Positions 1 to 64,000 of a stretch of DNA of 64,000 nt are shown here, one piece after another (position 1 is the first letter of the stretch; each line of letters opens with the position of its first letter). Source of the stretch: Phyllobacterium endophyticum (GTDB lineage: Bacteria; Pseudomonadota; Alphaproteobacteria; Rhizobiales; Rhizobiaceae); NCBI RefSeq assembly GCF_003010935.1, contig NZ_PGGN01000008.1:1-64000 (forward strand), read 5' to 3'. Below the pieces are notes generated by a model. That model was given only the letters and a program-made list of their open reading frames with translations, did not search any database and was not told where the DNA came from. Made by a program: the position numbers and the translations under genes.

Positions 1-17
1 TGCGATGGAGAAAAATC

Positions 18-368
18 GTGACAGTTTACAAGTTTGCCCTCGCGGATGCGTCTTTCGAGCGTTCACCAGGGCAGCAGGCCGACATCTTTACCGGCAATGT
101 CCTGGACCAACGCCATGGTGGACCGGTGACCGTCGGCTTTGGGCGATACGGACCAAACCAAATCCTTGAAACGACTATTGCAGTACATGACACGATGGTA
201 ATCCTTGAGGGGGGGTTATCGGTCACTAGCAATGGGGAAACGTTCAATGCAGGACCAGGCGAAATTATCGCTATGCAGGACGGGGATCGAGTAACGATCC
301 GTTCGCACGAAGAGGGAGCAGTGACCGCTTACGTTACCTACCCCCATTGGCAGGAAGCCGAATCTTAG
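18..368 (+). CDS. small cupin-domain protein
   Basis: A 116-residue single-domain cupin. The C-terminal half shows the cupin fold signature: VILEGGLSV, then a turn and GPGEIIAMQDGDRVTI, as in EutQ/RmlC-like beta-barrels. The usual metal-binding histidines are poorly conserved: only one His precedes the first barrel motif and there is no HxH, so metal binding is doubtful. The start is a GTG with a GGAG box at 7-10. Nothing upstream is visible, so it may be the last gene of an operon that begins outside the window. Substrate and role are unknown. The family call is fairly sure and the function is not. Confidence 0.75.
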   Translation: MTVYKFALADASFERSPGQQADIFTGNVLDQRHGGPVTVGFGRYGPNQILETTIAVHDTMVILEGGLSVTSNGETFNAGPGEIIAMQDGDRVTIRSHEEGAVTAYVTYPHWQEAES

Positions 369-809
369 CCCAGGCATGTAGCGAAGTTCACTATCCTCTG
401 GTTTAATCGAGACTATTCACCTTGGCCCTGGACCGCGACGGCGTTAGCCCCACGGCCCTGCTCTCGCTTATCGTGGATCGCTGCGCTCTCGTGCCAGGGC
501 GGCATCGGACCCTATCGGCCCCGTAGGCTGGCGATACAGGTCTCCACGAGCACCGCAAGCGTCCCATAGGGAATGAACGCAGGCTATGTGGCTCGGTTCG
601 CGTGAGGTGCAAACGAACTCGTATTGGAGATGTGGAGTTGTTCGCCAGCTGGCAGGAACATCGCAGTGCAAGCCGGCTGCATGCCAGACGGCGCAGCCGC
701 GCGGTTCAGACAGCTGAGGCCAGCCTTGCCGAGGAGCGCCATGTCTACTTGCCATCTCGCAGCGACTGCGGTTCCCCGCAACGCTTATAAAGCCGGCATC
801 CGGTACCAA
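369..809. other. intergenic stretch without recognisable gene
   Basis: About 440 bases between the cupin gene and a small minus-strand frame. Several overlapping open frames exist in different phases, but none has a ribosome-binding site, a family motif or coherent composition. I see no terminator, RNA or repeat. Confidence 0.5.
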
Positions 810-1046
810 TCACGGTTTTATATTGGTTTGATCGTCGACCAGGAGGAAGGCGCCGGCCTGATTGTAATGCGGGGCCAGACAAAGGCCAGCTAAGGCCAAT
901 AGCTCCGATGCGAAGGCGTCGAGCGCCCTCCGTTCCAATCCCGTGTAGCATGTTGCGAGGTACAAATAGTTTTCCAGCTGTTCACGTATGACACTGTCTG
1001 CATCGTTGTGCACTTCGTTTTCTGCTTTGCGCCTTGTTGAAGTCAT
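810..1046 (-). CDS. small hypothetical protein
   Basis: A 78-residue frame starting at an ATG at 1046 with an AGG box just upstream (rc TCAGGCTAATG). The product is polar at the N-terminus and then mostly helical, with stretches such as REQLENYLYLATCYTGL and ALDAFASELLALAG. It has no signal peptide and no recognised motif. The helical repeat of hydrophobic residues looks more protein-like than the shadow frames around it, but I cannot assign a family. It lies alone in a gene-poor stretch and may be a remnant. Confidence 0.35.
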   Translation of the reverse strand: MTSTRRKAENEVHNDADSVIREQLENYLYLATCYTGLERRALDAFASELLALAGLCLAPHYNQAGAFLLVDDQTNIKP

Positions 1047-1542
1047 TAGCCTGATAACGGCCGCATCCTGAAAGCGGACATTCCAGAGAGGGCACGTTTT
1101 CATGGGTTGGCTGCCGCCATCCTACGTCCCGCTGTCGTTCGCCATAGCGGCGCCGCTGCCAACATCGAGAATATACTTCGCTCATTGCGCCTGTCGCCGA
1201 CAGAAGTCGTCCAGCTCGCCTCGCTTTTCCTTTCGCTGGGCCATGTGAGCTTTTCTCTTTGGCCTGCATCCCCAGCTAGGTGGAATTCGACCTGATGTTC
1301 TATTTGTTTACCCCATTCTCTCGCGATGCGGAGCGGAGTCGCCGCAACGGTTCTTTTGCTGGGCTTCATCCGGAACCTGAGGCATTCGCGTAACGCCGCC
1401 GGGCCGATCCCTACAATCGCGACCCGCTCCGTTTTTTTACCTCTTTTAACCAGCCGCCTTTCAGTTCCCACGCTATCGTCTTCGGAGTTTCAGGATGACC
1501 GGCTTCGGTCCTCCTACCACCGCGAAACATCAGGAGGCTTTC
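1047..1542. other. intergenic stretch without recognisable gene
   Basis: About 500 bases upstream of the broken DJ-1/PfpI gene. Overlapping frames on both strands show no motif or start signal, apart from the AGGAGG box at 1532-1537 that belongs to the next gene. The promoter of that gene presumably lies here, but I cannot place it. Confidence 0.4.
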
Positions 1543-2335
1543 ATGAGCAAGGGAAAAGTGGTGGTGCTGGTCTCAAACGCCACACGTATCGAAATTCAGG
1601 GAGGCGGCACGGGACCGACAGGACAGTATCTTAACGAGACAGTGGTGCCGATGATGGCGCTTGTCGGGGCAGATTATGAAGTTCTGCTCGCCACTCCCTC
1701 AGGCGCCAAGCCATACATCGACCCGGCGTCCGATGCAGTCCAGCATTTCGGCGGCGATGAGGCGGCCTATCGGATTGGCAAGGATTTCTTTGCCAACGAT
1801 CCGTCGACGAACCAAGTCCGCACCTTGCGATCGGTGGTCGAGGAGGGACTGGACAATTATGCGGGCGTGTTCGCTCCGGGAGGCCAAGGGCCATTCGTCT
1901 GATGCAGGACCCTGACGCGGGCGAGATACTTCGGCATTTCCATGCCGCCGGGAAGCCTACCGCACTGCTCTGCCACGGCCCGATCGTTTCGATCTACGCC
2001 TTGCCTCGGGCGAAGGAATTTCGCGAGGCCTGATTCAGGGCAACCGCGCCGAGGCAGCGGAACTTGCGAAGGGATGGCAATATGCCGGCTACAAGATGAC
2101 AGTCTATTCGGCCAGCGAGGAAAAACCCATTGAGGACAACATTCTCCACGGCAAGCTCTATTTCTACATGCCAGAAACTTTAAACCTGGCAGGCGCCAAA
2201 ACGAACGTAGGCCCAGATTTCGAGCCGTATGTGATCGAGGATCGTGAGCTGATCACGGGCCAGAATCCGCGCTCAGACCATCCGATAGCCGCCGCCCTGA
2301 TCACTGCGCTGAACCGGGATCGCGCGCGAGCTTGA
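1543..2335 (+). pseudogene. DJ-1/PfpI-family protein, frameshifted
   Basis: The frame starts well (ATG at 1543, AGGAGG at 1532-1537). It encodes a type-1 glutamine-amidotransferase-like fold up to FAPGGQGPFV, where a TGA at 1900-1902 stops it. The expected continuation, with the nucleophile elbow ALLCHGP, reads in a different phase from about 1899 to 2031. The C-terminal part (about 2037-2335, YAGYKMTVYSASEEKP onward) reads in a third phase. Two frameshifts therefore split a roughly 260-residue protein of the chaperone/glyoxalase-like class. The Cys of the elbow is still encoded. It is either decayed or affected by sequence errors, and the neighbouring ABM gene shows the same damage. Confidence 0.8.
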
Positions 2336-2382
2336 CAGGCAGGCACGCCGGTTCGGCCGCCCAAAGTTGCAACAAGAAACTG

Positions 2383-3150
2383 ATGGAGACGATCGTGAAA
2401 CGATCAATTTGGGAATTTCTCGCTGCCATGATTATCGCATCTTCAGCCGCCTCTGCTGCCACTGACAAGCCCATCTCGATCGTCCTGGTGCATGGCGCGT
2501 TCGTCGACGGCTCCGGCTGGCAAGCAGTGTTCGACATCCTGGCCAGCGACGGGTACGAGGTGCTGGTCGTGCAGAACCCGACGATCAGCCTAAGCGGCGA
2601 CGTTTCAGCCACCAATCGTGTGATCGCCGCGGCAAGCAAGCCGGTCGTCCTCGTAGGCCATTCCTATGGCGGGATGGTCATCAACGAGGCAGGCGACAAT
2701 CCGAAGGTGCAGAGCCTGGTCTACCTTGCCGCCTTTGCACCCGACGCCAAGGAATCGGTGGCATCGCTCGCTGAGCAACCCGTGCCAGCAGGAGAGTCGG
2801 GAGCGCCCCTGCTGCCGCCGAAAGATGGCTACCTGCTGGTCGATCCCTCAAGATTTCCGACGGCTTTCGCAGCAGATGTTGATGCGGCGGTAACCAGCTT
2901 CATGGCCGTAGCCCAGGTTCCGTGGGGCTTGGAAGCGGTGCAAACTCCGGTCGACAAGGTGGCGTGGAAGTCCAAGCCGTCGCATTTTATGGTCACCAAA
3001 AAGGACATGATGATCCCTCCGACGTTCCAGCGGGCTTTCGCCAAGCGGTCCGGCGCCACAACCGTCGAAATCGACAGCAGCCATGCGGTGATGCTCTCGC
3101 ATCCGCGCGAGGTTGCGGCTTTCATTGAGAGCGCGGCAACCGCAAAATAG
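2383..3150 (+). CDS. secreted alpha/beta hydrolase (EstA-like)
   Basis: A 255-residue alpha/beta hydrolase. The N-terminus is basic and then hydrophobic, ending SSAASAATD, a typical Sec signal peptide, so a periplasmic location is likely. The oxyanion motif LVHGAFVDGSGW comes first, then the nucleophile elbow GHSYGG with the catalytic Ser. The C-terminal catalytic His lies in DSSHAVMLSHP and an Asp in the KKDMMIPP loop. This is the subfamily of small esterases often annotated as salicylate-esterase or MenH-like. I chose the ATG at 2383 because the signal peptide begins there. A shortened relative lies in opposite orientation at 3694. Substrate unknown. Confidence 0.85.
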   Translation: METIVKRSIWEFLAAMIIASSAASAATDKPISIVLVHGAFVDGSGWQAVFDILASDGYEVLVVQNPTISLSGDVSATNRVIAAASKPVVLVGHSYGGMVINEAGDNPKVQSLVYLAAFAPDAKESVASLAEQPVPAGESGAPLLPPKDGYLLVDPSRFPTAFAADVDAAVTSFMAVAQVPWGLEAVQTPVDKVAWKSKPSHFMVTKKDMMIPPTFQRAFAKRSGATTVEIDSSHAVMLSHPREVAAFIESAATAK

Positions 3151-3170
3151 CGAAACGGGAGAATTGGACC

Positions 3171-3474
3171 ATGTCTCACGTCAAGATCATGGCGACGTTT
3201 CTGGCACGGCCTGGCAAGGCTGGACAGCTTGAAGAGCTGCTGTTCAGCAGGGCGCCGGACTGCAGGGCAGAGCCGGGAAACCTGCGATGGGATGTCTGGC
3301 GGGACCAGGCCAAAGCAGACCGCTACGCGCTGGACGAATTCTATGTCGACAACGCGGCGGTGGCGGCACACGGGAGACGCCGCATTACAAGAACTACTGT
3401 TGATTATCAACGACGTCGCCGAACGAAACGCTTTTGTCCTCGAGCCTGCCCTGGTCGCCAACAAGAATGGCTAG
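3171..3474 (+). pseudogene. antibiotic-biosynthesis-monooxygenase (ABM) domain protein, frameshifted
   Basis: It begins 20 bases after the hydrolase stop with a GGGAGAATTGG-type box. The reading MSHVKIMATFLARPGKAG, followed by DVWRDQAKADRYALDEFY, is a classic ABM (dimeric ferredoxin-like) domain. After AVAAH (about 3370) the sense passes into a second phase (ETPHYKN) and then a third (LLIINDVAERNAFVLEPA) that ends at 3474. The reconstructed length, about 100 residues, is normal for the family. Two frameshifts within about 25 bases make the gene non-functional unless they are sequencing errors. ABM proteins act on quinone-like small molecules or reactive carbonyls. Confidence 0.75.
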
Positions 3475-3693
3475 CGGAGTGTCGGATGCGTCACCCATTG
3501 CTTTCTCGCCGAAGAGAGCGACGGCTTGCGTCTTATGCTTTTGTAGCCCGGTCCGGTGTTAGGGCTGGTAAGATCCGGTGCGGCACGCGGTCTGCGACGG
3601 AAGCTGCGGGTCGGACGTCTCCGGTCATCCAAACATCCTGGCTTCGCAGTGCGAAGGCCCCAAGCCGGAAGCTGCGTTCTAGACCGGTGCAGA

Positions 3694-4407
3694 CTATTTC
3701 GCCGCTTCCTCGATCAGATCCGCCACGACCTCCGGTTTTGAAACCATGACCACGTGCGACGCTCCTTCAACGACAATCGTACGCTTCGAGCCCGCTCGAT
3801 CGGCCATGAACTTGAGCGCGTTGACCGGTATGTTCTTATCGGCGTCACCGTAAACATAGTAAGATGGGAGTGATTTCCAAGCCGGTTCATCGGATTTCTC
3901 CGTAAGTGCGGCTTCAGTGATCGGCCGTTGGCCGGCTGCCATCAACGCAGCAGCCTCGGATGGAACGTCGCGAGCGAATTGTTCATGAAAGTTCGCTTGA
4001 TCAATGTAGAGATCAACTCCACCCCCAGACAGCTTGACCGGAGGCGCCAGCGCTTCCCCAAGCGTTCCGCCTGGAAACTTGCCCGCCAGGTCAGTCGCCG
4101 CTTCTCCATCATCTGGTGCGAAGGCCGCCACGTAGACGAGCGACTTAACGTTATCGTGTCCGTTCGCAGCATTCGAAATGACCTGGCCACCATAGGAATG
4201 TCCGACGAGAACCACTGGTCCTTCAATGCCCTCGACAACGTCAGAAACGAGACGCGCGTCGCCCGAGACGCGGCCGCGGCCGGTTGCATGTCCAGCCCGT
4301 TCCGGAACCTCTCGGTAAAGCGTCAATGCAAAAAATAGCAATGACAGTGAATGCACATGCGAACGGTAAGGGTTGCGATTGCCGGGTCGGGGGCATGGGC
4401 GGGCCAC
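3694..4407 (-). pseudogene. alpha/beta hydrolase, 5' truncated
   Basis: From about 4266 down to 3694 this is a clear alpha/beta hydrolase: SDVVEGIEGPVVLVGHSYGG (nucleophile Ser), VYGDADKNIP (acid loop) and EGASHVVMVSKP (catalytic His). It is a paralogue of the gene at 2383. The first strand and the HGAF oxyanion motif, about 50-60 residues, are missing. The frame stays open to 4407, but that part (rich in Pro, Arg and Ser) bears no resemblance to the family. The missing oxyanion half would abolish activity, so I call it a pseudogene created by a breakpoint near 4270. Confidence 0.7.
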
Positions 4408-5020
4408 GGCAAGCCTGCTCCTGTCGCGGCGCGCGCGTTATCGCCAAGTCTATGGGGTCGACATCCGCCTGTTGCGGTCTGCGGATCCCGGGCCGGCTTA
4501 AGCGACGATCGCGGTCTTTGAAGAAGACCAGCTCGGGGCGCCCGCAGACGGACGTTCTGGCCAGGCTTTCATAGAGGCGAGCGGGGCGGATATTCTCATC
4601 AAAGCCGGACCGAGCGATTTTCCGTCGAGAGACTAACTGATTTTTTTGAGGCACATCTCGTCGCTTGAAGCGCGAGTAGCTTCCTAGGCCGCTTCCAAGC
4701 AGCGCGTCGAGCCCAAACGCATCTCACCCAGCACATCGCTCAGCGCTCGTCGGTCGATCACCATTGCATGCCTGCCATGAGGCAATCCGCAGATTCGAGC
4801 TGATACTCTTTTGTCCACCCGGAAGAAGCCATGCCTCCGCGCCCGGAATAAAGCGGGTGGGCATGCGGATCCTCTTGCAAATGGCGTTCCCCATTTTGCG
4901 ACAGAGCTTCCCAGGATCGAGCACTATCGCATGACCGGCATTGATGACACTCTCAGCCTGTCGGTAGCCGTGCACCCGCGGAGAAAGAAGCTGCCCGAAA
5001 CATCTTTCAAAGGACCCATA
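4408..5020. other. degenerate stretch with a possible gene tail
   Basis: There is no intact gene. On the plus strand one frame from about 4502 to 4636 (ATIAVFEEDQLGAPADGRSG, then GADILIKAGPSDFPSRD, stop) has protein-like composition, but it is preceded in frame by a stop and lacks a start. It may be the tail of a lost gene that I could not identify. The last 100 bases carry the ribosome-binding region of the monooxygenase gene (AAAGGA just before 5021). Confidence 0.4.
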
Positions 5021-6058
5021 ATGGAAATCGGTATCGACAGTTTTGCAGCTATCCTACCAGATCCGGCGACGGGTAACATTCCCTCGGCCGCCAACCGTAT
5101 AGCGGAACTGATCGAGGAAGTCGAAGTGGCGGACCGCGTCGGATTGGACGTGTTCGGTATCGGTGAACATCACCGCGCAGAGTTTCTCGATTCCGCGCCG
5201 ACGATCATACTAGCTGCCGCTGCGGCACGGACCAGCCAGATCAGACTGACGAGCGCGGTAACAATTATAAGTGCCGCCGACCCTGTGCGGGTTTTTCAGG
5301 AATTTGCAACCCTCGACCTGATATCCAAGGGTCGTGCTGAAATCGTTGTCGGTCGAGGGTCGTTCGTTGAGGCTTATCGGCTCTTCGGTCTCGATACGCG
5401 TGACTACGACGACCTATTCGCGGAAAAGCTTGATCTGTTGCTTGCTCTGCAAGAGTCAACGAATGTCACTTGGGAAGGGCGTTTCCGTCCGCCGCTCAGC
5501 GGACAAGGTGTCTATCCGCGTCCTCATCAACAGCAACTTCCGATATGGATCGGTGTGGGCGGCACACCGCAGTCCTTTGCCCGCGCCGGTGCGCTTGGCC
5601 TTCCCTTGATGATCGCCATCATAGGCGGAGGCTTCGAACGCTTTCGTCCGCTTGTCGATCTCTATCGGGAAGCTGGCAAACGCGCAGGGCACAGCCCCGA
5701 GATGCTCAAGATCGGCATTCATGCGATGGGCTTCGTCGGTGAAACCGATGCTGCAGCCAAGGACGCCTTTTTCCCTGGATGGGCGCATTTGACAGCGAAT
5801 ATCGGCCGCGAGCGCGGCTGGTCGCCGCCGACGCGTCAGCAGTTTGAGACCATGGCGGGGCCTGAAGGTGCATTCCTGGTAGGTGATCCGACTACGGTGG
5901 CAGCCAAAATGCTGCAGGCGAGCGAAATACTGGGGGGCGTATCACGCATCACCTTCCAGATGAGCACAGCCGCTCTCGATAATGCAGCAATGAGACGATC
6001 AATAGAACTGCTGGGCACTGAAGTGGCGCCGGTGGTCAGAGCAGCACAACGCACTTGA
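5021..6058 (+). CDS. LLM-class flavin-dependent oxidoreductase
   Basis: A 345-residue bacterial-luciferase-like monooxygenase, single TIM barrel. Visible landmarks are VGLDVFGIGEHHRAEF near residue 40, the RLTSAVTI strand, GRAEIVVGRGSF in the middle (FMN-phosphate region) and PIWIGVGGTPQSFARAG. Such enzymes use FMNH2 from a partner reductase and O2 to oxidise small substrates. Motifs do not reveal the substrate. The frame is open far upstream, but the start is the ATG at 5021 with AAAGGA 8 bases before, where homology begins. A LysR gene follows 35 bases downstream on the same strand and probably controls this gene or the pirin gene beyond. Confidence 0.9.
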   Translation: MEIGIDSFAAILPDPATGNIPSAANRIAELIEEVEVADRVGLDVFGIGEHHRAEFLDSAPTIILAAAAARTSQIRLTSAVTIISAADPVRVFQEFATLDLISKGRAEIVVGRGSFVEAYRLFGLDTRDYDDLFAEKLDLLLALQESTNVTWEGRFRPPLSGQGVYPRPHQQQLPIWIGVGGTPQSFARAGALGLPLMIAIIGGGFERFRPLVDLYREAGKRAGHSPEMLKIGIHAMGFVGETDAAAKDAFFPGWAHLTANIGRERGWSPPTRQQFETMAGPEGAFLVGDPTTVAAKMLQASEILGGVSRITFQMSTAALDNAAMRRSIELLGTEVAPVVRAAQRT

Positions 6059-6093
6059 TACCTGAGCTTTGATCGCAAAACGGGGAATCCGAA

Positions 6094-7062
6094 ATGGATA
6101 TCGAAGAACTACGGACCTTTGTCGAAGTTGCCGATTCAGGGGGTGTATCGCCCGCGGCGCGCCGACTTGGAATTTCCAAGTCGATGGTCAGCCGGCGGCT
6201 TGCCCGGCTTGAGGTAGAACTTGGAGTGCAACTTCTTGCGCGCACCCCCCGTGGAGCTGGCCTCACCGAGGCGGGTGTCACGTTTCGCGATTACGCGGCA
6301 AAAACATGCATAGAAATAGACATAGCCCGCGAAACGATTTTGCCTGAAGGCCACCTTCGAGGGCGTTTGAGAGTCGCCGTTCCGCTGACATCAGGTCCAA
6401 TGCACTTTGTATCCGTGCTTACGGAAATGGCGCACCACCACCCGCAGCTTCAGATTCATGCCGAATGTAGCGACCGGTTCGTTGATATGGTTGGGGAAGG
6501 GTTTGACTGCGCGATCTGGGTCGGCGCCTTGCGTGACTCCAACGTGGTAGCGAAACGCGTCGGCGAGGTATCTTGTAAGCTCGTTGCGAGCCCTGACTAT
6601 ATCAGGGTTCACGGGTCACCTGCAACGCCGGGTGAAATCGCAACCCACCAAGCGCTGCTAGGTGCGGAGGCCTGGCGGTTTCTGGATGGCGACAGGATCA
6701 TTACCGTGCAACCCCAAGGTCGCTTCAGCTCCAACAATGGCGCGGCTATAGCCAAAGCAGCCGCTGCAGGGCTTGGCATTGCATGGCTTCCAGATTGTGT
6801 AACCCACACGTATTTTGCGTCTGGCGCGCTCGTGCCGATCATGACCCGCTTTCCGCTGCCCGTCGGGGAGGTTCATGTGGTGAGGCCGTCCAGACCGCAC
6901 CCACCACGCAAAGTACGTATCCTCTGCGAATTTCTAATCAGATTGTTCGACAGGATTCGGGAGTCATCGGGTGAAGAATTCGAACCTCTAAGCTCAACAG
7001 GCGCCCCTATTCTCACAACACAGCCTGAGGTTACCCAATCTCCCGTCACTTGCGTCCCGTGA
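6094..7062 (+). CDS. LysR-family transcriptional regulator
   Basis: A 322-residue LysR regulator. The N-terminal winged HTH reads LRTFVEVADSGGVSPAARRLGISKSMVSRRLARLE. The effector domain then runs to about residue 295 (GRLRVAVPLTSGPMHF to HVVRPSRPHPPRKVRI). The extra 25 C-terminal residues are low-complexity. The GGGGA box ends 6 bases before the ATG. It belongs to the AaeR/DhcR-like branch that often regulates neighbouring oxidoreductases. It is strikingly similar to the regulator at 11112, sharing SKSMVSRRL, LGVQLLAR and LTEAG, so the two are probably a duplicated pair. Confidence 0.92.
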   Translation: MDIEELRTFVEVADSGGVSPAARRLGISKSMVSRRLARLEVELGVQLLARTPRGAGLTEAGVTFRDYAAKTCIEIDIARETILPEGHLRGRLRVAVPLTSGPMHFVSVLTEMAHHHPQLQIHAECSDRFVDMVGEGFDCAIWVGALRDSNVVAKRVGEVSCKLVASPDYIRVHGSPATPGEIATHQALLGAEAWRFLDGDRIITVQPQGRFSSNNGAAIAKAAAAGLGIAWLPDCVTHTYFASGALVPIMTRFPLPVGEVHVVRPSRPHPPRKVRILCEFLIRLFDRIRESSGEEFEPLSSTGAPILTTQPEVTQSPVTCVP

Positions 7063-7126
7063 GGACTACAAAAACCCAACTACATCGCACGACGCAGATC
7101 GCACATATACAGGAAAGAGATCGCAC

Positions 7127-8062
7127 ATGAGCTGGAACCCCGCAATCGAACCAGGCTGTCCGGACGAGGTCGGCATCGACGCGATCGACACCCTCATCAT
7201 TCCCCGCGCTCGCGACATTGGCGGCTTCGAGGTCCGGCGCGCCCTGCCGGCCCCGAAGCGACAGATGGTGGGCCCCTTCATCTTCTTCGACCAGGCAGGA
7301 CCGGCCGAGCTCCTGACAGGCCAGGGCATCGATGTTCGTCCCCACCCACATATCGGTCTTGGCACCGTCACCTATCTGTATCGCGGGGACTTTCATCACC
7401 GCGACAGCACCGGAGCAGACCAGATCATCCGTCCCGGTGCGTTGAACTGGATGGTCGCAGGCCGCGGTGTTTCCCATTCGGAGCGAACATCCGCCACCGC
7501 CCGAACCGGGCCGAACAGCCTGTTCGGCATCCAAACCTGGCTCGCCCTACCGGAAAAGAACGAGGACATGGCGCCGACGTTCAATCACTACGGAGAGGAG
7601 AAGCTGCCGGTGATCGAGGATCAAGGCGTGTCGGTTCGGCTCATTCTCGGCAACGCCTACGGCAAAACCGCTCCCGCAACCATGTTTTCCGAGACATTCT
7701 ATGCCGATGTCACACTGGGTTCGAGTGCTCGCCTGCCGATGCCGGACAATCACGAAGACAGAGGTATCTACATCGTTGAAGGCTCGATCACGATCGCTGG
7801 CCAGGAGTTCGAGGCACCGCAGATGATGGTCTTCCGCCCCGGCGACAGGATCACGGTTGCAGCCGGGCAGAAAGGCGCTCGCCTGATGATCCTCGGCGGC
7901 GCTACACTGTCTGAACCGCGTTACATCTGGTGGAACTTCGTCGCCTCTTCGAAAGAGCGCATAGAGGAAGCCAAGGCCGAATGGCAGGCGCAAAAATGGG
8001 GCGAAGGCCTGTTCGACCTGCCGATCCACGATCGCGACGAGCATATACCGCTTCCGGAATGA
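7127..8062 (+). CDS. pirin-family protein
   Basis: A 311-residue bicupin of the pirin family. The N-terminal cupin carries the metal site: HPHIGLGTVTYLYRGDFHHRD supplies two His of HPH and a further His, and GRGVSHSE supplies the His/Glu pair. The C-terminal cupin has GIYIVEGSITIAGQEF. Bacterial pirins include quercetin 2,3-dioxygenases and redox-responsive proteins, and which applies here cannot be read. Length and domain order are complete. An AGGAAAGAG box precedes the ATG. The LysR gene 64 bases upstream is a plausible regulator, because LysR/pirin pairs are common in these bacteria. Confidence 0.92.
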   Translation: MSWNPAIEPGCPDEVGIDAIDTLIIPRARDIGGFEVRRALPAPKRQMVGPFIFFDQAGPAELLTGQGIDVRPHPHIGLGTVTYLYRGDFHHRDSTGADQIIRPGALNWMVAGRGVSHSERTSATARTGPNSLFGIQTWLALPEKNEDMAPTFNHYGEEKLPVIEDQGVSVRLILGNAYGKTAPATMFSETFYADVTLGSSARLPMPDNHEDRGIYIVEGSITIAGQEFEAPQMMVFRPGDRITVAAGQKGARLMILGGATLSEPRYIWWNFVASSKERIEEAKAEWQAQKWGEGLFDLPIHDRDEHIPLPE

Positions 8063-8152
8063 TGACAGTAGCGTAATCGCCCTGGCTCGGTCGTTCAAGC
8101 CGAACCGCATTCACGACCTCGTCGTGTTTCTGCAGAAATTGGAGAAAGCAAA

Positions 8153-9403
8153 ATGAGCAATAAATGGCCACGCCTCGACTACCTCAGCTGGCGCGAGACG
8201 TGTTCCGCCCTGCACCTCTACCTGCAGGTCGTCGGCAAATACCGGCTCGCTCACACTCCGTGGCTCAACCATTCCTGGAACGCGACTTTCTACGTGACCC
8301 CTTCCGGTCTGACGTCCTCTCCAATCCCTGATGGTCCTGGCATCGAGATTGTCTTCGACTTTCATGAACATTCAGTCATCGGTTCGAATGGCGACGGACA
8401 TCGAGCCTCGTTTGCGTTGGGGACATCCACCGTCGCAGAGTTCCATGCCAATTTCGCCCGTCTGGTCTCCCAACTCGGCGGCAGACCGGTCTTCCATGGC
8501 CAGCCAAATGAAGTTGCGGACCCCGTGCCGTTCGATGAGGACCATCGGGAGCGCTCGTATGACCGCGAGGCCGTCCGGAATTTTCATCAGGCACTCATGG
8601 CAATAGACCGGGTATTCAAAGCGTTCCGGACATCCTTCATCGGGAAATCAAGTCCCGTGCACCTTTTCTGGGGCAGCTTTGATTTGGCCGTCACTCGGTT
8701 TTCGGGACGGCAGGCGCCAGTCCATCCCGGCGGCATTCCAGCACTGCCAGACAACGTGGCGCAGGAGGCCTATGACCGCGAGGTGTCTTCGGCGGGCTTT
8801 TGGCCGGGAGGTGGTGGCATCGATTATCCCGCATTCTATGCCTATGCCTATCCTGCACCGAGCGATTTCAGAGCTGCGTCTGTTCAGCCTGATGCGGCGT
8901 TCTGGCATGAAGGCCTGTCGGAGTTCATCGTGCCTTACGAGGCGGTCCAGACTGCTGCCGATCCTGACGAAGCGCTAATGGCCTTTCTCGTCTCGACTTA
9001 CGAAGCTGCCGCCGATCTGGGACATTGGGATCGCGACCAGCTCGAGTGCACGCACGGGCAGCGGGGCAAAGTTCGGGAACTGAACGCGAAGGTTCCGGAG
9101 AAGGCTGCTTCTTCGGTTAGCGAGGAGGTGGAACGGGAGGACGGGGCGTCGAAAGGGCGGTACCGGATCGTGGTAGAGGGCGTCGAGGCGGAGATGACCT
9201 ACAGTCGAGCTGGCACACAGCTCATCATTATCGACCATACCGATGTCCCCGCGGCCTTACGGGGGAGAAAAGTTGGGGAGCGGCTTGTGCGACAGGCGGT
9301 CGAAGATGCCCGACGCGAGGGTGTTTTTATCATTCCCCTTTGCCCGTTTGCGAAAGCCCAGATTGAGCGACATCCTGAATGGCAGGATGTTCTTCGAAAG
9401 TGA
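8153..9403 (+). CDS. DUF5996 domain fused to YjdJ-type GNAT acetyltransferase
   Basis: A 416-residue two-part protein. Residues 1 to about 300 match the DUF5996 pattern: WRETCSALHLYLQVVGK, SWNATFYVTPSGLTSSPIP, FIGKSSPVHLFWGSFDLAVTRFSGR. An acidic/basic linker follows (about 305-332, CTHGQRGK to REDGASKG). Residues about 335-416 form a minimal GNAT of the YjdJ/GTLF type: YSRAGTQLIIIDHTDVPAALRGRKVGERLV, where RGRKVGERL is the acetyl-CoA loop, then PLCPFAKAQIERHPEW with its conserved Cys-Pro. The two domains usually occur as separate small proteins, so the fusion suggests a functional link. The substrate is unknown. GGAGAAAGC precedes the ATG. Confidence 0.85.
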   Translation: MSNKWPRLDYLSWRETCSALHLYLQVVGKYRLAHTPWLNHSWNATFYVTPSGLTSSPIPDGPGIEIVFDFHEHSVIGSNGDGHRASFALGTSTVAEFHANFARLVSQLGGRPVFHGQPNEVADPVPFDEDHRERSYDREAVRNFHQALMAIDRVFKAFRTSFIGKSSPVHLFWGSFDLAVTRFSGRQAPVHPGGIPALPDNVAQEAYDREVSSAGFWPGGGGIDYPAFYAYAYPAPSDFRAASVQPDAAFWHEGLSEFIVPYEAVQTAADPDEALMAFLVSTYEAAADLGHWDRDQLECTHGQRGKVRELNAKVPEKAASSVSEEVEREDGASKGRYRIVVEGVEAEMTYSRAGTQLIIIDHTDVPAALRGRKVGERLVRQAVEDARREGVFIIPLCPFAKAQIERHPEWQDVLRK

Positions 9404-10039
9404 GCAGCATGCCCGGCATTGGAGAATAAGAGGCAGGAAGAAACCGGCCTGATGCTGGAGGCAGATCGGATTCTGATGGCCGCTGTCGATGAGGCAATCG
9501 ACAACGCTGCCAGGACCGCTGGATCTGAACTCCGTGCAGTTGGCTCACGCGTTTCACACCCGTGATTACTTCGTAGATGGCGTCCTTCGGCACCTGTTCC
9601 TGCGTTTGTGCGGAGCGGACCCGACAACGAACAAGGGTGGTGATCCCAAACGGCATGGAAGATTTTGTATGGAGGGCGCAGCGTCGCTCGTCATTGGGAA
9701 AGGGAACGCGGCAGTCCGGCGACGTTGCGGATGAAGAAAGACCGCCCGGAGGATATCGACGAGGACAGAACCGAACGACAGCAACTGGCACTCTGCGCAG
9801 AACTTCGCGTTGACGACGGTTAATCCGAGGCTTGCTTGATCAGGCGCGCGCTTCGGATCCCACATCAAAGATCGACTTGAAGCAGTCATCGACGCACGCC
9901 ACGCGAGACTTGAGTTCGTGTCCGATACCGACCGGGAGTTTACCGAAAGAGCAAAAACCTACCTGTCGCTCCTCACCGGTCCGCTGGGCCAGGAGTAGTA
10001 CTGCACACTCGGAAACCTAAAAAGTTAATGGAGTTAATC
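9404..10039. other. gene-poor stretch with short coding-like fragments
   Basis: No intact gene of normal size. Three short plus-strand pieces look protein-like but sit in different phases: 9452-9565 (MLEADRILMAAVDEAIDNAA), 9731-9823 (MKKDRPEDIDEDRTERQQL) and 9840-9999 (GSHIKDRLEAVIDARHARLE to the stop, without its own start). They could be frameshifted remains of one or two small genes. None matches a family I know. Confidence 0.4.
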
Positions 10040-10183
10040 GTGACAAACAGATGTCCTGTTCTTACCCCGTCTGAAAGACAGATCGTCGACGTCATCAAGA
10101 GTGCGGACAACGCCCTGGCGACTGTGGTCTCTTTGGCTCTGGACGAAGCGGTTAAAAAAGCTGCCGAAAATATCCAACTCTAA
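10040..10183 (+). CDS. small hypothetical protein
   Basis: A 47-residue frame starting at GTG 10040 with GGAG at 10030-10033, or alternatively at ATG 10028 without a good box. The product (TPSERQIVDVIKSADNALAT, then LALDEAVKKAAENIQL) is predicted to be two amphipathic helices. It has no signal peptide or membrane segment. It stands alone between degenerate sequence and the convergent hydrolase gene. Composition and a fitting start support it, and I know no family. Confidence 0.4.
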   Translation: MTNRCPVLTPSERQIVDVIKSADNALATVVSLALDEAVKKAAENIQL

Positions 10184-10311
10184 CCCAACGGGGAAGAGAT
10201 CAATCGACAAACTCATGGTCCTTATTCAGGTGCGCCGGCTTAGGGCGGCGAGGTCCGATGGAACGCTTTTGTCAATCCATCATCGAGCCTCGCACTCCCC
10301 GGATCACTTCA

Positions 10312-10962
10312 TCACACTGTTTTGGGAACAGGCGTATTGAGCAGTTGCTGTTCCCAGAGATAGGCGATGCCGCTGCCACCAGCATGCTGGATGATCACAT
10401 CTGTGACCTTCCCCGCAGTTTCCGCACGAGCCCAGTCGCGCTGCCATTCTGCCGCCAGCGCGAGCCAGGTCATCATGTTGGCACCAGCCGCAATCATGCG
10501 CTGTATGGCGACTTGGTGAGCTTCGACCGAGACACCGCCGGAAGCATCGGTGATGACCGTGACTTCCCAACCTTCGCCAAGCGCCTGGATCGCAGGCATT
10601 GCGACGCATACCTCTGTCCACAGGCCGGCCATGATCAGCTGCTTGCGTCCCGTTGCCTTGACAACGTCCACGACCTTCTGGTCCTGCCAAGTATTGATGA
10701 ACGTCCGGTCGATGATTTCCTGGCCGGGGAAAACGTCCGCAATCTGCGGAAAAAGGTTGCCGCCGCGTCCGGCAACGACGGTGGTCAGGATTGTCGGCAC
10801 ACCAAACGCCTTTGCGACCTTGGCTAGTCCCACAGTGTTGTTGACCACCATTTGCGGCTCGTGGCTGTTTAGGTTCGCAAGCTGATAGGGCTGGTGGTCG
10901 ATCAGAACCAGTACCGAATCTTCGGGGCGAAGGAGTGACGAAAGGCCGTTACGAAGGGTCAT
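10312..10962 (-). CDS. isochorismatase-family hydrolase (YcaC-like)
   Basis: A 216-residue cysteine hydrolase. The Asp of VLVLIDHQPYQL, a Lys in the middle and the nucleophile Cys of GLWTEVCVAMPA form the D-K-C triad of the isochorismatase-like fold. The end (GGSGIAYLWEQQLLNTPVP) resembles the YcaC subgroup of unknown substrate rather than true isochorismatases. An AGAGGA box lies 7 bases before the ATG. It is divergent from the LysR gene at 11112 across about 150 bases, so that LysR protein is the likely regulator. Confidence 0.9.
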   Translation of the reverse strand: MTLRNGLSSLLRPEDSVLVLIDHQPYQLANLNSHEPQMVVNNTVGLAKVAKAFGVPTILTTVVAGRGGNLFPQIADVFPGQEIIDRTFINTWQDQKVVDVVKATGRKQLIMAGLWTEVCVAMPAIQALGEGWEVTVITDASGGVSVEAHQVAIQRMIAAGANMMTWLALAAEWQRDWARAETAGKVTDVIIQHAGGSGIAYLWEQQLLNTPVPKTV

Positions 10963-11111
10963 GATAAATCCTCTGCTGTCATTTTCAGGTGAACTATTTG
11001 ATCAGCATGCGCTGTCAGCGGCGCTGCCGTTGACGCGGACACTGTCATTCCTCAAAATGATGCGGTAGTGTTCAATCTTGCAAAGCTGTGTCGCGAAACG
11101 GGGAACACTAT

Positions 11112-11996
11112 TTGGACATCGAAGACCTGAGGACGTTTGTGGAAATTGCGGATGCTGGAGGTGTGACGGCCGCCGCGTTGCGACTTGGTGTCTCGAAGTC
11201 GATGGTCAGCCGGCGTTTGGTCCGGCTTGAAGAGGAACTCGGCGTGCAGCTACTCGCGAGAAGTACGCGTGGCGCCGCTCTCACCGAGGCGGGCAGCACC
11301 TTTCGGGATTACGCAGCAAGAGTCTGTGCGGAAATCGACGTGGCGAAGGAAACGATCTTGCCTGCCGGTGAGCTTCGCGGGCGCTTGCGGATCGCTGCAC
11401 CTTTGTCGTTCGGGCCAACGCACTTGGCCAACGTCTTAGCGGAGATGGCGCGCCGGCATCCGTTCTTGCAAATACAGACCTGTTACAGTGACCAGGTCGT
11501 AGATCTTATTACAGAAGGCTACGACTGTGCCATACGGCTGGGCTATCTCCAGGATTCCAATCTGATCGCGAGACGCGTCGGGCCGATCTACGGGAAGCTT
11601 GTTGCGAGTCCCGACTATGTTAACAGACATGGATTTCCTGAGACACCGGAGGATCTTGCCAGCCATCAGGCTCTCATGCAGGGAACTGAAGCTTGGCAGT
11701 TTCTGGATGGCGAGAAGATCATTGCGGTCAACCCGCGAGGCCGCTTCAAGGCTGACAACGCCGTCGCTCTTACGGCCGCCGCGGTAGCGGGTATCGGGAT
11801 AGCCTATCTCCCTGAGGGGCTCATCAAAGAACATGTTGCCTCGGGTGCGCTTGTTCCTGTGATGCCAAACTATCCATTGCCTACGGCTGGGATTTACGTA
11901 GTGCGGCCCCCGGCACAATATCCAGCCAAGAAAGTGCGCGTCCTAACCGAAATGCTGATCGAATGCTTCGATGATGGTGGGGCTCCGGACGCTTAG
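11112..11996 (+). CDS. LysR-family transcriptional regulator
   Basis: A LysR regulator of 294 residues from the TTG at 11112. I prefer this start because the frame aligns from LDIEDLRTF with the MDIEELRTF start of its paralogue at 6094, and GGGGAA lies 7 bases upstream. An ATG 24 bases earlier has no such box. The HTH reads VEIADAGGVTAAALRLGVSK and the effector-binding domain is complete. It is divergent to the isochorismatase-like gene, the classic arrangement in which the regulator controls its neighbour. The co-inducer is unknown. Confidence 0.9.
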   Translation: MDIEDLRTFVEIADAGGVTAAALRLGVSKSMVSRRLVRLEEELGVQLLARSTRGAALTEAGSTFRDYAARVCAEIDVAKETILPAGELRGRLRIAAPLSFGPTHLANVLAEMARRHPFLQIQTCYSDQVVDLITEGYDCAIRLGYLQDSNLIARRVGPIYGKLVASPDYVNRHGFPETPEDLASHQALMQGTEAWQFLDGEKIIAVNPRGRFKADNAVALTAAAVAGIGIAYLPEGLIKEHVASGALVPVMPNYPLPTAGIYVVRPPAQYPAKKVRVLTEMLIECFDDGGAPDA

Positions 11997-12262
11997 CCTC
12001 GTTTCGTCAGTATCGCAGCGAACGGGCGTTTGTACTCTTCGGCACTAGATGATCAAAAGTCACCTGTAGGAGGTTGCCAGCCAGTCGACCGCTTGATCCA
12101 ATAGCCCGGCTTGTGATAAATTTGATAGTGGCCAACTCCATAAACGACACCAATACCGAACAGTTGGGCCTGGATGATCTTAGACGGCGGCTTTGATGTC
12201 CGTGCCGTTCGAGCACAGCTGGCTTCTCGCATCTTTAAGTCGATGCCCGTGAGCAATCGCCC

Positions 12263-12631
12263 TTAGGTGCCGGGTTCGATAAAAACATACAGCGAATGTA
12301 TCCGACCATCCTGGAAATGAGCGATATCCATACCAGTCACCGCTGAGGGACCATCAGGAGGGCCTGCCTGCCATCGCAAACGGCCAATACCGTGGTGACC
12401 GAGGGCTGGCCCGATTGCCGAGAAGACGAAGTCGGCGGGTAAACTCGCAAGAACGGCGGTGACAGCATCGGAAATCGACGCATGGCCGATGACCGAAGTT
12501 TCCGGCTCATTAAGTGTAGCGTCCGCGGCGTAGAGTTCGCCGATCGCGATCAGGCGCCGTTCTGGATCGCGCTCGTTGAATACGCTGGCCAGGTTTGCTT
12601 GCAGGAGTCGGTCATAGTCTAAGGCTTGCAT
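12263..12631 (-). CDS. NTF2/SnoaL-like small protein
   Basis: A 122-residue alpha+beta cone protein. The N-terminal helices (LLQANLASVFNERDPERRL) are followed by the pattern of the SnoaL fold: ELYAADATLNEPE, GHASISDAVTAVLASLP and DIAHFQDGRIHSLYVFIEP. The frame is open further upstream, but the ATG at 12631 is preceded by GGAGTAAAG and begins the conserved part. This is one of three NTF2-like genes in the first 21 kb. Such proteins can be isomerases, dehydratases or binding proteins, and no catalytic residue can be assigned. Confidence 0.8.
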   Translation of the reverse strand: MQALDYDRLLQANLASVFNERDPERRLIAIGELYAADATLNEPETSVIGHASISDAVTAVLASLPADFVFSAIGPALGHHGIGRLRWQAGPPDGPSAVTGMDIAHFQDGRIHSLYVFIEPGT

Positions 12632-13131
12632 GGCTTTACTCCATCGGGTTGATCTTGTGATACGCGAGCGGCTGCCCGGACTGGGCGCCAACAAACGCCC
12701 ACCATTTAAAGCGACAAGTATCGTAAGGCGCACGAGTGGGCTAGTTACCGATATCGGAAAGCTGTGTCGCAAAAGCTGGAACGACATGATGCCCCGCAGC
12801 TTCGACCGCGTTGCCGCAACAATGCATTGCATAACTTCCTATTCGTCAGGCCCCCTGCCGCAGGAAAGAAAACCCGATCCGCAACCACGACAATCAGCGG
12901 GTTGCTGATCTATCGACCCTCGCGACGGAAGGACTCGTTCCGTGTTCTGCAACACAGCTTCACCGATTGTGAGGCTGGTCATGACTAGCCGACGCTCGCT
13001 ACACGGTTGTCGCAACAGCATAAACCGAACGGTCCGAAGGATCGAACCACGCCGGACCACCTGCCAAAGCCCACTTCTTGAAAAGTTGGTGGTGCCGAGG
13101 CTGTTCGTGGTTCTTCCGTCAGCAAAGGCGC

Positions 13132-14322
13132 ATGGTGATGTCGTATACAAAAACTCCTATCCGCATAGGCTACTGCCTGTCATTGACAGGCCCGCTTGCG
13201 GGCAACAGTCAGTCGGCACGGCTTGCGCACGAAATTTGGCGAAGCGATATCAACGACGCGGGTGGCCTGCTCGGCCGACCCGTCGAGTTCGTCTGCTACG
13301 ACGACGAAGGCGATGCGTCCCGCGTATCTGGTCTGTATGAACGGTTGCTCGACGAGGACAAAGTTGACCTGGTCATCGGCGGCTACGGCACCAACACCAT
13401 ATTGCCGGCCATGCCGTTGATCATCGAACGCGAGCGCTATTTCGTCGGGCTGATGGGTCTTGGCGTCAACAATGCGCTCTCCTACACGAACTATTTTGCA
13501 ATGATACCGACAGGTCCGGACCCTAACGCGGCTCTGACGGAGGGTTTCTTCGAGATTGCCGCACAGCAGACGCCACGGCCTGTGACGGTCGCACTCCTTT
13601 CTGCGGATGCCGTATTCTCGAAAAATCCCATTCTTGGCGCAAGGGCCAACGCGGAAAAGCACGGTTTCAAGGTCATCCACGAGGCTGAATATTCGCTTGC
13701 GACCACTGACTTCGCGCCGATCCTGGATGCGGTCGCTGCGAGCAATTGCGACCTGCTTTTCCTATGCTCCTACATTCAGGATTCGATCGATCTCATCCGC
13801 GCCATTCGCAAGCATTCGTTCCGTCCGAAGATGGTGGGCGCGGGTATGATCGGCCCCCAGAATACGTCCGTAAAGACGGCACTCGGTCCCCTGCTCAACG
13901 GCTTGGTGAACTACGAGTATTGGGTTCCGGTTTCGACTATGATGTTCCCGGGCGTGGCGGCGTTCCTAGACACCTATCGGGAGCGCGCCAGTAACGAAGG
14001 CGTCGATCTTCTCGGGCACTACATGGCTCCGCTGGCCTACGCTCAGATGCAAGTCGTCGCGACGGCGATTAAATCGACCGGCGGGCTCGACGACCGGGCT
14101 TTGTCAAATTTCACCCGTAATGCGGTATTCCATACGGTCATGGGTGAAATCCGGTTCGGCAAGAACGGCGAGTGGGAGATCCCCCGGGTGGTGCAAGTGC
14201 AATTCCAGGGGATTGATGGCCATGACGCCGATCAGTTCAAATATGGCTCGAGGCAGGTTGTCGTCAGCCCCGGTGGGCTAGCGTCGGGACAACTCATTTT
14301 TCCTTACGCTTCGGCACTGTGA
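13132..14322 (+). CDS. ABC-type branched-chain-amino-acid/amide-like substrate-binding protein, leaderless
   Basis: A 396-residue type-I periplasmic-binding-protein fold (Peripla_BP_6 class). It starts IRIGYCLSLTGPLAGNSQ and continues with the alternating lobes (VDLVIGGYGTNTILPAMPL, ILGARANAEKHGFKV, RFGKNGEWEIPRV). There is no signal peptide ahead of the first strand: the ATG at 13132, or the one at 13138, starts right at the domain. No permease or ATPase gene is nearby. It may work in the cytoplasm as a sensor, or it may have lost its leader when this mosaic formed. In the second case upstream coding sequence should be recognisable, and I see none. Confidence 0.8.
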   Translation: MVMSYTKTPIRIGYCLSLTGPLAGNSQSARLAHEIWRSDINDAGGLLGRPVEFVCYDDEGDASRVSGLYERLLDEDKVDLVIGGYGTNTILPAMPLIIERERYFVGLMGLGVNNALSYTNYFAMIPTGPDPNAALTEGFFEIAAQQTPRPVTVALLSADAVFSKNPILGARANAEKHGFKVIHEAEYSLATTDFAPILDAVAASNCDLLFLCSYIQDSIDLIRAIRKHSFRPKMVGAGMIGPQNTSVKTALGPLLNGLVNYEYWVPVSTMMFPGVAAFLDTYRERASNEGVDLLGHYMAPLAYAQMQVVATAIKSTGGLDDRALSNFTRNAVFHTVMGEIRFGKNGEWEIPRVVQVQFQGIDGHDADQFKYGSRQVVVSPGGLASGQLIFPYASAL

Positions 14323-14368
14323 TCGCGCGTCGCTTCGGGTTGAGCTATGCTAAACGCTTACCTCAAAT

Positions 14369-14791
14369 TCAGGTCATCAGCTCGTCGATACGCTCTTGTT
14401 GCTGGGAAGTGCTTCTGCAGCTTCCGGTATCAACAGGCAGACCATTTAGCTCTTGCAGCCGTGTACCCCAATTGCACATACTGACAAGCACAGGTTCCAG
14501 TGATTTTCCCAACTCCGTTAGCTGGTACTCCACCTTCGGTGGGATCTCTGGATAAATGGTGCGGTCTATAATGCCATCGGCTTCCAGTTCCCTGAGTTGG
14601 AGCGTAATCATTCTTGGCGTTGCGGCCGGAGTGAGACGGCAAATAGCGTTGAACCGTAGTTTGCCATCGAGCAGATGAAACAGGATCACCGGCTTCCACA
14701 GCCCCCCGATGACCGAAATTGTCGCTTCCACCGCGCATCCGGTCCGGTTGGCTGTACTGCGCTTACGCTTAGACCTGACACTATCATCCAT
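14369..14791 (-). CDS. HxlR-family transcriptional regulator
   Basis: A 140-residue winged-helix regulator. It shows the HxlR signature: an N-terminal Cys in RTGCAVEATISVIGGLWKPVIL, then LDGKLRFNAI, RMITLQLRELEADGII and YQLTELGKSLEPVLVSMCNWG. The conserved Cys (TGCAVEA) is the redox/aldehyde-sensing residue in relatives such as HypR or QorR, which suggests an electrophile sensor. That is inferred from the family. It is divergent to the NmrA gene, which is its probable target. The start at 14791 marks the beginning of the conserved part, and the open frame further upstream overlaps the target promoter. Confidence 0.88.
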   Translation of the reverse strand: MDDSVRSKRKRSTANRTGCAVEATISVIGGLWKPVILFHLLDGKLRFNAICRLTPAATPRMITLQLRELEADGIIDRTIYPEIPPKVEYQLTELGKSLEPVLVSMCNWGTRLQELNGLPVDTGSCRSTSQQQERIDELMT

Positions 14792-14800
14792 GATACTACA

Positions 14801-14832
14801 TGCTCTTTTTGTACGTACTTCATTTAAGAGCA
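14801..14832. promoter_or_regulatory. inverted repeat between hxlR-type and nmrA-type genes
   Basis: TGCTCTT (14801-14807) and AAGAGCA (14826-14832) form a perfect 7-base inverted repeat with 18 bases between them. The palindrome GTACGTAC (14811-14818) lies inside. It sits about 10 bases from the regulator start and 95 bases upstream of the NmrA-like gene, where an HxlR dimer would be expected to bind. HxlR proteins are known to bind palindromes in such divergent regions, but the assignment to these bases is an inference. Confidence 0.45.
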
Positions 14833-14927
14833 CTATACCCTTATTTTCGCGGCTGTGCAAAGAAAACGCGCTGGCACCGAAGTGTCTGTTCCAGCCGGTT
14901 AGTCTCAAGAAGGAGCACAGCCTCACA

Positions 14928-15881
14928 ATGTCTACGAAACAAAAGCCGCTTATTTCGGTGGTTGGTGCAACCAGCAAGCAAGGCCGCAGCGTGGCCACGA
15001 CACTTCTCAAGAGCGATCAATACAGGGTCCGTGCATTGACCCGGAACCGTGATTCCGAAGAGGCTCGTAGCCTCGCAACTCTCGGTGCAGAAGTTGTGGT
15101 CGCGCCGCTAGGGCCTGGCCATCAGAAGGAACTTATTGCAGCGTTTGCTGGCGCGGATGGTGCATACCTGATGACGCCGCAGCTTCTGCCCCAAGACAAC
15201 GCCGAATTCGCCCTCGGCAAACAACTGGCCGATGCAGCGGTTGAAGCCGGCGTCGGTCACATCGTGTTTTCGACATTAGAGAATGTTGCCAAGGTCTCGG
15301 GTGGAAAGAAGTTCACTCCCCACTTCACCGACAAGGCGCTCGTTGCCGATTACATTCGCACACTGCCAATTACGCACTCGTTCGTCTCTCTCGCTTTCTT
15401 TTATACGAACCTACTTGAGTATTACGTCCCGCAGATGGAAGGGGACACGCTCCTCATGCCAATATACCTCCCTGAGGACTTCCGCGCACCGTTCGTCGAT
15501 CCGACGACAGCAACGGGACCGGCCGTCCTGTCCGTGCTGTCCGACCCTGCGACCTTCATTGGAAAGACACTTCCGATCGTCGGCGACATCATCTCCCCGC
15601 GCGAGATGATCAAAACCTTCCAGCGCGTGACTGGCATCAAGGCAGAATACCGGAGCGCGTTTAAGCGCGACGAACTGCTGAAATACTTTCCGGGATTTGG
15701 CGCCAACGAGCTTCTTGTCGATGAACTGATCGGCATGGTCGAGTATGCGGTCGAGTACGGTTACTTCAACAAGGAACACGACCTGGAATGGAGCCGCCGC
15801 TTGGATCCGAATACCCTTTCCTGGGAGCAGTTCTTGAAGTCGACCGACTGGCGCGGCGACAAGAAGCAGTTCGGCCTTTGA
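14928..15881 (+). CDS. NmrA-like NAD(P)-binding protein
   Basis: A 317-residue atypical SDR. The Rossmann motif VVGATSKQGRSVATTLL (GxxxxxG with N-terminal strand) and RALTRNRDSEEARSLATLGAEVV mark the NmrA/quinone-reductase-2 group. The catalytic Tyr-Lys pair is not in the usual place. The ATG at 14928 has AAGGAG 12 bases upstream. Relatives sense or reduce electrophilic or quinone-type metabolites with NADPH, and the neighbouring cysteine-bearing HxlR regulator fits this. The exact substrate is unknown. Confidence 0.88.
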   Translation: MSTKQKPLISVVGATSKQGRSVATTLLKSDQYRVRALTRNRDSEEARSLATLGAEVVVAPLGPGHQKELIAAFAGADGAYLMTPQLLPQDNAEFALGKQLADAAVEAGVGHIVFSTLENVAKVSGGKKFTPHFTDKALVADYIRTLPITHSFVSLAFFYTNLLEYYVPQMEGDTLLMPIYLPEDFRAPFVDPTTATGPAVLSVLSDPATFIGKTLPIVGDIISPREMIKTFQRVTGIKAEYRSAFKRDELLKYFPGFGANELLVDELIGMVEYAVEYGYFNKEHDLEWSRRLDPNTLSWEQFLKSTDWRGDKKQFGL

Positions 15882-16022
15882 ACAAGTCTGTCGGGGCGAC
15901 AACTGTCGCAAGATGGTAACGCGGTTGTCGACTTCAAAATATCACGGGCTGGCATCCGACGTTACGCGGAGCTGCCCATTATTTGATTTGCATTCAGACC
16001 CAACAACAATAGTGAGAACGAT

Positions 16023-16421
16023 ATGAGCGTTGAAGACAACAAGCGCACCGTGCGCGAGTTCTGCGATCACTTTAGAACATCGAACGCTGATGGTCTAATT
16101 GATGGTATGACAGAAGATGCAACCTGGTGGGTCAACGGAAAGCCGCACCTGTTTCCGTCCGCCGGCATGAAGACGAAAGCGGAAGCTGCGAACATGTTCC
16201 GTAACATGTTTGCGGCCTATTCGAACGGTCTTGATGTGAAAGTCCTGAACATGATCGGCGAAGGCGATAGCGTCGCTGCTGAGGCGCGTTCGCAGGCACT
16301 CACAAAGTCCGGCAAGGTCTACGAGAACGAATACTTTATTCTGTTCAAGATCCGCGACGGAAAGATTGCGAGCGTGAGGGAATATACCGACCTTATGCAC
16401 GTCGAGGAGACTTTTGTCTGA
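16023..16421 (+). CDS. NTF2/SnoaL-like protein
   Basis: A 132-residue SnoaL-like cone fold. Typical features are VREFCDHFRTSNADGLIDGMTEDATWWVNG, then an EAANMFRNMF helix, VLNMIGEGDSVAAEARSQA and the last strand GKIASVREYTDLMHVEE. The Asp of YTDLMH and the Trp pair line up with the active-site cavity in ketosteroid-isomerase-like proteins, but function cannot be inferred. It stands 140 bases behind the NmrA gene and may share its transcript. A GAGAACG box precedes the ATG. Confidence 0.85.
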   Translation: MSVEDNKRTVREFCDHFRTSNADGLIDGMTEDATWWVNGKPHLFPSAGMKTKAEAANMFRNMFAAYSNGLDVKVLNMIGEGDSVAAEARSQALTKSGKVYENEYFILFKIRDGKIASVREYTDLMHVEETFV

Positions 16422-16923
16422 GGCGCGTGTGGGTTGTTAGGTACGGTCGCATCGATCTCGTGAATGCTGTTCTTCGAATGACACACACGGGGTTAAAGCG
16501 AGACCCAGCAAGGCCATGGAAAATATGGTCACCGCAGATCGAAGATGTTCCGCAGAGGGACGTTGCAGCCTGTTGTTGATCTCCTTTTAAGAATAGCGCT
16601 GGGGCTCCATAAGGGACGCGCAGTGGCGTTCCTCGCGGGGACCCGCGCAAACGACATAAAACAGGAGAAGATTGCGGTAACATTGTCTGCGCCGAAAAAA
16701 CTCAGGGAACAGCCCGGTAGGCAGCGCGCGCCCGCATGTCATAGCTTGACGCTGTGTTCTATCACGATTGAACGACTGCCCGCAGTCATCGCCTTGAACG
16801 GATACGGACCTTCGGCTCCTGCGCTTCTGCTGTTAGTGGCTTGAATTAAAGAGCATTTCCCATGGGACCGATCTTAAACAGCAAACTGTCCCATAGCAGT
16901 GGACAGAAATCTTGGGTGCCGAC
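16422..16923. other. gap between NTF2-like and LysR genes, nothing recognised
   Basis: About 500 bases between two convergent genes. A GC-rich hairpin-like stretch (TCGCGGGGACCCGCGC near 16637) is visible but has no following T-run. Open frames here lack ribosome-binding sites and motifs. I see no gene. Confidence 0.4.
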
Positions 16924-17835
16924 TCAATAAAGCTTTTGGGAAACGCGCTCGGCCATGAAATCAATGAAGGCGCGAACTTTGGGCGCTCGTGCCGACATAG
17001 GGGGCCAGACGAGCGAAACGCTGCCACGTTCGTCCGTGTAATCTGCGAGGACGGCTTGGAGACGTCCCGCCGCAATGTCTTCGCTTACGAGATAACTTGG
17101 CGCCTGAATAATCCCCAACCCACCCAGTGCGGCGGATGCAAGTGACTCGCCGTCGTTCAAAATGACAGAGGGCTTGCTTGGCGTTGCATGGTGTGAATTC
17201 TTGAACGCCCAAACCTCCTGCCGACCGGTGGTGGGGAAACGATAATAAACACAACAATGATCATGGAGATCTGCTGGACTTTTCGGAATGCCGCGGCGGG
17301 CAAGATATTCGGGTGAGGCGCACGTTATGAATGTGTGTGGTCCGATTCTTCGCGCGCGTAAGGTCGAGTCGTCCAGCTCCCCAAGTCGCAGCACCACGTC
17401 ATATCCACCCTCGATAATATCGACCTTCACATCATCAAGGCTGATATCGGTCGTCACCTCCGGGAAGAGGGTCCGAAAATCGATGAGCGCCGGCATGATA
17501 ATCTTGCGTCCTAAGACTGTGGGCACGCTTACCTTGAGTCGACCTCGGGGTGCCTTCTGGACCAGATGAAGCTCTTGCTCAGCATCTTTCAGTTCTTTCA
17601 AGATGCGTGCGACGTATCGGTATAGAATGTCGCCTTCGCCGGTCACGGCTAGCGATCTGGTCGTACGGTTCAACAACCGTAAACCTATACGCGCTTCAAG
17701 TCGCTCTACCGCCTTTCCCACGGCGGATGCGGATAGGCCAAGCTTCCTTCCCGCAGCGGCGAAACTTCCGGTTTCGACGGCAACTGAGAACGCGACGAGG
17801 CCGCTGAGGGACTCTATTGAGACGATTAACGACAT
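16924..17835 (-). CDS. LysR-family transcriptional regulator
   Basis: A 303-residue LysR regulator of the CrgA/DsdC-like subgroup. The HTH reads LVAFSVAVETGSFAAAGRKLGLSASAVGKAVERLE and the effector domain runs from RGRLKVSVPTVLGRKII to the end. The overall length is normal. It is divergent from the 2-TM protein, aldehyde dehydrogenase and NTF2-like genes across about 200 bases, so it probably controls that set. It is less similar to the two paralogous LysR genes at 6094 and 11112. Confidence 0.9.
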   Translation of the reverse strand: MSLIVSIESLSGLVAFSVAVETGSFAAAGRKLGLSASAVGKAVERLEARIGLRLLNRTTRSLAVTGEGDILYRYVARILKELKDAEQELHLVQKAPRGRLKVSVPTVLGRKIIMPALIDFRTLFPEVTTDISLDDVKVDIIEGGYDVVLRLGELDDSTLRARRIGPHTFITCASPEYLARRGIPKSPADLHDHCCVYYRFPTTGRQEVWAFKNSHHATPSKPSVILNDGESLASAALGGLGIIQAPSYLVSEDIAAGRLQAVLADYTDERGSVSLVWPPMSARAPKVRAFIDFMAERVSQKLY

Positions 17836-18032
17836 TATGTCCGGTATGATGCGACGAGTGCCCCCATTCCGTCAACAGCCGCGATTCTCCAATATCAACA
17901 CAGCAACTGTTCGCGCAGACCGCTACTAGAACGTCGAGCTAAGCATTGGGAGGAAGTAATCATGTCTCACACTCATGCACGTGTCCCCCGTCGTTGATTA
18001 TTCAACGCGCCGGGTAATGGATCAAGCAAGCA

Positions 18033-18290
18033 ATGACAGGAATGCGGCAGGTAATATTCGAACGCCTGAAAACGACTGCGATGGTGTGGCTCGCCGTCTA
18101 CCCAAGCGTCCTTCTGATTATTTGGATTGTAGGCGACTGCATGCAGGATTGGCCAATACCGCTGCGCGTACTGGGCGCAACGCTCATGGTTGTGCCAATT
18201 GTCACCAACGTTAGCCAACCCGCAGTCAGGACAATTGTCGGCAAAATCGAACAGGTAATGGTGCAGTGGCAATCACGTAACCGGCTCTAG
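18033..18290 (+). CDS. small two-helix membrane protein
   Basis: An 85-residue protein with two membrane spans: TTAMVWLAVYPSVLLIIWIVG, then LRVLGATLMVVPIVTNV, and a short charged tail. The pattern (VWLAVYP, PLRVLGATLMVVP) resembles the C-terminal membrane tail of proteins that carry an N-terminal ABM domain, but here that domain is absent. A perfect box (GGGAGGAAG) and an ATG at 17961 lie just upstream and lead into an 11-codon frame only (MSHTHARVPRR), so the ABM half may have been deleted. It heads an apparent unit with the aldehyde dehydrogenase. Confidence 0.6.
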   Translation: MTGMRQVIFERLKTTAMVWLAVYPSVLLIIWIVGDCMQDWPIPLRVLGATLMVVPIVTNVSQPAVRTIVGKIEQVMVQWQSRNRL

Positions 18291-18337
18291 CCTCGTCCTT
18301 TCCCGACGAATACTCGAAAGTGGAAGGATCCACAGAT

Positions 18338-19816
18338 ATGACGATGCCCCTCGACAACATACCGAGCCGCAAAGCCTTCAATTGGATCAGCGGATCTCAA
18401 TGCCAAGAAGGTCAGTTGAAACAGTCAATAGACCCAGCGACTTATAACGTAATCGGCCATTACCCCGACTACGGCCTTGAGGCAGCGAAATTTGCGGTGG
18501 TAGCAGCCTCTAAAGCCTTTCGCGAAACAATGTGGGCGCATGATCATGAATTACGGGGTCGGGTGCTCGACCAACTAGCGCGCGCCTTCGAACGCAATCG
18601 CGACAGACTACTCGAAATTCTGTCGTTGGAGAACGGCAAGGTAAAGGCTGAAGCTGCATTCGAGCTGGACATGGTTGCGAGCAAACTCCGCTACTCGGCA
18701 GCCACTGCCTTGGTCGAAAGTGGACGGGCATCGACACCAAAGCCCGGGAGCATCTCCGTGATCCTTCGGCAACCGATGGGAGTCGCGGCGGTCATTGCAC
18801 CTTGGAACTCTCCGGTTATTCTGACGATCCGATCACTCGCCCCAGCGCTCGCTGCTGGTTGCACCACCGTCATCAAACTCCCGGCACAAGTCGCACAGAC
18901 GGCGAGCGTCATGGCCGAGATTATGGCGGAAGCAGAGGATCTTCCGAATGGCGTGATCAATCTGTTTTTCGAAAGCGGTCCTGAGGGCTCCGCTTATCTC
19001 GTGGACTCGCCGGAGGTTCCGGTCGTCAGTTTCACCGGATCTACCCGTATCGGCCGAGCCATTAGCAGCGCCGGCGCGAGGTACCTCAAACGTTTCGGAA
19101 TGGAGCTCGGCTGTAAGACGCCGATGATCGTCTTTGACGATGCAGACCTTGATGCCGCCTTGCCGGTACTGGAAAAGGCGCTGACTGTCTTCAGCGGTCA
19201 GTTCTGCATGACGGGGTCCCGCTTGCTCGTGCAGGATGGAAAATATGAGGCCGTGCGCAACGGCTTGGCGGAGAGATTGCGCAACGTCAAGGTTGGCCCA
19301 GCCGCCGACCCCGCCAGCGATATGGGCCCGCTGATCGACCGCGCTAACGTTGCGCGAGTCGATGGTGTGGTCGAGGCCGCTATCGCAGCCGGCGCGAAGG
19401 TCGTCGAGCGTGGCGGCCCCATCAATGTGGGTCCCCTTGCAAACGGCGCTTTCTTTCGCCCGGCCCTTCTGGAAGTCTCCGACAACAGTCTTGCTATCGT
19501 ACAGGAGGAGACTTTTGGTCCAGTGCTGACGATTCAGCGGTTCACTGACGAGGCGGAAGCGATCCGACTTGCCAACGACAATGAGTACGGACTGTCGGCC
19601 AGCATCTGGACACGCGATGTAGATCGATCCTTGCGCGTCGCGCAGGCGCTCGAAGCGGGCTCGGTATGGATCAATGACTGGGCGAAGGTCTACGACGGTA
19701 CCGAGGAGGGCGGATTCAAGCAGTCTGGCGTTGGCCGCTTGAACGGTCTGGCCGCGCTGGACGATTTCATCGAACACAAGCACATCGCGCTCAAGCCGGG
19801 CTTGGCGCAACGCTGA
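18338..19816 (+). CDS. NAD(P)-dependent aldehyde dehydrogenase
   Basis: A 492-residue class-1/2-like aldehyde dehydrogenase. It has the substrate-tunnel motif APWNSPVILTIRSLAPALAAGCT, the cofactor loop FTGSTRIGRAI, the general-base Glu in MELGCKTPMIV and the nucleophile in SGQFCMTGSRL. The usual ELGGK has become ELGCK, a variation next to the base Glu. The start is the ATG at 18338 with AAGGA nine bases before. The gene follows the 2-TM protein and precedes an NTF2-like gene by 40 bases. The aldehyde it oxidises cannot be read from sequence. Confidence 0.9.
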   Translation: MTMPLDNIPSRKAFNWISGSQCQEGQLKQSIDPATYNVIGHYPDYGLEAAKFAVVAASKAFRETMWAHDHELRGRVLDQLARAFERNRDRLLEILSLENGKVKAEAAFELDMVASKLRYSAATALVESGRASTPKPGSISVILRQPMGVAAVIAPWNSPVILTIRSLAPALAAGCTTVIKLPAQVAQTASVMAEIMAEAEDLPNGVINLFFESGPEGSAYLVDSPEVPVVSFTGSTRIGRAISSAGARYLKRFGMELGCKTPMIVFDDADLDAALPVLEKALTVFSGQFCMTGSRLLVQDGKYEAVRNGLAERLRNVKVGPAADPASDMGPLIDRANVARVDGVVEAAIAAGAKVVERGGPINVGPLANGAFFRPALLEVSDNSLAIVQEETFGPVLTIQRFTDEAEAIRLANDNEYGLSASIWTRDVDRSLRVAQALEAGSVWINDWAKVYDGTEEGGFKQSGVGRLNGLAALDDFIEHKHIALKPGLAQR

Positions 19817-19856
19817 CACCTCAATTCCCAAAGTCACTTAAAAGGAGGAATATACG

Positions 19857-20366
19857 ATGTCTATCAATGCGCACGCTAAGAAGTTGTCTGAAGCCGAGCC
19901 TGCATCCCCGACCTCACCGTTAGGGGTATTGCAGTCGATCCTGTCGAACCCGACTGACCTGGATTTCGTAAAACAATTCACGACGGACGATTTCATTTAT
20001 GTTTCGCTGAACTATGAGCACGCGGAGCTGAAGCGGATCATGCCTTGGGCGGGTACCAACGAAGGTACCGAAGGGCTGGTTCAGACTTTCATCGATGTCG
20101 GCCGTTACTGGACGACAGACAACTTCGAAATTCAGGACAGCTTCGAAAATAAGAACGGAGCAGCGATCTTCGGCACGTTCACCTACACATCAAACGTTTT
20201 GGGCAAAACGGTGACGTCGCCCTTTTCGGTTCTGGCGCGCGGTGAGAACGGCAAGCTGTCTTATGTGCAGTTTATGGAAGATACTTTCGCAACGGTCCGC
20301 AGTTTCAGAAACGGCGGCGAGTATTCCATCAAAGCGAACCCAGACGGGTCCGAAATCACTGTCTGA
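19857..20366 (+). CDS. NTF2/SnoaL-like protein
   Basis: A 169-residue SnoaL-type protein with a longer N-terminal extension. DLDFVKQFTTDDFIYVSLNYEHAELKRIMPWAGTNEG and the later FEIQDSFENKNGAAIFGTFTYTS are family landmarks. A very good box (AAAAGGAGG) precedes the ATG. It is 40 bases behind the aldehyde dehydrogenase in the same direction, so co-transcription is likely. It could be an isomerase or dehydratase acting on the same pathway intermediate, but no catalytic dyad is certain. Confidence 0.85.
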   Translation: MSINAHAKKLSEAEPASPTSPLGVLQSILSNPTDLDFVKQFTTDDFIYVSLNYEHAELKRIMPWAGTNEGTEGLVQTFIDVGRYWTTDNFEIQDSFENKNGAAIFGTFTYTSNVLGKTVTSPFSVLARGENGKLSYVQFMEDTFATVRSFRNGGEYSIKANPDGSEITV

Positions 20367-20501
20367 ATGTAGGTCTGCCTCGCGGCAACGATCACTAACT
20401 TGATGTAAGAGGTTTCGGGCAGCAAGTAATCGCTAGCGAATTGAACGAAACTTTGGTCAGTTTTCGGCAAAACAACGCCGAAAAAACAATCCTGATCCTG
20501 C

Positions 20502-20747
20502 ATGCGCTTGCTCACCTCTCGCAGGAGCGATGGCGCCTATGGCTGCGGCGTGACCGAGGATTCTGCTGATCCGCAAAAGATGGTCGAATGGTTCATGGTC
20601 GAGTCCTGGGCGAAGCACCTGCGCCAGCACAAACGGGTTTCGCAGGCCGATGCCGACCTCCAGGCCAAGGTACTTGCCTACCACTCGGGTCCCGACAGGC
20701 CTGTTGTTCGCCGTTTCCTGGCGATCAACCGGCCGGGCAAAGCCTGA
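20502..20747 (+). pseudogene. C-terminal fragment of MFS_3-type exporter
   Basis: Only the cytosolic tail remains. RRSDGAYGCGVTEDSADPQK, then VEWFMVESWAKHLRQHKRVS and RPVVRRFLAINRP, matches the ABM-like C-terminal domain found behind 12 membrane helices in EntS-like (MFS_3, transmembrane secretion effector) proteins. None of the transmembrane part precedes it, and the phase changes upstream of 20520. It is a remnant of a lost siderophore- or drug-type exporter. Confidence 0.7.
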
Positions 20748-20863
20748 TACGAAGCCGTCTTTGGCAGGATCAAGGTCCTCCCAAGAGCGGGAGGACCGGC
20801 AATACGGCAGTGCAACGTAGTGGCAGTCCTGCAGAGAACTACAGTGACTGGGTTTTTTGACAA

Positions 20864-21670
20864 TTAAATATCGATATCAGGGACCCCGATGCCGCCAGGG
20901 TCATACAGTTCGTCCACGTAACAGGGATATTCCTGCCGCTGTCGGGCAGAAACCTGCGCATTAATGTCGATTAGCATGATGGAAGAACTGGTTTCTGTCC
21001 GCCCAGCCAGATCGCCCCGGGGTGACGGCGAAGCCGCCTCCGCCGAAGCGTGGACCATCCGTAGAATGCCCGACCCTGTTCGAACTGACGACGTAACTCC
21101 CAGAGACGATTGAGGCCATCTTGCCGGCAGTTATCCAGCTTTCGTGGGCAGAACCGGTCGCCCGAGGAACGGCAATCAAATCGGCTCCGCATCGGCCGTA
21201 CTGTCTGGCATGTTCGTTGAACATGAGTTCGGGATACAAAAGGACGCCTACACCTAGCACGCAAATATTCTGGATGTTGAAGCGCCCATCGCCTCGACTG
21301 AACCAGGACACCTCGGACCAACCAGGCTCCTGCGGAAGGTAGGTCTTCGTATGCAGGGGGCGAACTCGCCGTTCTCGATGACGATCGCCTCATTGGCAAG
21401 GCGGTCGGCGAGCAGCATTGGACGGCTTGTTATAACAGCCGGAATGTTCAGCGCAGCGAGAGCAGCGGTTCCAGCTTCGTGGATCTCAACACTTTGCTGT
21501 GCGTCCTCGACTACGAAATCATTCTTTCGAGCCAGCCACTGACCGAAAGGCATCTCATTCATCAACAGTATATCGGGCCTGCACTTGCCAATAGCTTGGG
21601 CAAATTGCTCCCACGCCGGTCCACGCGGCTGCAAGCCATCGGTCATTTCGACGTAAGCACAAACAGGCAT
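20864..21670 (-). pseudogene. carbon-nitrogen hydrolase (nitrilase superfamily), degenerate
   Basis: The start is healthy (ATG at 21670, GGAGG before it), reading MPVCAYVEMTDGLQPRG and the catalytic-Glu motif LLMNEMPFG. After ENGEFAPCIRRP, near 21330, the sense shifts phase (SWFSRGDGRFNIQNICVLGV onward) and shifts again near 21060 and 20990. The nucleophile position normally reads LLCTEL but here encodes LLYPEL, so the catalytic Cys is gone. Three phase changes plus loss of the nucleophile leave little doubt that it is dead. Confidence 0.8.
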
Positions 21671-21805
21671 TATTATCCTCCACCTCAAGGGATTGAGCTT
21701 AGTACTTGGCGTAGGGTCAAGTTTCAGGGCTGCCATGAGCTTCCCGATGTACGGACGGGTATTCTCAAGGCGGTAGCGGATACGGTAACCGGCACGGCTT
21801 AGGCG

Positions 21806-22372
21806 TTATCGGCTAGGCAGTGACTTCGCAGCGGCTGCATTTTTAGCTTCTTCGATGGAAAGGCGAACCGCTCGTTTCATGGCATCCTTCTCGCCGAATA
21901 TCGCAACAAAAGCCGTGGCACCTTCCAAACGGGCTAACGTGTCAGTCGCAATATCACGAGCTACATCGACAGGCATGGCGCGGGACAGGATGCTCGACAG
22001 ATGATCGCGATGCGCTTGAAAAAATGCTCGAACGGCATGCTTCGCAATCGGGGTCTCGTCACTTGTGCCGTAGGCTAGATGCAGACCTACGCATCTGCCG
22101 CGATCAGTGAGAGTGGTCGCGATAAATTCGATGACCTCGACGAATTCATCATCCCATTGCCCGGAGGCTGAGACTCTTTGACCGAATGTCTCTTGCAAAG
22201 TGAGATCAAGTACCGCCGGAACGAGAGCTTCCTTATTGGGAAAGCGGACGTACAGCGATGATTTCTTCAGGCCCACGGCATCCGCGAGGTCATTCATCGA
22301 CGCGCCTGCATACCCTCTTGATCGAAACAACTCCCTCGCAGTCGATACGATCGTTTCTCTCATGACTTTCAT
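21806..22372 (-). CDS. TetR-family transcriptional regulator
   Basis: A 188-residue TetR regulator. The N-terminal HTH reads TARELFRSRGYAGASMNDLADAVGLKKSSLYVRFPNKEALV, and the C-terminal ligand domain is all-helical. GGAGAAGACGT precedes the ATG at 22372. It is divergent to the alpha/beta hydrolase gene at 22505, and the intergenic palindrome at 22433-22446 lies inside the hydrolase promoter, so repression of that gene is the likely job. The ligand may be a substrate or product of the hydrolase. Confidence 0.9.
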   Translation of the reverse strand: MKVMRETIVSTARELFRSRGYAGASMNDLADAVGLKKSSLYVRFPNKEALVPAVLDLTLQETFGQRVSASGQWDDEFVEVIEFIATTLTDRGRCVGLHLAYGTSDETPIAKHAVRAFFQAHRDHLSSILSRAMPVDVARDIATDTLARLEGATAFVAIFGEKDAMKRAVRLSIEEAKNAAAAKSLPSR

Positions 22373-22424
22373 ACGTCTTCTCCGAGCCAGGGTTCTCCGC
22401 CCTTGATACAGGAAATCTAAAGGG

Positions 22425-22452
22425 TTGACAACCGACCGTTCGGTCGTATTTT
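22425..22452 (+). promoter_or_regulatory. promoter with TetR-type operator between -35 and -10
   Basis: TTGACA (22425-22430) is a perfect -35 box. A 16-base spacer follows, then TATTTT (22447-22452) as the -10. The spacer holds the palindrome CGACCG-TT-CGGTCG (arms 22433-22438 and 22441-22446), a shape typical of TetR operators. The hydrolase start is about 50 bases downstream and the TetR gene is divergent. Binding there would block RNA polymerase. The promoter match and symmetry are seen; the identity of the binding protein is inferred from position. Confidence 0.75.
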
Positions 22453-22504
22453 ACTTTCATTCGCGACTGTTGGTTTGTCGAATCCTTTGAGATGGAGTTC
22501 TAAA

Positions 22505-23362
22505 ATGGCCGTAAGCTACAAAACGCAAAAGGTACAAGACGTCGAGGTTTTCTACAGAGAGGCCGGTTCAAAGGAAGCACCAGTCCTTCTTCTGCTCCAC
22601 GGTTTTCCGTCATCCAGCCATATGTTCCGTGATCTGATCCCGCTGTTGGCAGATCGATACCGCGTCATCGCACCAGACCTTCCCGGGTTCGGTCGAACGA
22701 ATTCACCTGCACGTGGAGAATTCCCTTACACATTCGATGAACTCGCCGCTGTCATGACGGGCTTCACAGAGGCACTCGGCCTCAGCCGCTATGCACTTTA
22801 CGTTTTCGACTACGGTGCACCGATCGGGTTCAGGATGGCGACGGCCAATCCGGACCGAATCTCCGCCATCATCAGCCAGAATGGCAACGCCTACATCGAA
22901 GGGTTCAGTGATGCATGGAGTGCGTGGGAGGCATATTGGCGTGACCCCTCCGCTCAAAACAGAGAGGCATGTCGGGCATCTCTGTCTCCTGAGGTGATCG
23001 AGAACTGGCAATACCGCACCGGGACATCAAAGGAGCGTCTTTCACCCGATGGTTATCAACTTGATATCGCGTTCATGTCGCGGCCGGGTGCTGAAGACAT
23101 TCAACTGGATCTAATCCTCGACTACAGAACAAACATTGACCGGTATCCGGAGTTTCAGGCGTATTTTCGGGATCACCAACCACCGTTCCTGGCGGTCTGG
23201 GGCAGACATGATCCAGCATTCGTACCCGCGGGTGCCGAGGCCTATAAGCGTGACCTCCCCACCGCGGAGGTCCATCTACTCGATACCGGCCATTTTGCCT
23301 TGGAAACACATGCGGATGAGATCGCTCAGTTCATCCGGAGCTTCCTGATCAGACATTTCTAA
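22505..23362 (+). CDS. alpha/beta hydrolase, haloalkane-dehalogenase/epoxide-hydrolase-like
   Basis: A 285-residue alpha/beta hydrolase. LLLLHGFPSSSHMFRDLIPLL carries the HGFP oxyanion motif. The nucleophile elbow is FDYGAPIGFR, where Asp replaces the usual Ser, as in haloalkane dehalogenases, fluoroacetate dehalogenase and epoxide hydrolases. The acid is in AVWGRHDPAFVP and the His in DTGHFALETHADEIA. The cap region (about 130-210) is present. The ATG at 22505 lacks a strong box. Control by the divergent TetR regulator is likely. It probably cleaves C-halogen or epoxide bonds, or related esters. Confidence 0.85.
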   Translation: MAVSYKTQKVQDVEVFYREAGSKEAPVLLLLHGFPSSSHMFRDLIPLLADRYRVIAPDLPGFGRTNSPARGEFPYTFDELAAVMTGFTEALGLSRYALYVFDYGAPIGFRMATANPDRISAIISQNGNAYIEGFSDAWSAWEAYWRDPSAQNREACRASLSPEVIENWQYRTGTSKERLSPDGYQLDIAFMSRPGAEDIQLDLILDYRTNIDRYPEFQAYFRDHQPPFLAVWGRHDPAFVPAGAEAYKRDLPTAEVHLLDTGHFALETHADEIAQFIRSFLIRHF

Positions 23363-23365
23363 GCT

Positions 23366-23533
23366 CGATACGACGCTGTCGTCGTCGGGCTTGGCTCAAG
23401 TGGCCACTGAAAAGGGACAATCGCGAAGCTTCACGGGGAGGACAGGTACGGGTTTTACGACTTTCCAAGTGTTCCTGTTCAAGCAACGGAGTTTTGCACG
23501 CCTGGCACCTACAGGATGCCAGCAATCCCCGCG
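23366..23533 (+). pseudogene. collapsed FAD oxidase remnant (sarcosine/N-methyltryptophan-oxidase-like)
   Basis: In one phase the stretch encodes RYDAVVVGLGSSGH, a Rossmann FAD-binding start, then after a stop GEDRYGFYDFPSVPVQATEF, which resembles the active-site strand of the sarcosine/N-methyltryptophan oxidase family, and then further stops. About 250 residues between the two pieces are missing. I read it as an internally deleted, dead gene. The family guess rests on two short motifs only. Confidence 0.3.
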
Positions 23534-23625
23534 AAATAGTATTAGCTTGTTCGGTTGGATCCGACGGTGTCCTTCGAAAATAACTTGAAACACATCAACT
23601 TATCCTGGTGGAAAGGAACGGATAC

Positions 23626-24366
23626 ATGATCAATCTTGAAGGCAAACGCGCACTGGTAACTGGCGGGTCGCGAGGCATTGGTGCTGCGATCGCATTGGCG
23701 CTGGCAGAAAACGGCGCAGATGTCGCGTTCACCTACCAACGCTCCGCCGAAAAGGCCTCGAAGGTAACCGAAGCGATCGAAAAGATGGGGCGTCGCGTGG
23801 CTGCAATCCAAGCGGACAGCGCCGACCCCGAGGCAATTGCTAGCTCAGTAAGCGAGGCCGTCTCCGCTTTGGGCGGGCTGGACATCCTCGTGAACAGCGC
23901 CGCGATTGGCCACAACGGCATGATCGTCGACCTGGATGTCTCAGCGTATCAGACCTTGATGGATGTCAATGTACGAGCTCCGGTCCTGTTCGCGAAAGCC
24001 GTCATCCCGCATCTCGGCAAAGGCAGCCGCATCGTCACAATCGGCTCGGCTCTGGGCGAGCGGGTACCGTTTCCCGGCATAACACCCTATGCAATGTCCA
24101 AAGCAGCACTCACATCCTTCACACGCGGTCTTTCGCGTGAACTTGGTCCAAGTGGTATCACCGTCAATCTCGTGCAACCCGGAGCAACCGATACTGAAAG
24201 CAACCCGGCGGACGGCCCGGCTGCAGACTTGCAGAAAAGCTTGACCTCCTTGGGACGCTACGGCGAACCGCGGGAGATTGCCAACGCTGTGGTATTTCTC
24301 GCAAGCCCGGCCGCGAGTGTCATCACGGGCGCTATTCTCACCGCAGACGGCGGTGCAATCGCCTGA
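23626..24366 (+). CDS. short-chain dehydrogenase/reductase (FabG-like)
   Basis: A 246-residue classical SDR. The cofactor motif TGGSRGIGAAI is followed by DILVNSAAIGHNG (variant of NNAG), the catalytic Ser in IGSALGERVPFP and the Tyr-x3-Lys in YAMSKAALTSF. The C-terminus has GAILTADGGAIA. An FabG-type 3-oxoacyl reductase or a sugar/alcohol dehydrogenase is possible. The ATG at 23626 has GGAACGG before it. A RidA gene follows 130 bases downstream in the same direction. Confidence 0.9.
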   Translation: MINLEGKRALVTGGSRGIGAAIALALAENGADVAFTYQRSAEKASKVTEAIEKMGRRVAAIQADSADPEAIASSVSEAVSALGGLDILVNSAAIGHNGMIVDLDVSAYQTLMDVNVRAPVLFAKAVIPHLGKGSRIVTIGSALGERVPFPGITPYAMSKAALTSFTRGLSRELGPSGITVNLVQPGATDTESNPADGPAADLQKSLTSLGRYGEPREIANAVVFLASPAASVITGAILTADGGAIA

Positions 24367-24493
24367 CTTGCTCGTGCAAGATTCTGATGGAGCGATGGTG
24401 CCCACCTTTTCGATCGCCCGGACTAACCGGCAACACACCATTTCGGTGGGCGCCATCTCCATGCTTATACCTTCCTCACAATAGGAGACCTCA

Positions 24494-24895
24494 ATGGCAA
24501 AGCCTGAACTTTTCGTCACGCCCGGGTACGGGCAGAAATTCCATGAGCTTTTGCACTTTTCACAAGCGCTCAAGATTGGTGATCGCATCGAGATCTCCGG
24601 CCAGGGCGGATGGAACGATGAACTCGAAATTCCGGAGTCAATCGTGACCGAGATCGAGAGGGCATTTGAGAATGTCCGGCGAACCTTGGCCACGGCTGGC
24701 GCGGACTGGAAGGATGTCGTCCATGTCAACTCTTATCACGTCGGAGGCTTTCCACCGATCGTGAACGAAACGATTGCCGGTCTTTTCCGTGAGTACATGC
24801 CCGATCGAGCTCCGATCTGGACGCAGACCGGTGTGGAAGCCCTTGGGCTCCCCGCCATGCGAATTGAGATCCGTGTCACTGCCATCCTGGAATGA
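24494..24895 (+). CDS. RidA-family enamine/imine deaminase
   Basis: A 133-residue Rid protein. Landmarks are KIGDRIEISGQGGWND, AFENVRRTLATAGADWKDVVHVNSYHVGG and WTQTGVEALGLPAMRIEIRVTAIL. The Arg of MRIEIRV takes the place of the key Arg that holds the substrate carboxylate in RidA. The protein is somewhat longer at the front than RidA itself, as in other Rid subfamilies. It removes reactive enamine/imine intermediates. AGGAGACC precedes the ATG. The SDR gene upstream is a likely operon partner. Confidence 0.88.
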   Translation: MAKPELFVTPGYGQKFHELLHFSQALKIGDRIEISGQGGWNDELEIPESIVTEIERAFENVRRTLATAGADWKDVVHVNSYHVGGFPPIVNETIAGLFREYMPDRAPIWTQTGVEALGLPAMRIEIRVTAILE

Positions 24896-25020
24896 CTCTG
24901 GCGCCTACCACGGCTGCATTACGATGCAAAGGCTAGTCGCGTTTAGCAACGGCCGACCCATGGTCAAAGCCTGTGATCGCCTTAATGCGATCAGAATCTC
25001 AGCCTCCCAAGGAGAATGTA

Positions 25021-25365
25021 ATGAACACCGACAGTTGCCCCCTTCCCACACCGCAGGAGCGCTCCTTCCTAGCCATCCAGCAAGCGGCCGAACAGACGAT
25101 GCTTGAGAAGGTGTCGCGCGCCATCTCCGATGCGACAGCCGAAGTCACGAGGAACGTGCAAGACGCTGGTTTGGAATTTGAACCGACCAGTGAAGGCTAC
25201 TTCATGTTCGCGGTTCAGCAGACAACATTCGTGCGCCTTTGCGGAGGCAATCCGCACACGCTGCGGGGAGGAAACCTGGAGGTTGGCGAACATGTCATTC
25301 GGAACTGTCGCAGCATCATTGACACCTATTGGAAGAGCCACACAGCACAGATCACGGTGCCCTGA
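25021..25365 (+). CDS. hypothetical protein
   Basis: A 114-residue frame with a good AAGGAGAAT box before the ATG at 25021. The product has a helical first half (FLAIQQAAEQTMLEKVSRAI) and a compact second half (TSEGYFMFAVQQTTFVRLCG, then HVIRNCRSIIDTYWKSHTAQITVP). It has no signal peptide or membrane segment. Two cysteines are present but no metal motif. Strong initiation signals and protein-like composition make it real; I recognise no family. A tiny gene follows 52 bases downstream. Confidence 0.55.
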   Translation: MNTDSCPLPTPQERSFLAIQQAAEQTMLEKVSRAISDATAEVTRNVQDAGLEFEPTSEGYFMFAVQQTTFVRLCGGNPHTLRGGNLEVGEHVIRNCRSIIDTYWKSHTAQITVP

Positions 25366-25417
25366 AAAGCACTTCCCTGTCCCAAACAATCGGTCACAGC
25401 AATAAACGAGGTCTATC

Positions 25418-25585
25418 ATGGAATGGGAATACCTGACAGTCGACAAGACACTCGATAAGCAGCAGATGAACGAACTTGGTGACGCCGGGTGGGAATTAGT
25501 TGCGGTCGTTTCACCAGCGCATTTCGTCTTTCATTATTTCTTCAAGCGGGAAGCTCAGCCGCTACAGCAACTATCGAAGGACTGA
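25418..25585 (+). CDS. DUF4177-like small protein
   Basis: A 55-residue protein from ATG 25418: MEWEYLTVDKTLDKQQMNEL, then GDAGWELVAVVSPAHFVFHYFFKR. The pattern WEYLTV...LNELG..GWELVAV...FFKR matches the small beta-alpha-beta DUF4177 family of unknown function, often found near cell-envelope or oxidoreductase genes. It lies 52 bases behind the hypothetical gene at 25021. Confidence 0.6.
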   Translation: MEWEYLTVDKTLDKQQMNELGDAGWELVAVVSPAHFVFHYFFKREAQPLQQLSKD

Positions 25586-25765
25586 AGCGTTTACAGGCGT
25601 CTTGCCTTTTAGCAATGCAAATGGCGCCCCGTAGCACGGGCGGGACGACCGCGATCTGGCCCCGCAATCACTGGGCAATCCATTCAGCAGATTGGGCTGA
25701 GCGCTGCAAATTGGGTTCATCGGTGAATGACAGTTAGCCCGTGCAGTTACGGAAAAGGAAGAACA

Positions 25766-25915
25766 GTGAAGGCTGCAGTCTATGGCAACCCTGGTGTTCC
25801 GGCCGTTCTTGAATATGTCGGTATGCCGGATCCTGCCTGCGGGCCGGGCGCTGTGCTCATTGCCGTCGAGGCTATTTCCATTGAGGGAGGCGACCTCATT
25901 GGTGAATTGCACTGA
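25766..25915 (+). pseudogene. N-terminal fragment of zinc-type quinone oxidoreductase (MDR)
   Basis: GTG 25766 with AAGGAAG before it reads MKAAVYGNPGVPAVLEYVGM, then VLIAVEAISIEGGDLIGELH and a stop. This is the first 45 or so residues of a medium-chain NADPH:quinone reductase. The rest (GroES core, Rossmann domain) is missing, and GMC-oxidoreductase sequence begins 26 bases downstream. The start signals are intact but the gene is only a head, so it is a breakpoint product. Confidence 0.7.
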
Positions 25916-25940
25916 GAGCTGACCAGCCTTCACCCGCTTC

Positions 25941-26200
25941 ATGTTCCGGACATGGTTCCGCAACACCATGTGCATGGGCGCTGCCATCCACGAGACGGGC
26001 GGCGCGCGGATGGGAGAGACTCCGGAGACATCCATCAGTGCTCAATCGCTACAACCAAGTTTGGGACGCGCCTAACCTCATCGTCACCGACGCCAGCGCC
26101 TTCCCCGGCAGTGGAGTTGCCGGCACCACCCTCACCGTCATGGCCCTGACCCTTTTGCGCCTGCCGTCATCTCGTTGATGGAGAAGAGCATTCCTCTTAA
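25941..26200 (+). pseudogene. C-terminal fragment of GMC-family oxidoreductase
   Basis: The reading MCMGAAIHETGGARMGETPE passes by frameshift to VLNRYNQVWDAPNLIVTDAS and AFPGSGVAGTTLTVMALTL, then by another shift to the tail ACRHLVDGEEHSS. This is the C-terminal active-site section (HETGGARMG, then the second catalytic region ahead of the FAD C-lobe) of GMC oxidoreductases such as gluconate 2-dehydrogenase large subunits. The first 450 or so residues are missing and the remaining part has at least two phase changes. It is a relic left beside the quinone-reductase head. Confidence 0.75.
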
Positions 26201-27289
26201 AATGGCTCTAACGCAGATGAGCAACTGCCCGATTAGTAAGGTATTTTCTGGCTTTTCACAGCCACGTCTCCGACGTCGATTACACCAGGTCTTGATTGGA
26301 ATTGGACACACAACCTATGAATTACGGCTTCGTATAGTCAGGGAAGTTGTCAGCAACCCTTCGTTTGAAACTGCCGATAATAGGCTAATCTGGTGCGTTT
26401 TCGATTGTAGCGTGAGTGTCTACAATCCCGATTAGAAGCCTATTGTGGCGACCTATTCAACAGTATGCCTTTAAAAGAGAGTGGACTGCAGACCAGCTAA
26501 ATATCCCCTCTCGTTTCGAAGTTATGCGATTTGGCAAGAACAGGAATGAACGTGGCCAAACGACCACGACTGCTTCGGGCCCTCATGTTGGTCATCGATG
26601 CCGTCATCGTGCCTGCCTGAAAAGCAGACATCGCCCCGGTGTTTGTCACGTCGGCTATGCGCCGCCAAATAGTAGTCACAGTCGCTTTCGGCCCAAACCG
26701 CCATGAACAGAGCCACAGCCCCTGCGGTACAGATTGCTTTTCGATACAGAATGGTGGGAGTCACGCCCCCAACCAAGCTGCCGATTATTCGCCGTCGCCG
26801 GCCATGCGATCAGCTTGAACCGCCAAATCGATTACGTAGTGAACCAAGAAGGCTTCAATCAACGAGAGCGCATACTCGCTGTCAAACGGCGGCATGTCAG
26901 CGTTCAAATGGTGATAGTCGACATATTCTGCAGCGTCTCATAAGGATTCATGGGAGTTCGGCCCGAATCGAGCTTTGGCTAGCGGATGCCGTGCCTACGG
27001 ATGAGCTTTCAGTAGGCCTGTTTTGCGCGTTCCTGAAAGCATCCCGCACGCTAGATTCTGCGGTCTTAGCCTAGTTGTCGTCTGGCTTGCTTGCCAAACA
27101 AGCTCCAGTCAGAAAGCACGACGCCGCGTCTATTTCCCGTCGCAACTCGCAAACAAAGGTGCAACTTGCCATTCCGCCATTGCACCTTCCACTCTGCGGC
27201 GTCGCACGGGGCAACATTGATTCCTGCAGGGCGAAATTTCACGTTTGTCTTAGGTTGATACTTCGGAACGCGCAAAAATATCTATTGTT
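26201..27289. other. gene-poor stretch, one inverted repeat
   Basis: More than 1 kb without an assignable gene. Open frames on both strands are short, shift phase and show no family motif. A perfect 8-base inverted repeat, GATTGTAG (26402-26409) and CTACAATC (26419-26426), with a 9-base loop, is the only structured element I see. It has no T-run behind it, so it is more operator-like than terminator-like. The sequence is lower in GC than the operon that follows. It may be old, decayed insertion DNA. Confidence 0.4.
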
Positions 27290-27374
27290 GATACATGGGG
27301 TATCGTACCTGATCCAAGATCGCCCTCAATTTTCCTACATTATTGACCGGGTCCTTGCTGGCGGGATACCCCAT
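27290..27374. promoter_or_regulatory. inverted repeat upstream of the sugar-type operon (probable operator)
   Basis: ATGGGGTATC (27295-27304) and its exact reverse complement GATACCCCAT (27365-27374) face each other across 60 bases, 49-128 bases upstream of the first gene. The left copy is also part of a tighter palindrome, GATAC-ATGGG-GTATC (27290-27304). Two related half-sites at this distance suggest binding by a dimer or tetramer, with looping. The operon's own GAF/PucR-type regulator is the first candidate. Confidence 0.6.
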
Positions 27375-27422
27375 TGGTCGAAAGTTCGTGGAGGAGCGGA
27401 CACCTTGTAGGAGGAAAGCGAA

Positions 27423-28220
27423 GTGGCAGAGGGTATCGGGCAAGTAATCGTCACAGGCGGCGCTTCGGGGATCGGAGCGGGCGTGTGCGAGCTGCTCGCA
27501 GCGCGAGGCCAGAAGGTCATCGTTGCCGACCGCAATCGAGAAATCTCTGCGGAGCTCATTGAGTCCCTAGCCAGCAAGGGGATTAATGTCAGCGCGCGTC
27601 GCCTCGACGTGTCCGACCCGGAAGCAATAACCCAGTTCTACTCCTCGCTTTTGGCCGACGGTATCCTTGCGACCGGGCTGGTGAACTGCGCCGGCATCAA
27701 TGTTCGCGCTGGGGCATTAGACTTCAAGCCGAGCGACTGGCAGAAGGTCATGGATGTAAACCTCCGCGGTACGGCCCTGATGGCGCAGGGCTTCGCGAAG
27801 GCGCTCATCCGCGAGGGACGAACCGGTGCGATCGTCAATGTCGCGTCGATGCTCGCGCACTACGGCGCGCCGAACTTGATTTCCTACTCAGCATCAAAGG
27901 GCGGCGTCGCGATGGTGACGAGAAGCCTTGCAGTCGAGTGGGCATCCTCTGGAATTAGGGTCAATGCGGTCAGCCCAGGATATATCCAAACTTCGCTGAC
28001 AGCCAAAATCTTCAGCATCGAAAGCTATCGGCACACGATTGTTCGACGAACGCCGTTAGGTAGGTTGGGAAACCCTGAGGACCTTGCGCGAGTCGTGGCG
28101 TTTCTCATCTCCGAAGATTCGCGCTTTGTCACGGGGCAGATCATTCCGGTGGATGGAGGGATTACAGCGGGCGACACGGCGCTGGGGCCTCCGCCCGACC
28201 AGCTATTAGCAAGCGCGTAA
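27423..28220 (+). CDS. short-chain dehydrogenase/reductase
   Basis: A 265-residue classical SDR, first gene of the plus-strand operon. It has TGGASGIGAGVCELLAARG (NAD(P) motif), LVNCAGINVRA, the Ser in IVNVASMLAHYG and YSASKGGVAM (Tyr/Lys). The end IIPVDGGITAG is normal. The start is GTG 27423 with a very strong TAGGAGGAAAG box; an ATG is absent. Likely activity is oxidation or reduction of a sugar- or polyol-derived hydroxyl. A hairpin (CTGCCG/CGGCAG, 28339-28355) lies in the 166-base gap before the transketolase genes. Confidence 0.9.
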   Translation: MAEGIGQVIVTGGASGIGAGVCELLAARGQKVIVADRNREISAELIESLASKGINVSARRLDVSDPEAITQFYSSLLADGILATGLVNCAGINVRAGALDFKPSDWQKVMDVNLRGTALMAQGFAKALIREGRTGAIVNVASMLAHYGAPNLISYSASKGGVAMVTRSLAVEWASSGIRVNAVSPGYIQTSLTAKIFSIESYRHTIVRRTPLGRLGNPEDLARVVAFLISEDSRFVTGQIIPVDGGITAGDTALGPPPDQLLASA

Positions 28221-28386
28221 CTCGGCGGAACGCGCGAATTCTAGTTCAATACTTCACGGACCAGGTTGGTCCCGATGAACGGCGGGTCGTGAACGTGGCC
28301 CGGCGACCGGGTCCCTTTCGGTTCAGACCATAGGCAGACTGCCGCTGCACGGCAGCGCGAAACTTAAAAGAGAGGACGCAGTCCAC

Positions 28387-29259
28387 ATGGTTGAACTTCA
28401 ACACAATCGAGCAGGTACCGCCAACGACCTGAGTTTCCTGGGCGATCGCGCCGCATGGGTACGCCGCTGCGTTGTCGATCTCGCTGCGGTTGCTGGCAGT
28501 GGTCACATCGGCCCCTCGCTTTCATGCACTGACATCTTGGTTAGCCTTTACTACGGCTACATGAATATCGATCCGAAGAATCCAGGCAAGATCGACAGAG
28601 ACCGCTTTATTCTAAGCAAAGGCCATGCCTGTTCCGCGCTTTATCCGATCCTCGCCGACCTTGGATATTTCGCGTACGACGTGCTGAACGACTTCACACA
28701 GCTTCACAGTATCCTCGGCGACCACCCCAACATGCTCAAGGTTCCTGGGATCGATTTCTCGTCTGGATCGCTTGGCCACGGTCTGGCCATCGGGATCGGC
28801 ATGGCGGAGGCAGGGCGGTTCCGCAAGACCAACGAGCGAGTGGTTGTCATGCTCGGCGACGGCGAACTCAACGAAGGCCAAATCTGGGAAGCGGCCGGAT
28901 ATGCATCGGCTCGCAATCTTGGCAGCCTTCTAGCCATCGTTGACAAGAATCATGTCCAAGTCGACGGAAACACCAAGGATGTTCTCAATTTCGAACCGAT
29001 CGACAAGAAGTTCCGCGCCTTCGGCTGGCATGTCGAGGAAGTTAACGGCCATGAGTTCACCGAGCTTCTCGCAGCGCTCGGTCGTTTCGATGCTCGCCGC
29101 ACTTCTACGGACGCATCTCCGACCGTGATCATCGCGGACACGGTTTCTGGCAAGGGTATCCCGTTCATCGAAGGCATGGCCGAGTGGCATATCGGCTTCC
29201 TGGCCGGCACCGATTATGAACGCGCCATTGAAGGCATCAACTTGGTACACAAGGGCTAA
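28387..29259 (+). CDS. transketolase, N-terminal (ThDP/PP) subunit
   Basis: A 290-residue subunit. It carries the transketolase pattern GSGHIGPSLSCTDILVSLYYG, LSKGHACSALYPIL, SGSLGHGLAIGIGMA and the ThDP motif GDGELNEGQIWEAAGYASARNLGSLLAIVDKNHVQ (GDG to N). The C-terminal half of a normal transketolase is encoded by the next gene, 4 bases downstream. Split transketolases of this type take part in specialised sugar or sugar-acid pathways rather than the pentose phosphate core. AGAGGA precedes the ATG. Confidence 0.93.
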   Translation: MVELQHNRAGTANDLSFLGDRAAWVRRCVVDLAAVAGSGHIGPSLSCTDILVSLYYGYMNIDPKNPGKIDRDRFILSKGHACSALYPILADLGYFAYDVLNDFTQLHSILGDHPNMLKVPGIDFSSGSLGHGLAIGIGMAEAGRFRKTNERVVVMLGDGELNEGQIWEAAGYASARNLGSLLAIVDKNHVQVDGNTKDVLNFEPIDKKFRAFGWHVEEVNGHEFTELLAALGRFDARRTSTDASPTVIIADTVSGKGIPFIEGMAEWHIGFLAGTDYERAIEGINLVHKG

Positions 29260-29263
29260 ACAT

Positions 29264-30400
29264 ATGACCAAGACACAAGGTAAAACTGTCCGTGACTTCC
29301 GTCCGCTCGCCGACCTCAAGGACGGGCGCTCGTTCGACATGGCCGGGCGCGATAGTGGCGAGAGCGCGCTTGTCTCCGGTTCGGTGTTAGCCGATCTTGC
29401 GAGGGAAGACGAGCGGATCGTGCTCGGCACCGCCGATCTCCAGTTTGCCACCCAGATGGTCCAGTTTCGCTTCGAGTTTCCGGAACGCCTCCTGCAGTTC
29501 GGGATTTCCGAACGCAACATGCTGGGGGCCGCAGCCGGCCTAGCGTCTTCCGGATACATTCCTTACGTGTGCACCTTCGCGTGCTTCGCTGGCGTGCTCG
29601 GGTTTGAGAACATCAAAACCGACATGGCATATCCCCAAATGCCCGTGCGGGTTCTGGCCACGCATGCCGGGATTTCCATGGGCTTCTTCGCCACTTCGCA
29701 TCACGCCACCGAGGACATCGGAGCGCTCCGCACAGTCGCCAACCTCATGATTCTGTCACCGTCGGACGGTCCGTCTTACGAGGCAATGCTGCGGGCTACA
29801 AAGGACCATCCCGGCCCGATCTACTTCCGTCTCGGTCGCGGCCGTGAACCTAGAATCTACGAGTCTGCTCAGGTTGCGCCGACACCAGGCGCTTCCACCC
29901 TTGTGAGGAAAGGCGGCAACAAGATTCTCATCGTCGCAACGGGAGCAATGGTCTATCCCGCCATCAAGGCGGCGGAACAACTCGGCGACGACGTGTCTGT
30001 CTTTGACGTCCACACCATCAAACCGTTCGACCCCTCGACGATCGTCGAAGCGGTCGGAACGGACACGAAAATCCTCGTAGTCGAAGAACACAACGTGGAG
30101 GGCGGTCTGGGCTCTATTGTCCGGGAGGGTCTCTTCGACAACTGCGTCCATGTCCCGGTCTACAAACACGGCCTCATGGACGAATTTGCCATAATCGGGC
30201 CGCCTGCCCATCTCTATCAGTACTACGGCCTTGATGCCGCAGGCATCGCCACGATCGCGGATCGTCTCGCGAGCGCCTCCGGTCTGCCCCGCCCGAGCTC
30301 TCTTTGGACGAAGCAGGACCGGGATCGCGTAAGTGGGGAGGTCGCCGCCAACCGCAAGGTCCGCGCCAAGGTGACGTGGGCTGGTCGTCAAAGCGCTTGA
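29264..30400 (+). CDS. transketolase, C-terminal (Pyr) subunit
   Basis: A 378-residue subunit holding the pyrimidine-binding domain (RLLQFGISERNMLGAAAGLASSGY with the conserved Glu that activates ThDP, then FACFAGVLGFENIKTDMAYP, THAGISMGFFATSHHATEDIG) and the C-terminal regulatory domain (VVEEHNVEGGLGSIVREGL). Both halves are needed for the ThDP site at the interface. It starts at ATG 29264, just after the partner's stop, so translation is coupled. It extends about 60 residues beyond typical split subunits at the C-terminus. Confidence 0.93.
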   Translation: MTKTQGKTVRDFRPLADLKDGRSFDMAGRDSGESALVSGSVLADLAREDERIVLGTADLQFATQMVQFRFEFPERLLQFGISERNMLGAAAGLASSGYIPYVCTFACFAGVLGFENIKTDMAYPQMPVRVLATHAGISMGFFATSHHATEDIGALRTVANLMILSPSDGPSYEAMLRATKDHPGPIYFRLGRGREPRIYESAQVAPTPGASTLVRKGGNKILIVATGAMVYPAIKAAEQLGDDVSVFDVHTIKPFDPSTIVEAVGTDTKILVVEEHNVEGGLGSIVREGLFDNCVHVPVYKHGLMDEFAIIGPPAHLYQYYGLDAAGIATIADRLASASGLPRPSSLWTKQDRDRVSGEVAANRKVRAKVTWAGRQSA

Positions 30401-30421
30401 GCTAAGAAACGGAGATGTCGC

Positions 30422-31450
30422 ATGGAAGCACTTGTCACCGACAACCCGAGGCAGATGACTTTGACCGACGTTCCCCCACCTGGGGAACCAGGTGAGGGAC
30501 AGCTTCTGCTCGACGTCGACGCTGCAGGTATCTGCGGCTCGGACTACGGCCTCTATCTGGGCAAACATCCGCTGTCGAACTATCCGATGATCCAGGGTCA
30601 CGAGTTCTGCGGAACCGTCCGCAAGCTCGGACCAGGATGCTCGGGCCGAGTGCCGGTCGGACATCGGGTTGCCGTCGAGCCGTTGATCGGTTGCGGGGAA
30701 TGCTATCCTTGCAGCGTAGGGCGGTACAATTGCTGCACGAATTTGAAATTGCTTGGCGTCCACAAGCCCGGTGGTTTTCAGGAGACGCTCGTCGTCGATG
30801 AAAAGCTCGTGCATGACGTCGGTGATCTTCCCGCGGACATCGCGGCGTTCGCCGAGCCGATGACGATCGCTCTCCAAGCGGTCAAACGGGCAGGCGTGTC
30901 AAATCGAGAGCAGGTCTATGTGATTGGCGCTGGGCCGATCGGGCAGGCGATCATCCTCGCAAGCCTTTGGCACGGCGCGCGTGTCGCAGTCTCCGACCTC
31001 GTTGAACATCGGCTTGAGAGGGCTCGAAGCATCGGGGCCGAACTCGCCCTCAATGCCAAGGACACGGTAGCCGAAAAGATTGCACAATGGACAGACGGAC
31101 GAGGCCCTGTGGTTGTCATCGATGCCACGGGTGTCCCCGCGGTTATCCGCTCCGCCATCGACATCGTCGCCGCTGCAGGCCGGATCGTGACCGTAGGGAT
31201 TTCCACGTCCGACGTTCCGTTGCCGATCGCGACCATGATCCGCAAGGAACTCACGATCTTCGCATCTCGGAACAGCATGCAAATGTTTCCCGAGGCAATA
31301 CGTGCCGTCCAGCACTACCGCAACGAGGTGGCAAAGCTCGTCACGCAACGGATCGGCCTGTCGGAAGTGCGAGACACGATCGAGCTCGCTCTCGAGCGTC
31401 CGGACATCGTGGAGAAGGCCGTCGTCGTTTTCGAACGCGCCGGTGACTAG
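30422..31450 (+). CDS. zinc-dependent alcohol/polyol dehydrogenase (MDR)
   Basis: A 342-residue medium-chain dehydrogenase. The catalytic-zinc motif is DAAGICGSDYGLYLGKHPL, with GHEFCGTV (His-Glu). The structural-zinc lobe, CGECYPCSVGRYNCC, carries the four Cys. The Rossmann motif is VIGAGPIGQAIILASL. This pattern groups with sorbitol, threonine 3- and L-gulonate 5-type dehydrogenases. It would oxidise a secondary hydroxyl of the imported sugar or polyol. GGAG lies before the ATG, and the gap to the transketolase gene is 21 bases. Confidence 0.92.
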   Translation: MEALVTDNPRQMTLTDVPPPGEPGEGQLLLDVDAAGICGSDYGLYLGKHPLSNYPMIQGHEFCGTVRKLGPGCSGRVPVGHRVAVEPLIGCGECYPCSVGRYNCCTNLKLLGVHKPGGFQETLVVDEKLVHDVGDLPADIAAFAEPMTIALQAVKRAGVSNREQVYVIGAGPIGQAIILASLWHGARVAVSDLVEHRLERARSIGAELALNAKDTVAEKIAQWTDGRGPVVVIDATGVPAVIRSAIDIVAAAGRIVTVGISTSDVPLPIATMIRKELTIFASRNSMQMFPEAIRAVQHYRNEVAKLVTQRIGLSEVRDTIELALERPDIVEKAVVVFERAGD

Positions 31451-31535
31451 GCAAGCATGAGGAAGCTGCATCTGTAGGTCTACGTCGTTGCTGCGACCTG
31501 CGCTTATTGGAACTGACTGTCACAGGGAGGAATTT

Positions 31536-32828
31536 ATGACACGTCGTTTGACTGACCACCAGGTATCTCGCCGCGGTGTGCTGATGGGAATGGGAGCGAT
31601 CGCTTCCATGGGGGTGCTCGGCTTTCCCGCACTGGGTTTCGCGCAAGAAGTCGACGGGCCTCTTACGCCGTGGTTTGGAAAGGGAGGCCCAAAGGCCGGA
31701 GCCGGACTTAAGTGGACCCATGGTCTCAATCTCGCCTTAACAGGCACAGGAGCCGCGATCGGCCAGGTAATGTCGCAGGGGTCACAGGTTGCCACGAATT
31801 TGATCCGCGAGTCCGGCGGCCCCGATATCAAGCTCGCGCTCAACGACCATCAGGGCGGTCTCGTCCCCGCTTCGGTCACAGGCGTTCGCCGCATGATCTC
31901 CCAGGAAGGCATCAAATCGCTCGGAACGTCGTACGGCCCCGCTTCGGAAGCGCTGTTCCCGCTCGTCGCCAACTCCAATATCACCACGTTCTGGAGCGGC
32001 GGTGCTGGACCGGGCGGTCTCAACAAGCCGAATGTCTGGATCACCATGGCGCTCTTCGCGCTCGACCCAGCGACTGGTGGAATCGCATATCTCGCCAAGC
32101 GGTTCCCTGAGGCAAAGCGCCTCGCGCTCATCGGCCAACAGGAGAACGGCATTGGCGCGATCAAGGGAATCGCTCCCAAGGTGTGGCCGCAGGTGAGCAA
32201 TGGCGGCACAGTGCTGGATGCCGAGTATGTGAATATCGGAACGACCGACTTCAGCTCTCTCATCGCCCGCCTCAAGAGCGCCAAGGCTGACGCCATCTTC
32301 TCGACCATCTACGGCAACGACCAAGGCTACTTTATCAGGCAACTGCGGGACGCGGGCGTAAACATACCAATCATGTCGATCGATTTGGCGACGCCGACCG
32401 TGCCCGACATCGCGGGTGACGCGGTAGCGAACAATTGCTTCCTCGCGGTGGACGGCTACCTTCCTGAGAATCCAAACCCTTACAACAAGCTCTTCGTCAA
32501 CACCTACAAGAGCAAGTACGGCACGAACCCGGACTACTTCGCGGCGAATTTCTTCGAGGCCACCAACATTCTCGGAGCCCTCATCTCCCGCGCCGTGGCG
32601 GCGGGAAAGAACCCAGAGGATGCTGGCGTGCTCAGCGAAGTCATGGCGGCGAACTCAAGCTTCCCCTCGGTCTACGGCGGTTCGGTGACCGAGCCCGGCC
32701 AGATGAAGTTCAATGTGGAAGACCACTCGGTTACCAAGCCGATCGGCGTGTTCGAAATCGGTCAGAAGGGCGTCCTCAAGAAGGTCGCCACGATCACCAA
32801 GGGTTCGACTGACATTGGCGCGGCCTGA
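31536..32828 (+). CDS. ABC transporter substrate-binding protein, HAAT family, Tat-exported
   Basis: A 430-residue periplasmic binding protein. The leader has a twin-arginine motif (VSRRGVLMG at residues 10-18), a hydrophobic stretch and a cut site near ALGFAQE, so export is through Tat. The mature protein has the two-lobe Peripla_BP_6 pattern (LNLALTGTGAAIGQVM, EGIKSLGTSYGPASEALFPL, RQLRDAGVNIPIMSIDL). In such operons the ligand is often a sugar-derived or carboxylic compound, not only an amino acid. GGGAGGAATTT precedes the ATG. It is followed by an intergenic hairpin. Confidence 0.92.
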   Translation: MTRRLTDHQVSRRGVLMGMGAIASMGVLGFPALGFAQEVDGPLTPWFGKGGPKAGAGLKWTHGLNLALTGTGAAIGQVMSQGSQVATNLIRESGGPDIKLALNDHQGGLVPASVTGVRRMISQEGIKSLGTSYGPASEALFPLVANSNITTFWSGGAGPGGLNKPNVWITMALFALDPATGGIAYLAKRFPEAKRLALIGQQENGIGAIKGIAPKVWPQVSNGGTVLDAEYVNIGTTDFSSLIARLKSAKADAIFSTIYGNDQGYFIRQLRDAGVNIPIMSIDLATPTVPDIAGDAVANNCFLAVDGYLPENPNPYNKLFVNTYKSKYGTNPDYFAANFFEATNILGALISRAVAAGKNPEDAGVLSEVMAANSSFPSVYGGSVTEPGQMKFNVEDHSVTKPIGVFEIGQKGVLKKVATITKGSTDIGAA

Positions 32829-32836
32829 CAATCGCC

Positions 32837-32865
32837 GTCGGCGGGGGCACAATGCCTCTGCCGAC
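32837..32865 (+). other. intercistronic hairpin between binding-protein and permease genes
   Basis: GTCGGC-GGGGGC (32837-32848) pairs with GCCTCT-GCCGAC (32854-32865) around a 5-base loop, making a 12-pair stem with two G-U pairs. It starts 9 bases after the stop codon. There is no T-run, so it is not a plain rho-independent terminator. Such stems behind binding-protein genes are known to protect the upstream mRNA from 3' exonucleases and raise binding-protein levels over permease levels. Confidence 0.65.
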
Positions 32866-32890
32866 TGGACCATTCATCTTAGGTGAGACG

Positions 32891-33763
32891 ATGACACAAC
32901 TTATTCAATTGATCACCTTCGGGATCGTCCAGGGTCTAACCTACGCGCTCCTGGCTTCGAGCTTCTGGATCATCTATTCGACGACCAGGACATTTCACCT
33001 CGCGCATTCGCTCACCTACGCGATCGCCGGCTACGCGGTATATGTCGTGTCGGTCCAACTGGCGATGCCGCTGTGGATCGGTCTCCTGGCGTCGCTCCTC
33101 TGTTCGGCGCTGGCAGGCTGCGCCATCGAATTTCTTCTCTACGACAAGCTCCGGAAGCGCGGTTCGACAGTGCTCGGCATATTCCTGTCCTCGCTCGGGG
33201 TCGCCGCAGCCGGAACGGCGCTCCTTCAGTTGATTTTTGGACCGATGGTCAAGCAGGTTCCCGGCTTCCCCAATGCCACCCTGTCGATGGGCGAGGTGAC
33301 AGTAACGACCTTGCAGTTGACTGGATCCGCAGCCGCTTTGGTCACGATCGCAGCCCTCTATGTGCTGCTGACGTTTACGTCCATCGGCAACGCCGTCACG
33401 GCGGTCAGGACCAATCCCCGTCTTTCAATGGCGGTCGGCATCCGTGTGGAGAGCGTGTCGCTCCTGGTCTTCGCAATCGGCAGTGCCATGGCTGGACTGG
33501 CGGCCTACTTTGAGACGATCAGCTTTGTGGCCTATCCGACGATGGGACTCCAACCTGTGATGTTCGGCGTCATCGCGGTGTTCCTGGGCGGGATCGGTTC
33601 CGTCAAGGGCGCTGCGCTTGGCGGCTTTGTGCTCGGCTTTCTTCTGGTCTTCAGCGGACTGTTCCTGTCGCAGAATCTCGGTGTCATCCTGGTCTTCGCG
33701 GTCCTGCTGGTCATCGTCGTGTTCCGCCCGGACGGTCTCGTCCGTAGTCCAATCGGGAGATAA
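32891..33763 (+). CDS. LivH-type ABC permease
   Basis: A 290-residue inner-membrane permease of the HAAT (branched-chain amino acid) family. Starting at ATG 32891 (AGGTGAGACG before it), it shows about eight hydrophobic spans, including GIVQGLTYALLASSFWIIY, the EAA-like cytosolic loop NAVTAVRTNPRLSMAVGIRVE and the final FAVLLVIVVFRPDGLV. It forms the channel with the LivM part encoded 5 bases downstream. Confidence 0.93.
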   Translation: MTQLIQLITFGIVQGLTYALLASSFWIIYSTTRTFHLAHSLTYAIAGYAVYVVSVQLAMPLWIGLLASLLCSALAGCAIEFLLYDKLRKRGSTVLGIFLSSLGVAAAGTALLQLIFGPMVKQVPGFPNATLSMGEVTVTTLQLTGSAAALVTIAALYVLLTFTSIGNAVTAVRTNPRLSMAVGIRVESVSLLVFAIGSAMAGLAAYFETISFVAYPTMGLQPVMFGVIAVFLGGIGSVKGAALGGFVLGFLLVFSGLFLSQNLGVILVFAVLLVIVVFRPDGLVRSPIGR

Positions 33764-33768
33764 CCAAC

Positions 33769-35550
33769 ATGGCCGGATCATACATCGCAGATTTGGCCAG
33801 CCAGGTCGCTTTCCTGGTGGCTCTCTCGGTTTCTCTCAACATTCTGCTCGGGTTTGCCGGGCAGATGTCCATGGCCACGGCCGCCTTCTACGGACTTGGC
33901 GCATACACTTGCGCGGTCCTCACCTCTCAGGGAGCTTCGCTCACGGGAGAGTCCCTCTTTGCACCCCAACTGCCTTTTCTCGGCGGTTTTTTGGGTGCGG
34001 TCGTGGTCACGTTCTTCGCAGGCCTTGCGGTCGCTGCCCCGGCGGCACGCCGGGTGAAAGGCGATTACCTCATTCTCCTGACACTCGCCTTCCACTTCCT
34101 GTTCATCACCGTGACGTCCACCTGGGTCGATCTGACGGGTGGGCCCAACGGGATAATGCTTCCGCCACTTTCACTCCTCGGTTTCGAGATCAAGACGACG
34201 GATCAGGCATTCTGGCTGGCTTTCGCATGGGCGGTCATCGCAACGATCATCTGCTGGAAGATCGGGGGATCTCCGTTTGGCAGACTGCTGCGCGGTATCC
34301 GCGAAGACGAAATCGCTCTTCACGCCCTCGGAAAGCCTACCGTTTGGCCCAAGTCTCTGACATTCGGCATCACTGCGGCGATCGCCGGAGCGACCGGAGC
34401 GGTGTCGGCGGCCTATATGCAATTCGTCGCGCCGACCACCTATAGTCTGGACCTCGCCATTCTTGTGGCGGCATGCGTTGCATTGGGTGGCGCAGGCAAT
34501 ATCCTCGGCAGTGTGCTCGCCGCTATAGCGATCGGTTCGCTCCGCCCCATACTCGAGAACACGGGCTTGCTTTCAAGCGATACCGCAGTGCCGTGGCAAA
34601 CGGTCATCTATGGCGCGATCCTCGTGTTGGGGATGGTATTCCGGCCCGCGGGCTTGTTGCCGGAAGGTTTCTCATTCCGCAGGCGTGGAAATTATTACAA
34701 GTCGGTTCCCGGCGACAACGTCATCGCAATGGCCGGGCACAGCTACATCGAGCCAAGTGGCGCTCGCAGGGTGAAAACACCAAAGCCCGTTTCAGAAGTC
34801 GTGGTGGAAGTGCGGGATTTGACAAAGAGCTTCGGCGGTCTTCAGGCAACCCGCGACGTCAGCTTCAAACTTCGCAAAGGGGAGATCGTGGCGCTCATCG
34901 GTCCGAACGGCGCGGGTAAGAGCACCATCTTTAATCAGATGACCGGGGCGATCCGGCCGGACAGGGGCGACGTGCTTCTCCGCGGCCAGTCCGTTCTCGG
35001 CGCCGATCCGGTGAAAGTGGCCAAGCTGGGGATGGCGCGGTACTTCCAGCATGTCCGCATCCTGGAGGGCATGACGGCGATCGACAACGTCGCGCTTGGC
35101 GTTCCGGGCCAAACGGGCGAGGCCCTGAGCCGCGTTTTCCTCACCCCCAGCGCTGTGGCAAAACGTGAGCGGGAAGTTCAGGCCGAAGCTCGCAAGCATC
35201 TCAAGGATGTTGGAGCCGACGGATACGCCGATCAAATCGCCCGTGATCTCGCTTTCGGCCAGCAGAAGCTCATCGCGTTCGCACGTTTGCTCGCGACGGG
35301 AGCCGACGTGTTGCTTCTCGATGAACCGACCTCAGGGGTCGACCCGAGATCCGCGCAGCAGATAATTGAGCTGGTCCGCGAACTTGCCGCCAGCGGAAAG
35401 ACGATTTGCATCGTCGAACACAGCCTGCACGTCGTCTCGGAACTTGCGGACCGCATCGTCTTTATGGACGCCGGAGCCGTTGTCGGGGAGGGCACGGTCG
35501 AGGAAATCACGGGGCGAGCCGACCTCGTCGAACTCTATTTCGGAACGTGA
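33769..35550 (+). CDS. LivM-LivG fusion: ABC permease and ATPase in one chain
   Basis: A 593-residue fusion. Residues 1 to about 300 are a LivM permease (multiple spans, loop FGRLLRGIREDEIALHALGK, end VLGMVFRPAGLLPEG). A linker of about 40 residues follows. Residues about 343-593 are a LivG ATPase: Walker A GPNGAGKST (near 379), the LivG-type signature LAFGQQKLIAFARLLATGA, and Walker B VLLLDEPTSGVDP. The signature LSGGQ is relaxed to LAFGQ, as is usual in LivG. It starts 5 bases behind livH and is 7 bases ahead of the livF gene. Confidence 0.93.
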   Translation: MAGSYIADLASQVAFLVALSVSLNILLGFAGQMSMATAAFYGLGAYTCAVLTSQGASLTGESLFAPQLPFLGGFLGAVVVTFFAGLAVAAPAARRVKGDYLILLTLAFHFLFITVTSTWVDLTGGPNGIMLPPLSLLGFEIKTTDQAFWLAFAWAVIATIICWKIGGSPFGRLLRGIREDEIALHALGKPTVWPKSLTFGITAAIAGATGAVSAAYMQFVAPTTYSLDLAILVAACVALGGAGNILGSVLAAIAIGSLRPILENTGLLSSDTAVPWQTVIYGAILVLGMVFRPAGLLPEGFSFRRRGNYYKSVPGDNVIAMAGHSYIEPSGARRVKTPKPVSEVVVEVRDLTKSFGGLQATRDVSFKLRKGEIVALIGPNGAGKSTIFNQMTGAIRPDRGDVLLRGQSVLGADPVKVAKLGMARYFQHVRILEGMTAIDNVALGVPGQTGEALSRVFLTPSAVAKREREVQAEARKHLKDVGADGYADQIARDLAFGQQKLIAFARLLATGADVLLLDEPTSGVDPRSAQQIIELVRELAASGKTICIVEHSLHVVSELADRIVFMDAGAVVGEGTVEEITGRADLVELYFGT

Positions 35551-35557
35551 GGCAGAC

Positions 35558-36295
35558 ATGTTGAGTGCAATCGAAAACAATGTCGCGAACCAGCCCGCCT
35601 TGTTGGAAGTCCAAGGCCTTTCGGCTCGATACGGCAAGCGGGCCGTTCTCAGCGATATCGACATCCGCTTGGCACCAGGGGAGATCGTGGCCGTTTTGGG
35701 CCACAACGGCGCTGGCAAGACGACCCTGCTGCATTCGATCATGGGTATGCACGACGAGCGGAGCGGAGGCATATTCTACCATGGGAAGGACATCTCAAGG
35801 CGGCCGTATTACAAGAACGCCTCTGATGGCATCTCGCTCACTCCTGCGGACGCCCCGGTGTTCCGTCCGTTGAGCGTCGAGGCCAACCTAAGGCTCGGTA
35901 CCTACTCGACCTCGCCGAAGGACATCGACGACCGCCTCGAGGCGATCTATGCGACTTTCCCCCATCTCAAGGACCGAAGGCTACAGCTTGCGGGAACCCT
36001 GAGCGGTGGCGAACAGCGGATGCTCGCGGTCAGCATGGCGGTCATGAACAAACCGCGGGTGATGTTGCTTGACGAACCGTCGATCGGATTGGCCCCGGCC
36101 ACCGCCGACATGCTCATGTCGGAGATCAGCTTGGTCAGCAAAAGCCTCGGGACATCGGTCCTCATTGTCGACCAGAACGTGAGAGGCGCACTGCGGGTAA
36201 GTTCCCGTGTCTATTTCTTGAGGATGGGCCGGATCATATTGGAGGAACCGGCCGAGGTATCCGCACAGCGCGAGCACTACTGGGATCTGTTTTAG
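35558..36295 (+). CDS. LivF-type ABC ATPase
   Basis: A 245-residue second ATPase of the importer. It has Walker A GHNGAGKTTLLHSI, Q-loop region LTPADAPVFRPLSV, signature LSGGEQRMLAV and Walker B VMLLDEPSIGLAP. The real start is ATG 35558, seven bases behind the LivM-LivG stop; an open frame further upstream overlaps that gene. The N-terminus carries about 10 extra residues before the ATPase core (LLEVQGLSARYG). Confidence 0.93.
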   Translation: MLSAIENNVANQPALLEVQGLSARYGKRAVLSDIDIRLAPGEIVAVLGHNGAGKTTLLHSIMGMHDERSGGIFYHGKDISRRPYYKNASDGISLTPADAPVFRPLSVEANLRLGTYSTSPKDIDDRLEAIYATFPHLKDRRLQLAGTLSGGEQRMLAVSMAVMNKPRVMLLDEPSIGLAPATADMLMSEISLVSKSLGTSVLIVDQNVRGALRVSSRVYFLRMGRIILEEPAEVSAQREHYWDLF

Positions 36296-36304
36296 GAGGA
36301 GATC

Positions 36305-37189
36305 ATGTCCAACCCTGTACTTGCCAAAGGCATCACCGAAGGCGAAGGTCCCGTGGCGATGCCCGACGGCAGCGTCTGGATCGTCGAGATGGCCGGGAAT
36401 CGCGCTTGCGTCACCCGCGTCTCCGACGACAATGTGGAGGTTAAAATCAGAGTTGGCGGCCGACCCAACGGAATGACCGTCGACGGAAACGGCCGGCTGT
36501 GGGTAGCCGAGGCACGTGAGGGACAAGTGCATTGCTACAATGTCAACGGGTCGTTGAGATCGGTCGTAGACCATCCGGAGAACCGCTTTCTTTGGCCCAA
36601 TGATTTGAGGTTTGGGCCTGACGGACTGCTTTATCTGACGGACTCCGGTGTCCTCGACACGGTCTTCATCACCGGGATCGCGATCAACCCTGATTGGGCC
36701 AATCTCGATTACCGCGGATGTGTGTATGTGATCGACCCGTTAACATCGAAGGTTCTCCGCCGCTTCGACGACGGCATCAAGTTCACCAACGGCTTAGCTT
36801 TTGGCCCTGACGACAAGCTTTACGTCAACGAGACGATCGGGGGCAACGTCTACCAGTACGATGTCTTGAACACCGATGCGCCCGAGCGCCGGCTGTTTGG
36901 GAACGTGAATACGGCCGACGGACCGGCGGGCTGGCGGGGGCCGGATGGCATGGCCTTCGGAACCGATGGGAGGCTCTATTGTACCGTGTACGGTCAAGGT
37001 GACGTGACTGTCCTCGATCCTGAGGGCAAAGTTTCCGAGCGCCTCCCGACCAACGGATTGCGTCCTACAAACATCGCGTTCGCACAGGGACGGAGGACCG
37101 CGTTTGTCACGGAGGTCCTCAATTCATGTGTTGAGGTGCTGGATGTGCCGTGCGAAGGATTGCCGTTGCATCGGCCGAGGTTCGACTGA
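36305..37189 (+). CDS. SMP-30/gluconolactonase-family lactonase
   Basis: A 294-residue six-bladed beta-propeller. The family residues are visible: the Glu of ITEGEGPVAMPDGSVWIVEM, the Asn-Asp strand FLWPNDLRFGPDGLLYLTDSG, then FTNGLAFGPDDKLYVNE and ADGPAGWRGPDGMAFGTDG. They hold a divalent metal for lactone hydrolysis in SMP-30 proteins. The dehydrogenases of the operon would make the lactone and this enzyme would open it. Box TAGGAGGAG, ATG at 36305, 9 bases behind livF. No signal peptide, so cytosolic. Confidence 0.92.
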   Translation: MSNPVLAKGITEGEGPVAMPDGSVWIVEMAGNRACVTRVSDDNVEVKIRVGGRPNGMTVDGNGRLWVAEAREGQVHCYNVNGSLRSVVDHPENRFLWPNDLRFGPDGLLYLTDSGVLDTVFITGIAINPDWANLDYRGCVYVIDPLTSKVLRRFDDGIKFTNGLAFGPDDKLYVNETIGGNVYQYDVLNTDAPERRLFGNVNTADGPAGWRGPDGMAFGTDGRLYCTVYGQGDVTVLDPEGKVSERLPTNGLRPTNIAFAQGRRTAFVTEVLNSCVEVLDVPCEGLPLHRPRFD

Positions 37190-37241
37190 AGGCGGCGATT
37201 AGTCTTCGCACGCCTTCAGTAAGTGATTGGGACACAGAATA

Positions 37242-38126
37242 ATGCTGGAGCGTGCATTGATAGATCACCTTGGTAAGGCTGGCGCAGTGAACGACGATGG
37301 CGGTCCGGCTGGCCCGATCGTTATCGCGGTCGATACTCTTGGCGCCAACCTCGAATTGCTCAGCCAATTGGCGATCAAGACTCGCAAGCGAGGCTTCCGG
37401 CCGCTGTTTCTTGAGGCTGCCGCCGATTTGAGCTTCGCCGATGTGTCGGCCATAGTTCCAAGTGTGCGTGGAGTGATTCTTGCAACCGATATCGTCAATC
37501 CCGAAGCGTTCGCAAATGCGGACAGGCCCATCGTTTTGGTGGCAGACTCCATCCGTAACGGTACGCTCGTTGATCAGTTGATCCATGACGCGGAACAAGC
37601 GGGTTACTGGGCTGCAGAGTACATCGCTTCGGCTGGACGCATCTCCGTGGCTATCATCGGACAATATGACCCTAGTCGTCCCGCTTTTCGGGGGTTCCTC
37701 AAGGGCGTTTCCACCTATGATTTGGTTGTGAGAGGTGAACATATCGTTGAATGTATCGATGACCGGCCCGCGGCAGCAGAGCGGTTCAAGTCCTTCTTAA
37801 CCCAGGTGTCAGCACTCCCGCAGGCTGTCTACTGCACTAGCGGCGACGTCGCATGTGGCGTTTATGAAGCACTCCTCGCCGCCGGATTTTCCGTCCCGAA
37901 CGATATGTGGATCATCGGCAATGGCTCGTCTCATATGACCGGCGCTCCGTTCTACGACATCACCACGATCGCTCCTCCCAACGATGTGCTGGCGGCCGAG
38001 GCAATCGATCTTCTCTGTGCTCATGTTGAGGCCGCGGGCCGTCGCCCCGAAATCAGGCGTGTCTCCTATCGTACGACGCCAGGCGTGACCACGGACTACT
38101 TCAACGTGGTTAGGTCAACGAGATGA
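37242..38126 (+). CDS. LacI-like sugar-binding domain without DNA-binding head
   Basis: A 294-residue protein that starts directly with a Peripla_BP_3-type sensor fold (PIVIAVDTLGANLELLSQLA, then SVRGVILATDIVNPEAFANA, AGYWAAEYIASAGRISVAIIG, PNDMWIIGNGSSHMTG). The LacI-type HTH and hinge that usually precede it are missing, and there is no room for them (53 bases to the gene before). No signal peptide is seen, so it stays in the cytosol. It overlaps the next gene by ATGA, so it is likely the ligand sensor for that regulator. The ATG at 37242 has no strong box. Confidence 0.75.
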   Translation: MLERALIDHLGKAGAVNDDGGPAGPIVIAVDTLGANLELLSQLAIKTRKRGFRPLFLEAAADLSFADVSAIVPSVRGVILATDIVNPEAFANADRPIVLVADSIRNGTLVDQLIHDAEQAGYWAAEYIASAGRISVAIIGQYDPSRPAFRGFLKGVSTYDLVVRGEHIVECIDDRPAAAERFKSFLTQVSALPQAVYCTSGDVACGVYEALLAAGFSVPNDMWIIGNGSSHMTGAPFYDITTIAPPNDVLAAEAIDLLCAHVEAAGRRPEIRRVSYRTTPGVTTDYFNVVRSTR

Positions 38127-39919
38127 ATGTCCCGGTGAAAAAGAAACGTATTGTTGGCACAACCACTCCGGCGGACCGAGGAAGTCTTGGAGAAGAACTC
38201 GCGGCGCGACTCGAGCAAATTCTTTCGTCGGATAGTTTCGACATCGCCAGCGCGCGTTCCGGGCTGGGTGAAGCCGCGTCGACAATACGGGAGCAAAGCG
38301 GACAACAGGCTATCCTGACGGCTCTCTACGAAACCGCCACGGAAATAATCGACGTTCATGTCGTTGGGCAAGTGCTTCAGGCGGCCGTAAACCGGGCGAA
38401 GGTGCTGCTGAACTCCGACCTTGCCTACCTCGCTCTTTATGATCAGCAATCGAAAGGGACGCGCGTCACTGCCACCGTAGGATCGGTATCCTCCGATTTC
38501 GGATCGTTGCACGTACCCTTGGGAGCGGGCATGGGTGGAAAAGTCTCTCAGCTCAGGGAGCCGTTTTTCACACCCGACTATTTAAAAGACGAGCGACTTG
38601 TTCACCTTCCTCGGGTCGACGTAGGTATCAAGGCAGAGGGCGTCCGCGGAATGGTCGGAGTGCCTCTTATCGCCCGAAACCAATTCCTGGGCGCATTGTT
38701 TGTCGCCGATCGCGTCGTACGCCATTACACCGCCTCGGAGGTTTCATGGCTGCAGGCCCTTGCCGCCCTCATTGCGGTGGCGCTTGAGAACGCTCGTTTG
38801 TTCGAACGCGAGGAGGCATCCCTCAAACAGACGCAGATCGCATACCAGTCCTTGAACGCGCGTCTCGCCGCATCGGAGCGGGAGGCGTCGATCCATCGCC
38901 GGATTGTCGCCATTCTGGAACGCAATGGTTCTCTGGAGGAGTTGAGTTCGGTCATCGAGAAAGACTTGAACGCGACCGCAGGCTTCGTTCCCGCGCTCGG
39001 CGGAGACGCGGACGTGCCTCTCGAGGAAAAGTCTTATTCGTCCGGTGTCGGCGATCCCGCCGTCCTGACACTGCGGGTTAAGACCAACGCCGCACTAACG
39101 GGCAGCGACCGGCGGATACTAGAGCGTGTTGTCCAAGCGGCCGAAACACTTTTACTCCGCAAAACAGTCCGAGGCATCGAAAAGGCATTGGTGGGCAGTG
39201 CGGTTTTCCAAAGGCTCATGACAGCGGGGGTAAGTGTCGGAGAGGCCACCGCGTTCCGGGGAGAGCTTCAGATCGACCTGCTGAAGCCATGCAGGATCGC
39301 GGCATTCCGATCTGGGGAGCACTCGCCCGAAGCGCTGATGTCGATGGTTCGCCAGGCTATAGGCGACGTTCCCCACCTCGTCGCGCAGAGTGAGGGTGTC
39401 GCTTTGGCCCTCTATGAAGAAGGAGGTCCAGTGAGCGCGGAGAGCTTGCAGGGCGCCATCAATATTGTCGCTGGCGGCCGCGTTGCCGTCGGATCGGTGC
39501 TTTGCCCAGAGCCCGTGGTGAACGCTGACAAGGCCGTGCGCAGAGCCATCAATTCGGTAGACCTCGTCGTCATGCTTGGCAAGGCTGGAGATCATACCGC
39601 AGACTTGAATGCGACGCCGGAGGCGCTACTGCTAAGAAACGCCGAACCCGATGACGTCGCCGCCTACATCGAAGCGGCTTTGGGCACGGTGTTCGCATAT
39701 GAGGGAAGTAGAACCGGTGAATTGATCGCCACCATCCGGGCATACTTCGCTGCAGGCCTCAACGCAGCGAAGGCGGCGGAGGCACTTGGCATCCACTATA
39801 AGACTGTCATGCAACGGCTCGACCGCATTTCCAAAATCGCTGGAATTGACTTCAAGGATCCTAGACAGATGTTCCGACTGCAGATCGCGCTCTTTATGCT
39901 GGGCATGAAGGGATCATAG
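38123..39919 (+). CDS. GAF-domain regulator with PucR/CdaR-type C-terminal HTH
   Basis: A 598-residue regulator. An N-terminal region of about 75 residues is followed by a GAF domain (about 77-225: VVGQVLQAAVNRAKVLLNSDLAYLALYD, GVRGMVGVPLIARNQFLGALFVAD), a coiled-coil-like stretch (LFEREEASLKQTQIAYQSLN), a middle domain, and a C-terminal HTH_30 (about 535-590: TIRAYFAAGLNAAKAAEALGIHYKTVMQRLDRISK). This is the architecture of PucR/CdaR regulators of catabolic genes. The ATGA overlap with the HTH-less sensor suggests the two make a complex that controls this operon. Confidence 0.85.
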   Translation: MNVPVKKKRIVGTTTPADRGSLGEELAARLEQILSSDSFDIASARSGLGEAASTIREQSGQQAILTALYETATEIIDVHVVGQVLQAAVNRAKVLLNSDLAYLALYDQQSKGTRVTATVGSVSSDFGSLHVPLGAGMGGKVSQLREPFFTPDYLKDERLVHLPRVDVGIKAEGVRGMVGVPLIARNQFLGALFVADRVVRHYTASEVSWLQALAALIAVALENARLFEREEASLKQTQIAYQSLNARLAASEREASIHRRIVAILERNGSLEELSSVIEKDLNATAGFVPALGGDADVPLEEKSYSSGVGDPAVLTLRVKTNAALTGSDRRILERVVQAAETLLLRKTVRGIEKALVGSAVFQRLMTAGVSVGEATAFRGELQIDLLKPCRIAAFRSGEHSPEALMSMVRQAIGDVPHLVAQSEGVALALYEEGGPVSAESLQGAINIVAGGRVAVGSVLCPEPVVNADKAVRRAINSVDLVVMLGKAGDHTADLNATPEALLLRNAEPDDVAAYIEAALGTVFAYEGSRTGELIATIRAYFAAGLNAAKAAEALGIHYKTVMQRLDRISKIAGIDFKDPRQMFRLQIALFMLGMKGS

Positions 39920-40552
39920 TCATCGAGAGCGAAGCGCTGTTCCCCCTAGGCCGCCTAGCGGCGGGTGGTCTGCCGGCGCCCCCAGCATGGGGTTGCCGAA
40001 GGACAATGAAAGCGTGCAATAACGGGACGTTGTCCACAGACCCCCCGTAAGCCGCTACAACATCAAATTTATAGAGGTCATGACGTTCCGTCCACCAAAC
40101 CCAAGTCCTCCGCAAACCCATGAATCCCGACTCTTGGTGGTTGTAATATAACTGCGCACGCACCGCGCATCATCAGATAACGCCTTGTAGTCACCACCTG
40201 AATGGCAGAGTTACTGATTTCGGTGGAAAAAGCCTACAGTCCGTAGTTAGCCCCATCTCGGTCAATTCATGGCGTTAGTTCAGTTACCGCAATGACGGGT
40301 AGATGATGCATATCCACGGGACCGTTGAAAGTTAGCCTGTTGTTTTAAAGGTTTTGGGCGCATCTGCAGCTGTAAAAGGTCCGTGGCCTATCGATATGTA
40401 TCGGTCATTTCCCATTAGCTAATGCCGGGGAAGATCGAATCTAATCCTCCAATAAATAGCGTCAGAATTGATTGAATCGATAAAATACCCTGATCGGATC
40501 GTTGGCACGGCGTTGCGCATAATTTGTGCCAAGGCAGAGGCACGATCCTCCG
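39920..40552. other. convergent intergenic region, weak hairpin
   Basis: About 630 bases between two opposing gene ends. A perfect stem GCCGC-CTA-GCGGC (39950-39962) lies 30 bases after the regulator stop but has no T-run. The rest is lower in GC than the genes, and its frames show no motif or start signal. I see no gene or RNA. It separates the sugar-type operon from the polycarboxylate cluster. Confidence 0.5.
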
Positions 40553-40933
40553 CTATTCGGCCTCCAGCCTATTCAGCACCTCGCGTGCAATCCGAAAGCT
40601 ATCGACCATCGCCGGCACGCCACAATAGATACCCACCTGCAGGAGAATCTCCTTGATCTCATTCTTGGTGAGGCCGTTATTGATGGCACCACGAACATGC
40701 GCAGCCAATTCATGCGGACGGTTGAGGGCGCTGATCATGGCGAGGTTGATGGTGGACCGCGTCTTGCGGTCAAGTCCTTCCCGCCCCCAGACTTCACCCC
40801 AGCAATAAGTGGTGACAAGCTGTTGCAGGTCCTGCGTGAAATCGTCTGCCTCGGCTAGTGCCTTGTCTACATAGCTGTCGCCCAGTGTTTCCCGGCGTAT
40901 ACGAAGGCCTTTGTCATATGTAGTCTGGTCCAT
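40553..40933 (-). CDS. carboxymuconolactone-decarboxylase-family protein (PcaC-like)
   Basis: A 126-residue CMD-fold protein. The order RRETLGDSYVDKALAEADDF, CWGEVWGREGLDRKTRSTINLAMI, HVRGAINNGLTKNEIKEILLQVGIYCGVPAMVDSF matches PcaC-like decarboxylases. In contrast to AhpD, no CxxC pair is seen at the helix start, so peroxidase activity is unlikely. It is the last gene of the minus-strand cluster, 15 bases behind the aconitase gene. It could remove CO2 from a beta-keto or lactone intermediate of the pathway. Confidence 0.88.
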   Translation of the reverse strand: MDQTTYDKGLRIRRETLGDSYVDKALAEADDFTQDLQQLVTTYCWGEVWGREGLDRKTRSTINLAMISALNRPHELAAHVRGAINNGLTKNEIKEILLQVGIYCGVPAMVDSFRIAREVLNRLEAE

Positions 40934-40948
40934 GTGTATGTCTCCTGT

Positions 40949-43693
40949 TCAATGGTTGGAAGCATGCTTGTGCATATCGGTGGACGGTGCAAGTTCCGCC
41001 TTGATAATCAATTGGTTGAGTATGTAGGGCATGATGCCGCCGCTGCGCATATATTCCACCTCTGCGGGGGTATCGAGACGAAGAATGAGAGGCACTTCTG
41101 TGGTTTCGCCGTTGGCTCGGTGAATGACCAGTTTCAACGGCTGGCGCATTGGAGCGGCCTCATTCAGACCGACAATGTCGAAACGTTCCGATCCATCAAG
41201 GCCAAGATCGGCGACATCGACAGGCTGCGTAAACTGGCAAGGCATCACGCCCATTCCCACCAGATTGTTGCGGTGAATACGTTCGAAACTATTGGCAATA
41301 ACCGCACGCACACCGAGCAGCCGCGTTACCTTCGCCGCCCAGTCACGGGCGCTGCCTGTACCGTATTCGTGACCGGCTATGACGATCAGTGGCACAGCGT
41401 CTGCCTGATAGCGTAGAGCAGCATCATAGATGCTCATGCGTTCCCCACCCGGTTGGTAGGCGGTAATTCCGCCCTCCACGTCCGGTACCATGAGATTGCG
41501 TAGGCGCTGATTGCCAAATCCCCCCCGCATCATGATCTCATGGTTCATGCGACGCGCGCCGAAATTATTGAAATCCGCAGGCGCGACATCGAGTTTCGCC
41601 AGATAGCTTCCCGCAGGAGAATTTTGCCGGATGCTGCCGATCGGGCTGATATGATCAGTCGTCACGGAATCACCCAATATTGCCAGAACGCGAGCGCCGA
41701 TGATCGGCTTGAGAGCCGATTCCGAAAGTTCTGGTGCAAGGAATGGCTGCTCTTGCAAATAAGTAGAATCATCTTGCCAGGGAAAGAGTTCGCCGGTGAT
41801 CTGTGGGATTTTCTTCCAGTTCGGATCGTTTGCGGCAATGTCTCCAGCATAGGTCTCGCGATAAAAGGCGGGGTTTGCAGCAAGAGCTTGCGCATCGGCC
41901 AATTCTTCGGGTGTCGGCCAGATGTCCCGAAGATAGACCGGCAGCCCATCCGTTCCCAGCCCAAGCGGTTCCGTCGCAAGATCGATATTGACACGCCCGG
42001 CGATCGCAAACGCTACGATCAACGGCGGGCTCGCAAGAAACGAAGCGCGAACAGCGGGGTGAACGCGTGCTTCGAAATTACGGTTACCCGAGAGTACTGC
42101 GCAAGCCACCACGTCGCGTTCAGTGATCTGGGTTTCGAGTTTGGAATCGATCGGTCCTGATGCGCCGACACATGTAGCGCAGCTATAGCCTGCAACCACG
42201 AAGCCGAGAGCGTCGAGGGACTTTTGAAGATGGGTTGCTTCGAGATACCGGCTGACCACTTTCGATCCGGGGGTGAGCGATGTCTTTACCCACGGCCGGG
42301 CTTTCAGTCCGAGTCCTACCGCTTTCCTGGCTACAAGACCTGCGGCCAGCATTACGCCCGGATTTGACGTATTGGTGCAGGAAGTGATGGCGGCGATAAC
42401 AACGTCCCCATCGGATACGACATGATCGCGTTCATCGTGGTAAGCCGCATCGCCGCCATTAAACGTCTTTGTTTTGCCATAGCCGCCATTGGTGATTGGC
42501 GCGTGCAACAGTTCGTCGAAACGAGGCTTCAAATCGTCAAGCGGCACACGGTCTTGCGGTCGTTTGGGACCGGCTAGGTTTGGTACAACGTCTGCCAGAT
42601 TTAATTGCAGTTCTTCGGAATAATCGATCTCGCCTGGTTTAACTGCGCCGAAACAACCCTGCGCACGGTAGACTTTCTCGACCGCGCGGACCTTTTCTTC
42701 CGTGCGCCCAGTCTGCCGAAGATAGCTGCAAGTCTGCTCATCAACAGGGAAATAGCCGATGGTGGCGCCATATTCGACAGCCATGTTGGCGATGGTGGCT
42801 CGGTCCGGCACGCTTAGCTTTGCCACACCCTCACCAAAAAATTCAACGAACTTTCCAACGACCTTGGCCTTGCGCATCATCTCAGTGACATGCAGGACAA
42901 GATCCGTCGCGGTCACGCCGTCCCGTAGCCCATTCGTCACATGGACACCCACCACATCTGGCGTCAGGAAGAAGACGGGCTCGCCCAGCATAGCGGCTTC
43001 GGCCTCAATCCCGCCGACACCCCAACCGACTGTTCCCAGCCCCGCTATCATGCAGGTATGAGAATCCGACCCAACCAGGGTATCCGGATAGCAAACGCCA
43101 TCCTTGACGAGGAAACCCGGCGCAAGCAATTCAAGATTCAGTTGATGCAGGATACCGGCTCCCGGTGGAAAGAGCCGGATACCGTCATAGGCTTGCATTG
43201 CCCATTTGACGAAGCGGTAGCGTTCGGCATTACGCTTTATGTCAAGCTCAGTATTGAGCTGAAGGGCATCCGGCCTGGCGTGGTAATCGACGGTCAAAGT
43301 ATGGTCGAGCGCCATGTCCACGGGCACTTTCGGACCTACCGTCCCGGCGGGATATCCCAGCCTCATCATTGCACCGCGAATGGCCGTCAAATCGCCGAGC
43401 AAGGGAATACCGGCGGCACAATTCAACACGATACGCCCGATGGTGAATGGTATTTCCTCTTCCCTCAGTGCGTTCGGTTGCCAATTGGCGAGGCGCTCGA
43501 CATGCTCGGGCAGAACTTTTCTACCGTCCAAATTGCGCAAAACAGATTCCAGCACGATCCGCAGCGATATAGGCAGTCGCGATACCTTGCCTATTCCATG
43601 CTCTTCCAGAGCGGGAACCGAAAAGAAATGCAACTTTCCATCAGGCGCGACGTCAATCTCGCGTCGCGTGATTTCATGCAGCGACACGCTCAT
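40949..43693 (-). CDS. acnA: aconitate hydratase, AcnA type
   Basis: A 914-residue monomeric aconitase with the full set of parts: GSDSHTCMIAGLGTVGWGVGG, the first cluster Cys in ITSCTNTSNPGV, the other two in AGYSCATCVGASGPI, then the swivel domain (VLAILGDSVTTDHISPIGSI, GHEYGTGSARDWAAKVTRLLGV). Canonical enzymes have GCTTCIGNSG, so Ser, Ala and Ala replace Gly, Thr and Asn around the cluster, which may shift substrate range. ATG 43693 overlaps the MmgE/PrpD stop by ATGA. In this cluster it may hydrate or isomerise cis-aconitate or a homologue, rather than being the TCA enzyme. Confidence 0.9.
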   Translation of the reverse strand: MSVSLHEITRREIDVAPDGKLHFFSVPALEEHGIGKVSRLPISLRIVLESVLRNLDGRKVLPEHVERLANWQPNALREEEIPFTIGRIVLNCAAGIPLLGDLTAIRGAMMRLGYPAGTVGPKVPVDMALDHTLTVDYHARPDALQLNTELDIKRNAERYRFVKWAMQAYDGIRLFPPGAGILHQLNLELLAPGFLVKDGVCYPDTLVGSDSHTCMIAGLGTVGWGVGGIEAEAAMLGEPVFFLTPDVVGVHVTNGLRDGVTATDLVLHVTEMMRKAKVVGKFVEFFGEGVAKLSVPDRATIANMAVEYGATIGYFPVDEQTCSYLRQTGRTEEKVRAVEKVYRAQGCFGAVKPGEIDYSEELQLNLADVVPNLAGPKRPQDRVPLDDLKPRFDELLHAPITNGGYGKTKTFNGGDAAYHDERDHVVSDGDVVIAAITSCTNTSNPGVMLAAGLVARKAVGLGLKARPWVKTSLTPGSKVVSRYLEATHLQKSLDALGFVVAGYSCATCVGASGPIDSKLETQITERDVVACAVLSGNRNFEARVHPAVRASFLASPPLIVAFAIAGRVNIDLATEPLGLGTDGLPVYLRDIWPTPEELADAQALAANPAFYRETYAGDIAANDPNWKKIPQITGELFPWQDDSTYLQEQPFLAPELSESALKPIIGARVLAILGDSVTTDHISPIGSIRQNSPAGSYLAKLDVAPADFNNFGARRMNHEIMMRGGFGNQRLRNLMVPDVEGGITAYQPGGERMSIYDAALRYQADAVPLIVIAGHEYGTGSARDWAAKVTRLLGVRAVIANSFERIHRNNLVGMGVMPCQFTQPVDVADLGLDGSERFDIVGLNEAAPMRQPLKLVIHRANGETTEVPLILRLDTPAEVEYMRSGGIMPYILNQLIIKAELAPSTDMHKHASNH

Positions 43694-45084
43694 GCAGACC
43701 TCGCCAAAGTAAAATTTTCTGTAAGCAGCCGCACAGATGGCAAGGCAGCCAGTGTCCACACGCGTTCGGTGAGCAGTTCCGCCTGGTCATCGGCAAGCCG
43801 GCCTCGCGTCAGAAGCTTGAACTTGGTGCGACTTTCCTCCTCCGTACAGGGATCGGCAGGTGTGCCATGGCAATCCAGCACCATTCCTTCGCTAGTACGG
43901 CCATCGGCAAAATCCAGCGATACGCTCGCCCCATATTGCGCGGGACAGACGGCCTCGATACGGGGATCCACAACGATTTCGATACGGCCCGCAAGCTCCC
44001 TGATGACGGGGTCATTGACCGCTGAAACAGCGAACATATCCGGGTCCCGGGGATTGCCGGTCAGGGCCAGAGCGGCGCAATAAGGAATGCTGTATTGTGC
44101 GCCCATCGTATCGATGGGCGCTGGCGAGCTATTGTTCTGAGCGGCATATTTGCTGACTCCGATACGAACGTTGGAGATTTCACGCGGCGACAGCGGTTCG
44201 GCTCCCCTCAACTCAAGCAAGAGTTGTACGGCCGATTGAATCCAGCCGCAGATCGGGAAAACCTTGAACCATGTTTGGGTGATCGCCCAGTTTGCACCGA
44301 GTCCCCGGCTCAATCGTTCCGGTGCGGCACTACTGCCTCCGAATACCTCGATCAGCCCGAAATGGCTGTCTATGGCAAAAGGGGGTCCCAGAAAACCTCG
44401 CTGCGCTAGCTGGCCCATGCGGACGCCAGCCTCGGCGGCACGTCCAAGGTGCAACCGCTTTACCATGCCGCCGCCCTTGCCAATGGAAAAGCTCTTGATA
44501 CCCGAGGCCGCCGAACAGCTTAATCCAATCGCCGAAAAAAGCTGGTCGCGGGAGAGATTCATCACAATTCCTGCTGCGGTGGCTGCGGCCACGGGCGCTG
44601 CCAAGCTGGTAACATGGAAGCCCCGGCGGGACGGTTCGGCCCCGACGGCAAGACCGATGCGGTGCATTACTTCATAGCCGGCAATAATTGCCTCCAGCAG
44701 CTTTGCGCCGCTGGCATTGACCGCCTCAGCCGCGGCAAGAGCAGCCGGGATTACCGCAGCACCGGGATGGGTGACCGATTCCGCAATGAGATCATCAAGC
44801 TCATAACCGTGAATGGCGGTGCCATTGCACAAAGCGGCACCTGGAGCCGCCACGCGGTCGGCGCGACCAATAATAGTGCTTGCTCCCTGCGTTCCTTCGG
44901 AAACGATCTCATCGGCAAGAATGCGCGACCACGGCTGAGTTGCCCCGAAAACACCGCAGCCCAGCGCTTCGAGCAGACAAATTCTCGCTTGCTCCGTTAC
45001 CGCCGCCGGAATTTCATCAAGGTTGATATCCTGCACGAACTCAATCAATTCGTGCGCATGACTTCGTATCGCCGCGCCGTCCAT
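43690..45084 (-). CDS. MmgE/PrpD-family protein
   Basis: A 464-residue member of the 2-methylcitrate dehydratase/cis-aconitate decarboxylase superfamily. Visible: EALGCGVFGATQPWSRIL, NGTAIHGYELDDLIAESVTHPGAAVIPAALAAAEA (the conserved HxxDDD-like region, here HGYELDD), FHVTSLAAPVAAATAAG, KVFPICGWIQSAVQLLLEL. It has no cofactor. I prefer the ATG at 45084 (AAAGGA seven bases before) over the one at 45114, which lacks a box. It probably dehydrates or decarboxylates a tricarboxylate. It is translationally coupled to the aconitase gene. Confidence 0.85.
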   Translation of the reverse strand: MDGAAIRSHAHELIEFVQDINLDEIPAAVTEQARICLLEALGCGVFGATQPWSRILADEIVSEGTQGASTIIGRADRVAAPGAALCNGTAIHGYELDDLIAESVTHPGAAVIPAALAAAEAVNASGAKLLEAIIAGYEVMHRIGLAVGAEPSRRGFHVTSLAAPVAAATAAGIVMNLSRDQLFSAIGLSCSAASGIKSFSIGKGGGMVKRLHLGRAAEAGVRMGQLAQRGFLGPPFAIDSHFGLIEVFGGSSAAPERLSRGLGANWAITQTWFKVFPICGWIQSAVQLLLELRGAEPLSPREISNVRIGVSKYAAQNNSSPAPIDTMGAQYSIPYCAALALTGNPRDPDMFAVSAVNDPVIRELAGRIEIVVDPRIEAVCPAQYGASVSLDFADGRTSEGMVLDCHGTPADPCTEEESRTKFKLLTRGRLADDQAELLTERVWTLAALPSVRLLTENFTLARSA

Positions 45085-45118
45085 CGGGTGTCCTTTGTCT
45101 TGGGAAGAGGGCATTATG

Positions 45119-46477
45119 TCAAAGCCGGATAGTGCCGATGCCGTCCTCTATATCGATCATTGTGCCAAGCGGCGCGGAAAGCGTTTTGAGGCGATTTAAT
45201 ACGATCTCGGCAGTCTCCCGATCAGCCAAGAATGGGCGTCCCTCGGTCAAAGCATGAGAGCCTTTGCCGGTCCGCCGGGTTATCGTTCCGCCGGATGTCG
45301 CCTGTCGGCCCATTTCGATGGGATGAAAACGAATTTCACGCAGGCCCTCGCCGTCACAGGCCATTTCGATCACCGCCGAACTCCACCAAGGAGCAAGATC
45401 GAGACCGGGATCCAGCGGATAGGCGGCTGGCGTCAGCGTTGGTAACCGGTCGACATCGTGATCCCAGGCTTCATAGCTGTCGTAAGGTACCCGGCGCACA
45501 AACTCAGACTGGGCAATGAAATTGCCGATCCCGTAGAAAATCGGCTTACCACGATAAATCTCCACTCCTAGAGTCTTATGCCAGCCATGACCAATATAGA
45601 TGTCCGCTCCCGCATCGATCGCCGCTTTGGCAAACTGCCGTGCAAATCCCGGAGGGTTATCGCTTCGCGGCCCTTCTGAAATATTGAAGTGATGGGCGAC
45701 CATCACGAGATCCGCCATGGTAGCCGCCTCGTCTATGGATCGTAGGTTTCCTTCGAGGTCGCGGGGATGACACTCGCTCGAAACCTCGAAATTTTCTCCG
45801 CGAATAAATCTTGCGGATGTACGCGTCGATTGATCGCCGGGGAAATTGAAGGCAATCTCCTCCTCTCCCTCATCACTCTCACGCTTGACGCCTATGCCAA
45901 GTAGGCTGGCAACCCGTTGCAATTGTTCGGCGGCGCTATCGTCGACCTGATATTTCATCGTCACCCGTAGCGGATTGACCCCCGGGCGCCCAAGCAACTG
46001 CGCCTTTGGATGGCTGGCCCACTCATACGCCTTGTTGCCGGAACTGACGGAAACAAGGCCTACCCTGCCCTTTCGCGTTTCGAGATAGACTGGATCACGG
46101 GCTTCCTCGAGATCCCGCCCCGTGCCCGCACATGCAAATCCGGCTTCGCGGCAATGCCGGATTGTCGCTAGCAATCCAAGCGATCCGAAATCGAAGCTGT
46201 GGTTATGGGCAAGCGAAAGCAGATCTATGCCGGCGGACTTGAGTTCGTCTGCAAGCTTAGGTTCCGCGATCATGTAGCTCGCCACCCAATCCCCGCGCGA
46301 CGCCCAATCAAGATCATCTGCATCTCCGAAATTCATTTCCAGATGCGCATAGGTGACATCCGAATTACGGAGCAGATCGAGGACGCCGAGAAATTCGGGT
46401 TCCTCATAAACCGAGAACGGACGAGAAATCATGCACTCCCCCGCCAGCACCACTTTCCATTCTCTATTTTGCGACAT
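45119..46477 (-). CDS. CapA/PgsA-like metallophosphatase-fold protein
   Basis: A 452-residue CapA-family protein. It has LAGECMISRPFSVYEEPEF in place of the usual GDIM, then YAHLEMNFGDAD, LSLAHNHSFDFGSLGLLATI, MADLVMVAHHFNISEGP and GADIYIGHGWHKTLGVEIYRGKPIFYGIGNF. Known members belong to poly-gamma-glutamate export or are annotated hydrolases of the calcineurin-like fold. No signal peptide or membrane anchor is visible, so a cytosolic enzyme is more likely here than capsule synthesis. It lies between the ThDP decarboxylase and MmgE/PrpD genes. The specific activity is unknown. Confidence 0.82.
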   Translation of the reverse strand: MSQNREWKVVLAGECMISRPFSVYEEPEFLGVLDLLRNSDVTYAHLEMNFGDADDLDWASRGDWVASYMIAEPKLADELKSAGIDLLSLAHNHSFDFGSLGLLATIRHCREAGFACAGTGRDLEEARDPVYLETRKGRVGLVSVSSGNKAYEWASHPKAQLLGRPGVNPLRVTMKYQVDDSAAEQLQRVASLLGIGVKRESDEGEEEIAFNFPGDQSTRTSARFIRGENFEVSSECHPRDLEGNLRSIDEAATMADLVMVAHHFNISEGPRSDNPPGFARQFAKAAIDAGADIYIGHGWHKTLGVEIYRGKPIFYGIGNFIAQSEFVRRVPYDSYEAWDHDVDRLPTLTPAAYPLDPGLDLAPWWSSAVIEMACDGEGLREIRFHPIEMGRQATSGGTITRRTGKGSHALTEGRPFLADRETAEIVLNRLKTLSAPLGTMIDIEDGIGTIRL

Positions 46478-46492
46478 TCGCTTCTTCCCCGC

Positions 46493-47098
46493 CTAGTAAT
46501 AAGCGCGCTCCGCCCCGAGAAGATTTTCGCGAAACCGGTCCTTCAGATAGGCACCGTCACGCACGCGGATAGACATGGGATAGCGCTGGGTATTGACCTT
46601 GATGACACCGAAAAATGGTCCCTCGGCACCGAAAAGCTTTGGCACCATAGCTTCAAGCTCTGCTTCGGTATAAATGGTTTCGCTTTGGGCGAAGCCGCAG
46701 GCTTGGGCTACCGCACCAAGGCTGACGCCGCGTTGAGTATGCGTCGCCTGCATTCCTGTTTCGCTATAGTGCTCGTTGTCTATAATGGCGATGGCGAGAT
46801 TCCTGGGGTGTTGCGCCCCAATCGTCGCGAGAGCTCCGAGACCCATAAGCGCCTCTCCATCCCCTGTCATGACCAGCACCCGGCGTTCCGGCTGGGCAAG
46901 TGCCAATCCAAGTCCCGTCATGGCCGCCGCACCCATGCCACCCCAGAGGCAAAACGTGTTGGGATGATCAACTGTACCCGCATCGTAGGTGGTTGATCCA
47001 AGTCCCGTGACCATGAGCGTATCGCCTCTTTGCGCGACAATGGTCCTCATGACGTAACGTCGATCGAGCGTGCCTTTTTTCCTGTCGGTCATGATCAT
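46493..47098 (-). CDS. ThDP-dependent decarboxylase, beta subunit (ComE-like)
   Basis: A 201-residue PP domain. The ThDP motif MTGDGEALMGLGALATIGAQHPRNLAIAIIDNEHYSETG (GDG, then N) is complete. The rest (GMGAAAMTGLGLALAQPERRVLV) matches the C-terminal half of sulfopyruvate, phosphonopyruvate and benzoylformate-type decarboxylases. With the alpha subunit it forms the ComDE type, which decarboxylates 2-oxo acids with a second acidic group. ATG 47098 overlaps the alpha stop (ATGA). The real substrate is not sulfopyruvate by necessity; an oxaloacetate-like acid is equally possible. Confidence 0.85.
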   Translation of the reverse strand: MIMTDRKKGTLDRRYVMRTIVAQRGDTLMVTGLGSTTYDAGTVDHPNTFCLWGGMGAAAMTGLGLALAQPERRVLVMTGDGEALMGLGALATIGAQHPRNLAIAIIDNEHYSETGMQATHTQRGVSLGAVAQACGFAQSETIYTEAELEAMVPKLFGAEGPFFGVIKVNTQRYPMSIRVRDGAYLKDRFRENLLGAERAYY

Positions 47099-47625
47099 TT
47101 ACTCCAGTCCTTGAAGCCGAGGAGGCGCTGGCTGAGAAGAACCGCTACAACGCAGTTAGAAGAAAAGGCCAGTTGGGACGCGGCATAGACGACCTGCCCA
47201 ACCTCATCCGCGTGATTGGCGCGCTGGACATAGACCCCCATATCCTGGAAAACCCGTTCGGTGTTTTGACCCATGGGCAGTTGCCACGGGTTGAACTCAC
47301 CCCACTCACCACGCATCGTGACGATCATAAGCAAGGGCATGCGGCAGTGAAGTGGAACGCTCAGCATGTTGATGCAGTTTCCCGCACCTGATGACTGCAT
47401 TAAGAGAGCGCCGCGGTCACCGCCGAGCCAAGCCCCGGCAAGCATTGCGATGCCTTCTTCTTCCGTCGTCAGCGAGACTGCTGTGATATCCGGATCGCCT
47501 GTACAGCTCGCTATGAGTTCGATATGTCCGGCATCGGGAACGTAGGCGACTTGCTTCACATCCGCTTTCTTGAGCGCATCAAAGATATCATCTGGCCAGA
47601 CGCGGGATATAGATTCGTGTTTCAC
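47095..47625 (-). CDS. ThDP-dependent decarboxylase, alpha subunit (ComD-like)
   Basis: A 176-residue Pyr domain, starting at GTG 47625 with GGAG five bases upstream; an ATG at 47688 is also open but lacks a box. Landmarks are IFDALKKADVKQVAYVPDAGH, then SLTTEEEGIAMLAGAWLGGDRGALLMQSSGAGN, where the Glu of TEEEG contacts ThDP. It is the partner of the beta subunit with a 4-base overlap. The pair likely decarboxylates a 2-oxo acid generated by the aldolases. Confidence 0.82.
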   Translation of the reverse strand: MKHESISRVWPDDIFDALKKADVKQVAYVPDAGHIELIASCTGDPDITAVSLTTEEEGIAMLAGAWLGGDRGALLMQSSGAGNCINMLSVPLHCRMPLLMIVTMRGEWGEFNPWQLPMGQNTERVFQDMGVYVQRANHADEVGQVVYAASQLAFSSNCVVAVLLSQRLLGFKDWSK

Positions 47626-47729
47626 GTCAACTCCATGCAAATTGGTGGGTATTTTGGTAAGCTCTGCCGATCGATCCGCAAGTCCCAAGCCGTGCGGATC
47701 GTTTCAATTCTCGGTCAGTCTGCGCGACT

Positions 47730-48725
47730 TTAGAGCTGGTTAGCGACGCCGGATTCTTTGATCACTTGTGTCCATTTCTTGATGTCTCCCTCGATCTGTT
47801 TGGAGAACTCTTCCGGGGTATTGCCGACCAGAACCGCACCTGTCGGCTCAAACTTGCTGCGGAATTCCGGATCGTCGATCATGGCCTTGGCGCCATCGTG
47901 GATTTTATTGATGATCGCCTTATCGGTGCCTGCAGGAACCAACAGACCATACCAGAGATCCGATTCAAAGCCGTCCAGGCCAGGCAATTCGGCAACCGCC
48001 GGTGTATCTGGCAAGGATGCGTTTCGCTTGAGACTGCTGACAGAAAGCGGACGAAGCTGGCCCTGCTTGATGTATGGCGAGGCGCTCAGGATGGACACGA
48101 ACAGACAATCGATATGGCCGCCAAGCAGCGCCGTGATCGATGAACCGGTTCCCTTATAAGGCACATGCGTAATATCCAGACCCCCGCGAGCTTTCAACAT
48201 TTCCAGCGCCAGATGGGCGCCCCCACCGACGCCAGATGAACCGCAGCCGAGCTTACCGGGGCTCTTCTTCGCCATCTCAATGAATTCCTCCATTGTCTTG
48301 GCGGGGGACGAGGGCGGCACGAGAAACACAAACGGCAGGGCCGAAAGCATCGAGACCGGCGCCAGATCCTTTACGGGGTCATACTTGACTTGGTCTCCAA
48401 ACAGCTGAGGATTGATGACGATAGTGGCATTGGTCGTCAGAAGCAGCGTATAACCATCTGGCTTGGACTTTGCCACGATATCGGTGCCTAAATTCCCATT
48501 GGCTCCGGCCTTATTCTCAACAAGAACCGGATTGTTGTTCCACAGGCCTTCAAGCTTATGCGCCAACTGGCGGGAGACGATATCGGTCCCACCCCCAGCT
48601 TCGAATGGAGTGATGATCTTGACGGTCTCACTGGGATAGTCCGTTGCTTGGGCAAAGGCCGGCACGGTGTAGGCAGTAAATACGGTTAGTGCCAGACTGG
48701 CGATTTGGCTGCGATAGGCAAACAT
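47730..48725 (-). CDS. tctC: TTT-family substrate-binding protein (TctC/Bug)
   Basis: A 331-residue periplasmic binding protein of the tripartite tricarboxylate transporter. The signal peptide (SLALTVFTAYTVPAFAQA) is followed by VKIITPFEAGGGTDIVSRQLA, the Bug signature that holds the ligand carboxylate, and VENKAGANGNLGTDIVAK. The start is ATG 48725 with GGGAGGAATAC before it. The membrane parts are encoded about 4 kb upstream (tctA, tctB), behind the LysR and isomerase genes. Such proteins bind di- or tricarboxylates. Confidence 0.93.
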   Translation of the reverse strand: MFAYRSQIASLALTVFTAYTVPAFAQATDYPSETVKIITPFEAGGGTDIVSRQLAHKLEGLWNNNPVLVENKAGANGNLGTDIVAKSKPDGYTLLLTTNATIVINPQLFGDQVKYDPVKDLAPVSMLSALPFVFLVPPSSPAKTMEEFIEMAKKSPGKLGCGSSGVGGGAHLALEMLKARGGLDITHVPYKGTGSSITALLGGHIDCLFVSILSASPYIKQGQLRPLSVSSLKRNASLPDTPAVAELPGLDGFESDLWYGLLVPAGTDKAIINKIHDGAKAMIDDPEFRSKFEPTGAVLVGNTPEEFSKQIEGDIKKWTQVIKESGVANQL

Positions 48726-48912
48726 GTATTCCTCCCATATCTTTTTATCATTGAGCAAAGCTTATTAATCGCAATGCACCGAGGCAAAGCCTGATTTTCG
48801 ATAGTAGTATTCGTTTGCAGCATACTGAGTTGCCGGGCCTAGCAGTTGCATTCGGTGAAACCTTGCAAAAGGGAATGCCAGGCTGCGCCGGTCTTTAATG
48901 CTGCCGTTGACC

Positions 48913-49860
48913 CTATTTTGTTATCTGTTCCTGCTCGCGCCCGCGAAGGGTCGAGCGCACGTATTCGGGGGTCAGCTCGGGAGTCAGTATTTCGATGAAG
49001 TCGAAAATAAACCGCCGGATATAGGTATTGGTCCTCAGGGTAACGTAGCTGGTGCTTGCCTCAAACAAATGTCCCACATCGCGAGAGCGTAAATCCCTGT
49101 CCTGGCGCAGATTGACCGCGTCGGTCGCCATCACGGCGATACCCAAACCCAGTTCCACATAAGTTTTGCCCACGTCGGCATCAACGGCATCAAAAAGAAT
49201 GGTCGGCGTAATGCCACGTTTCTCAAAAGCGTCAACGATCTTCCATCGACCGCTTCGATGCGGATCATGGGCGATCATCGGATATTTTGCGATCGTTTCG
49301 AGCGTGAGATTCTTGACACGCAAAATGGGGTGCCCCTTCCTTGCAATAAGGCTGCGGGTAATCTGGTAGCACGGGAGACGCAGCAAGCGTGGAAACGGCC
49401 GCAATGTTTCAGTTCCCACCGCCAGATCGGCCTTTCCGGCCTCAACCGCCTCGCAAATTTCCGTAGGATTACCCTGTAACAAGGCAATGCGGACCTGGGG
49501 ATGACGCTGCACGAAACTCTTGATGACACGGGGCAGGATATAGCGGGCATGAGTATGCGTCGTGGCGATAGTGAGGGTCCCCTCTTCTTGAGCGCCATAG
49601 TCCTCGCGAATGCTTTTGAGGCTCTGCACTTCATTGAGTATTCGCTGGGCAATCTCCACTACTTCCCGACCAGGATCGGTCAAACCGGTCACACGGTTTC
49701 GACTTCGCTGGAAAATCGAAAATCCCAGTTCCAGCTCCAACTCCTGGATCTGCTTGCTCATGCCCGGCTGAGAGGTATGCAATGCATCGGCGGCAGCGGA
49801 TATATGATTGCCCTGCCTGTTGACCTCAATGACATAACGAAGTTGGCGAAGATGGACCAT
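48913..49860 (-). CDS. LysR-family regulator (CysB/Cbl-like)
   Basis: A 315-residue LysR regulator of the CysB branch: LRQLRYVIEVNRQGNHISAAADALHTSQPGMSKQIQELELELG, and ATTHTHARYILPRVIKSFVQRHPQVRIALLQGNP. The ATG 49860 has GCAGGAAACG before it. CysB-like regulators often control sulfur or organic-acid genes. It lies inside the minus-strand cluster between the two halves of the transporter, so it is the best candidate to regulate it. An inverted repeat (GCGACA/TGTCGC, 49881-49902) lies just upstream. Confidence 0.88.
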   Translation of the reverse strand: MVHLRQLRYVIEVNRQGNHISAAADALHTSQPGMSKQIQELELELGFSIFQRSRNRVTGLTDPGREVVEIAQRILNEVQSLKSIREDYGAQEEGTLTIATTHTHARYILPRVIKSFVQRHPQVRIALLQGNPTEICEAVEAGKADLAVGTETLRPFPRLLRLPCYQITRSLIARKGHPILRVKNLTLETIAKYPMIAHDPHRSGRWKIVDAFEKRGITPTILFDAVDADVGKTYVELGLGIAVMATDAVNLRQDRDLRSRDVGHLFEASTSYVTLRTNTYIRRFIFDFIEILTPELTPEYVRSTLRGREQEQITK

Positions 49861-49880
49861 GACGTTTCCTGCACTCAATG

Positions 49881-49902
49881 GCGACAAACCATTCTATGTC
49901 GC
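49881..49902. promoter_or_regulatory. inverted repeat upstream of the CysB-like LysR gene
   Basis: GCGACA (49881-49886) and TGTCGC (49897-49902) are a perfect 6-base inverted repeat with a 10-base spacer, 20 bases ahead of the LysR start codon. Self-control of LysR genes through sites in this position is common. Only the symmetry is observed. Confidence 0.35.
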
Positions 49903-49988
49903 TGTCAACGCTGGTTGCATGTAAATAATGCGAGAAGACAGGGTATTGGCGGATATCGCGCTAAATCTTGCGTGACAATTGCCAAGGT

Positions 49989-51146
49989 CTATTCCGCTTC
50001 GTTCGGCCACACCTCAATCGGGATTCGTACCCAGCCTTCCATCAACCGCCGGGCCGTACGGCTCATCACGATTCGCCCGAGGAGCCACTTGCCATTCCTT
50101 TCGGAAATCTCGACGCCTACGTTCAACAAGCCGGAAGCATGCCCAAGTGTGGCAGTTTCGTTCGTTGTGACGGCGAGGCGGTTTGCAACAGTTCCTGGAA
50201 CTTTGAGGGCGGTGGCAATGGCGATCGCTCCCGTGCCGGTAATGGCATGGTGTAATTTTCCCATCGAAACGATCCGGGCTACAAGATCAATCGCCCCCGC
50301 TTCGATATTGACGCCGCTCGCTGTAATGTAGTCTACCGAAGGCGAAACGAAGGCCAGCTTGGGCGAATGGGGGCGTTGCCTGGTGGCCTCTTCGAGCGTG
50401 GCCGAAAGGCCCATAGCCACGGCCCCGGCCGAATGGATCGATTCGACGCGCTCAAACAGTACGGAATTACTGTTGAGCGCCTCAGGCAATTCCGTCCCTG
50501 CCAGTCCGAGCGTCGCCGCGTCAACGATGACAGTCGGCATCCCGGCATTGATCAGCGTGGCTTCCAAGGTTCCCAGTCCGACCACTTGCAGCCGATCGGC
50601 TGCATTTCCCGTCGGGAATAAGCCGGGGCTCTCTGCCTCTTGCTGATACTCAATACGAATCTCCGCACCGGGAAAAATCACTCCATCGAGCAGAAACCCG
50701 CCATTTTCTTCCACTTGACCATTAAGCATGGGCACGTCCGCGATGATTCTTTGCGCGAGATTGACCTGCCAGATCCGAACGCGGGAAAATCCGTTTGCAC
50801 GCGGTTCCACTAGTCCCTCTTCAAGGGCAAAAGGTCCGACCGCACCGATAAGATTGTCGCATCCACCCGACCAGTCGATAAAGCCCCTGTTGACCGCAAC
50901 CTGGCCAAACAGATAGTCGACATCGCAGTCAGGACGATTTGAACGCGAAATGAGCGCGGTCTTGCTAGTGCTGGAATAGCCTCCGCCCATGCCATCCATC
51001 TGACGGCCATAAGGGTCCAGACTGCCGAATACCCGCAACAAAACACGGTCGCGCATTTCCGGGTCAACCGGCAGGTCTTACGGCTTGAAGAATAACCCCT
51101 TGCTCGTACCGCCGCGCATAAAAGCAGCAGGAATCCGGCGGTGCAT
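49989..51146 (-). pseudogene. PrpF-family isomerase gene with in-frame premature stop
   Basis: A PrpF-type (4-oxalomesaconate tautomerase/aconitate isomerase) protein. From ATG 51146 it reads RRIPAAFMRGGTSKGLFFKP and then meets TAA (51078-51080, codon 23). The same phase continues DLPVDPEMRDRVLLRVFGSL, GRQMDGMGGGYSSTSKTALI and FIDWSGGCDNLIGAVG, ending at 49989. Relatives read FFKPEDLP, so a single GAA to TAA change explains it. A restart at ATG 51056 would give 355 residues without the RGGTSKG motif, which contributes the active site. Either it is a recent null or a sequencing error. Confidence 0.85.
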
Positions 51147-51150
51147 ACTC

Positions 51151-52656
51151 TTAGCCTTCCGTCACGGCCTGATCCTTGCGTTTGCGGATCATCGGAAAGA
51201 TCATCATCACCATCAACGCAAACGCAACCGCGAGAAAGATCGCACTGAGGGGCGCGGTTACGAAAACACTGAGGTCGCCATGAGATTGCAGCATTGCGCG
51301 GCGGAAATTTTCCTCCAGCATGGGGCCGAGCAAAAACCCCAGAATAAACGGAGCCGGTTCGCAATCCAGCTTGAGGAAGATATATCCGATCAAGCCGAAT
51401 AACGCGGCAAAGGCCACGTCGGTTGAACTCATGTTGACCGTGTAGATGCCGATGCAGGAAAAGACCAGAATAAGAGGGTAGAGCCAGCGATATGGAACCT
51501 TGAGCAGGGTAACCCATACTCCGACTAGCGGGAGATTGAGGATGACCAGCAATACATTGCCGATCCACATGCTGGCGACCAGCCCCCAGAACAATTGCGG
51601 GTGCTGCGTCATAACTTGGGGCCCGGGCGTGATCCCCTGGATCATCAACGCACCCAGTAGCAGTGCCATTGTCGCGCTGCTCGGGATTCCGAGTGTCAAA
51701 GTTGGAATGAAATGCGTTTGCGCAGCGGCATTGTTGGCGGATTCCGGCCCCGCCACACCTTCGATGGCGCCTTTGCCGAAACGCGAGGGATCGGCTGCAA
51801 GCTTTCTTTCGACCGCGTAGGACGCGAAGGAGGCTATGGTTTGCCCGGTTCCTGGCAGAACGCCGAGAATGGCCCCGATGCCGGTACCCCGCAATATGGG
51901 CTTCCAAGATGCTTTCAGGTCTTCCCGCGACGGCATGAGGTTCTTGACCTGTCCAGGCAAGACTTCCCGATGCTGGGTAACGCCCAGATTGGCGATGATC
52001 TCCGAAAATGCGAAGAGCCCCGACGCGACCACGACGAAATCAAACCCTTCTGCAAGGCCGTTCATGCCGAAAGTAAACCGGTCAATGCCGGAGTTCACGT
52101 CCGTTCCAGCCAAGCCGAAAATCGCACCGCAAAACGCCATGCCCATGCCCTTGACCAGGGAGCCACGTACAAGTGCCGAGGCGGAGATGAGTGCCATGAG
52201 CATCAGGGAGCAGTATTCCGCCGCACCGAACTTCAGGGCTACTTCACCGAGTGGTGGCCCGATCAGCGCGATCAGTACAGTCCCAACGCAGCCTGCCACG
52301 ACCGACCCGATCGCTGCGATTGCAAGGGCCGGTCCCGCACGCCCCTGGCGTGCCATTTGATAACCATCAATGCAGGTTACTGCCGATGAGGATTCGCCAG
52401 GAAGATTAACCAAAATAGCCGTTGTAGAGCCGCCATAGGCAGCACCGTAATAAATGCCGGCCAGCATGATCATCGCGCCTTCGGGTGGTAAGCCGTAAGT
52501 GAGCGGCAAGAGCACTGAGATGGTTACGAGAGGCCCAACACCCGGCAATACGCCGATGAACGTACCTAAAAGGACGCCGGCGAAGCAATAGAGCAGGTTC
52601 ATCGGGGATAAGGCGACGCTGAAGCCAAGTGAAAGATGTTGCAGGAGTTCCATCAC
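51151..52656 (-). CDS. tctA: tripartite tricarboxylate transporter, large permease TctA
   Basis: A 501-residue membrane protein with about 11-12 spans. The TctA fingerprints are LLGTFIGVLPGVGPLVTISVLLPLTYGL, GIYYGAAYGGSTTAILVNLPGESSSAVTCIDGYQMARQGRAG and GIGAILGVLPGTGQTIASFASYAVE. It forms the channel with TctB; import is driven by an ion gradient with TctC as receptor. Its start overlaps the tctB stop by ATGA. The downstream prpF gene begins 5 bases after its stop. Confidence 0.95.
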   Translation of the reverse strand: MMELLQHLSLGFSVALSPMNLLYCFAGVLLGTFIGVLPGVGPLVTISVLLPLTYGLPPEGAMIMLAGIYYGAAYGGSTTAILVNLPGESSSAVTCIDGYQMARQGRAGPALAIAAIGSVVAGCVGTVLIALIGPPLGEVALKFGAAEYCSLMLMALISASALVRGSLVKGMGMAFCGAIFGLAGTDVNSGIDRFTFGMNGLAEGFDFVVVASGLFAFSEIIANLGVTQHREVLPGQVKNLMPSREDLKASWKPILRGTGIGAILGVLPGTGQTIASFASYAVERKLAADPSRFGKGAIEGVAGPESANNAAAQTHFIPTLTLGIPSSATMALLLGALMIQGITPGPQVMTQHPQLFWGLVASMWIGNVLLVILNLPLVGVWVTLLKVPYRWLYPLILVFSCIGIYTVNMSSTDVAFAALFGLIGYIFLKLDCEPAPFILGFLLGPMLEENFRRAMLQSHGDLSVFVTAPLSAIFLAVAFALMVMMIFPMIRKRKDQAVTEG

Positions 52657-53102
52657 CAGGGCCTCAACTTCAAGGGAATGTTCAGCCCATAGACGAAGAT
52701 GCCGACTGCGATGAGTGTCAGAACCACGACCATCAGAACGAGTTCGAGCAAGCTGCCTTGACGCCCGCCCAGCCGGCTTGATAGGACCAGCACAATAACC
52801 GCCACGATGAGGCCGGCGGAATCGATGAGCAAACTGAACAGGAGCACGGAAGCGAGTATGAAGATGAGAGGTCGGATCTCCCAGCTGGCGACATGATCCG
52901 ACAGTTCAGGCTTGAGCGTTGATCGAACAAGCATCGTGACGCCGATGAGAGTCATGATCACGCCGAGGATGATCGGAAAATAGCCCGGCCCCATGTTTCC
53001 CGGCGTTCCGAGCTTATAGCCTTGTGCGAGAATTATCGTCCCGAGCCCTATGACGCCGAAGAGCGCGCCACTCAGGAAATCCTTGTTGATCTGAATTTTC
53101 AT
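52653..53102 (-). CDS. tctB: tripartite tricarboxylate transporter, small permease TctB
   Basis: A 149-residue membrane protein with four spans: LSGALFGVIGLGTIILAQGY, GPGYFPIILGVIMTLIGVTML, RPLIFILASVLLFSLLIDSAG and LELVLMVVVLTLIAVGIFVYG, the TctB pattern with the GPGYFP motif. The ATG at 53102 has GGGAGGAACC directly before it. It overlaps tctA by ATGA. The gene follows the aldehyde dehydrogenase gene by 186 bases in the same direction. Confidence 0.93.
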   Translation of the reverse strand: MKIQINKDFLSGALFGVIGLGTIILAQGYKLGTPGNMGPGYFPIILGVIMTLIGVTMLVRSTLKPELSDHVASWEIRPLIFILASVLLFSLLIDSAGLIVAVIVLVLSSRLGGRQGSLLELVLMVVVLTLIAVGIFVYGLNIPLKLRPW

Positions 53103-53288
53103 GGTTCCTCCCAATCTTCAGTGCGGCTTCCCTCCGCATCTCCTCTTCAAGACGCTGCGAGATGGTTCAGGCACTCCCATGCCCCAACATCCTTATCGCC
53201 CGTCTCAACCTCGGATCGCTTCCGATTTGCCGACCAGCATCCGCTTCTGGACAACGGAATGCGTCACGACAACTTCAAATTCTCCGCT

Positions 53289-54767
53289 TTATCTTTGCAC
53301 GAAGGGGTTGGCTGAGGGCGCATCGAAGTTCATCCAAACGCTCTTCATCTGTAGATATTCCTTGATCATCTCAGCGCCGTTTTCCCGTCCAATTCCGCTT
53401 TGGCGATAACCGCCAAACGGCGACATAAAACTTGTGGCGCGATAGGTATTCACCCAGACCGTTCCAGCTTTCAACGCCTCCGTCATGCGAATCGCGCGGC
53501 CGATATCCCGGGTCCACACACCGGCAGCGAGACCATAAATCGTCTCGTTGGCGATTCGCACAGCATCCTTTTCGTCCTTGAAACGAATAACCGAAAGGAC
53601 AGGTCCGAAAACCTCTTCCTGAGCGATGCGCATGCGATTTTCGACGTCCTTGAAAATAGTTGGCTCCACAAACCAGCCGTCGCCGCATTCGGGTCGCCGT
53701 CCTGGCTCTCCGCCAATAACAAGCGTGGCTCCCTCTTTCTTGGCGATATCGATGTAGTTGAGCACCTTGGCGTATTGTGGCTGTGTGGTAATGGGGCCGA
53801 CTTGCGTGTCCATGTTGGCGGGATCGCCCATTCTGGCGGTACGCACCTTTTCGATCAGCCGGTCCAGGAATGCGTCATGCACAGAATCCTCGACCAGCAG
53901 TCGTGATCCTGCAAGACAGGTCTGGCCGGTGGCTGCGAAGATCCCGGAAATCGCTCCGTTCACCGCCTCTTCCATATCCGCATCGGCAAATATTATGTTG
54001 GGCGACTTGCCTCCCAGTTCCATCGTAACGTGTTTCATGGTCTGGGCCGCAGCGGCATAGATCCTTTTGCCGGTAGCATCGGAACCGGTAAATGCCACCT
54101 TGGCCACATCAGGATGTTCCACAAGCGGCTTGCCGACTTCATTCCCAAAACCGGTGACGACATTGACAAGGCCCGCGGGGGCGCCCGCCTCTTCGATAAG
54201 CTTGACAAACTCCAATACCGACGCGGATGTGAATTCCGAAGGCTTGATGACCACGGAATTACCCGCCGCCAGAGCTGGAGCGAGCTTCCACGTCGTCAGC
54301 ATAAGCGGCGAATTCCAGGGGGTGATGACAGCAACCACGCCAAGCGGCTCGTAACGCGTATAGTTGAGATAGCCCCTCTTATCGAGGGGCATCACCGCAC
54401 CCTGGACCTTGTCAGCCAGCCCGCCATAATAGTAATACCAGTTGGGAATGTAGCGCAGCTGTGCCAGCATCTCCGCCATCAGCTTGCCATTGTCGCGCAC
54501 CTCGATGGTTGCAAGACGCTCTGCCTCCCGCGCAACAAGATCGCCGATGCGGTGCAGGAGAGCTCCCCTCTCGCTGGCCGTGCTTGAAGCCCACGGCCCC
54601 TGACTGGACACGCGATGCGCGGCCTTGACGGCCATGTCCACGTCATCGGCATTGCCGCGCGCAATCTTTGCCCAAGGCTTGGCTGTAAAGGGATTGATTG
54701 TCTCAAACCATTCGCCACCCCTTGGATCAACGAATTTGCCATCGATATAATGTTGAAAAGTCTGCAT
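53289..54767 (-). CDS. aldehyde dehydrogenase (hydroxymuconic-semialdehyde-type)
   Basis: A 492-residue NAD-dependent aldehyde dehydrogenase: TPWNSPLMLTTWKLAPALAAGNSVVIKPSE, FTGSDATGKRI, the base Glu in MELGGKSPNIIFADAD and the nucleophile in ATGQTCLAGSRL. All key residues are intact. AGAGGCGG precedes the ATG at 54767. Within this cluster it would oxidise an aldehyde formed by the ThDP decarboxylase or by the aldolases. A short relic of a different aldehyde dehydrogenase lies at 58968-59190. Confidence 0.93.
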   Translation of the reverse strand: MQTFQHYIDGKFVDPRGGEWFETINPFTAKPWAKIARGNADDVDMAVKAAHRVSSQGPWASSTASERGALLHRIGDLVAREAERLATIEVRDNGKLMAEMLAQLRYIPNWYYYYGGLADKVQGAVMPLDKRGYLNYTRYEPLGVVAVITPWNSPLMLTTWKLAPALAAGNSVVIKPSEFTSASVLEFVKLIEEAGAPAGLVNVVTGFGNEVGKPLVEHPDVAKVAFTGSDATGKRIYAAAAQTMKHVTMELGGKSPNIIFADADMEEAVNGAISGIFAATGQTCLAGSRLLVEDSVHDAFLDRLIEKVRTARMGDPANMDTQVGPITTQPQYAKVLNYIDIAKKEGATLVIGGEPGRRPECGDGWFVEPTIFKDVENRMRIAQEEVFGPVLSVIRFKDEKDAVRIANETIYGLAAGVWTRDIGRAIRMTEALKAGTVWVNTYRATSFMSPFGGYRQSGIGRENGAEMIKEYLQMKSVWMNFDAPSANPFVQR

Positions 54768-54785
54768 TGCCGCCTCTCTACAGAA

Positions 54786-55508
54786 TCACTTGTCTACGCC
54801 AACGGAATTCGCAAACCCAAAGGGTTCAAAGTGTTCGATAACTTTTCCCTTGAGCAGTTTGTCGACATCGAGAGCGCCATGGGCCGGGTCGGGAAGCAGA
54901 TCTCTCAGATTGCCCTCCGCCAGCGCATCGGCCTCGGCGCGATCACGTTCCAACGCCTTCATCAGAACCTCGCGGGCCAATAGCCGCGGCACCACCACCA
55001 CCCCGTCATCATCACCCACGACGATATCTCCCGGGATAACCACGATTCCCCCAATATGCACCGGGACATTGATCGATCCCGGCGTAGACTTTTGAGGAGC
55101 GCGGGGCGAAACACCCTGGCAAAACACGGGAAAACGATCCTTGCGGAGCGCCGCCACGTCCCGGATCGAACCGCTTGCGACCACGCCTACTCCGCCGCGG
55201 GCCAGCGCCTGCATCGCACTTCGATGCCCGAAGCACCCCGTATTATGATCGCCATCATCGATAATCAGTACATCTCCGGGCTGGAGCATGTGTACCGCCT
55301 TGTGGGTCATAATGTTATCACCAGGGAAACAGAGCACGGTGAAAGCTGAACCGACCATGCTTATGTTTTCGAATATCGGCCGGATGGTGGATTTCATCGC
55401 CCCATGACGGCCCATCGCGTCGCTCAACGTCGACGTCGCGACAGTTTTGAACTGCTCGATCAAATCGGACGGCGCCCGTTCAAAGCTGTGATAAATATGA
55501 CCATACAT
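54786..55508 (-). CDS. RraA-family aldolase/oxaloacetate decarboxylase (HMG/CHA-type)
   Basis: A 240-residue RraA-like protein with the metal-aldolase motifs: the GDNIMTHKAVHMLQPGDVLIIDDGDHNTG stretch, and GVGVVASGSIRDVAALRKDRFPVFCQG, where Arg-Asp coordinate the divalent metal and enol. Longer than RraA itself, it fits the 4-carboxy-4-hydroxy-2-oxoadipate or 4-hydroxy-4-methyl-2-oxoglutarate aldolases of protocatechuate/gallate pathways. It would yield pyruvate plus oxaloacetate or pyruvate. GAGGATATT precedes the ATG. Ten bases separate it from the HpaI-like gene. Confidence 0.88.
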   Translation of the reverse strand: MYGHIYHSFERAPSDLIEQFKTVATSTLSDAMGRHGAMKSTIRPIFENISMVGSAFTVLCFPGDNIMTHKAVHMLQPGDVLIIDDGDHNTGCFGHRSAMQALARGGVGVVASGSIRDVAALRKDRFPVFCQGVSPRAPQKSTPGSINVPVHIGGIVVIPGDIVVGDDDGVVVVPRLLAREVLMKALERDRAEADALAEGNLRDLLPDPAHGALDVDKLLKGKVIEHFEPFGFANSVGVDK

Positions 55509-55518
55509 CGCAATATCC

Positions 55519-56235
55519 TCAAATCCCGAAAGGTCGGTCTGTGTTCATGGCGGCGCGGACATTGCCGAGAAAATTTGTGGCTTCATTGCTGACGAACGAC
55601 TTAAGGTGAACGTTGATCCAGCGCAGACCGAGACGCCGATAATCCGCCACGGCATCAAGATCACCCTGAACATTCATGCCAGCGACCCGTCCCGATTTGG
55701 CGATGGTTTCAATAGCCGCTTCGACAGCGTTACGAACGCGAGGATGCCCTGGCTGACCCTTTAGGCCCATAGACTGGGCGAGGTCCACAGCGCCAATATA
55801 AAACACGTCTGCATCTATCGCAGCGAGCATTTGCTGCAGGTTGGAGAGTGCCTTTTTTGACTCGATCATAACGACCAGTAGTTTTTCCTTGTGATCGCCT
55901 TCCCATTGACTGATCCCCTCAATGATCGCCTTGGCTTCCGCCACGCTATCGACATGTGGGGTCTGGATGCCATCCACTCCGCAGCTAAGATAACGGTTTA
56001 TCAGGCCAGGCTCGTTGCTCCACGGTCTCACGACCGAGGCCATGCTGCAGCTTCTGGCCGCACGCGCAAGTTCCTCAACCGCCGCAAAATCCGTACTCGC
56101 ATGCTCACAATCGATAAAAACGGTATCGAATCCCAGCGTACCTATGAATTCGATCAGACGCGGCGTTGGAAAGTCCGGATTGCAGATCGCAACAGTCTCG
56201 CCCGCTCTCAGGCGTTCTTTAAGCCTGTGTTTCAT
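55519..56235 (-). CDS. HpcH/HpaI-family class II aldolase
   Basis: A 238-residue TIM-barrel aldolase. It shows LIEFIGTLGFDTVFIDCEHASTD (catalytic His), RPWSNEPGLINRYLSCGVDGIQTPHVDSVAEAKAI (conserved Arg and substrate loop) and VVMIESKKALSNL with the metal-binding Glu of MIE. The start is ATG 56235 with GGAGGTCAAAG before it; an open frame further upstream overlaps the neighbour. The second aldolase of this cluster, it likely splits or joins a 2-oxo acid and an aldehyde. It overlaps the dehydrogenase stop by ATGA. Confidence 0.9.
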   Translation of the reverse strand: MKHRLKERLRAGETVAICNPDFPTPRLIEFIGTLGFDTVFIDCEHASTDFAAVEELARAARSCSMASVVRPWSNEPGLINRYLSCGVDGIQTPHVDSVAEAKAIIEGISQWEGDHKEKLLVVMIESKKALSNLQQMLAAIDADVFYIGAVDLAQSMGLKGQPGHPRVRNAVEAAIETIAKSGRVAGMNVQGDLDAVADYRRLGLRWINVHLKSFVSNEATNFLGNVRAAMNTDRPFGI

Positions 56236-57161
56236 CCTTTGACCTCCGCAGCGCGAGGCGCCCCGCCGGCGATCACGAAACGGGCGAACTCGGTATGATC
56301 GGCATTGGAACCAGTCCAGGATTGTGCATCCTCCCACAGCCGCAAGCATGAATGGCCAAGTTCCGCGGGAACGTCGCAGGCCCGCGCCACCTCCATGGCC
56401 AGCTTCAGGTCTTTCACCATGAGATCAAGGGAAAAGCCGGAATTGTAGGCCCGGTTAAGGATGTACTGTTTAAACTTTTTCTCCGTGCTGTTGTTGCGCC
56501 CGGTGGATGCATTCAGCACGTCAACCAAAACATTACCATCTACCCCGAAACGCTCAGCTACGAGCAGCGCTTCCGCAGCCGCAGCAAGACCCGCCGCCGA
56601 CACATAATTGTTGAGAACCTTGACCGCATGACCGGAACCGAGAGGGCCGATATGGAAGCGGCGCCCCATTGCGGCGAGCAGCGGGTCGAAATGCTCAGCA
56701 AGCCTGGAGTCGCCTCCCACCATAATTGCAAGCGTAGCCGCAATCGCGCCCGGAACACCTCCTGAAACAGGGGCATCAAGCATCCCGATTTCCCGCTTTT
56801 GAAGTAAGCTGCCGAGTTCGCGCGTTCCGACGGGAGCAGACGAGCTCATATCGATGATGGCGGATCCAGACTTCAGGCCGCGCAGAAGATGATCGCCCTG
56901 CCCTTCGTCTCCCAAGGCAACACGTCGCACAATCCCTCCATCGGGGAGCATAAGCACGACGACATCGGAGCGTTCACCAAGTTCGGCAAGCGAGCCGACA
57001 TTGATGCATTTGCTGGAGACCGCGAATGCCTCTGCCTTTCCGGCATCGGTATCGTAGATGGCTAAGTTCCATCCTGCATTGACCATATGCCCGGCCATGG
57101 GCTGGCCCATATTGCCGATCCCGACAAAGCCGACCCTTGTTGCATTCTGTGAAGCGTTCAC
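56232..57161 (-). CDS. 3-hydroxyisobutyrate-dehydrogenase-like oxidoreductase
   Basis: A 309-residue beta-hydroxyacid dehydrogenase. The cofactor motif is VGFVGIGNMGQPMAGHMVNAG. The substrate motif is DAPVSGGVPGAIAATLAIMVGG. The catalytic Lys is in GSGHAVKVLNNYVSAAGLAAAAEAL. It starts at GTG 57161 behind GGGAGGAACGG. Members oxidise 3-hydroxyisobutyrate, tartronate semialdehyde, 2-hydroxymethylglutarate and similar compounds. Here a hydroxy-carboxylate is plausible. It is 28 bases behind the TcuA-like gene. Confidence 0.9.
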   Translation of the reverse strand: MNASQNATRVGFVGIGNMGQPMAGHMVNAGWNLAIYDTDAGKAEAFAVSSKCINVGSLAELGERSDVVVLMLPDGGIVRRVALGDEGQGDHLLRGLKSGSAIIDMSSSAPVGTRELGSLLQKREIGMLDAPVSGGVPGAIAATLAIMVGGDSRLAEHFDPLLAAMGRRFHIGPLGSGHAVKVLNNYVSAAGLAAAAEALLVAERFGVDGNVLVDVLNASTGRNNSTEKKFKQYILNRAYNSGFSLDLMVKDLKLAMEVARACDVPAELGHSCLRLWEDAQSWTGSNADHTEFARFVIAGGAPRAAEVKG

Positions 57162-57189
57162 GGCCGTTCCTCCCTGCAAACTTTTTGGC

Positions 57190-58728
57190 TCAAGCTTCGG
57201 CAGATGCCGCGGTGTGGATATTCGAAGATGCCTGCACCCTTGCCGCTTCAGCTGCACTTCGCCCGGCTATGCGCCCAAAAACCGCTCCACTCATCAATCC
57301 AGTTGCGCCCGGATAGTTGAAATAGAATAGTCCGCCTACCAGTTCACCGGCCACATAGAGTCCTGGGATGGGAGACTGATTGGTATCTATTGCCTGAGCA
57401 TCGGTTGAAATGCGCAGACCTCCGAATGTGAAGGTTATACCGCAGGTCACGGCATAGGCTTCGAACGGCGCCACTTCGATCGGATTGGCCCAATTGGATT
57501 TCGGCAACGGCAAGCCCTCTGTCTTGCGGCCGTCCTTGACCGTTGGATCGAACGGGACGTCACGGGTGACGGCGGCATTGAATTCACGTACTGTCTTCAG
57601 GAATTCGTCACGGTTGACGTCATCCATCTTGTCGGCCAGTTCCTCCAGGGTATTTCCCGTGACGCGAGTAACGCGCCGCGTGCTGTACTCTGGACGCAGT
57701 AGATGAACGACCGTCGAATCGAAAACCTGCCAGGCAAATTGTCCGGGCTGCTCCAGAATGACCCGGCCGTATTTCGCATAGGTGTAATTGCGGATGTCCG
57801 CACCCTCATCGAGAAAGCGCTTGCCGGTGGCGTTGACCATGATCGACCAAGGGTAGCTGTCGCGCTCATAATCCCCGGTTACGGCCTGATCGCCAAAATC
57901 TTCGGCATAACGCTCCCAGCCCACCGCATGGCAGCCCGACCAGTTACCCTTGGGCTGGACACCGATTTTAAGCGCCATTTCCAACCCGTCTCCGGTATTG
58001 AATTTACTGCCACGCACTTTAGCCAGATCCCAGCCTGGACCGAGATACTTGCTGCGCCATTCACTGTTTGCCTCGAAGCCTCCGCAGGCGAGCACGACGG
58101 ATTTTGCCGCAACCTCCTCTGTGACCCCATCAAACTTGACCACCACGCCTTCAACCCCGGCATCAGAACTGATCAGATCTCGCACCCAAGCATTGTAGCG
58201 TATTTCGATGCCCTTTTTTTCCGCGGCGAGATAAAGCGAATCGACGAGGCCCTGTCCGCCCCCCCAGGCTGCGAGTGTCGCACCGCCCCAGAATTTGAAG
58301 CGACCATCAACCTTGAAGGATTGCCTGCCAAATTGCGGATAAAATTTGACGCCCTGCTTTACCATCCAGTGCATGGTCTCATTGCTCTGACGCACCAGAA
58401 TCTCACACAGATCGGGGTCAGTGCGATTATGCGTTACCCGAGCCATATCGTCGAAGAAAAGGTCCTCCGTATAGCTACCGAAATCGCTATCCATTTCCGC
58501 AGGCGTCAGATCGGGAGACAGGGCGCGGATATCATCCGAGCCTTCATAGGCGAAACGCATCAGCCCTTCAGTATAAGAACTATTGCCGCCCCGTTCAGCC
58601 TTGGGCGCCCGCTCCAGAAGAAGCACGCTCACACCCTGCTCGCGCGCGGACAATGCCGCGCATAGAGCAGCGTTTCCACCGCCGACGACGACAACGTCAA
58701 AATGGCTTTTCTTCATCAACTGTTTCAT
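57190..58728 (-). CDS. FAD-dependent tricarballylate-dehydrogenase-like protein (TcuA family)
   Basis: A 512-residue flavoprotein of the fumarate-reductase/succinate-dehydrogenase fold. VVVVGGGNAALCAALSAREQGVSVLLLERAP binds FAD, GGNSSYTEGLMRFAY lies beyond it, and the C-terminal PIPGLYVAGELVGGLFYFNYPGATGLMSGAVFGRIAG closes the FAD site. No heme or signal peptide, so it is cytosolic like TcuA, which oxidises tricarballylate to cis-aconitate and passes electrons to TcuB. No tcuB gene is present. The start is ATG 58728 with AGGTGAGGAC before it. First gene of the cluster. Confidence 0.85.
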   Translation of the reverse strand: MKQLMKKSHFDVVVVGGGNAALCAALSAREQGVSVLLLERAPKAERGGNSSYTEGLMRFAYEGSDDIRALSPDLTPAEMDSDFGSYTEDLFFDDMARVTHNRTDPDLCEILVRQSNETMHWMVKQGVKFYPQFGRQSFKVDGRFKFWGGATLAAWGGGQGLVDSLYLAAEKKGIEIRYNAWVRDLISSDAGVEGVVVKFDGVTEEVAAKSVVLACGGFEANSEWRSKYLGPGWDLAKVRGSKFNTGDGLEMALKIGVQPKGNWSGCHAVGWERYAEDFGDQAVTGDYERDSYPWSIMVNATGKRFLDEGADIRNYTYAKYGRVILEQPGQFAWQVFDSTVVHLLRPEYSTRRVTRVTGNTLEELADKMDDVNRDEFLKTVREFNAAVTRDVPFDPTVKDGRKTEGLPLPKSNWANPIEVAPFEAYAVTCGITFTFGGLRISTDAQAIDTNQSPIPGLYVAGELVGGLFYFNYPGATGLMSGAVFGRIAGRSAAEAARVQASSNIHTAASAEA

Positions 58729-58782
58729 GTCCTCACCTGACTGACTTTTATATGAGGGCCTTCCTATCAAAATCGACGGTTC

Positions 58783-58815
58783 AGATATCAGACTATCTCG
58801 TGCTTCTGCTATTCC
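58783..58815. promoter_or_regulatory. palindromic element, copy A (probable operator of the cluster)
   Basis: It contains AGATA-TCAGAC-TATCT (58783-58798), a perfect 5-base inverted repeat with a 6-base centre, followed by CGTGCTTCTGCTATTCC. It is 55-87 bases upstream of the TcuA-like start codon. Almost the same stretch recurs at 59252. Two copies ahead of two related coding regions suggest a binding site of the cluster regulator, for which the CysB-like LysR is the candidate. Confidence 0.6.
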
Positions 58816-58967
58816 CGTATTGAATACTGATCACTGATTGGACAGTGATTCGACCGCCACACCTGGCCGTAATGCCGCCACTGATCCGACGCTTGGCTGC
58901 CGGGATGCGCGCCTATATGCAGGCCAAAAGTATGTACTGGCGCATTGACTACAGGCAGTACACCCGT

Positions 58968-59190
58968 TCAGCGGGCAGCTTTTCTTTTTTTGCGGTCGCT
59001 GGTCTCACCGGTATCGTTTGCCTGGGCAAGCACTTCCTCATTCACCTCTATAAGGTCCGACATGCGATAGAGAAAGAAAGCATGCTGATGCTGCTTCAAC
59101 CCCCGCCATAAGGGATGGTCAAGGCTACGGGCAGCACGGACTGCTGCATCGATATCAGCGGCGCGGCTTCCATTGTAACGAGCTCGCCTC
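58968..59190 (-). pseudogene. aldehyde dehydrogenase remnant
   Basis: The minus strand encodes ADIDAAVRAARSLDHPLW, then RGLKQHQHAFFLYRMSDLIE and VNEEVLAQANDTGETSDRKK before a stop at 58968. The order matches the N-terminal helix region of aldehyde dehydrogenases (DVDxAVxAARxAF..W..L...R...L..LADLIE.N.EELA). Nothing before or after belongs to the family, and upstream the phase is broken. It differs from the intact gene at 53289, so it is a relic of another copy. Confidence 0.65.
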
Positions 59191-59251
59191 GTCGTGCACG
59201 GCGTGACCTGACCTGCCGTTGCGGATGACCCCCATGCTAAATTATCGGTGT

Positions 59252-59284
59252 AGATATCAGATTATCTTCTACTGCTGCTATTCC
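59252..59284. promoter_or_regulatory. palindromic element, copy B
   Basis: AGATA-TCAGAT-TATCT (59252-59267) is followed by TCTACTGCTGCTATTCC, matching copy A at 58783 in most positions over about 33 bases and preserving the palindrome fully. It lies about 60 bases ahead of the aldehyde-dehydrogenase relic, in the position that copy A has relative to the TcuA-like gene. It was probably the control site of that lost gene. Confidence 0.6.
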
Positions 59285-59573
59285 GCCAAGGAATACCAGC
59301 AGGCTTGAATTGGCTGGAAATCTGCAGCTGGGGCGATTCAGCGCCCGGATCCATGCGGAAAATGTCACTATTTGGGGTATGACACCTGAGGCGGCAGGCG
59401 CCAAAGCCTCTTAAGTTGCCCTTAGAAGGCAACAGGAGCGCCTCTTGCCTGTGCGATTTGGGTTCATTGCAACATGGCTGCCCTTCCACTACTGCGGAAG
59501 TCCCTCGCTGCGACGACGCACTCTGGAAGAGCAGCCTACGAGCAGATTATATGATCAAGGACTGACGACTGGC

Positions 59574-59790
59574 ATGCCTGAAACAAGTCTTGGAGGAACA
59601 AAAACGCTATCGGCCTTTGCCCTGTTGACCTTCGGTGGATTTCTCGGTGCAGCCTGTCACATACCTTTGGCGTGGATGCTCGGCCCCCTTCTGGTAGCCT
59701 CTTGCCTGTCGATGAGTGGCATTGAATTGAATTGTAACCCCAACTTGTTGCGGTTGGGACAATTGACGATCGGCACTTCTGTTGGCCTGA
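59574..59790 (+). pseudogene. AbrB-family membrane protein, cut by transposon insertion
   Basis: From ATG 59574 the frame encodes KTLSAFALLTFGGFLGAACH, IPLAWMLGPLLVASCLSMSG, then LLRLGQLTIGTSVGL and meets the transposon at 59791; it runs on for six foreign codons to a stop at 59807. The pattern (PLAWMLGPLL, GQLTIGTSVGL) is the first repeat of AbrB-family (ammonia-monooxygenase-like) membrane proteins of about 350 residues. The remainder is not found to the right of the transposon. Confidence 0.75.
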
Positions 59791-59866
59791 TGTCGCTTTG
59801 TCTTTAATTCCGAGATTTGTCGCGTTTGGCGTCGCCGAACGTCATTCTTTGCCCTTAATGCGAGAT
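59791..59866 (+). repeat. transposon left end with two transposase-site-like repeats
   Basis: Site L1 (59791-59816) begins TGTCGCTTTGTCTTTAA and ends CGAGAT. Site L2 (59848-59866, TTTGCCCTTAATGCGAGAT) repeats the core 51 bases further in. L2 overlaps the last codons and stop of tniQ, so the coding sequence and the end are packed together. The core TTTGyC..TTAA..GAGAT is shared with the right-end sites. Confidence 0.75.
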
Positions 59867-60705
59867 GATGACCAGGTTCGTTCGATGGTATTTGATGTCG
59901 AGGCGTGGCGTCGGTTCTCAATCTGACGACCGATCCGGTCGACGGTTACGAGCAAGCGGTCTTCCTTTTGATAAGTCCGGAGCAACGCGACTCTGGCGGA
60001 GTCATCGATACGAGTAGCAAACAACGCCGCTTTGAGCAGTGGACGCTTCTGGACCACTGCAACCGCGGCGAGACAGAAGAGACGGATGTCCGGATTGAAG
60101 CTCTGCAGTGCCCAAGCTGGATCTCCGCTGACATTCTTTAGCGCCATCGCAAAGGTAACGCCCCGTATTGTCCGTCGAATTTGGCGGATGCTGTTCTGCA
60201 TTACCGCTTGCTCAAGCAGAACCGACCCAGTCCGTGCGTGCTGAAGCAATTTTTGAGGCAAGACGCCCTCGCCCAACTTGGGCAATGTCGATGTGAGCAT
60301 CGCCCCACAGATTTGACAGTCGAATGCCCAAGCTCGTCGCCAATGCTTGAGTGCGAGGCTGCGCAGCGTGCAGTTCGGACAGGTTTGGAATGGAAAAAGT
60401 GCGGTCAACGCGGCTTCGGTATCGTTCAATACGGGAAAGGTCAGCGACTGGATAAGTTCGGGAGTAACGCGCGCGGCAATGGCGATCTTTTCGGCTGCGC
60501 CTGCTTCGAGCCCGAAATCGAGGGAAACCGCATACCGCTCATCCACACCGACGTGCGCCAGAAGGTCGGCGAAATCGCAGTAATTGGCACACGCGAGCCG
60601 TGTGAGCCAGCCAGAAAGCAACTCATCTTCAATAGGCACGACAGTCTTTGGCAGCGGGCGCAGTTCAGGGGCCCGCCTGCTCCAGACGCCGTTGCACAGG
60701 CGCAT
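59842..60705 (-). CDS. tniQ: TniQ-family transposition protein
   Basis: A 287-residue TniQ/TnsD-like protein. VVPIEDELLSGWLTRLA is the typical N-terminus of TniQ. A zinc-ribbon follows: CPNCTLRSLALKHWRRAWAFDCQICG (CxxC and CxxC). It lacks the long C-terminal region of TnsD proteins that recognise fixed target sites. TniQ proteins link target DNA and the TniB ATPase. I place the start at ATG 60705, which overlaps the tniB stop by 41 bases; the frame further up has no match. Its C-terminus overlaps site L2. Confidence 0.85.
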   Translation of the reverse strand: MRLCNGVWSRRAPELRPLPKTVVPIEDELLSGWLTRLACANYCDFADLLAHVGVDERYAVSLDFGLEAGAAEKIAIAARVTPELIQSLTFPVLNDTEAALTALFPFQTCPNCTLRSLALKHWRRAWAFDCQICGAMLTSTLPKLGEGVLPQKLLQHARTGSVLLEQAVMQNSIRQIRRTIRGVTFAMALKNVSGDPAWALQSFNPDIRLFCLAAVAVVQKRPLLKAALFATRIDDSARVALLRTYQKEDRLLVTVDRIGRQIENRRHASTSNTIERTWSSSRIKGKE

Positions 60706-61546
60706 GACGCGACCAGACGGGAGACCATCTGGTGATCGCGCCATCGGTGATGCATTCCTCGCCCGAGCGGATGGCATCGATGGAAAGATCCTTGACCAAG
60801 GCGAAGATGCGCGATGTGATCCCACCGGTCAGCGCCAGCATCTGCTTTAGCGATTTTACCTTCAGATTGGACTTCTTTTCCAACGGCATGGCCGCGATGA
60901 GGGTCTGGATCATATCCGAGAATTCGGCGTCGTCGCGCCAGTTCGGCAGGTGATGCTCGTCGAGTCGTCGGGCAAGCTGGACATCGCCGCGGATGGCATC
61001 AACGGCTTCGCTGACCCCGAAACAGACCAGAGACGCCTCGAGTTCGTTGCTAAGATACCGCAAGACATTGAGGAAGCGTCGCTGCTCGCGATGCGTCCCG
61101 GCCAACAGGTTGTGGACTTCATCGATCATGATCATCCGCAAGCCGAGATCGCGCAGGAGGGCAATGACACGGACCTCGAGGGAGGCGACACTTTGTGCGC
61201 GTATACCTAGCGACGTCGCCGGCGCCCCGACGGCCCCGAGGACGTGCAGATAGAACCGTCGTTCATCAGGGGCAGGAGGCGCTTGCAACAATAGGAGCGG
61301 TGTGTGAGTTATGCCTGCCACTGGGTCATATTCCGGCGCGTACCTGCGCGACAGGTTGCGGGCGATCATCGTCTTGCCAATGCCGGAGGCACCATGAACT
61401 AGAAGACCAGGCATACGGGTTTGCCGTGGCGCTTCGATCAGGCTCTGCAATCTGTCTAGAACCTGCTCTGCGCGGGGAAAGCCCATCCAGATGTCCGACT
61501 GAATGAGGGCGATGCGACCGTCTTCCCCAGTTCCCTCTACCCTCAC
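60665..61546 (-). CDS. tniB: TniB-family AAA+ transposition ATPase
   Basis: A 293-residue ATPase of the TniB/TnsC group. Walker A is GLLVHGASGIGKTMIARNL, Walker B is LRMIMIDEVHNLLAGTHREQRRFLNVL, and the sensor region follows (LEASLVCFGVSEAVDAI). It starts at GTG 61546, one base behind the tniA stop. It forms ATP-dependent filaments on target DNA and recruits the transposase. The length and order are normal for the family. Confidence 0.92.
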   Translation of the reverse strand: MRVEGTGEDGRIALIQSDIWMGFPRAEQVLDRLQSLIEAPRQTRMPGLLVHGASGIGKTMIARNLSRRYAPEYDPVAGITHTPLLLLQAPPAPDERRFYLHVLGAVGAPATSLGIRAQSVASLEVRVIALLRDLGLRMIMIDEVHNLLAGTHREQRRFLNVLRYLSNELEASLVCFGVSEAVDAIRGDVQLARRLDEHHLPNWRDDAEFSDMIQTLIAAMPLEKKSNLKVKSLKQMLALTGGITSRIFALVKDLSIDAIRSGEECITDGAITRWSPVWSRHAPVQRRLEQAGP

Positions 61547-61547
61547 G

Positions 61548-63182
61548 TTACCATCTCTCCACCTTGAACAGCGGCCGCGATGTATCACCAGTGTCTACAG
61601 GGCGCAGCCCCTCGGATGGTGGATCGGCCTGAACTAAGCCCTTCAACGTGTTTCGTCTTTCGCGGGTTCGACGTTCGGCCTTGGTCAGTACCCGGCTTTC
61701 ATCTGCGATCTGGCGTTGCTGATTGATCAACTCGGCAAGCACCACCTCACTGGACCCTTTCTTGCCCAAGGCACGACCCTTCTGCATGGCCTCGCGATAC
61801 TCCCACAACGACACATGTGGGATTTCGAGGTTGCGGTATCGCGCTTCAACACAACGTCCGCCTTCCAACTCGACCCAGATCGCAGAGAGGTCACGGGGAT
61901 CGTACCGGACGGCCACCTTCCGATCCTTGCGACCGACGTGCCCTGCCAGGGCATCCGACCAATAGCGAATGTCGAACAGATGGATGCCGTCACGGCGAAC
62001 CTGGCGCTGCTCGCTTGGTAGGAAGCTCACCCGAAACGCATCCATGTCGAAGGGTATGTCACCGGACATCTCCCCGGACAGCGTCTCCCACTTGGCAACG
62101 GGCGTGCAGCCAAGGCTCGAGTGAATGCTGTTGTTATAGCGGCAGATTTCCAAGGCGAACCAGCTATCGAACTCACTTAAGGTCATCGTGGCCATGGCTT
62201 CAGCGTTATAGCTCCCTTTGGCCGCGACGGAGGATTGCGTTGTTCCCGGCAACAGGTGCACCGCCCCCATCATAGTGCCGATCAACCGCTCGATATGCCC
62301 CCCGAAATGCGGGCTCCCCGGCGGCCTGTACACAAGATCGATCCCCCATTCACCGCAAGCCGCCTGGAACACCCGGGATCGAAAATCGCGACCGTTGTCG
62401 ACATGGATACTGCGCGGTTTGCCCTGTGCGGGCCAAGGGACATTGCTGTCCAGCTGGGCCGGCAGTTCTGCCTTCGGTGCGACCGCCCGCGTCAAACAGA
62501 GCGCCACCGACAGGCGAGAGGGCGCCTCGAAGCTCACGTAGTAACCGGTCACCATGCGTGTGGCGATGTCGATAGCTAGTGTCACCCAGGGTCGGCCGAT
62601 GGGCTTACGCTCGAAACTGTCGACAAGGATGATGTCCGCAGGTGTATGGTCGATCTGCACAACATCAAGGGGACGGTCGGCCTGGTTCCTGCCCGGCACA
62701 GCCCCGAACCTCTGGCGCGCCGCCTTTGCGCCCTCTCTCGCCTTCATGATCTCGCGTTCATCCATCGCATCAAGCCGTCTCTGAACGGTCCGCCGCGTCG
62801 GCGTTTGCAACCCGCGTTCACCACAGGCAATGCGGATCTCCGTCACCACCCGCGACAAGCTCGGACGTTCCCGCCGCAAGTAGTAGCGGTGAAGGTGCTC
62901 ATCGATGACGGCCTCAACCTCGCTGGATATGACCGTTATGCCTGCACGGCGACCACGCTTCTGCGGTACCAACGCACTGGTCCGCCCACCGTCCTCGGCA
63001 AGGCGCCGTATCCAACGCCAGACCGTCGCCCTGCTAACGCCGAGTTCCCAAACCAGGTCGCGAATGCCACTTTCCAGACTGCCTGAGCCAGTGAGGTATG
63101 CTTGAACGAGTGGACGAAGAACTGCGGCCCTACGCGTGGCCTCAGCGCCAGTTGCACCCGCCTGGTCCCCTTCCCTCACCAT
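61548..63182 (-). CDS. tniA: TniA-family DDE transposase
   Basis: A 544-residue Mu/TnsB-type transposase. The N-terminal HTH (SLESGIRDLVWELGVSRATVWRWIRRL) binds the end repeats. The DDE core is complete: first Asp in DVVQIDHTPADIILVDS, second in SIHVDNGRDFRSR, Glu in SPHFGGHIERLIGTM. The C-terminal beta-barrel and a tail (KKGSSEVVLAELINQQRQIA) that contacts TniB follow. There is no TnsA-like nuclease, so transposition is by the replicative route unless the host provides one. It starts about 145 bases inside the right end. Confidence 0.93.
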   Translation of the reverse strand: MVREGDQAGATGAEATRRAAVLRPLVQAYLTGSGSLESGIRDLVWELGVSRATVWRWIRRLAEDGGRTSALVPQKRGRRAGITVISSEVEAVIDEHLHRYYLRRERPSLSRVVTEIRIACGERGLQTPTRRTVQRRLDAMDEREIMKAREGAKAARQRFGAVPGRNQADRPLDVVQIDHTPADIILVDSFERKPIGRPWVTLAIDIATRMVTGYYVSFEAPSRLSVALCLTRAVAPKAELPAQLDSNVPWPAQGKPRSIHVDNGRDFRSRVFQAACGEWGIDLVYRPPGSPHFGGHIERLIGTMMGAVHLLPGTTQSSVAAKGSYNAEAMATMTLSEFDSWFALEICRYNNSIHSSLGCTPVAKWETLSGEMSGDIPFDMDAFRVSFLPSEQRQVRRDGIHLFDIRYWSDALAGHVGRKDRKVAVRYDPRDLSAIWVELEGGRCVEARYRNLEIPHVSLWEYREAMQKGRALGKKGSSEVVLAELINQQRQIADESRVLTKAERRTRERRNTLKGLVQADPPSEGLRPVDTGDTSRPLFKVERW

Positions 63183-63210
63183 CCTAACCCATCGAATGCT
63201 TGTGCACGCT

Positions 63211-63326
63211 GTCTCACTTTTACAGACAAGAATCTCGATTTTAAAGGCAAAATATCATGTTTAATGGCAAAGCATCGCCATTGATTTTGTTGAGAAGCTC
63301 ATCTCACCTTTAATGGCAAAGCGACA
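63211..63326 (-). repeat. transposon right end with four transposase-site-like repeats
   Basis: Four direct copies of a motif of the shape TCTC..TTTAA.GGCAAA lie at 63211-63232, 63232-63256, 63252-63276 and 63301-63326. The GGCAA cores are 21, 20 and 49 bases apart; the 49-base step mirrors the 51-base step at the left end. The outermost copy forms the terminal inverted repeat. Spacing of about two helical turns suggests that transposase molecules line up on one face of the DNA, as in Tn7-like right ends. Confidence 0.75.
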
Positions 63327-63690
63327 CATGGCTATTTCTCTTTCTAAAGACGTAGGTTGTCTTTTCGTGTTCTACAAATTTTAGGTATTCACTACCACAA
63401 GGTAAATGTACCGACTGCCACTTATGTTCGATTACTTCGATCAGAACCACAAGCTGCAAATCACTAACGCATTTTCGCGAACGCGATTAAGTTGTGGGCA
63501 AAATGAATCGGGCAACACTATTGCACAAACTGTCAAATGCAACTTCAAACGCGCCGTCTCGAGCGCTACATCAATGATCTTTGCGTGCTGGACGCAACAA
63601 AGGGCTTTCCCTACCCTATCCGATTATGAGTTAGCTCCAGCGGCATTTGGGACAAAACACTTCAATAAGCTTGCACTGGTGGTCGATGCG
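63327..63690. other. right flank of the transposon, nothing recognised
   Basis: About 360 bases of lower-GC sequence. It does not continue the AbrB gene that was interrupted on the left. The open frames here are short and overlapping; one tiny piece (MQLQTRRLERYINDLCVLDA at about 63537) looks protein-like but is only 30 codons. No gene is assigned. Confidence 0.4.
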
Positions 63691-64000
63691 TTAACTTTTA
63701 GCCGCACGCAAATCCTTAACTTTAACGTTTACGAGGTTGTCACCGGCTAGGCATGGTTCGATACCGGTTTGAAACTGATAGTGAGCCCGCTCTACTTTCC
63801 CCACCATTTTTTCAGTTAGTCCGAGGACTTTGGCATCAAGTTCTCGATCGAGAATGACATATTCTACGGATAGGTCGAGCGGAACCAATTTTGCATTCGT
63901 CACGCGTTCGTGTAGCTGCAGATGAGCCGCATCAATTACGACATCGGAACCTGTTTCAAGAATTTTTGTAGCCTGCGCTCTTGCTGAGCGAAACACTGAA
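63691..64000 (-). CDS. C-terminal part of a P-loop kinase-like protein
   Basis: The frame runs off the right edge, so only about 100 C-terminal residues are seen. ARAQATKILETGSDVVIDAAHLQLHERV, then VPLDLSVEYVILDRELDAKV, resembles the middle of AAA/polynucleotide-kinase-like or zeta-toxin-like ATPases, where DAAHL follows the helix after Walker A and YVILDR carries the phosphate-binding Arg. The Walker A part would lie beyond position 64000. The substrate (nucleic acid, small molecule) cannot be told. Confidence 0.55.
   Translation of the reverse strand, partial: SVFRSARAQATKILETGSDVVIDAAHLQLHERVTNAKLVPLDLSVEYVILDRELDAKVLGLTEKMVGKVERAHYQFQTGIEPCLAGDNLVNVKVKDLRAAKS

Follow-up and report, generated by a model that had tools for sequence, protein, structure and literature searches.

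Gene content and layout

The minus strand from 40553 to 58728 of the window (the whole 64,000-nt stretch of Phyllobacterium endophyticum DNA that was analysed) carries 16 genes (Table 1). The gene families and coordinates of the preliminary description all find matches on that strand among Pfam and NCBIfam profiles. The tripartite tricarboxylate transporter (TTT) is complete, with TctA, TctB and TctC each above its Pfam gathering score (PF01970, PF07331, PF03401), and the nearest solved chains to TctC are 2dvz and Bug27. The LysR regulator falls just short of NF009327 (392.8 bits against a cut-off of 402). Promoter-like and terminator-like sites in the scan are at chance level, so that operon status is presumed, and tRNA and Rfam scans of the whole window gave no matches.

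Table 1. Positions of the cluster genes and of the adjacent features in the window
Feature	Position	Strand	Basis
TcuA-like FAD-dependent dehydrogenase (presumed ETF-linked type)	57190..58728	-	NF006130, TIGR02485 scores
beta-hydroxyacid dehydrogenase (HIBADH / tartronate-semialdehyde-reductase family)	56232..57161	-	Pfam NAD_binding_2 + NAD_binding_11
HpaI/HpcH-type aldolase	55519..56238	-	PF03328
RraA-type aldolase, CHA-aldolase-like	54786..55508	-	PF03737
aldehyde dehydrogenase (ALDH)	53289..54767	-	PF00171, 599 bits
TctB	52653..53102	-	PF07331
TctA	51151..52656	-	PF01970, 523 bits
prpF, interrupted	49989..51146	-	PF04303; frame inspection
CysB-family LysR regulator	48913..49860	-	NF009327
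TctC substrate-binding protein	47730..48728	-	PF03401, 239 bits
ThDP decarboxylase alpha (Pyr-domain) subunit	47095..47625	-	TIGR03845, below cut-off
ThDP decarboxylase beta (PP-domain) subunit	46493..47098	-	PF02775; TIGR03846, below cut-off
CapA-family metallo-protein, related to MslH epimerase	45119..46477	-	PF09587 (PGA_cap)
MmgE/PrpD-family protein	43690..45084	-	PF03972 + PF19305
aconitase, divergent clade, altered active-site motifs	40949..43693	-	TIGR01341, 1123 bits
PcaC-like carboxymuconolactone-decarboxylase (CMD)-family protein	40553..40933	-	PF02627; TIGR02425
AbrB-family gene fragment, 62 aa	59604..59789	+	66% to Shinella AbrB
TniA/TniB/TniQ transposition element	59791..63326	-	PF09299/PF05621/PF06527

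The PrpF reported earlier stands as a family match and not as an intact gene. Inspection of its reading frame reveals an in-frame TAA at codon 23 (51080-51078). Translation from the ATG at 51146 gives the N-terminus with its RGGTSKG motif, and the 355-aa ORF that starts past the stop is about 40 residues shorter than the three nearest PrpF structures. No PrpF was found in the four relative clusters described below (two Shinella, Bosea and a metagenome-assembled genome, MAG), and that PrpF is dispensable is proposed as part of the best explanation.

A TniA/TniB/TniQ element, absent from the preliminary description, lies 1.1 kb upstream of tcuA. Its ends are marked by an imperfect inverted repeat of 26 nt (complementarity 77%), and the five bases on either side of the element do not match each other. 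The AbrB fragment is cut off at the left end of the element, and a full-length AbrB gene follows the CMD gene in both Shinella clusters. The element is outside the pathway. A catabolic transposon carrying the cluster as cargo was considered and rejected, as the inverted repeats found enclose TniABQ only.

Conservation in other genomes

Two Shinella genomes, of Shinella sp. WSC3-e and S. yambaruensis DSM 18801, have the other 15 genes in unchanged order and orientation (69-88% protein identity), Bosea sp. 117 has the identical 15-gene set in a different order, and a Mesorhizobium-labelled MAG retains 10 of the cluster genes; a search of other genomes for the set, suggested at the outset, thus bears out its conservation. 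Co-occurrence beyond chance is confirmed: with the same 15 genes collinear in Shinella and reordered in Bosea, it is the gene set and not its order that is kept. In the MAG sequence that was read, neither the Tct importer nor HpaI nor CapA is present, and these three are therefore not essential in every host. ALDH is 83-88% identical across the four relatives.

The cluster is rare. A ThDP alpha subunit of at least 80% identity occurs in 2 of 394 genomes of the family, its own one counted, and in none of the seven other genomes of the same genus among the matches listed. A scan of genome contigs for ThDP relatives gave at least 591 stretches, 586 of them confirmed; the best 80 of the 586 were kept, so that complete clusters are at least as many as those counted. 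Around the ThDP relatives in these 80 loci, partners of at least 50% identity are ALDH (13), CMD (6), HIBADH (5), Acn (5), PrpD (4) and TctC (4), counts that take in three near-complete clusters, omit matches covering less than a quarter of the query, exclude genes lying outside the retrieved flanks (aldh, rraA and CMD in Bosea, and most of the MAG tcuA), and score neighbours mainly by similarity to the window proteins, so that dissimilar partners are missed. Our own gene calls, in which several of the window's known genes were truncated or left out, served for neighbour inspection only.

No paper describing the cluster is among the matches listed from the open-licence literature (titles and abstract starts). 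With the set conserved, its earlier characterization as an apparently undescribed catabolic cluster of polycarboxylate type holds. The trans-aconitate tar operon features in an excerpt of PMC11495376, and Shinella WSC3-e and acesulfame in one of PMC11500405.

A separate clade of aconitases

The cluster aconitase passes the AcnA model TIGR01341 (1123.3 against a cut-off of 945), and the host genome has a separate AcnA that is 49% identical to it. In a tree of 11 rows hand-picked from the loci at hand (as was that for TcuA, below), the cluster aconitases group in a clade of their own, supported at 100/100. There are 14 fixed differences between the clade and four other aconitases, part of them in active-site motifs. 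All seven clade members examined have NC(A/M)AGIP for QDFTGVP and GSARDW for GSSRDW. QDFTGVP and the Ser are kept in the host's own AcnA, in Klebsiella AcnA and in a Caballeronia enzyme; the cluster aconitase thus departs from the active-site motifs of IRP1, QDFTGVP and GSSRDW, which the host's own AcnA also has. A second Shinella aconitase, outside the clade, has PDSSGLP at the QDFTGVP position, so a change at that site is not unique to the cluster. The clade-specific active-site changes make it probable that even the 'known' part of the cluster does something other than ordinary tricarballylate/aconitate chemistry.

The TcuA-like dehydrogenase and its electron partner

The TcuA-like protein scores well over NF006130 (596.8 bits, cut-off 369) and under TIGR02485 (283.3, cut-off 372.55). 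Its identity to the Bosea and Shinella counterparts is 83-86%, and to a TcuB-linked TcuA 38%, from which it is separated in the tree by branches of 2.73 and 1.09. The MAG TcuA does not group with the other cluster TcuAs with support (a Ruegeria relative, apparently a broken gene, was left out of this tree). There is no TcuB among the 16 cluster genes, and TIGR02484 has no match in the genome, although that model matched only one of 14 controls and none of the 14 over its cut-off. In Bosea, EtfB and EtfA lie between tctA and tcuA, and in Bradyrhizobium ETF genes adjoin a 61% TcuA relative. Judged by the 38% identity and the missing TcuB match, the TcuA-like protein is probably not a classical TcuA.

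Decarboxylase, aldolases and remaining enzymes

Both ThDP subunits miss the models for sulfopyruvate decarboxylase, alpha with 109.5 bits against 147.95 (TIGR03845) and beta with 116.9 against 221.5 (TIGR03846); E76 and E78 of alpha are invariant in nine aligned rows. The nearest solved chains to the HIBADH-type enzyme are 1vpd, 1wp4 and 3cky. The HpaI motifs DCEH, VRPW, MIES and GA(V/L)DLAQ are present in all four rows compared. The RraA aldolase is narrowly over NF006731 (181 bits, cut-off 179) and under TIGR02798 (164.4, cut-off 304.5), and its Arg-Asp pair (catalytic in CHA aldolase, for which an excerpt of PMC5065237 is the reference) is kept in five of five rows compared. CapA matches an MslH chain (E 3.9e-56) and keeps the equivalents of E44, N87, H88, D91, H259 and H295 of that enzyme (reference, in excerpt, PMC10406935). 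D11 is replaced by E and H261 by N, with which an MslH-type epimerase in the strict sense was rejected; the score to NF038314 is 216.2 against a cut-off of 700. The nearest solved relatives of the MmgE/PrpD protein are B. subtilis IRG1, IDS-epimerase and cis-aconitate decarboxylase. The CMD protein narrowly misses the PcaC model TIGR02425 (149.6 bits, cut-off 155.7).

A proposed pathway and its alternatives

The 15-gene set, without prpF, probably serves the uptake and breakdown of an aconitate-shaped organic acid by means of an altered aconitase. On balance the sequences favour, by a little, an operon for uptake and oxidation of one such polycarboxylic acid from outside the TCA cycle. TctC would catch the acid and TctAB bring it in, under control of the CysB-type LysR. 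The TcuA-like flavoprotein would take two hydrogens off beside the carboxylates, its electrons passing to ETF and not to TcuB. The remodelled aconitase and the MmgE/PrpD protein would then convert the unsaturated acid, by hydration and dehydration, into a beta-hydroxyacid resembling isocitrate. A stereocentre next to a carboxylate may be set right by CapA, in the manner of MslH although CapA fails the MslH tests. The HIBADH-type enzyme would oxidise the hydroxyacid, and the PcaC-like protein may take off a carboxylate. The resulting 2-oxo acid could leave by either of two exits: ThDP decarboxylation followed by ALDH oxidation to a smaller acid, or RraA/HpaI aldol cleavage that yields a small oxo-acid together with pyruvate or oxaloacetate. 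All of these steps are deduced from protein families, and their order is not fixed by the sequence. CMD, PrpD, HIBADH and ALDH are families of many functions, which counts against so specific a pathway. So do the score of the cluster aconitase over the ordinary AcnA model and the rarity of the cluster. A larger or branched tricarboxylate, the substrate suggested in the preliminary description, would be compatible with the data. A bolder version, in which the pathway is an undescribed one whose substrate is a polyacid, natural or man-made, not so far recognised, and the aconitase clade is a new functional subfamily, its citrate specificity lost in favour of that acid, is put forward tentatively.

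That two or more independent modules (e.g. ThDP-ALDH and TcuA-aconitase-PrpD) share an importer or regulator, with no single linear pathway, is unlikely. The two aldolases and the two exits together look redundant, which counts against a single pathway, and 11 of the 80 best loci carry an ALDH of at least 50% identity with no other non-ThDP cluster gene except TctC in one, absences that short contigs soften. However, the same modules come together in differing orders in Shinella and the window, in Bosea and in the MAG, and in other loci of beta- and alphaproteobacteria ThDP is accompanied by Acn, PrpD, HIBADH or CMD alone.

One carboxylate of the substrate might instead be replaced by a sulfonate or phosphonate group (e.g. 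in an acid of sulfomethylsuccinate or sulfosuccinate type), with the ThDP decarboxylase and ALDH handling a sulfo-semialdehyde. Sulfopyruvate decarboxylase models are nearest for ThDP alpha and second nearest for beta, and the LysR is CysB-like. Phosphosulfolactate synthase is present in two of the seven TcuA-relative contexts inspected: in Paracoccus versutus its gene overlaps the TcuA-like one with an SsuA-type ABC importer next, and in Bradyrhizobium guangxiense it is about 9 kb off, with ETF genes, an SsuA-type ABC importer and a putative sulfate exporter near. TTT importers also carry sulfolactate (an excerpt of PMC5812351). Nevertheless this substrate type is improbable: neither the window's cluster genes nor the annotated Shinella ones include a recognised desulfonating enzyme or sulfite exporter, the ThDP subunits are under the sulfopyruvate decarboxylase cut-offs, Xsc is over its cut-off in only two of four genomes (Bosea and Shinella yambaruensis, not this genome or the Mesorhizobium MAG), and ComA was found in one of the four tested.

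Equally improbable is a variant lower pathway for the acids of gallate/protocatechuate 4,5-cleavage (4-oxalomesaconate, 4-carboxy-4-hydroxy-2-oxoadipate), in which the aconitase or PrpD protein would stand in for the usual hydratase. Of the link to 4-oxalomesaconate chemistry raised earlier, two elements survive: the RraA aldolase, barely over the CHA-aldolase model with its Arg-Asp pair kept, and the context of a 56% CapA relative in Agrobacterium, near a CHA aldolase, a 4-oxalomesaconate tautomerase and two amidohydrolases. By chemical reasoning, CHA decarboxylation and aldehyde oxidation would yield citrate. Against this, neither the window's cluster nor the annotated Shinella one has a recognised ring-cleavage dioxygenase, lactonase or known hydratase; the RraA score is far short of TIGR02798; PrpF, the homologue of the tautomerase, is interrupted in this genome and turned up in none of the other clusters; and the TcuA-like desaturase would be without an obvious role.

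Ordinary tricarballylate/aconitate use, with TcuA giving cis-aconitate, aconitase giving isocitrate and the remaining genes as hitch-hikers, draws on the NCBIfam names TcuA and AcnA and on the uptake of tricarboxylates by TTT importers (PMC5812351, in excerpt), but is very improbable and was rejected as the main reading, for the TcuA is distant from a TcuB-linked TcuA and without a TcuB match in this genome, a second aconitase, its active-site motifs changed, would serve no purpose next to the housekeeping enzyme, and the 'hitch-hikers' are retained wholly or partly in four other clusters; with PrpF also interrupted and non-conserved, the earlier statement that TcuA, PrpF and aconitase would suffice for these acids fails.

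Significance

A Shinella record annotates the genes as TcuA and AcnA. Such curated names would place the cluster under tricarballylate use, which is probably wrong on present evidence. Sequenced Shinella strains have the gene set, and with a separate aconitase clade that has altered active-site motifs and recurring partner genes, a new substrate can be looked for in concrete terms. Should that substrate be an acid of root exudates or a pollutant, the cluster would mark its breakdown. In the bolder version of the pathway, small-molecule catabolism would employ an ETF-linked TcuA-type desaturase and a CapA-type epimerase in roles without description among the literature matches listed.

Comparison with known systems

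The layout of sulfolactate/sulfopyruvate catabolism (SlcHFG, ComDE) includes a two-subunit ThDP decarboxylase and an ALDH, as in the cluster. Both also have a TTT importer (SlcHFG, in an excerpt of PMC5812351), but in the cluster genes Xsc and SuyAB were not recognised and the ThDP subunits are under the ComDE cut-offs. The lower pathway of gallate/protocatechuate 4,5-cleavage resembles the cluster in its CHA aldolase of RraA type, to which the cluster's aldolase is similar, and shares with it the PrpF-type tautomerase family, and differs in that the window's cluster is without a recognised hydratase or dioxygenase and its aldolase is at the edge of the models. The 2-methylcitrate cycle, in its AcnD-PrpF or PrpD variants, likewise sets aconitase-, PrpD- and PrpF-family genes side by side. 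In the cluster, however, the AcnD score is 745.5 against 1419.85, the PrpD models are far under cut-off, PrpF is broken, and profile searches found neither PrpB nor PrpC among the 16 genes.

Salmonella TcuABC (TcuA is treated in an excerpt of PMC10468695) has a dehydrogenase of the same broad FAD family, whose product also goes to an aconitase; the cluster differs in its 38% TcuA identity, the lack of a TcuB match and a TTT importer of its own, and in Bosea there are ETF genes. With housekeeping AcnA the cluster aconitase shares overall sequence, the AcnA model, the iron-sulfur cysteines and the first Ser and the Arg of GS(S/A)RDW, whereas it stands apart in a clade of its own with NC(A/M)AGIP and GSARDW.

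Gene set and conservation

All 16 genes of the families claimed in the preliminary description were identified on the minus strand, across 18 kb, with prpF interrupted (the start codons of the listed genes were chosen by alignment with relatives). The cluster-bearing contig is 181 kb of a 5.5-Mb genome. Within the first 25 kb of the window, some segments match plasmids of Rhizobium, Sinorhizobium and Agrobacterium (best 97%; single-match coverage at most 58% of the stretch), and from these partial matches the contig appears to be an accessory replicon belonging to a member of the Rhizobiaceae.

Conservation in other genomes, which had been proposed as a check, was found. Shinella sp. WSC3-e carries the 15 non-PrpF genes on plasmid NZ_OZ000533.1 with order and orientation kept (69-88% identity), and the arrangement in S. 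yambaruensis is the same. In Bosea sp. 117 all 15 are present and rearranged (64-86% identity). A Mesorhizobium-labelled MAG retains 10 (hibadh, aldh, both ThDP subunits, prpD, acn, CMD, rraA, lysR and tcuA) with SDR genes scattered among them; tct, hpaI and capA were not found in the MAG stretches read.

The cluster is rare. ThDP alpha has a match at E<=1e-20 in 13 of 394 family genomes and at >=80% identity in two, the window's own included; none of the seven other same-genus genomes listed has a match at the latter level. In a scan of ~85,000 species genomes, the best 80 loci include at least three at >=78% identity. Partial combinations recur near ThDP relatives: within the fetched flanks of these 80 loci, three near-complete clusters included, partners at >=50% identity number ALDH 13, CMD 6, HIBADH 5, Acn 5, PrpD 4, TctC 4, LysR 4, TcuA 2 and PrpF 0.

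Coordinates and gene content of the cluster, its surroundings and related loci (L coordinates are within the fetched locus; percentages are identities)
Feature	Location	Content or context
Cluster	40553-58728 (-)	tcuA-like, HIBADH-type, hpaI, rraA, aldh, tctB, tctA, prpF (interrupted), lysR, tctC, ThDP alpha, ThDP beta, capA, prpD-like, aconitase, CMD
prpF start codon	51146 (-)	ATG
Truncated AbrB-family gene	59604-59789	abuts TniABQ element
TniA-TniB-TniQ element	59791-63326	upstream of cluster; 26-nt imperfect inverted repeat at both ends
Neighbouring catabolic cluster	27423-39919 (+)	SDR, split transketolase (two ORFs), zinc alcohol dehydrogenase, branched-chain-type ABC transporter, gluconolactonase-like protein, periplasmic-binding-like protein, GAF-PucR regulator
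2077-aa ORF, right of window	L125:1316-8385	AAA-ATPase-like by eye; WYL-domain regulator upstream
Bosea sp. 117 cluster		CMD, rraA, aldh, gntR, tctB, tctA, etfB, etfA, tcuA, hibadh, hpaI, lysR, tctC, ThDP alpha, ThDP beta, capA, prpD, acn
Further aconitase-bearing catabolic region, Shinella plasmid	L002:27980-41347	directly beside cluster; second aconitase (46%), PEP-mutase-family lyase, amidohydrolase, isochorismatase, 58% ALDH, ABC importer
TcuA relative, Hydrogenophaga		68%; beside LeuCD and PrpF
TcuA relative, Ruegeria pomeroyi megaplasmid	L127:12001-13465	62%; two-piece match, no protein annotated; beside ThDP-binding protein
TcuA relative, Paracoccus versutus	L128:11177-17027	~61%; overlaps phosphosulfolactate synthase gene; SsuA-type ABC importer
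TcuA relative, Bradyrhizobium guangxiense	L129:8288-15080	~61%; beside ETF genes; SsuA-type ABC importer
TcuA relative, Variovorax		48-51%; beside PrpD and TctC
TcuA relative, Deinococcus		48-51%; beside TctC

The TniABQ element has no cargo gene between its inverted repeats, and its flanking bases gave no match as a duplication. A full-length homologue of the truncated AbrB-family gene follows CMD in both Shinella clusters; the missing remainder was not found within the window. The large ORF and WYL-domain regulator to the right are perhaps a defence island.

The interrupted isomerase

The prpF frame runs from its ATG through the conserved RGGTSKG stretch to a TAA at codon 23. The residual ORF (355 aa) is ~40 N-terminal residues short of the closest solved PrpF structures, and no second match exists elsewhere in the window's own genome. 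S. yambaruensis and Bosea have PrpF relatives outside the cluster only (37-40% identity); none was found in the MAG genome. Because of the in-frame stop, the shortened ORF and the want of an intact replacement, we conclude that, assembly error aside, PrpF is a non-functional part of the cluster, and the preliminary description's argument from PrpF does not hold.

A distinct aconitase clade

The cluster aconitase still exceeds the AcnA model cut-off and is 49% identical to the separate AcnA of the same genome. The aconitases of the five clusters group with two from betaproteobacterial ThDP loci (clade support 100/100). Four others fall outside this clade, namely that AcnA, the AcnA of Klebsiella, an enzyme from Caballeronia and the second aconitase of Shinella, and 14 fixed differences set the clade apart from them. 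By alignment to IRP1, the active-site motif QDFTGVP of AcnA is NCAAGIP in the clade (NCMAGIP in one member, locus L039), and GSSRDW is GSARDW; the second Shinella enzyme has PDSSGLP and retains GSSRDW. The Gln of QDFTGVP and the second Ser of GSSRDW correspond to the substrate-contacting Q72 and S643 of mitochondrial aconitase. The cysteines of the iron-sulfur cluster are retained, as are NRNF and, within GS(S/A)RDW, the Arg and the leading Ser. Alongside the changed motifs, this argues that the enzyme should be an active hydratase, probably on a substrate other than citrate.

Proposed pathway and alternatives

The gene content, its conservation, the PrpF break and the aconitase clade are established by the analysis; we infer each reaction, their order and the substrate from protein families. 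TctABC would import an acid, which would undergo ETF-linked desaturation (ETF is the likely acceptor of the TcuA-like enzyme because etfBA adjoins tcuA in Bosea), hydration/dehydration by aconitase and the PrpD-like protein, and oxidation by the HIBADH-type enzyme; exit to central metabolism would be by decarboxylation and aldehyde oxidation, or by aldol cleavage.

A sulfonated acid is one alternative substrate. Sulfopyruvate decarboxylase is the nearest model to ThDP alpha, yet both subunits fall under its cut-offs, and the outcome for Xsc and ComA in four genomes is mixed (Xsc over cut-off in two, the window's not among them; ComA in one). Another is an oxalomesaconate-type acid. The RraA aldolase retains the Arg-Asp pair which PMC5065237 describes in P. 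putida CHA aldolase; it barely passed one CHA-aldolase model and missed the other.

The genes could instead form two separate modules. A gene set kept through rearrangement, as in Bosea, is stronger evidence of joint function than fixed order.

Plain tricarballylate use fares worst: the TcuA-like protein differs from the TcuB-linked TcuA of Methylobacterium nodulans (38% identity, very long branches in the tree, unlike C-terminal motifs). It passed one NCBIfam TcuA model and failed the other. Besides M. nodulans, six contexts of TcuA relatives were inspected (table). The Ruegeria copy is apparently broken; those of Paracoccus and Bradyrhizobium may belong to a sulfonated-acid pathway.

Comparison with known systems

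The closest structures to the PrpD-like protein are B. subtilis IRG1, IDS-epimerase and cis-aconitate decarboxylase, the PrpD models being distant. CapA is closest to MslH, according to PMC10406935 a Ca-dependent epimerase acting beside a carboxylate, yet D11 and H261 of MslH are E and N in CapA. The HpaI aldolase keeps its family motifs. No description of the cluster was found in the open-licence literature among the matches listed, in keeping with its having been called apparently undescribed. Its points of interest are the aconitase clade and the identity of the substrate; its enzymes come from known families, and its architecture resembles that of other acid catabolons linked to tripartite tricarboxylate transporters.
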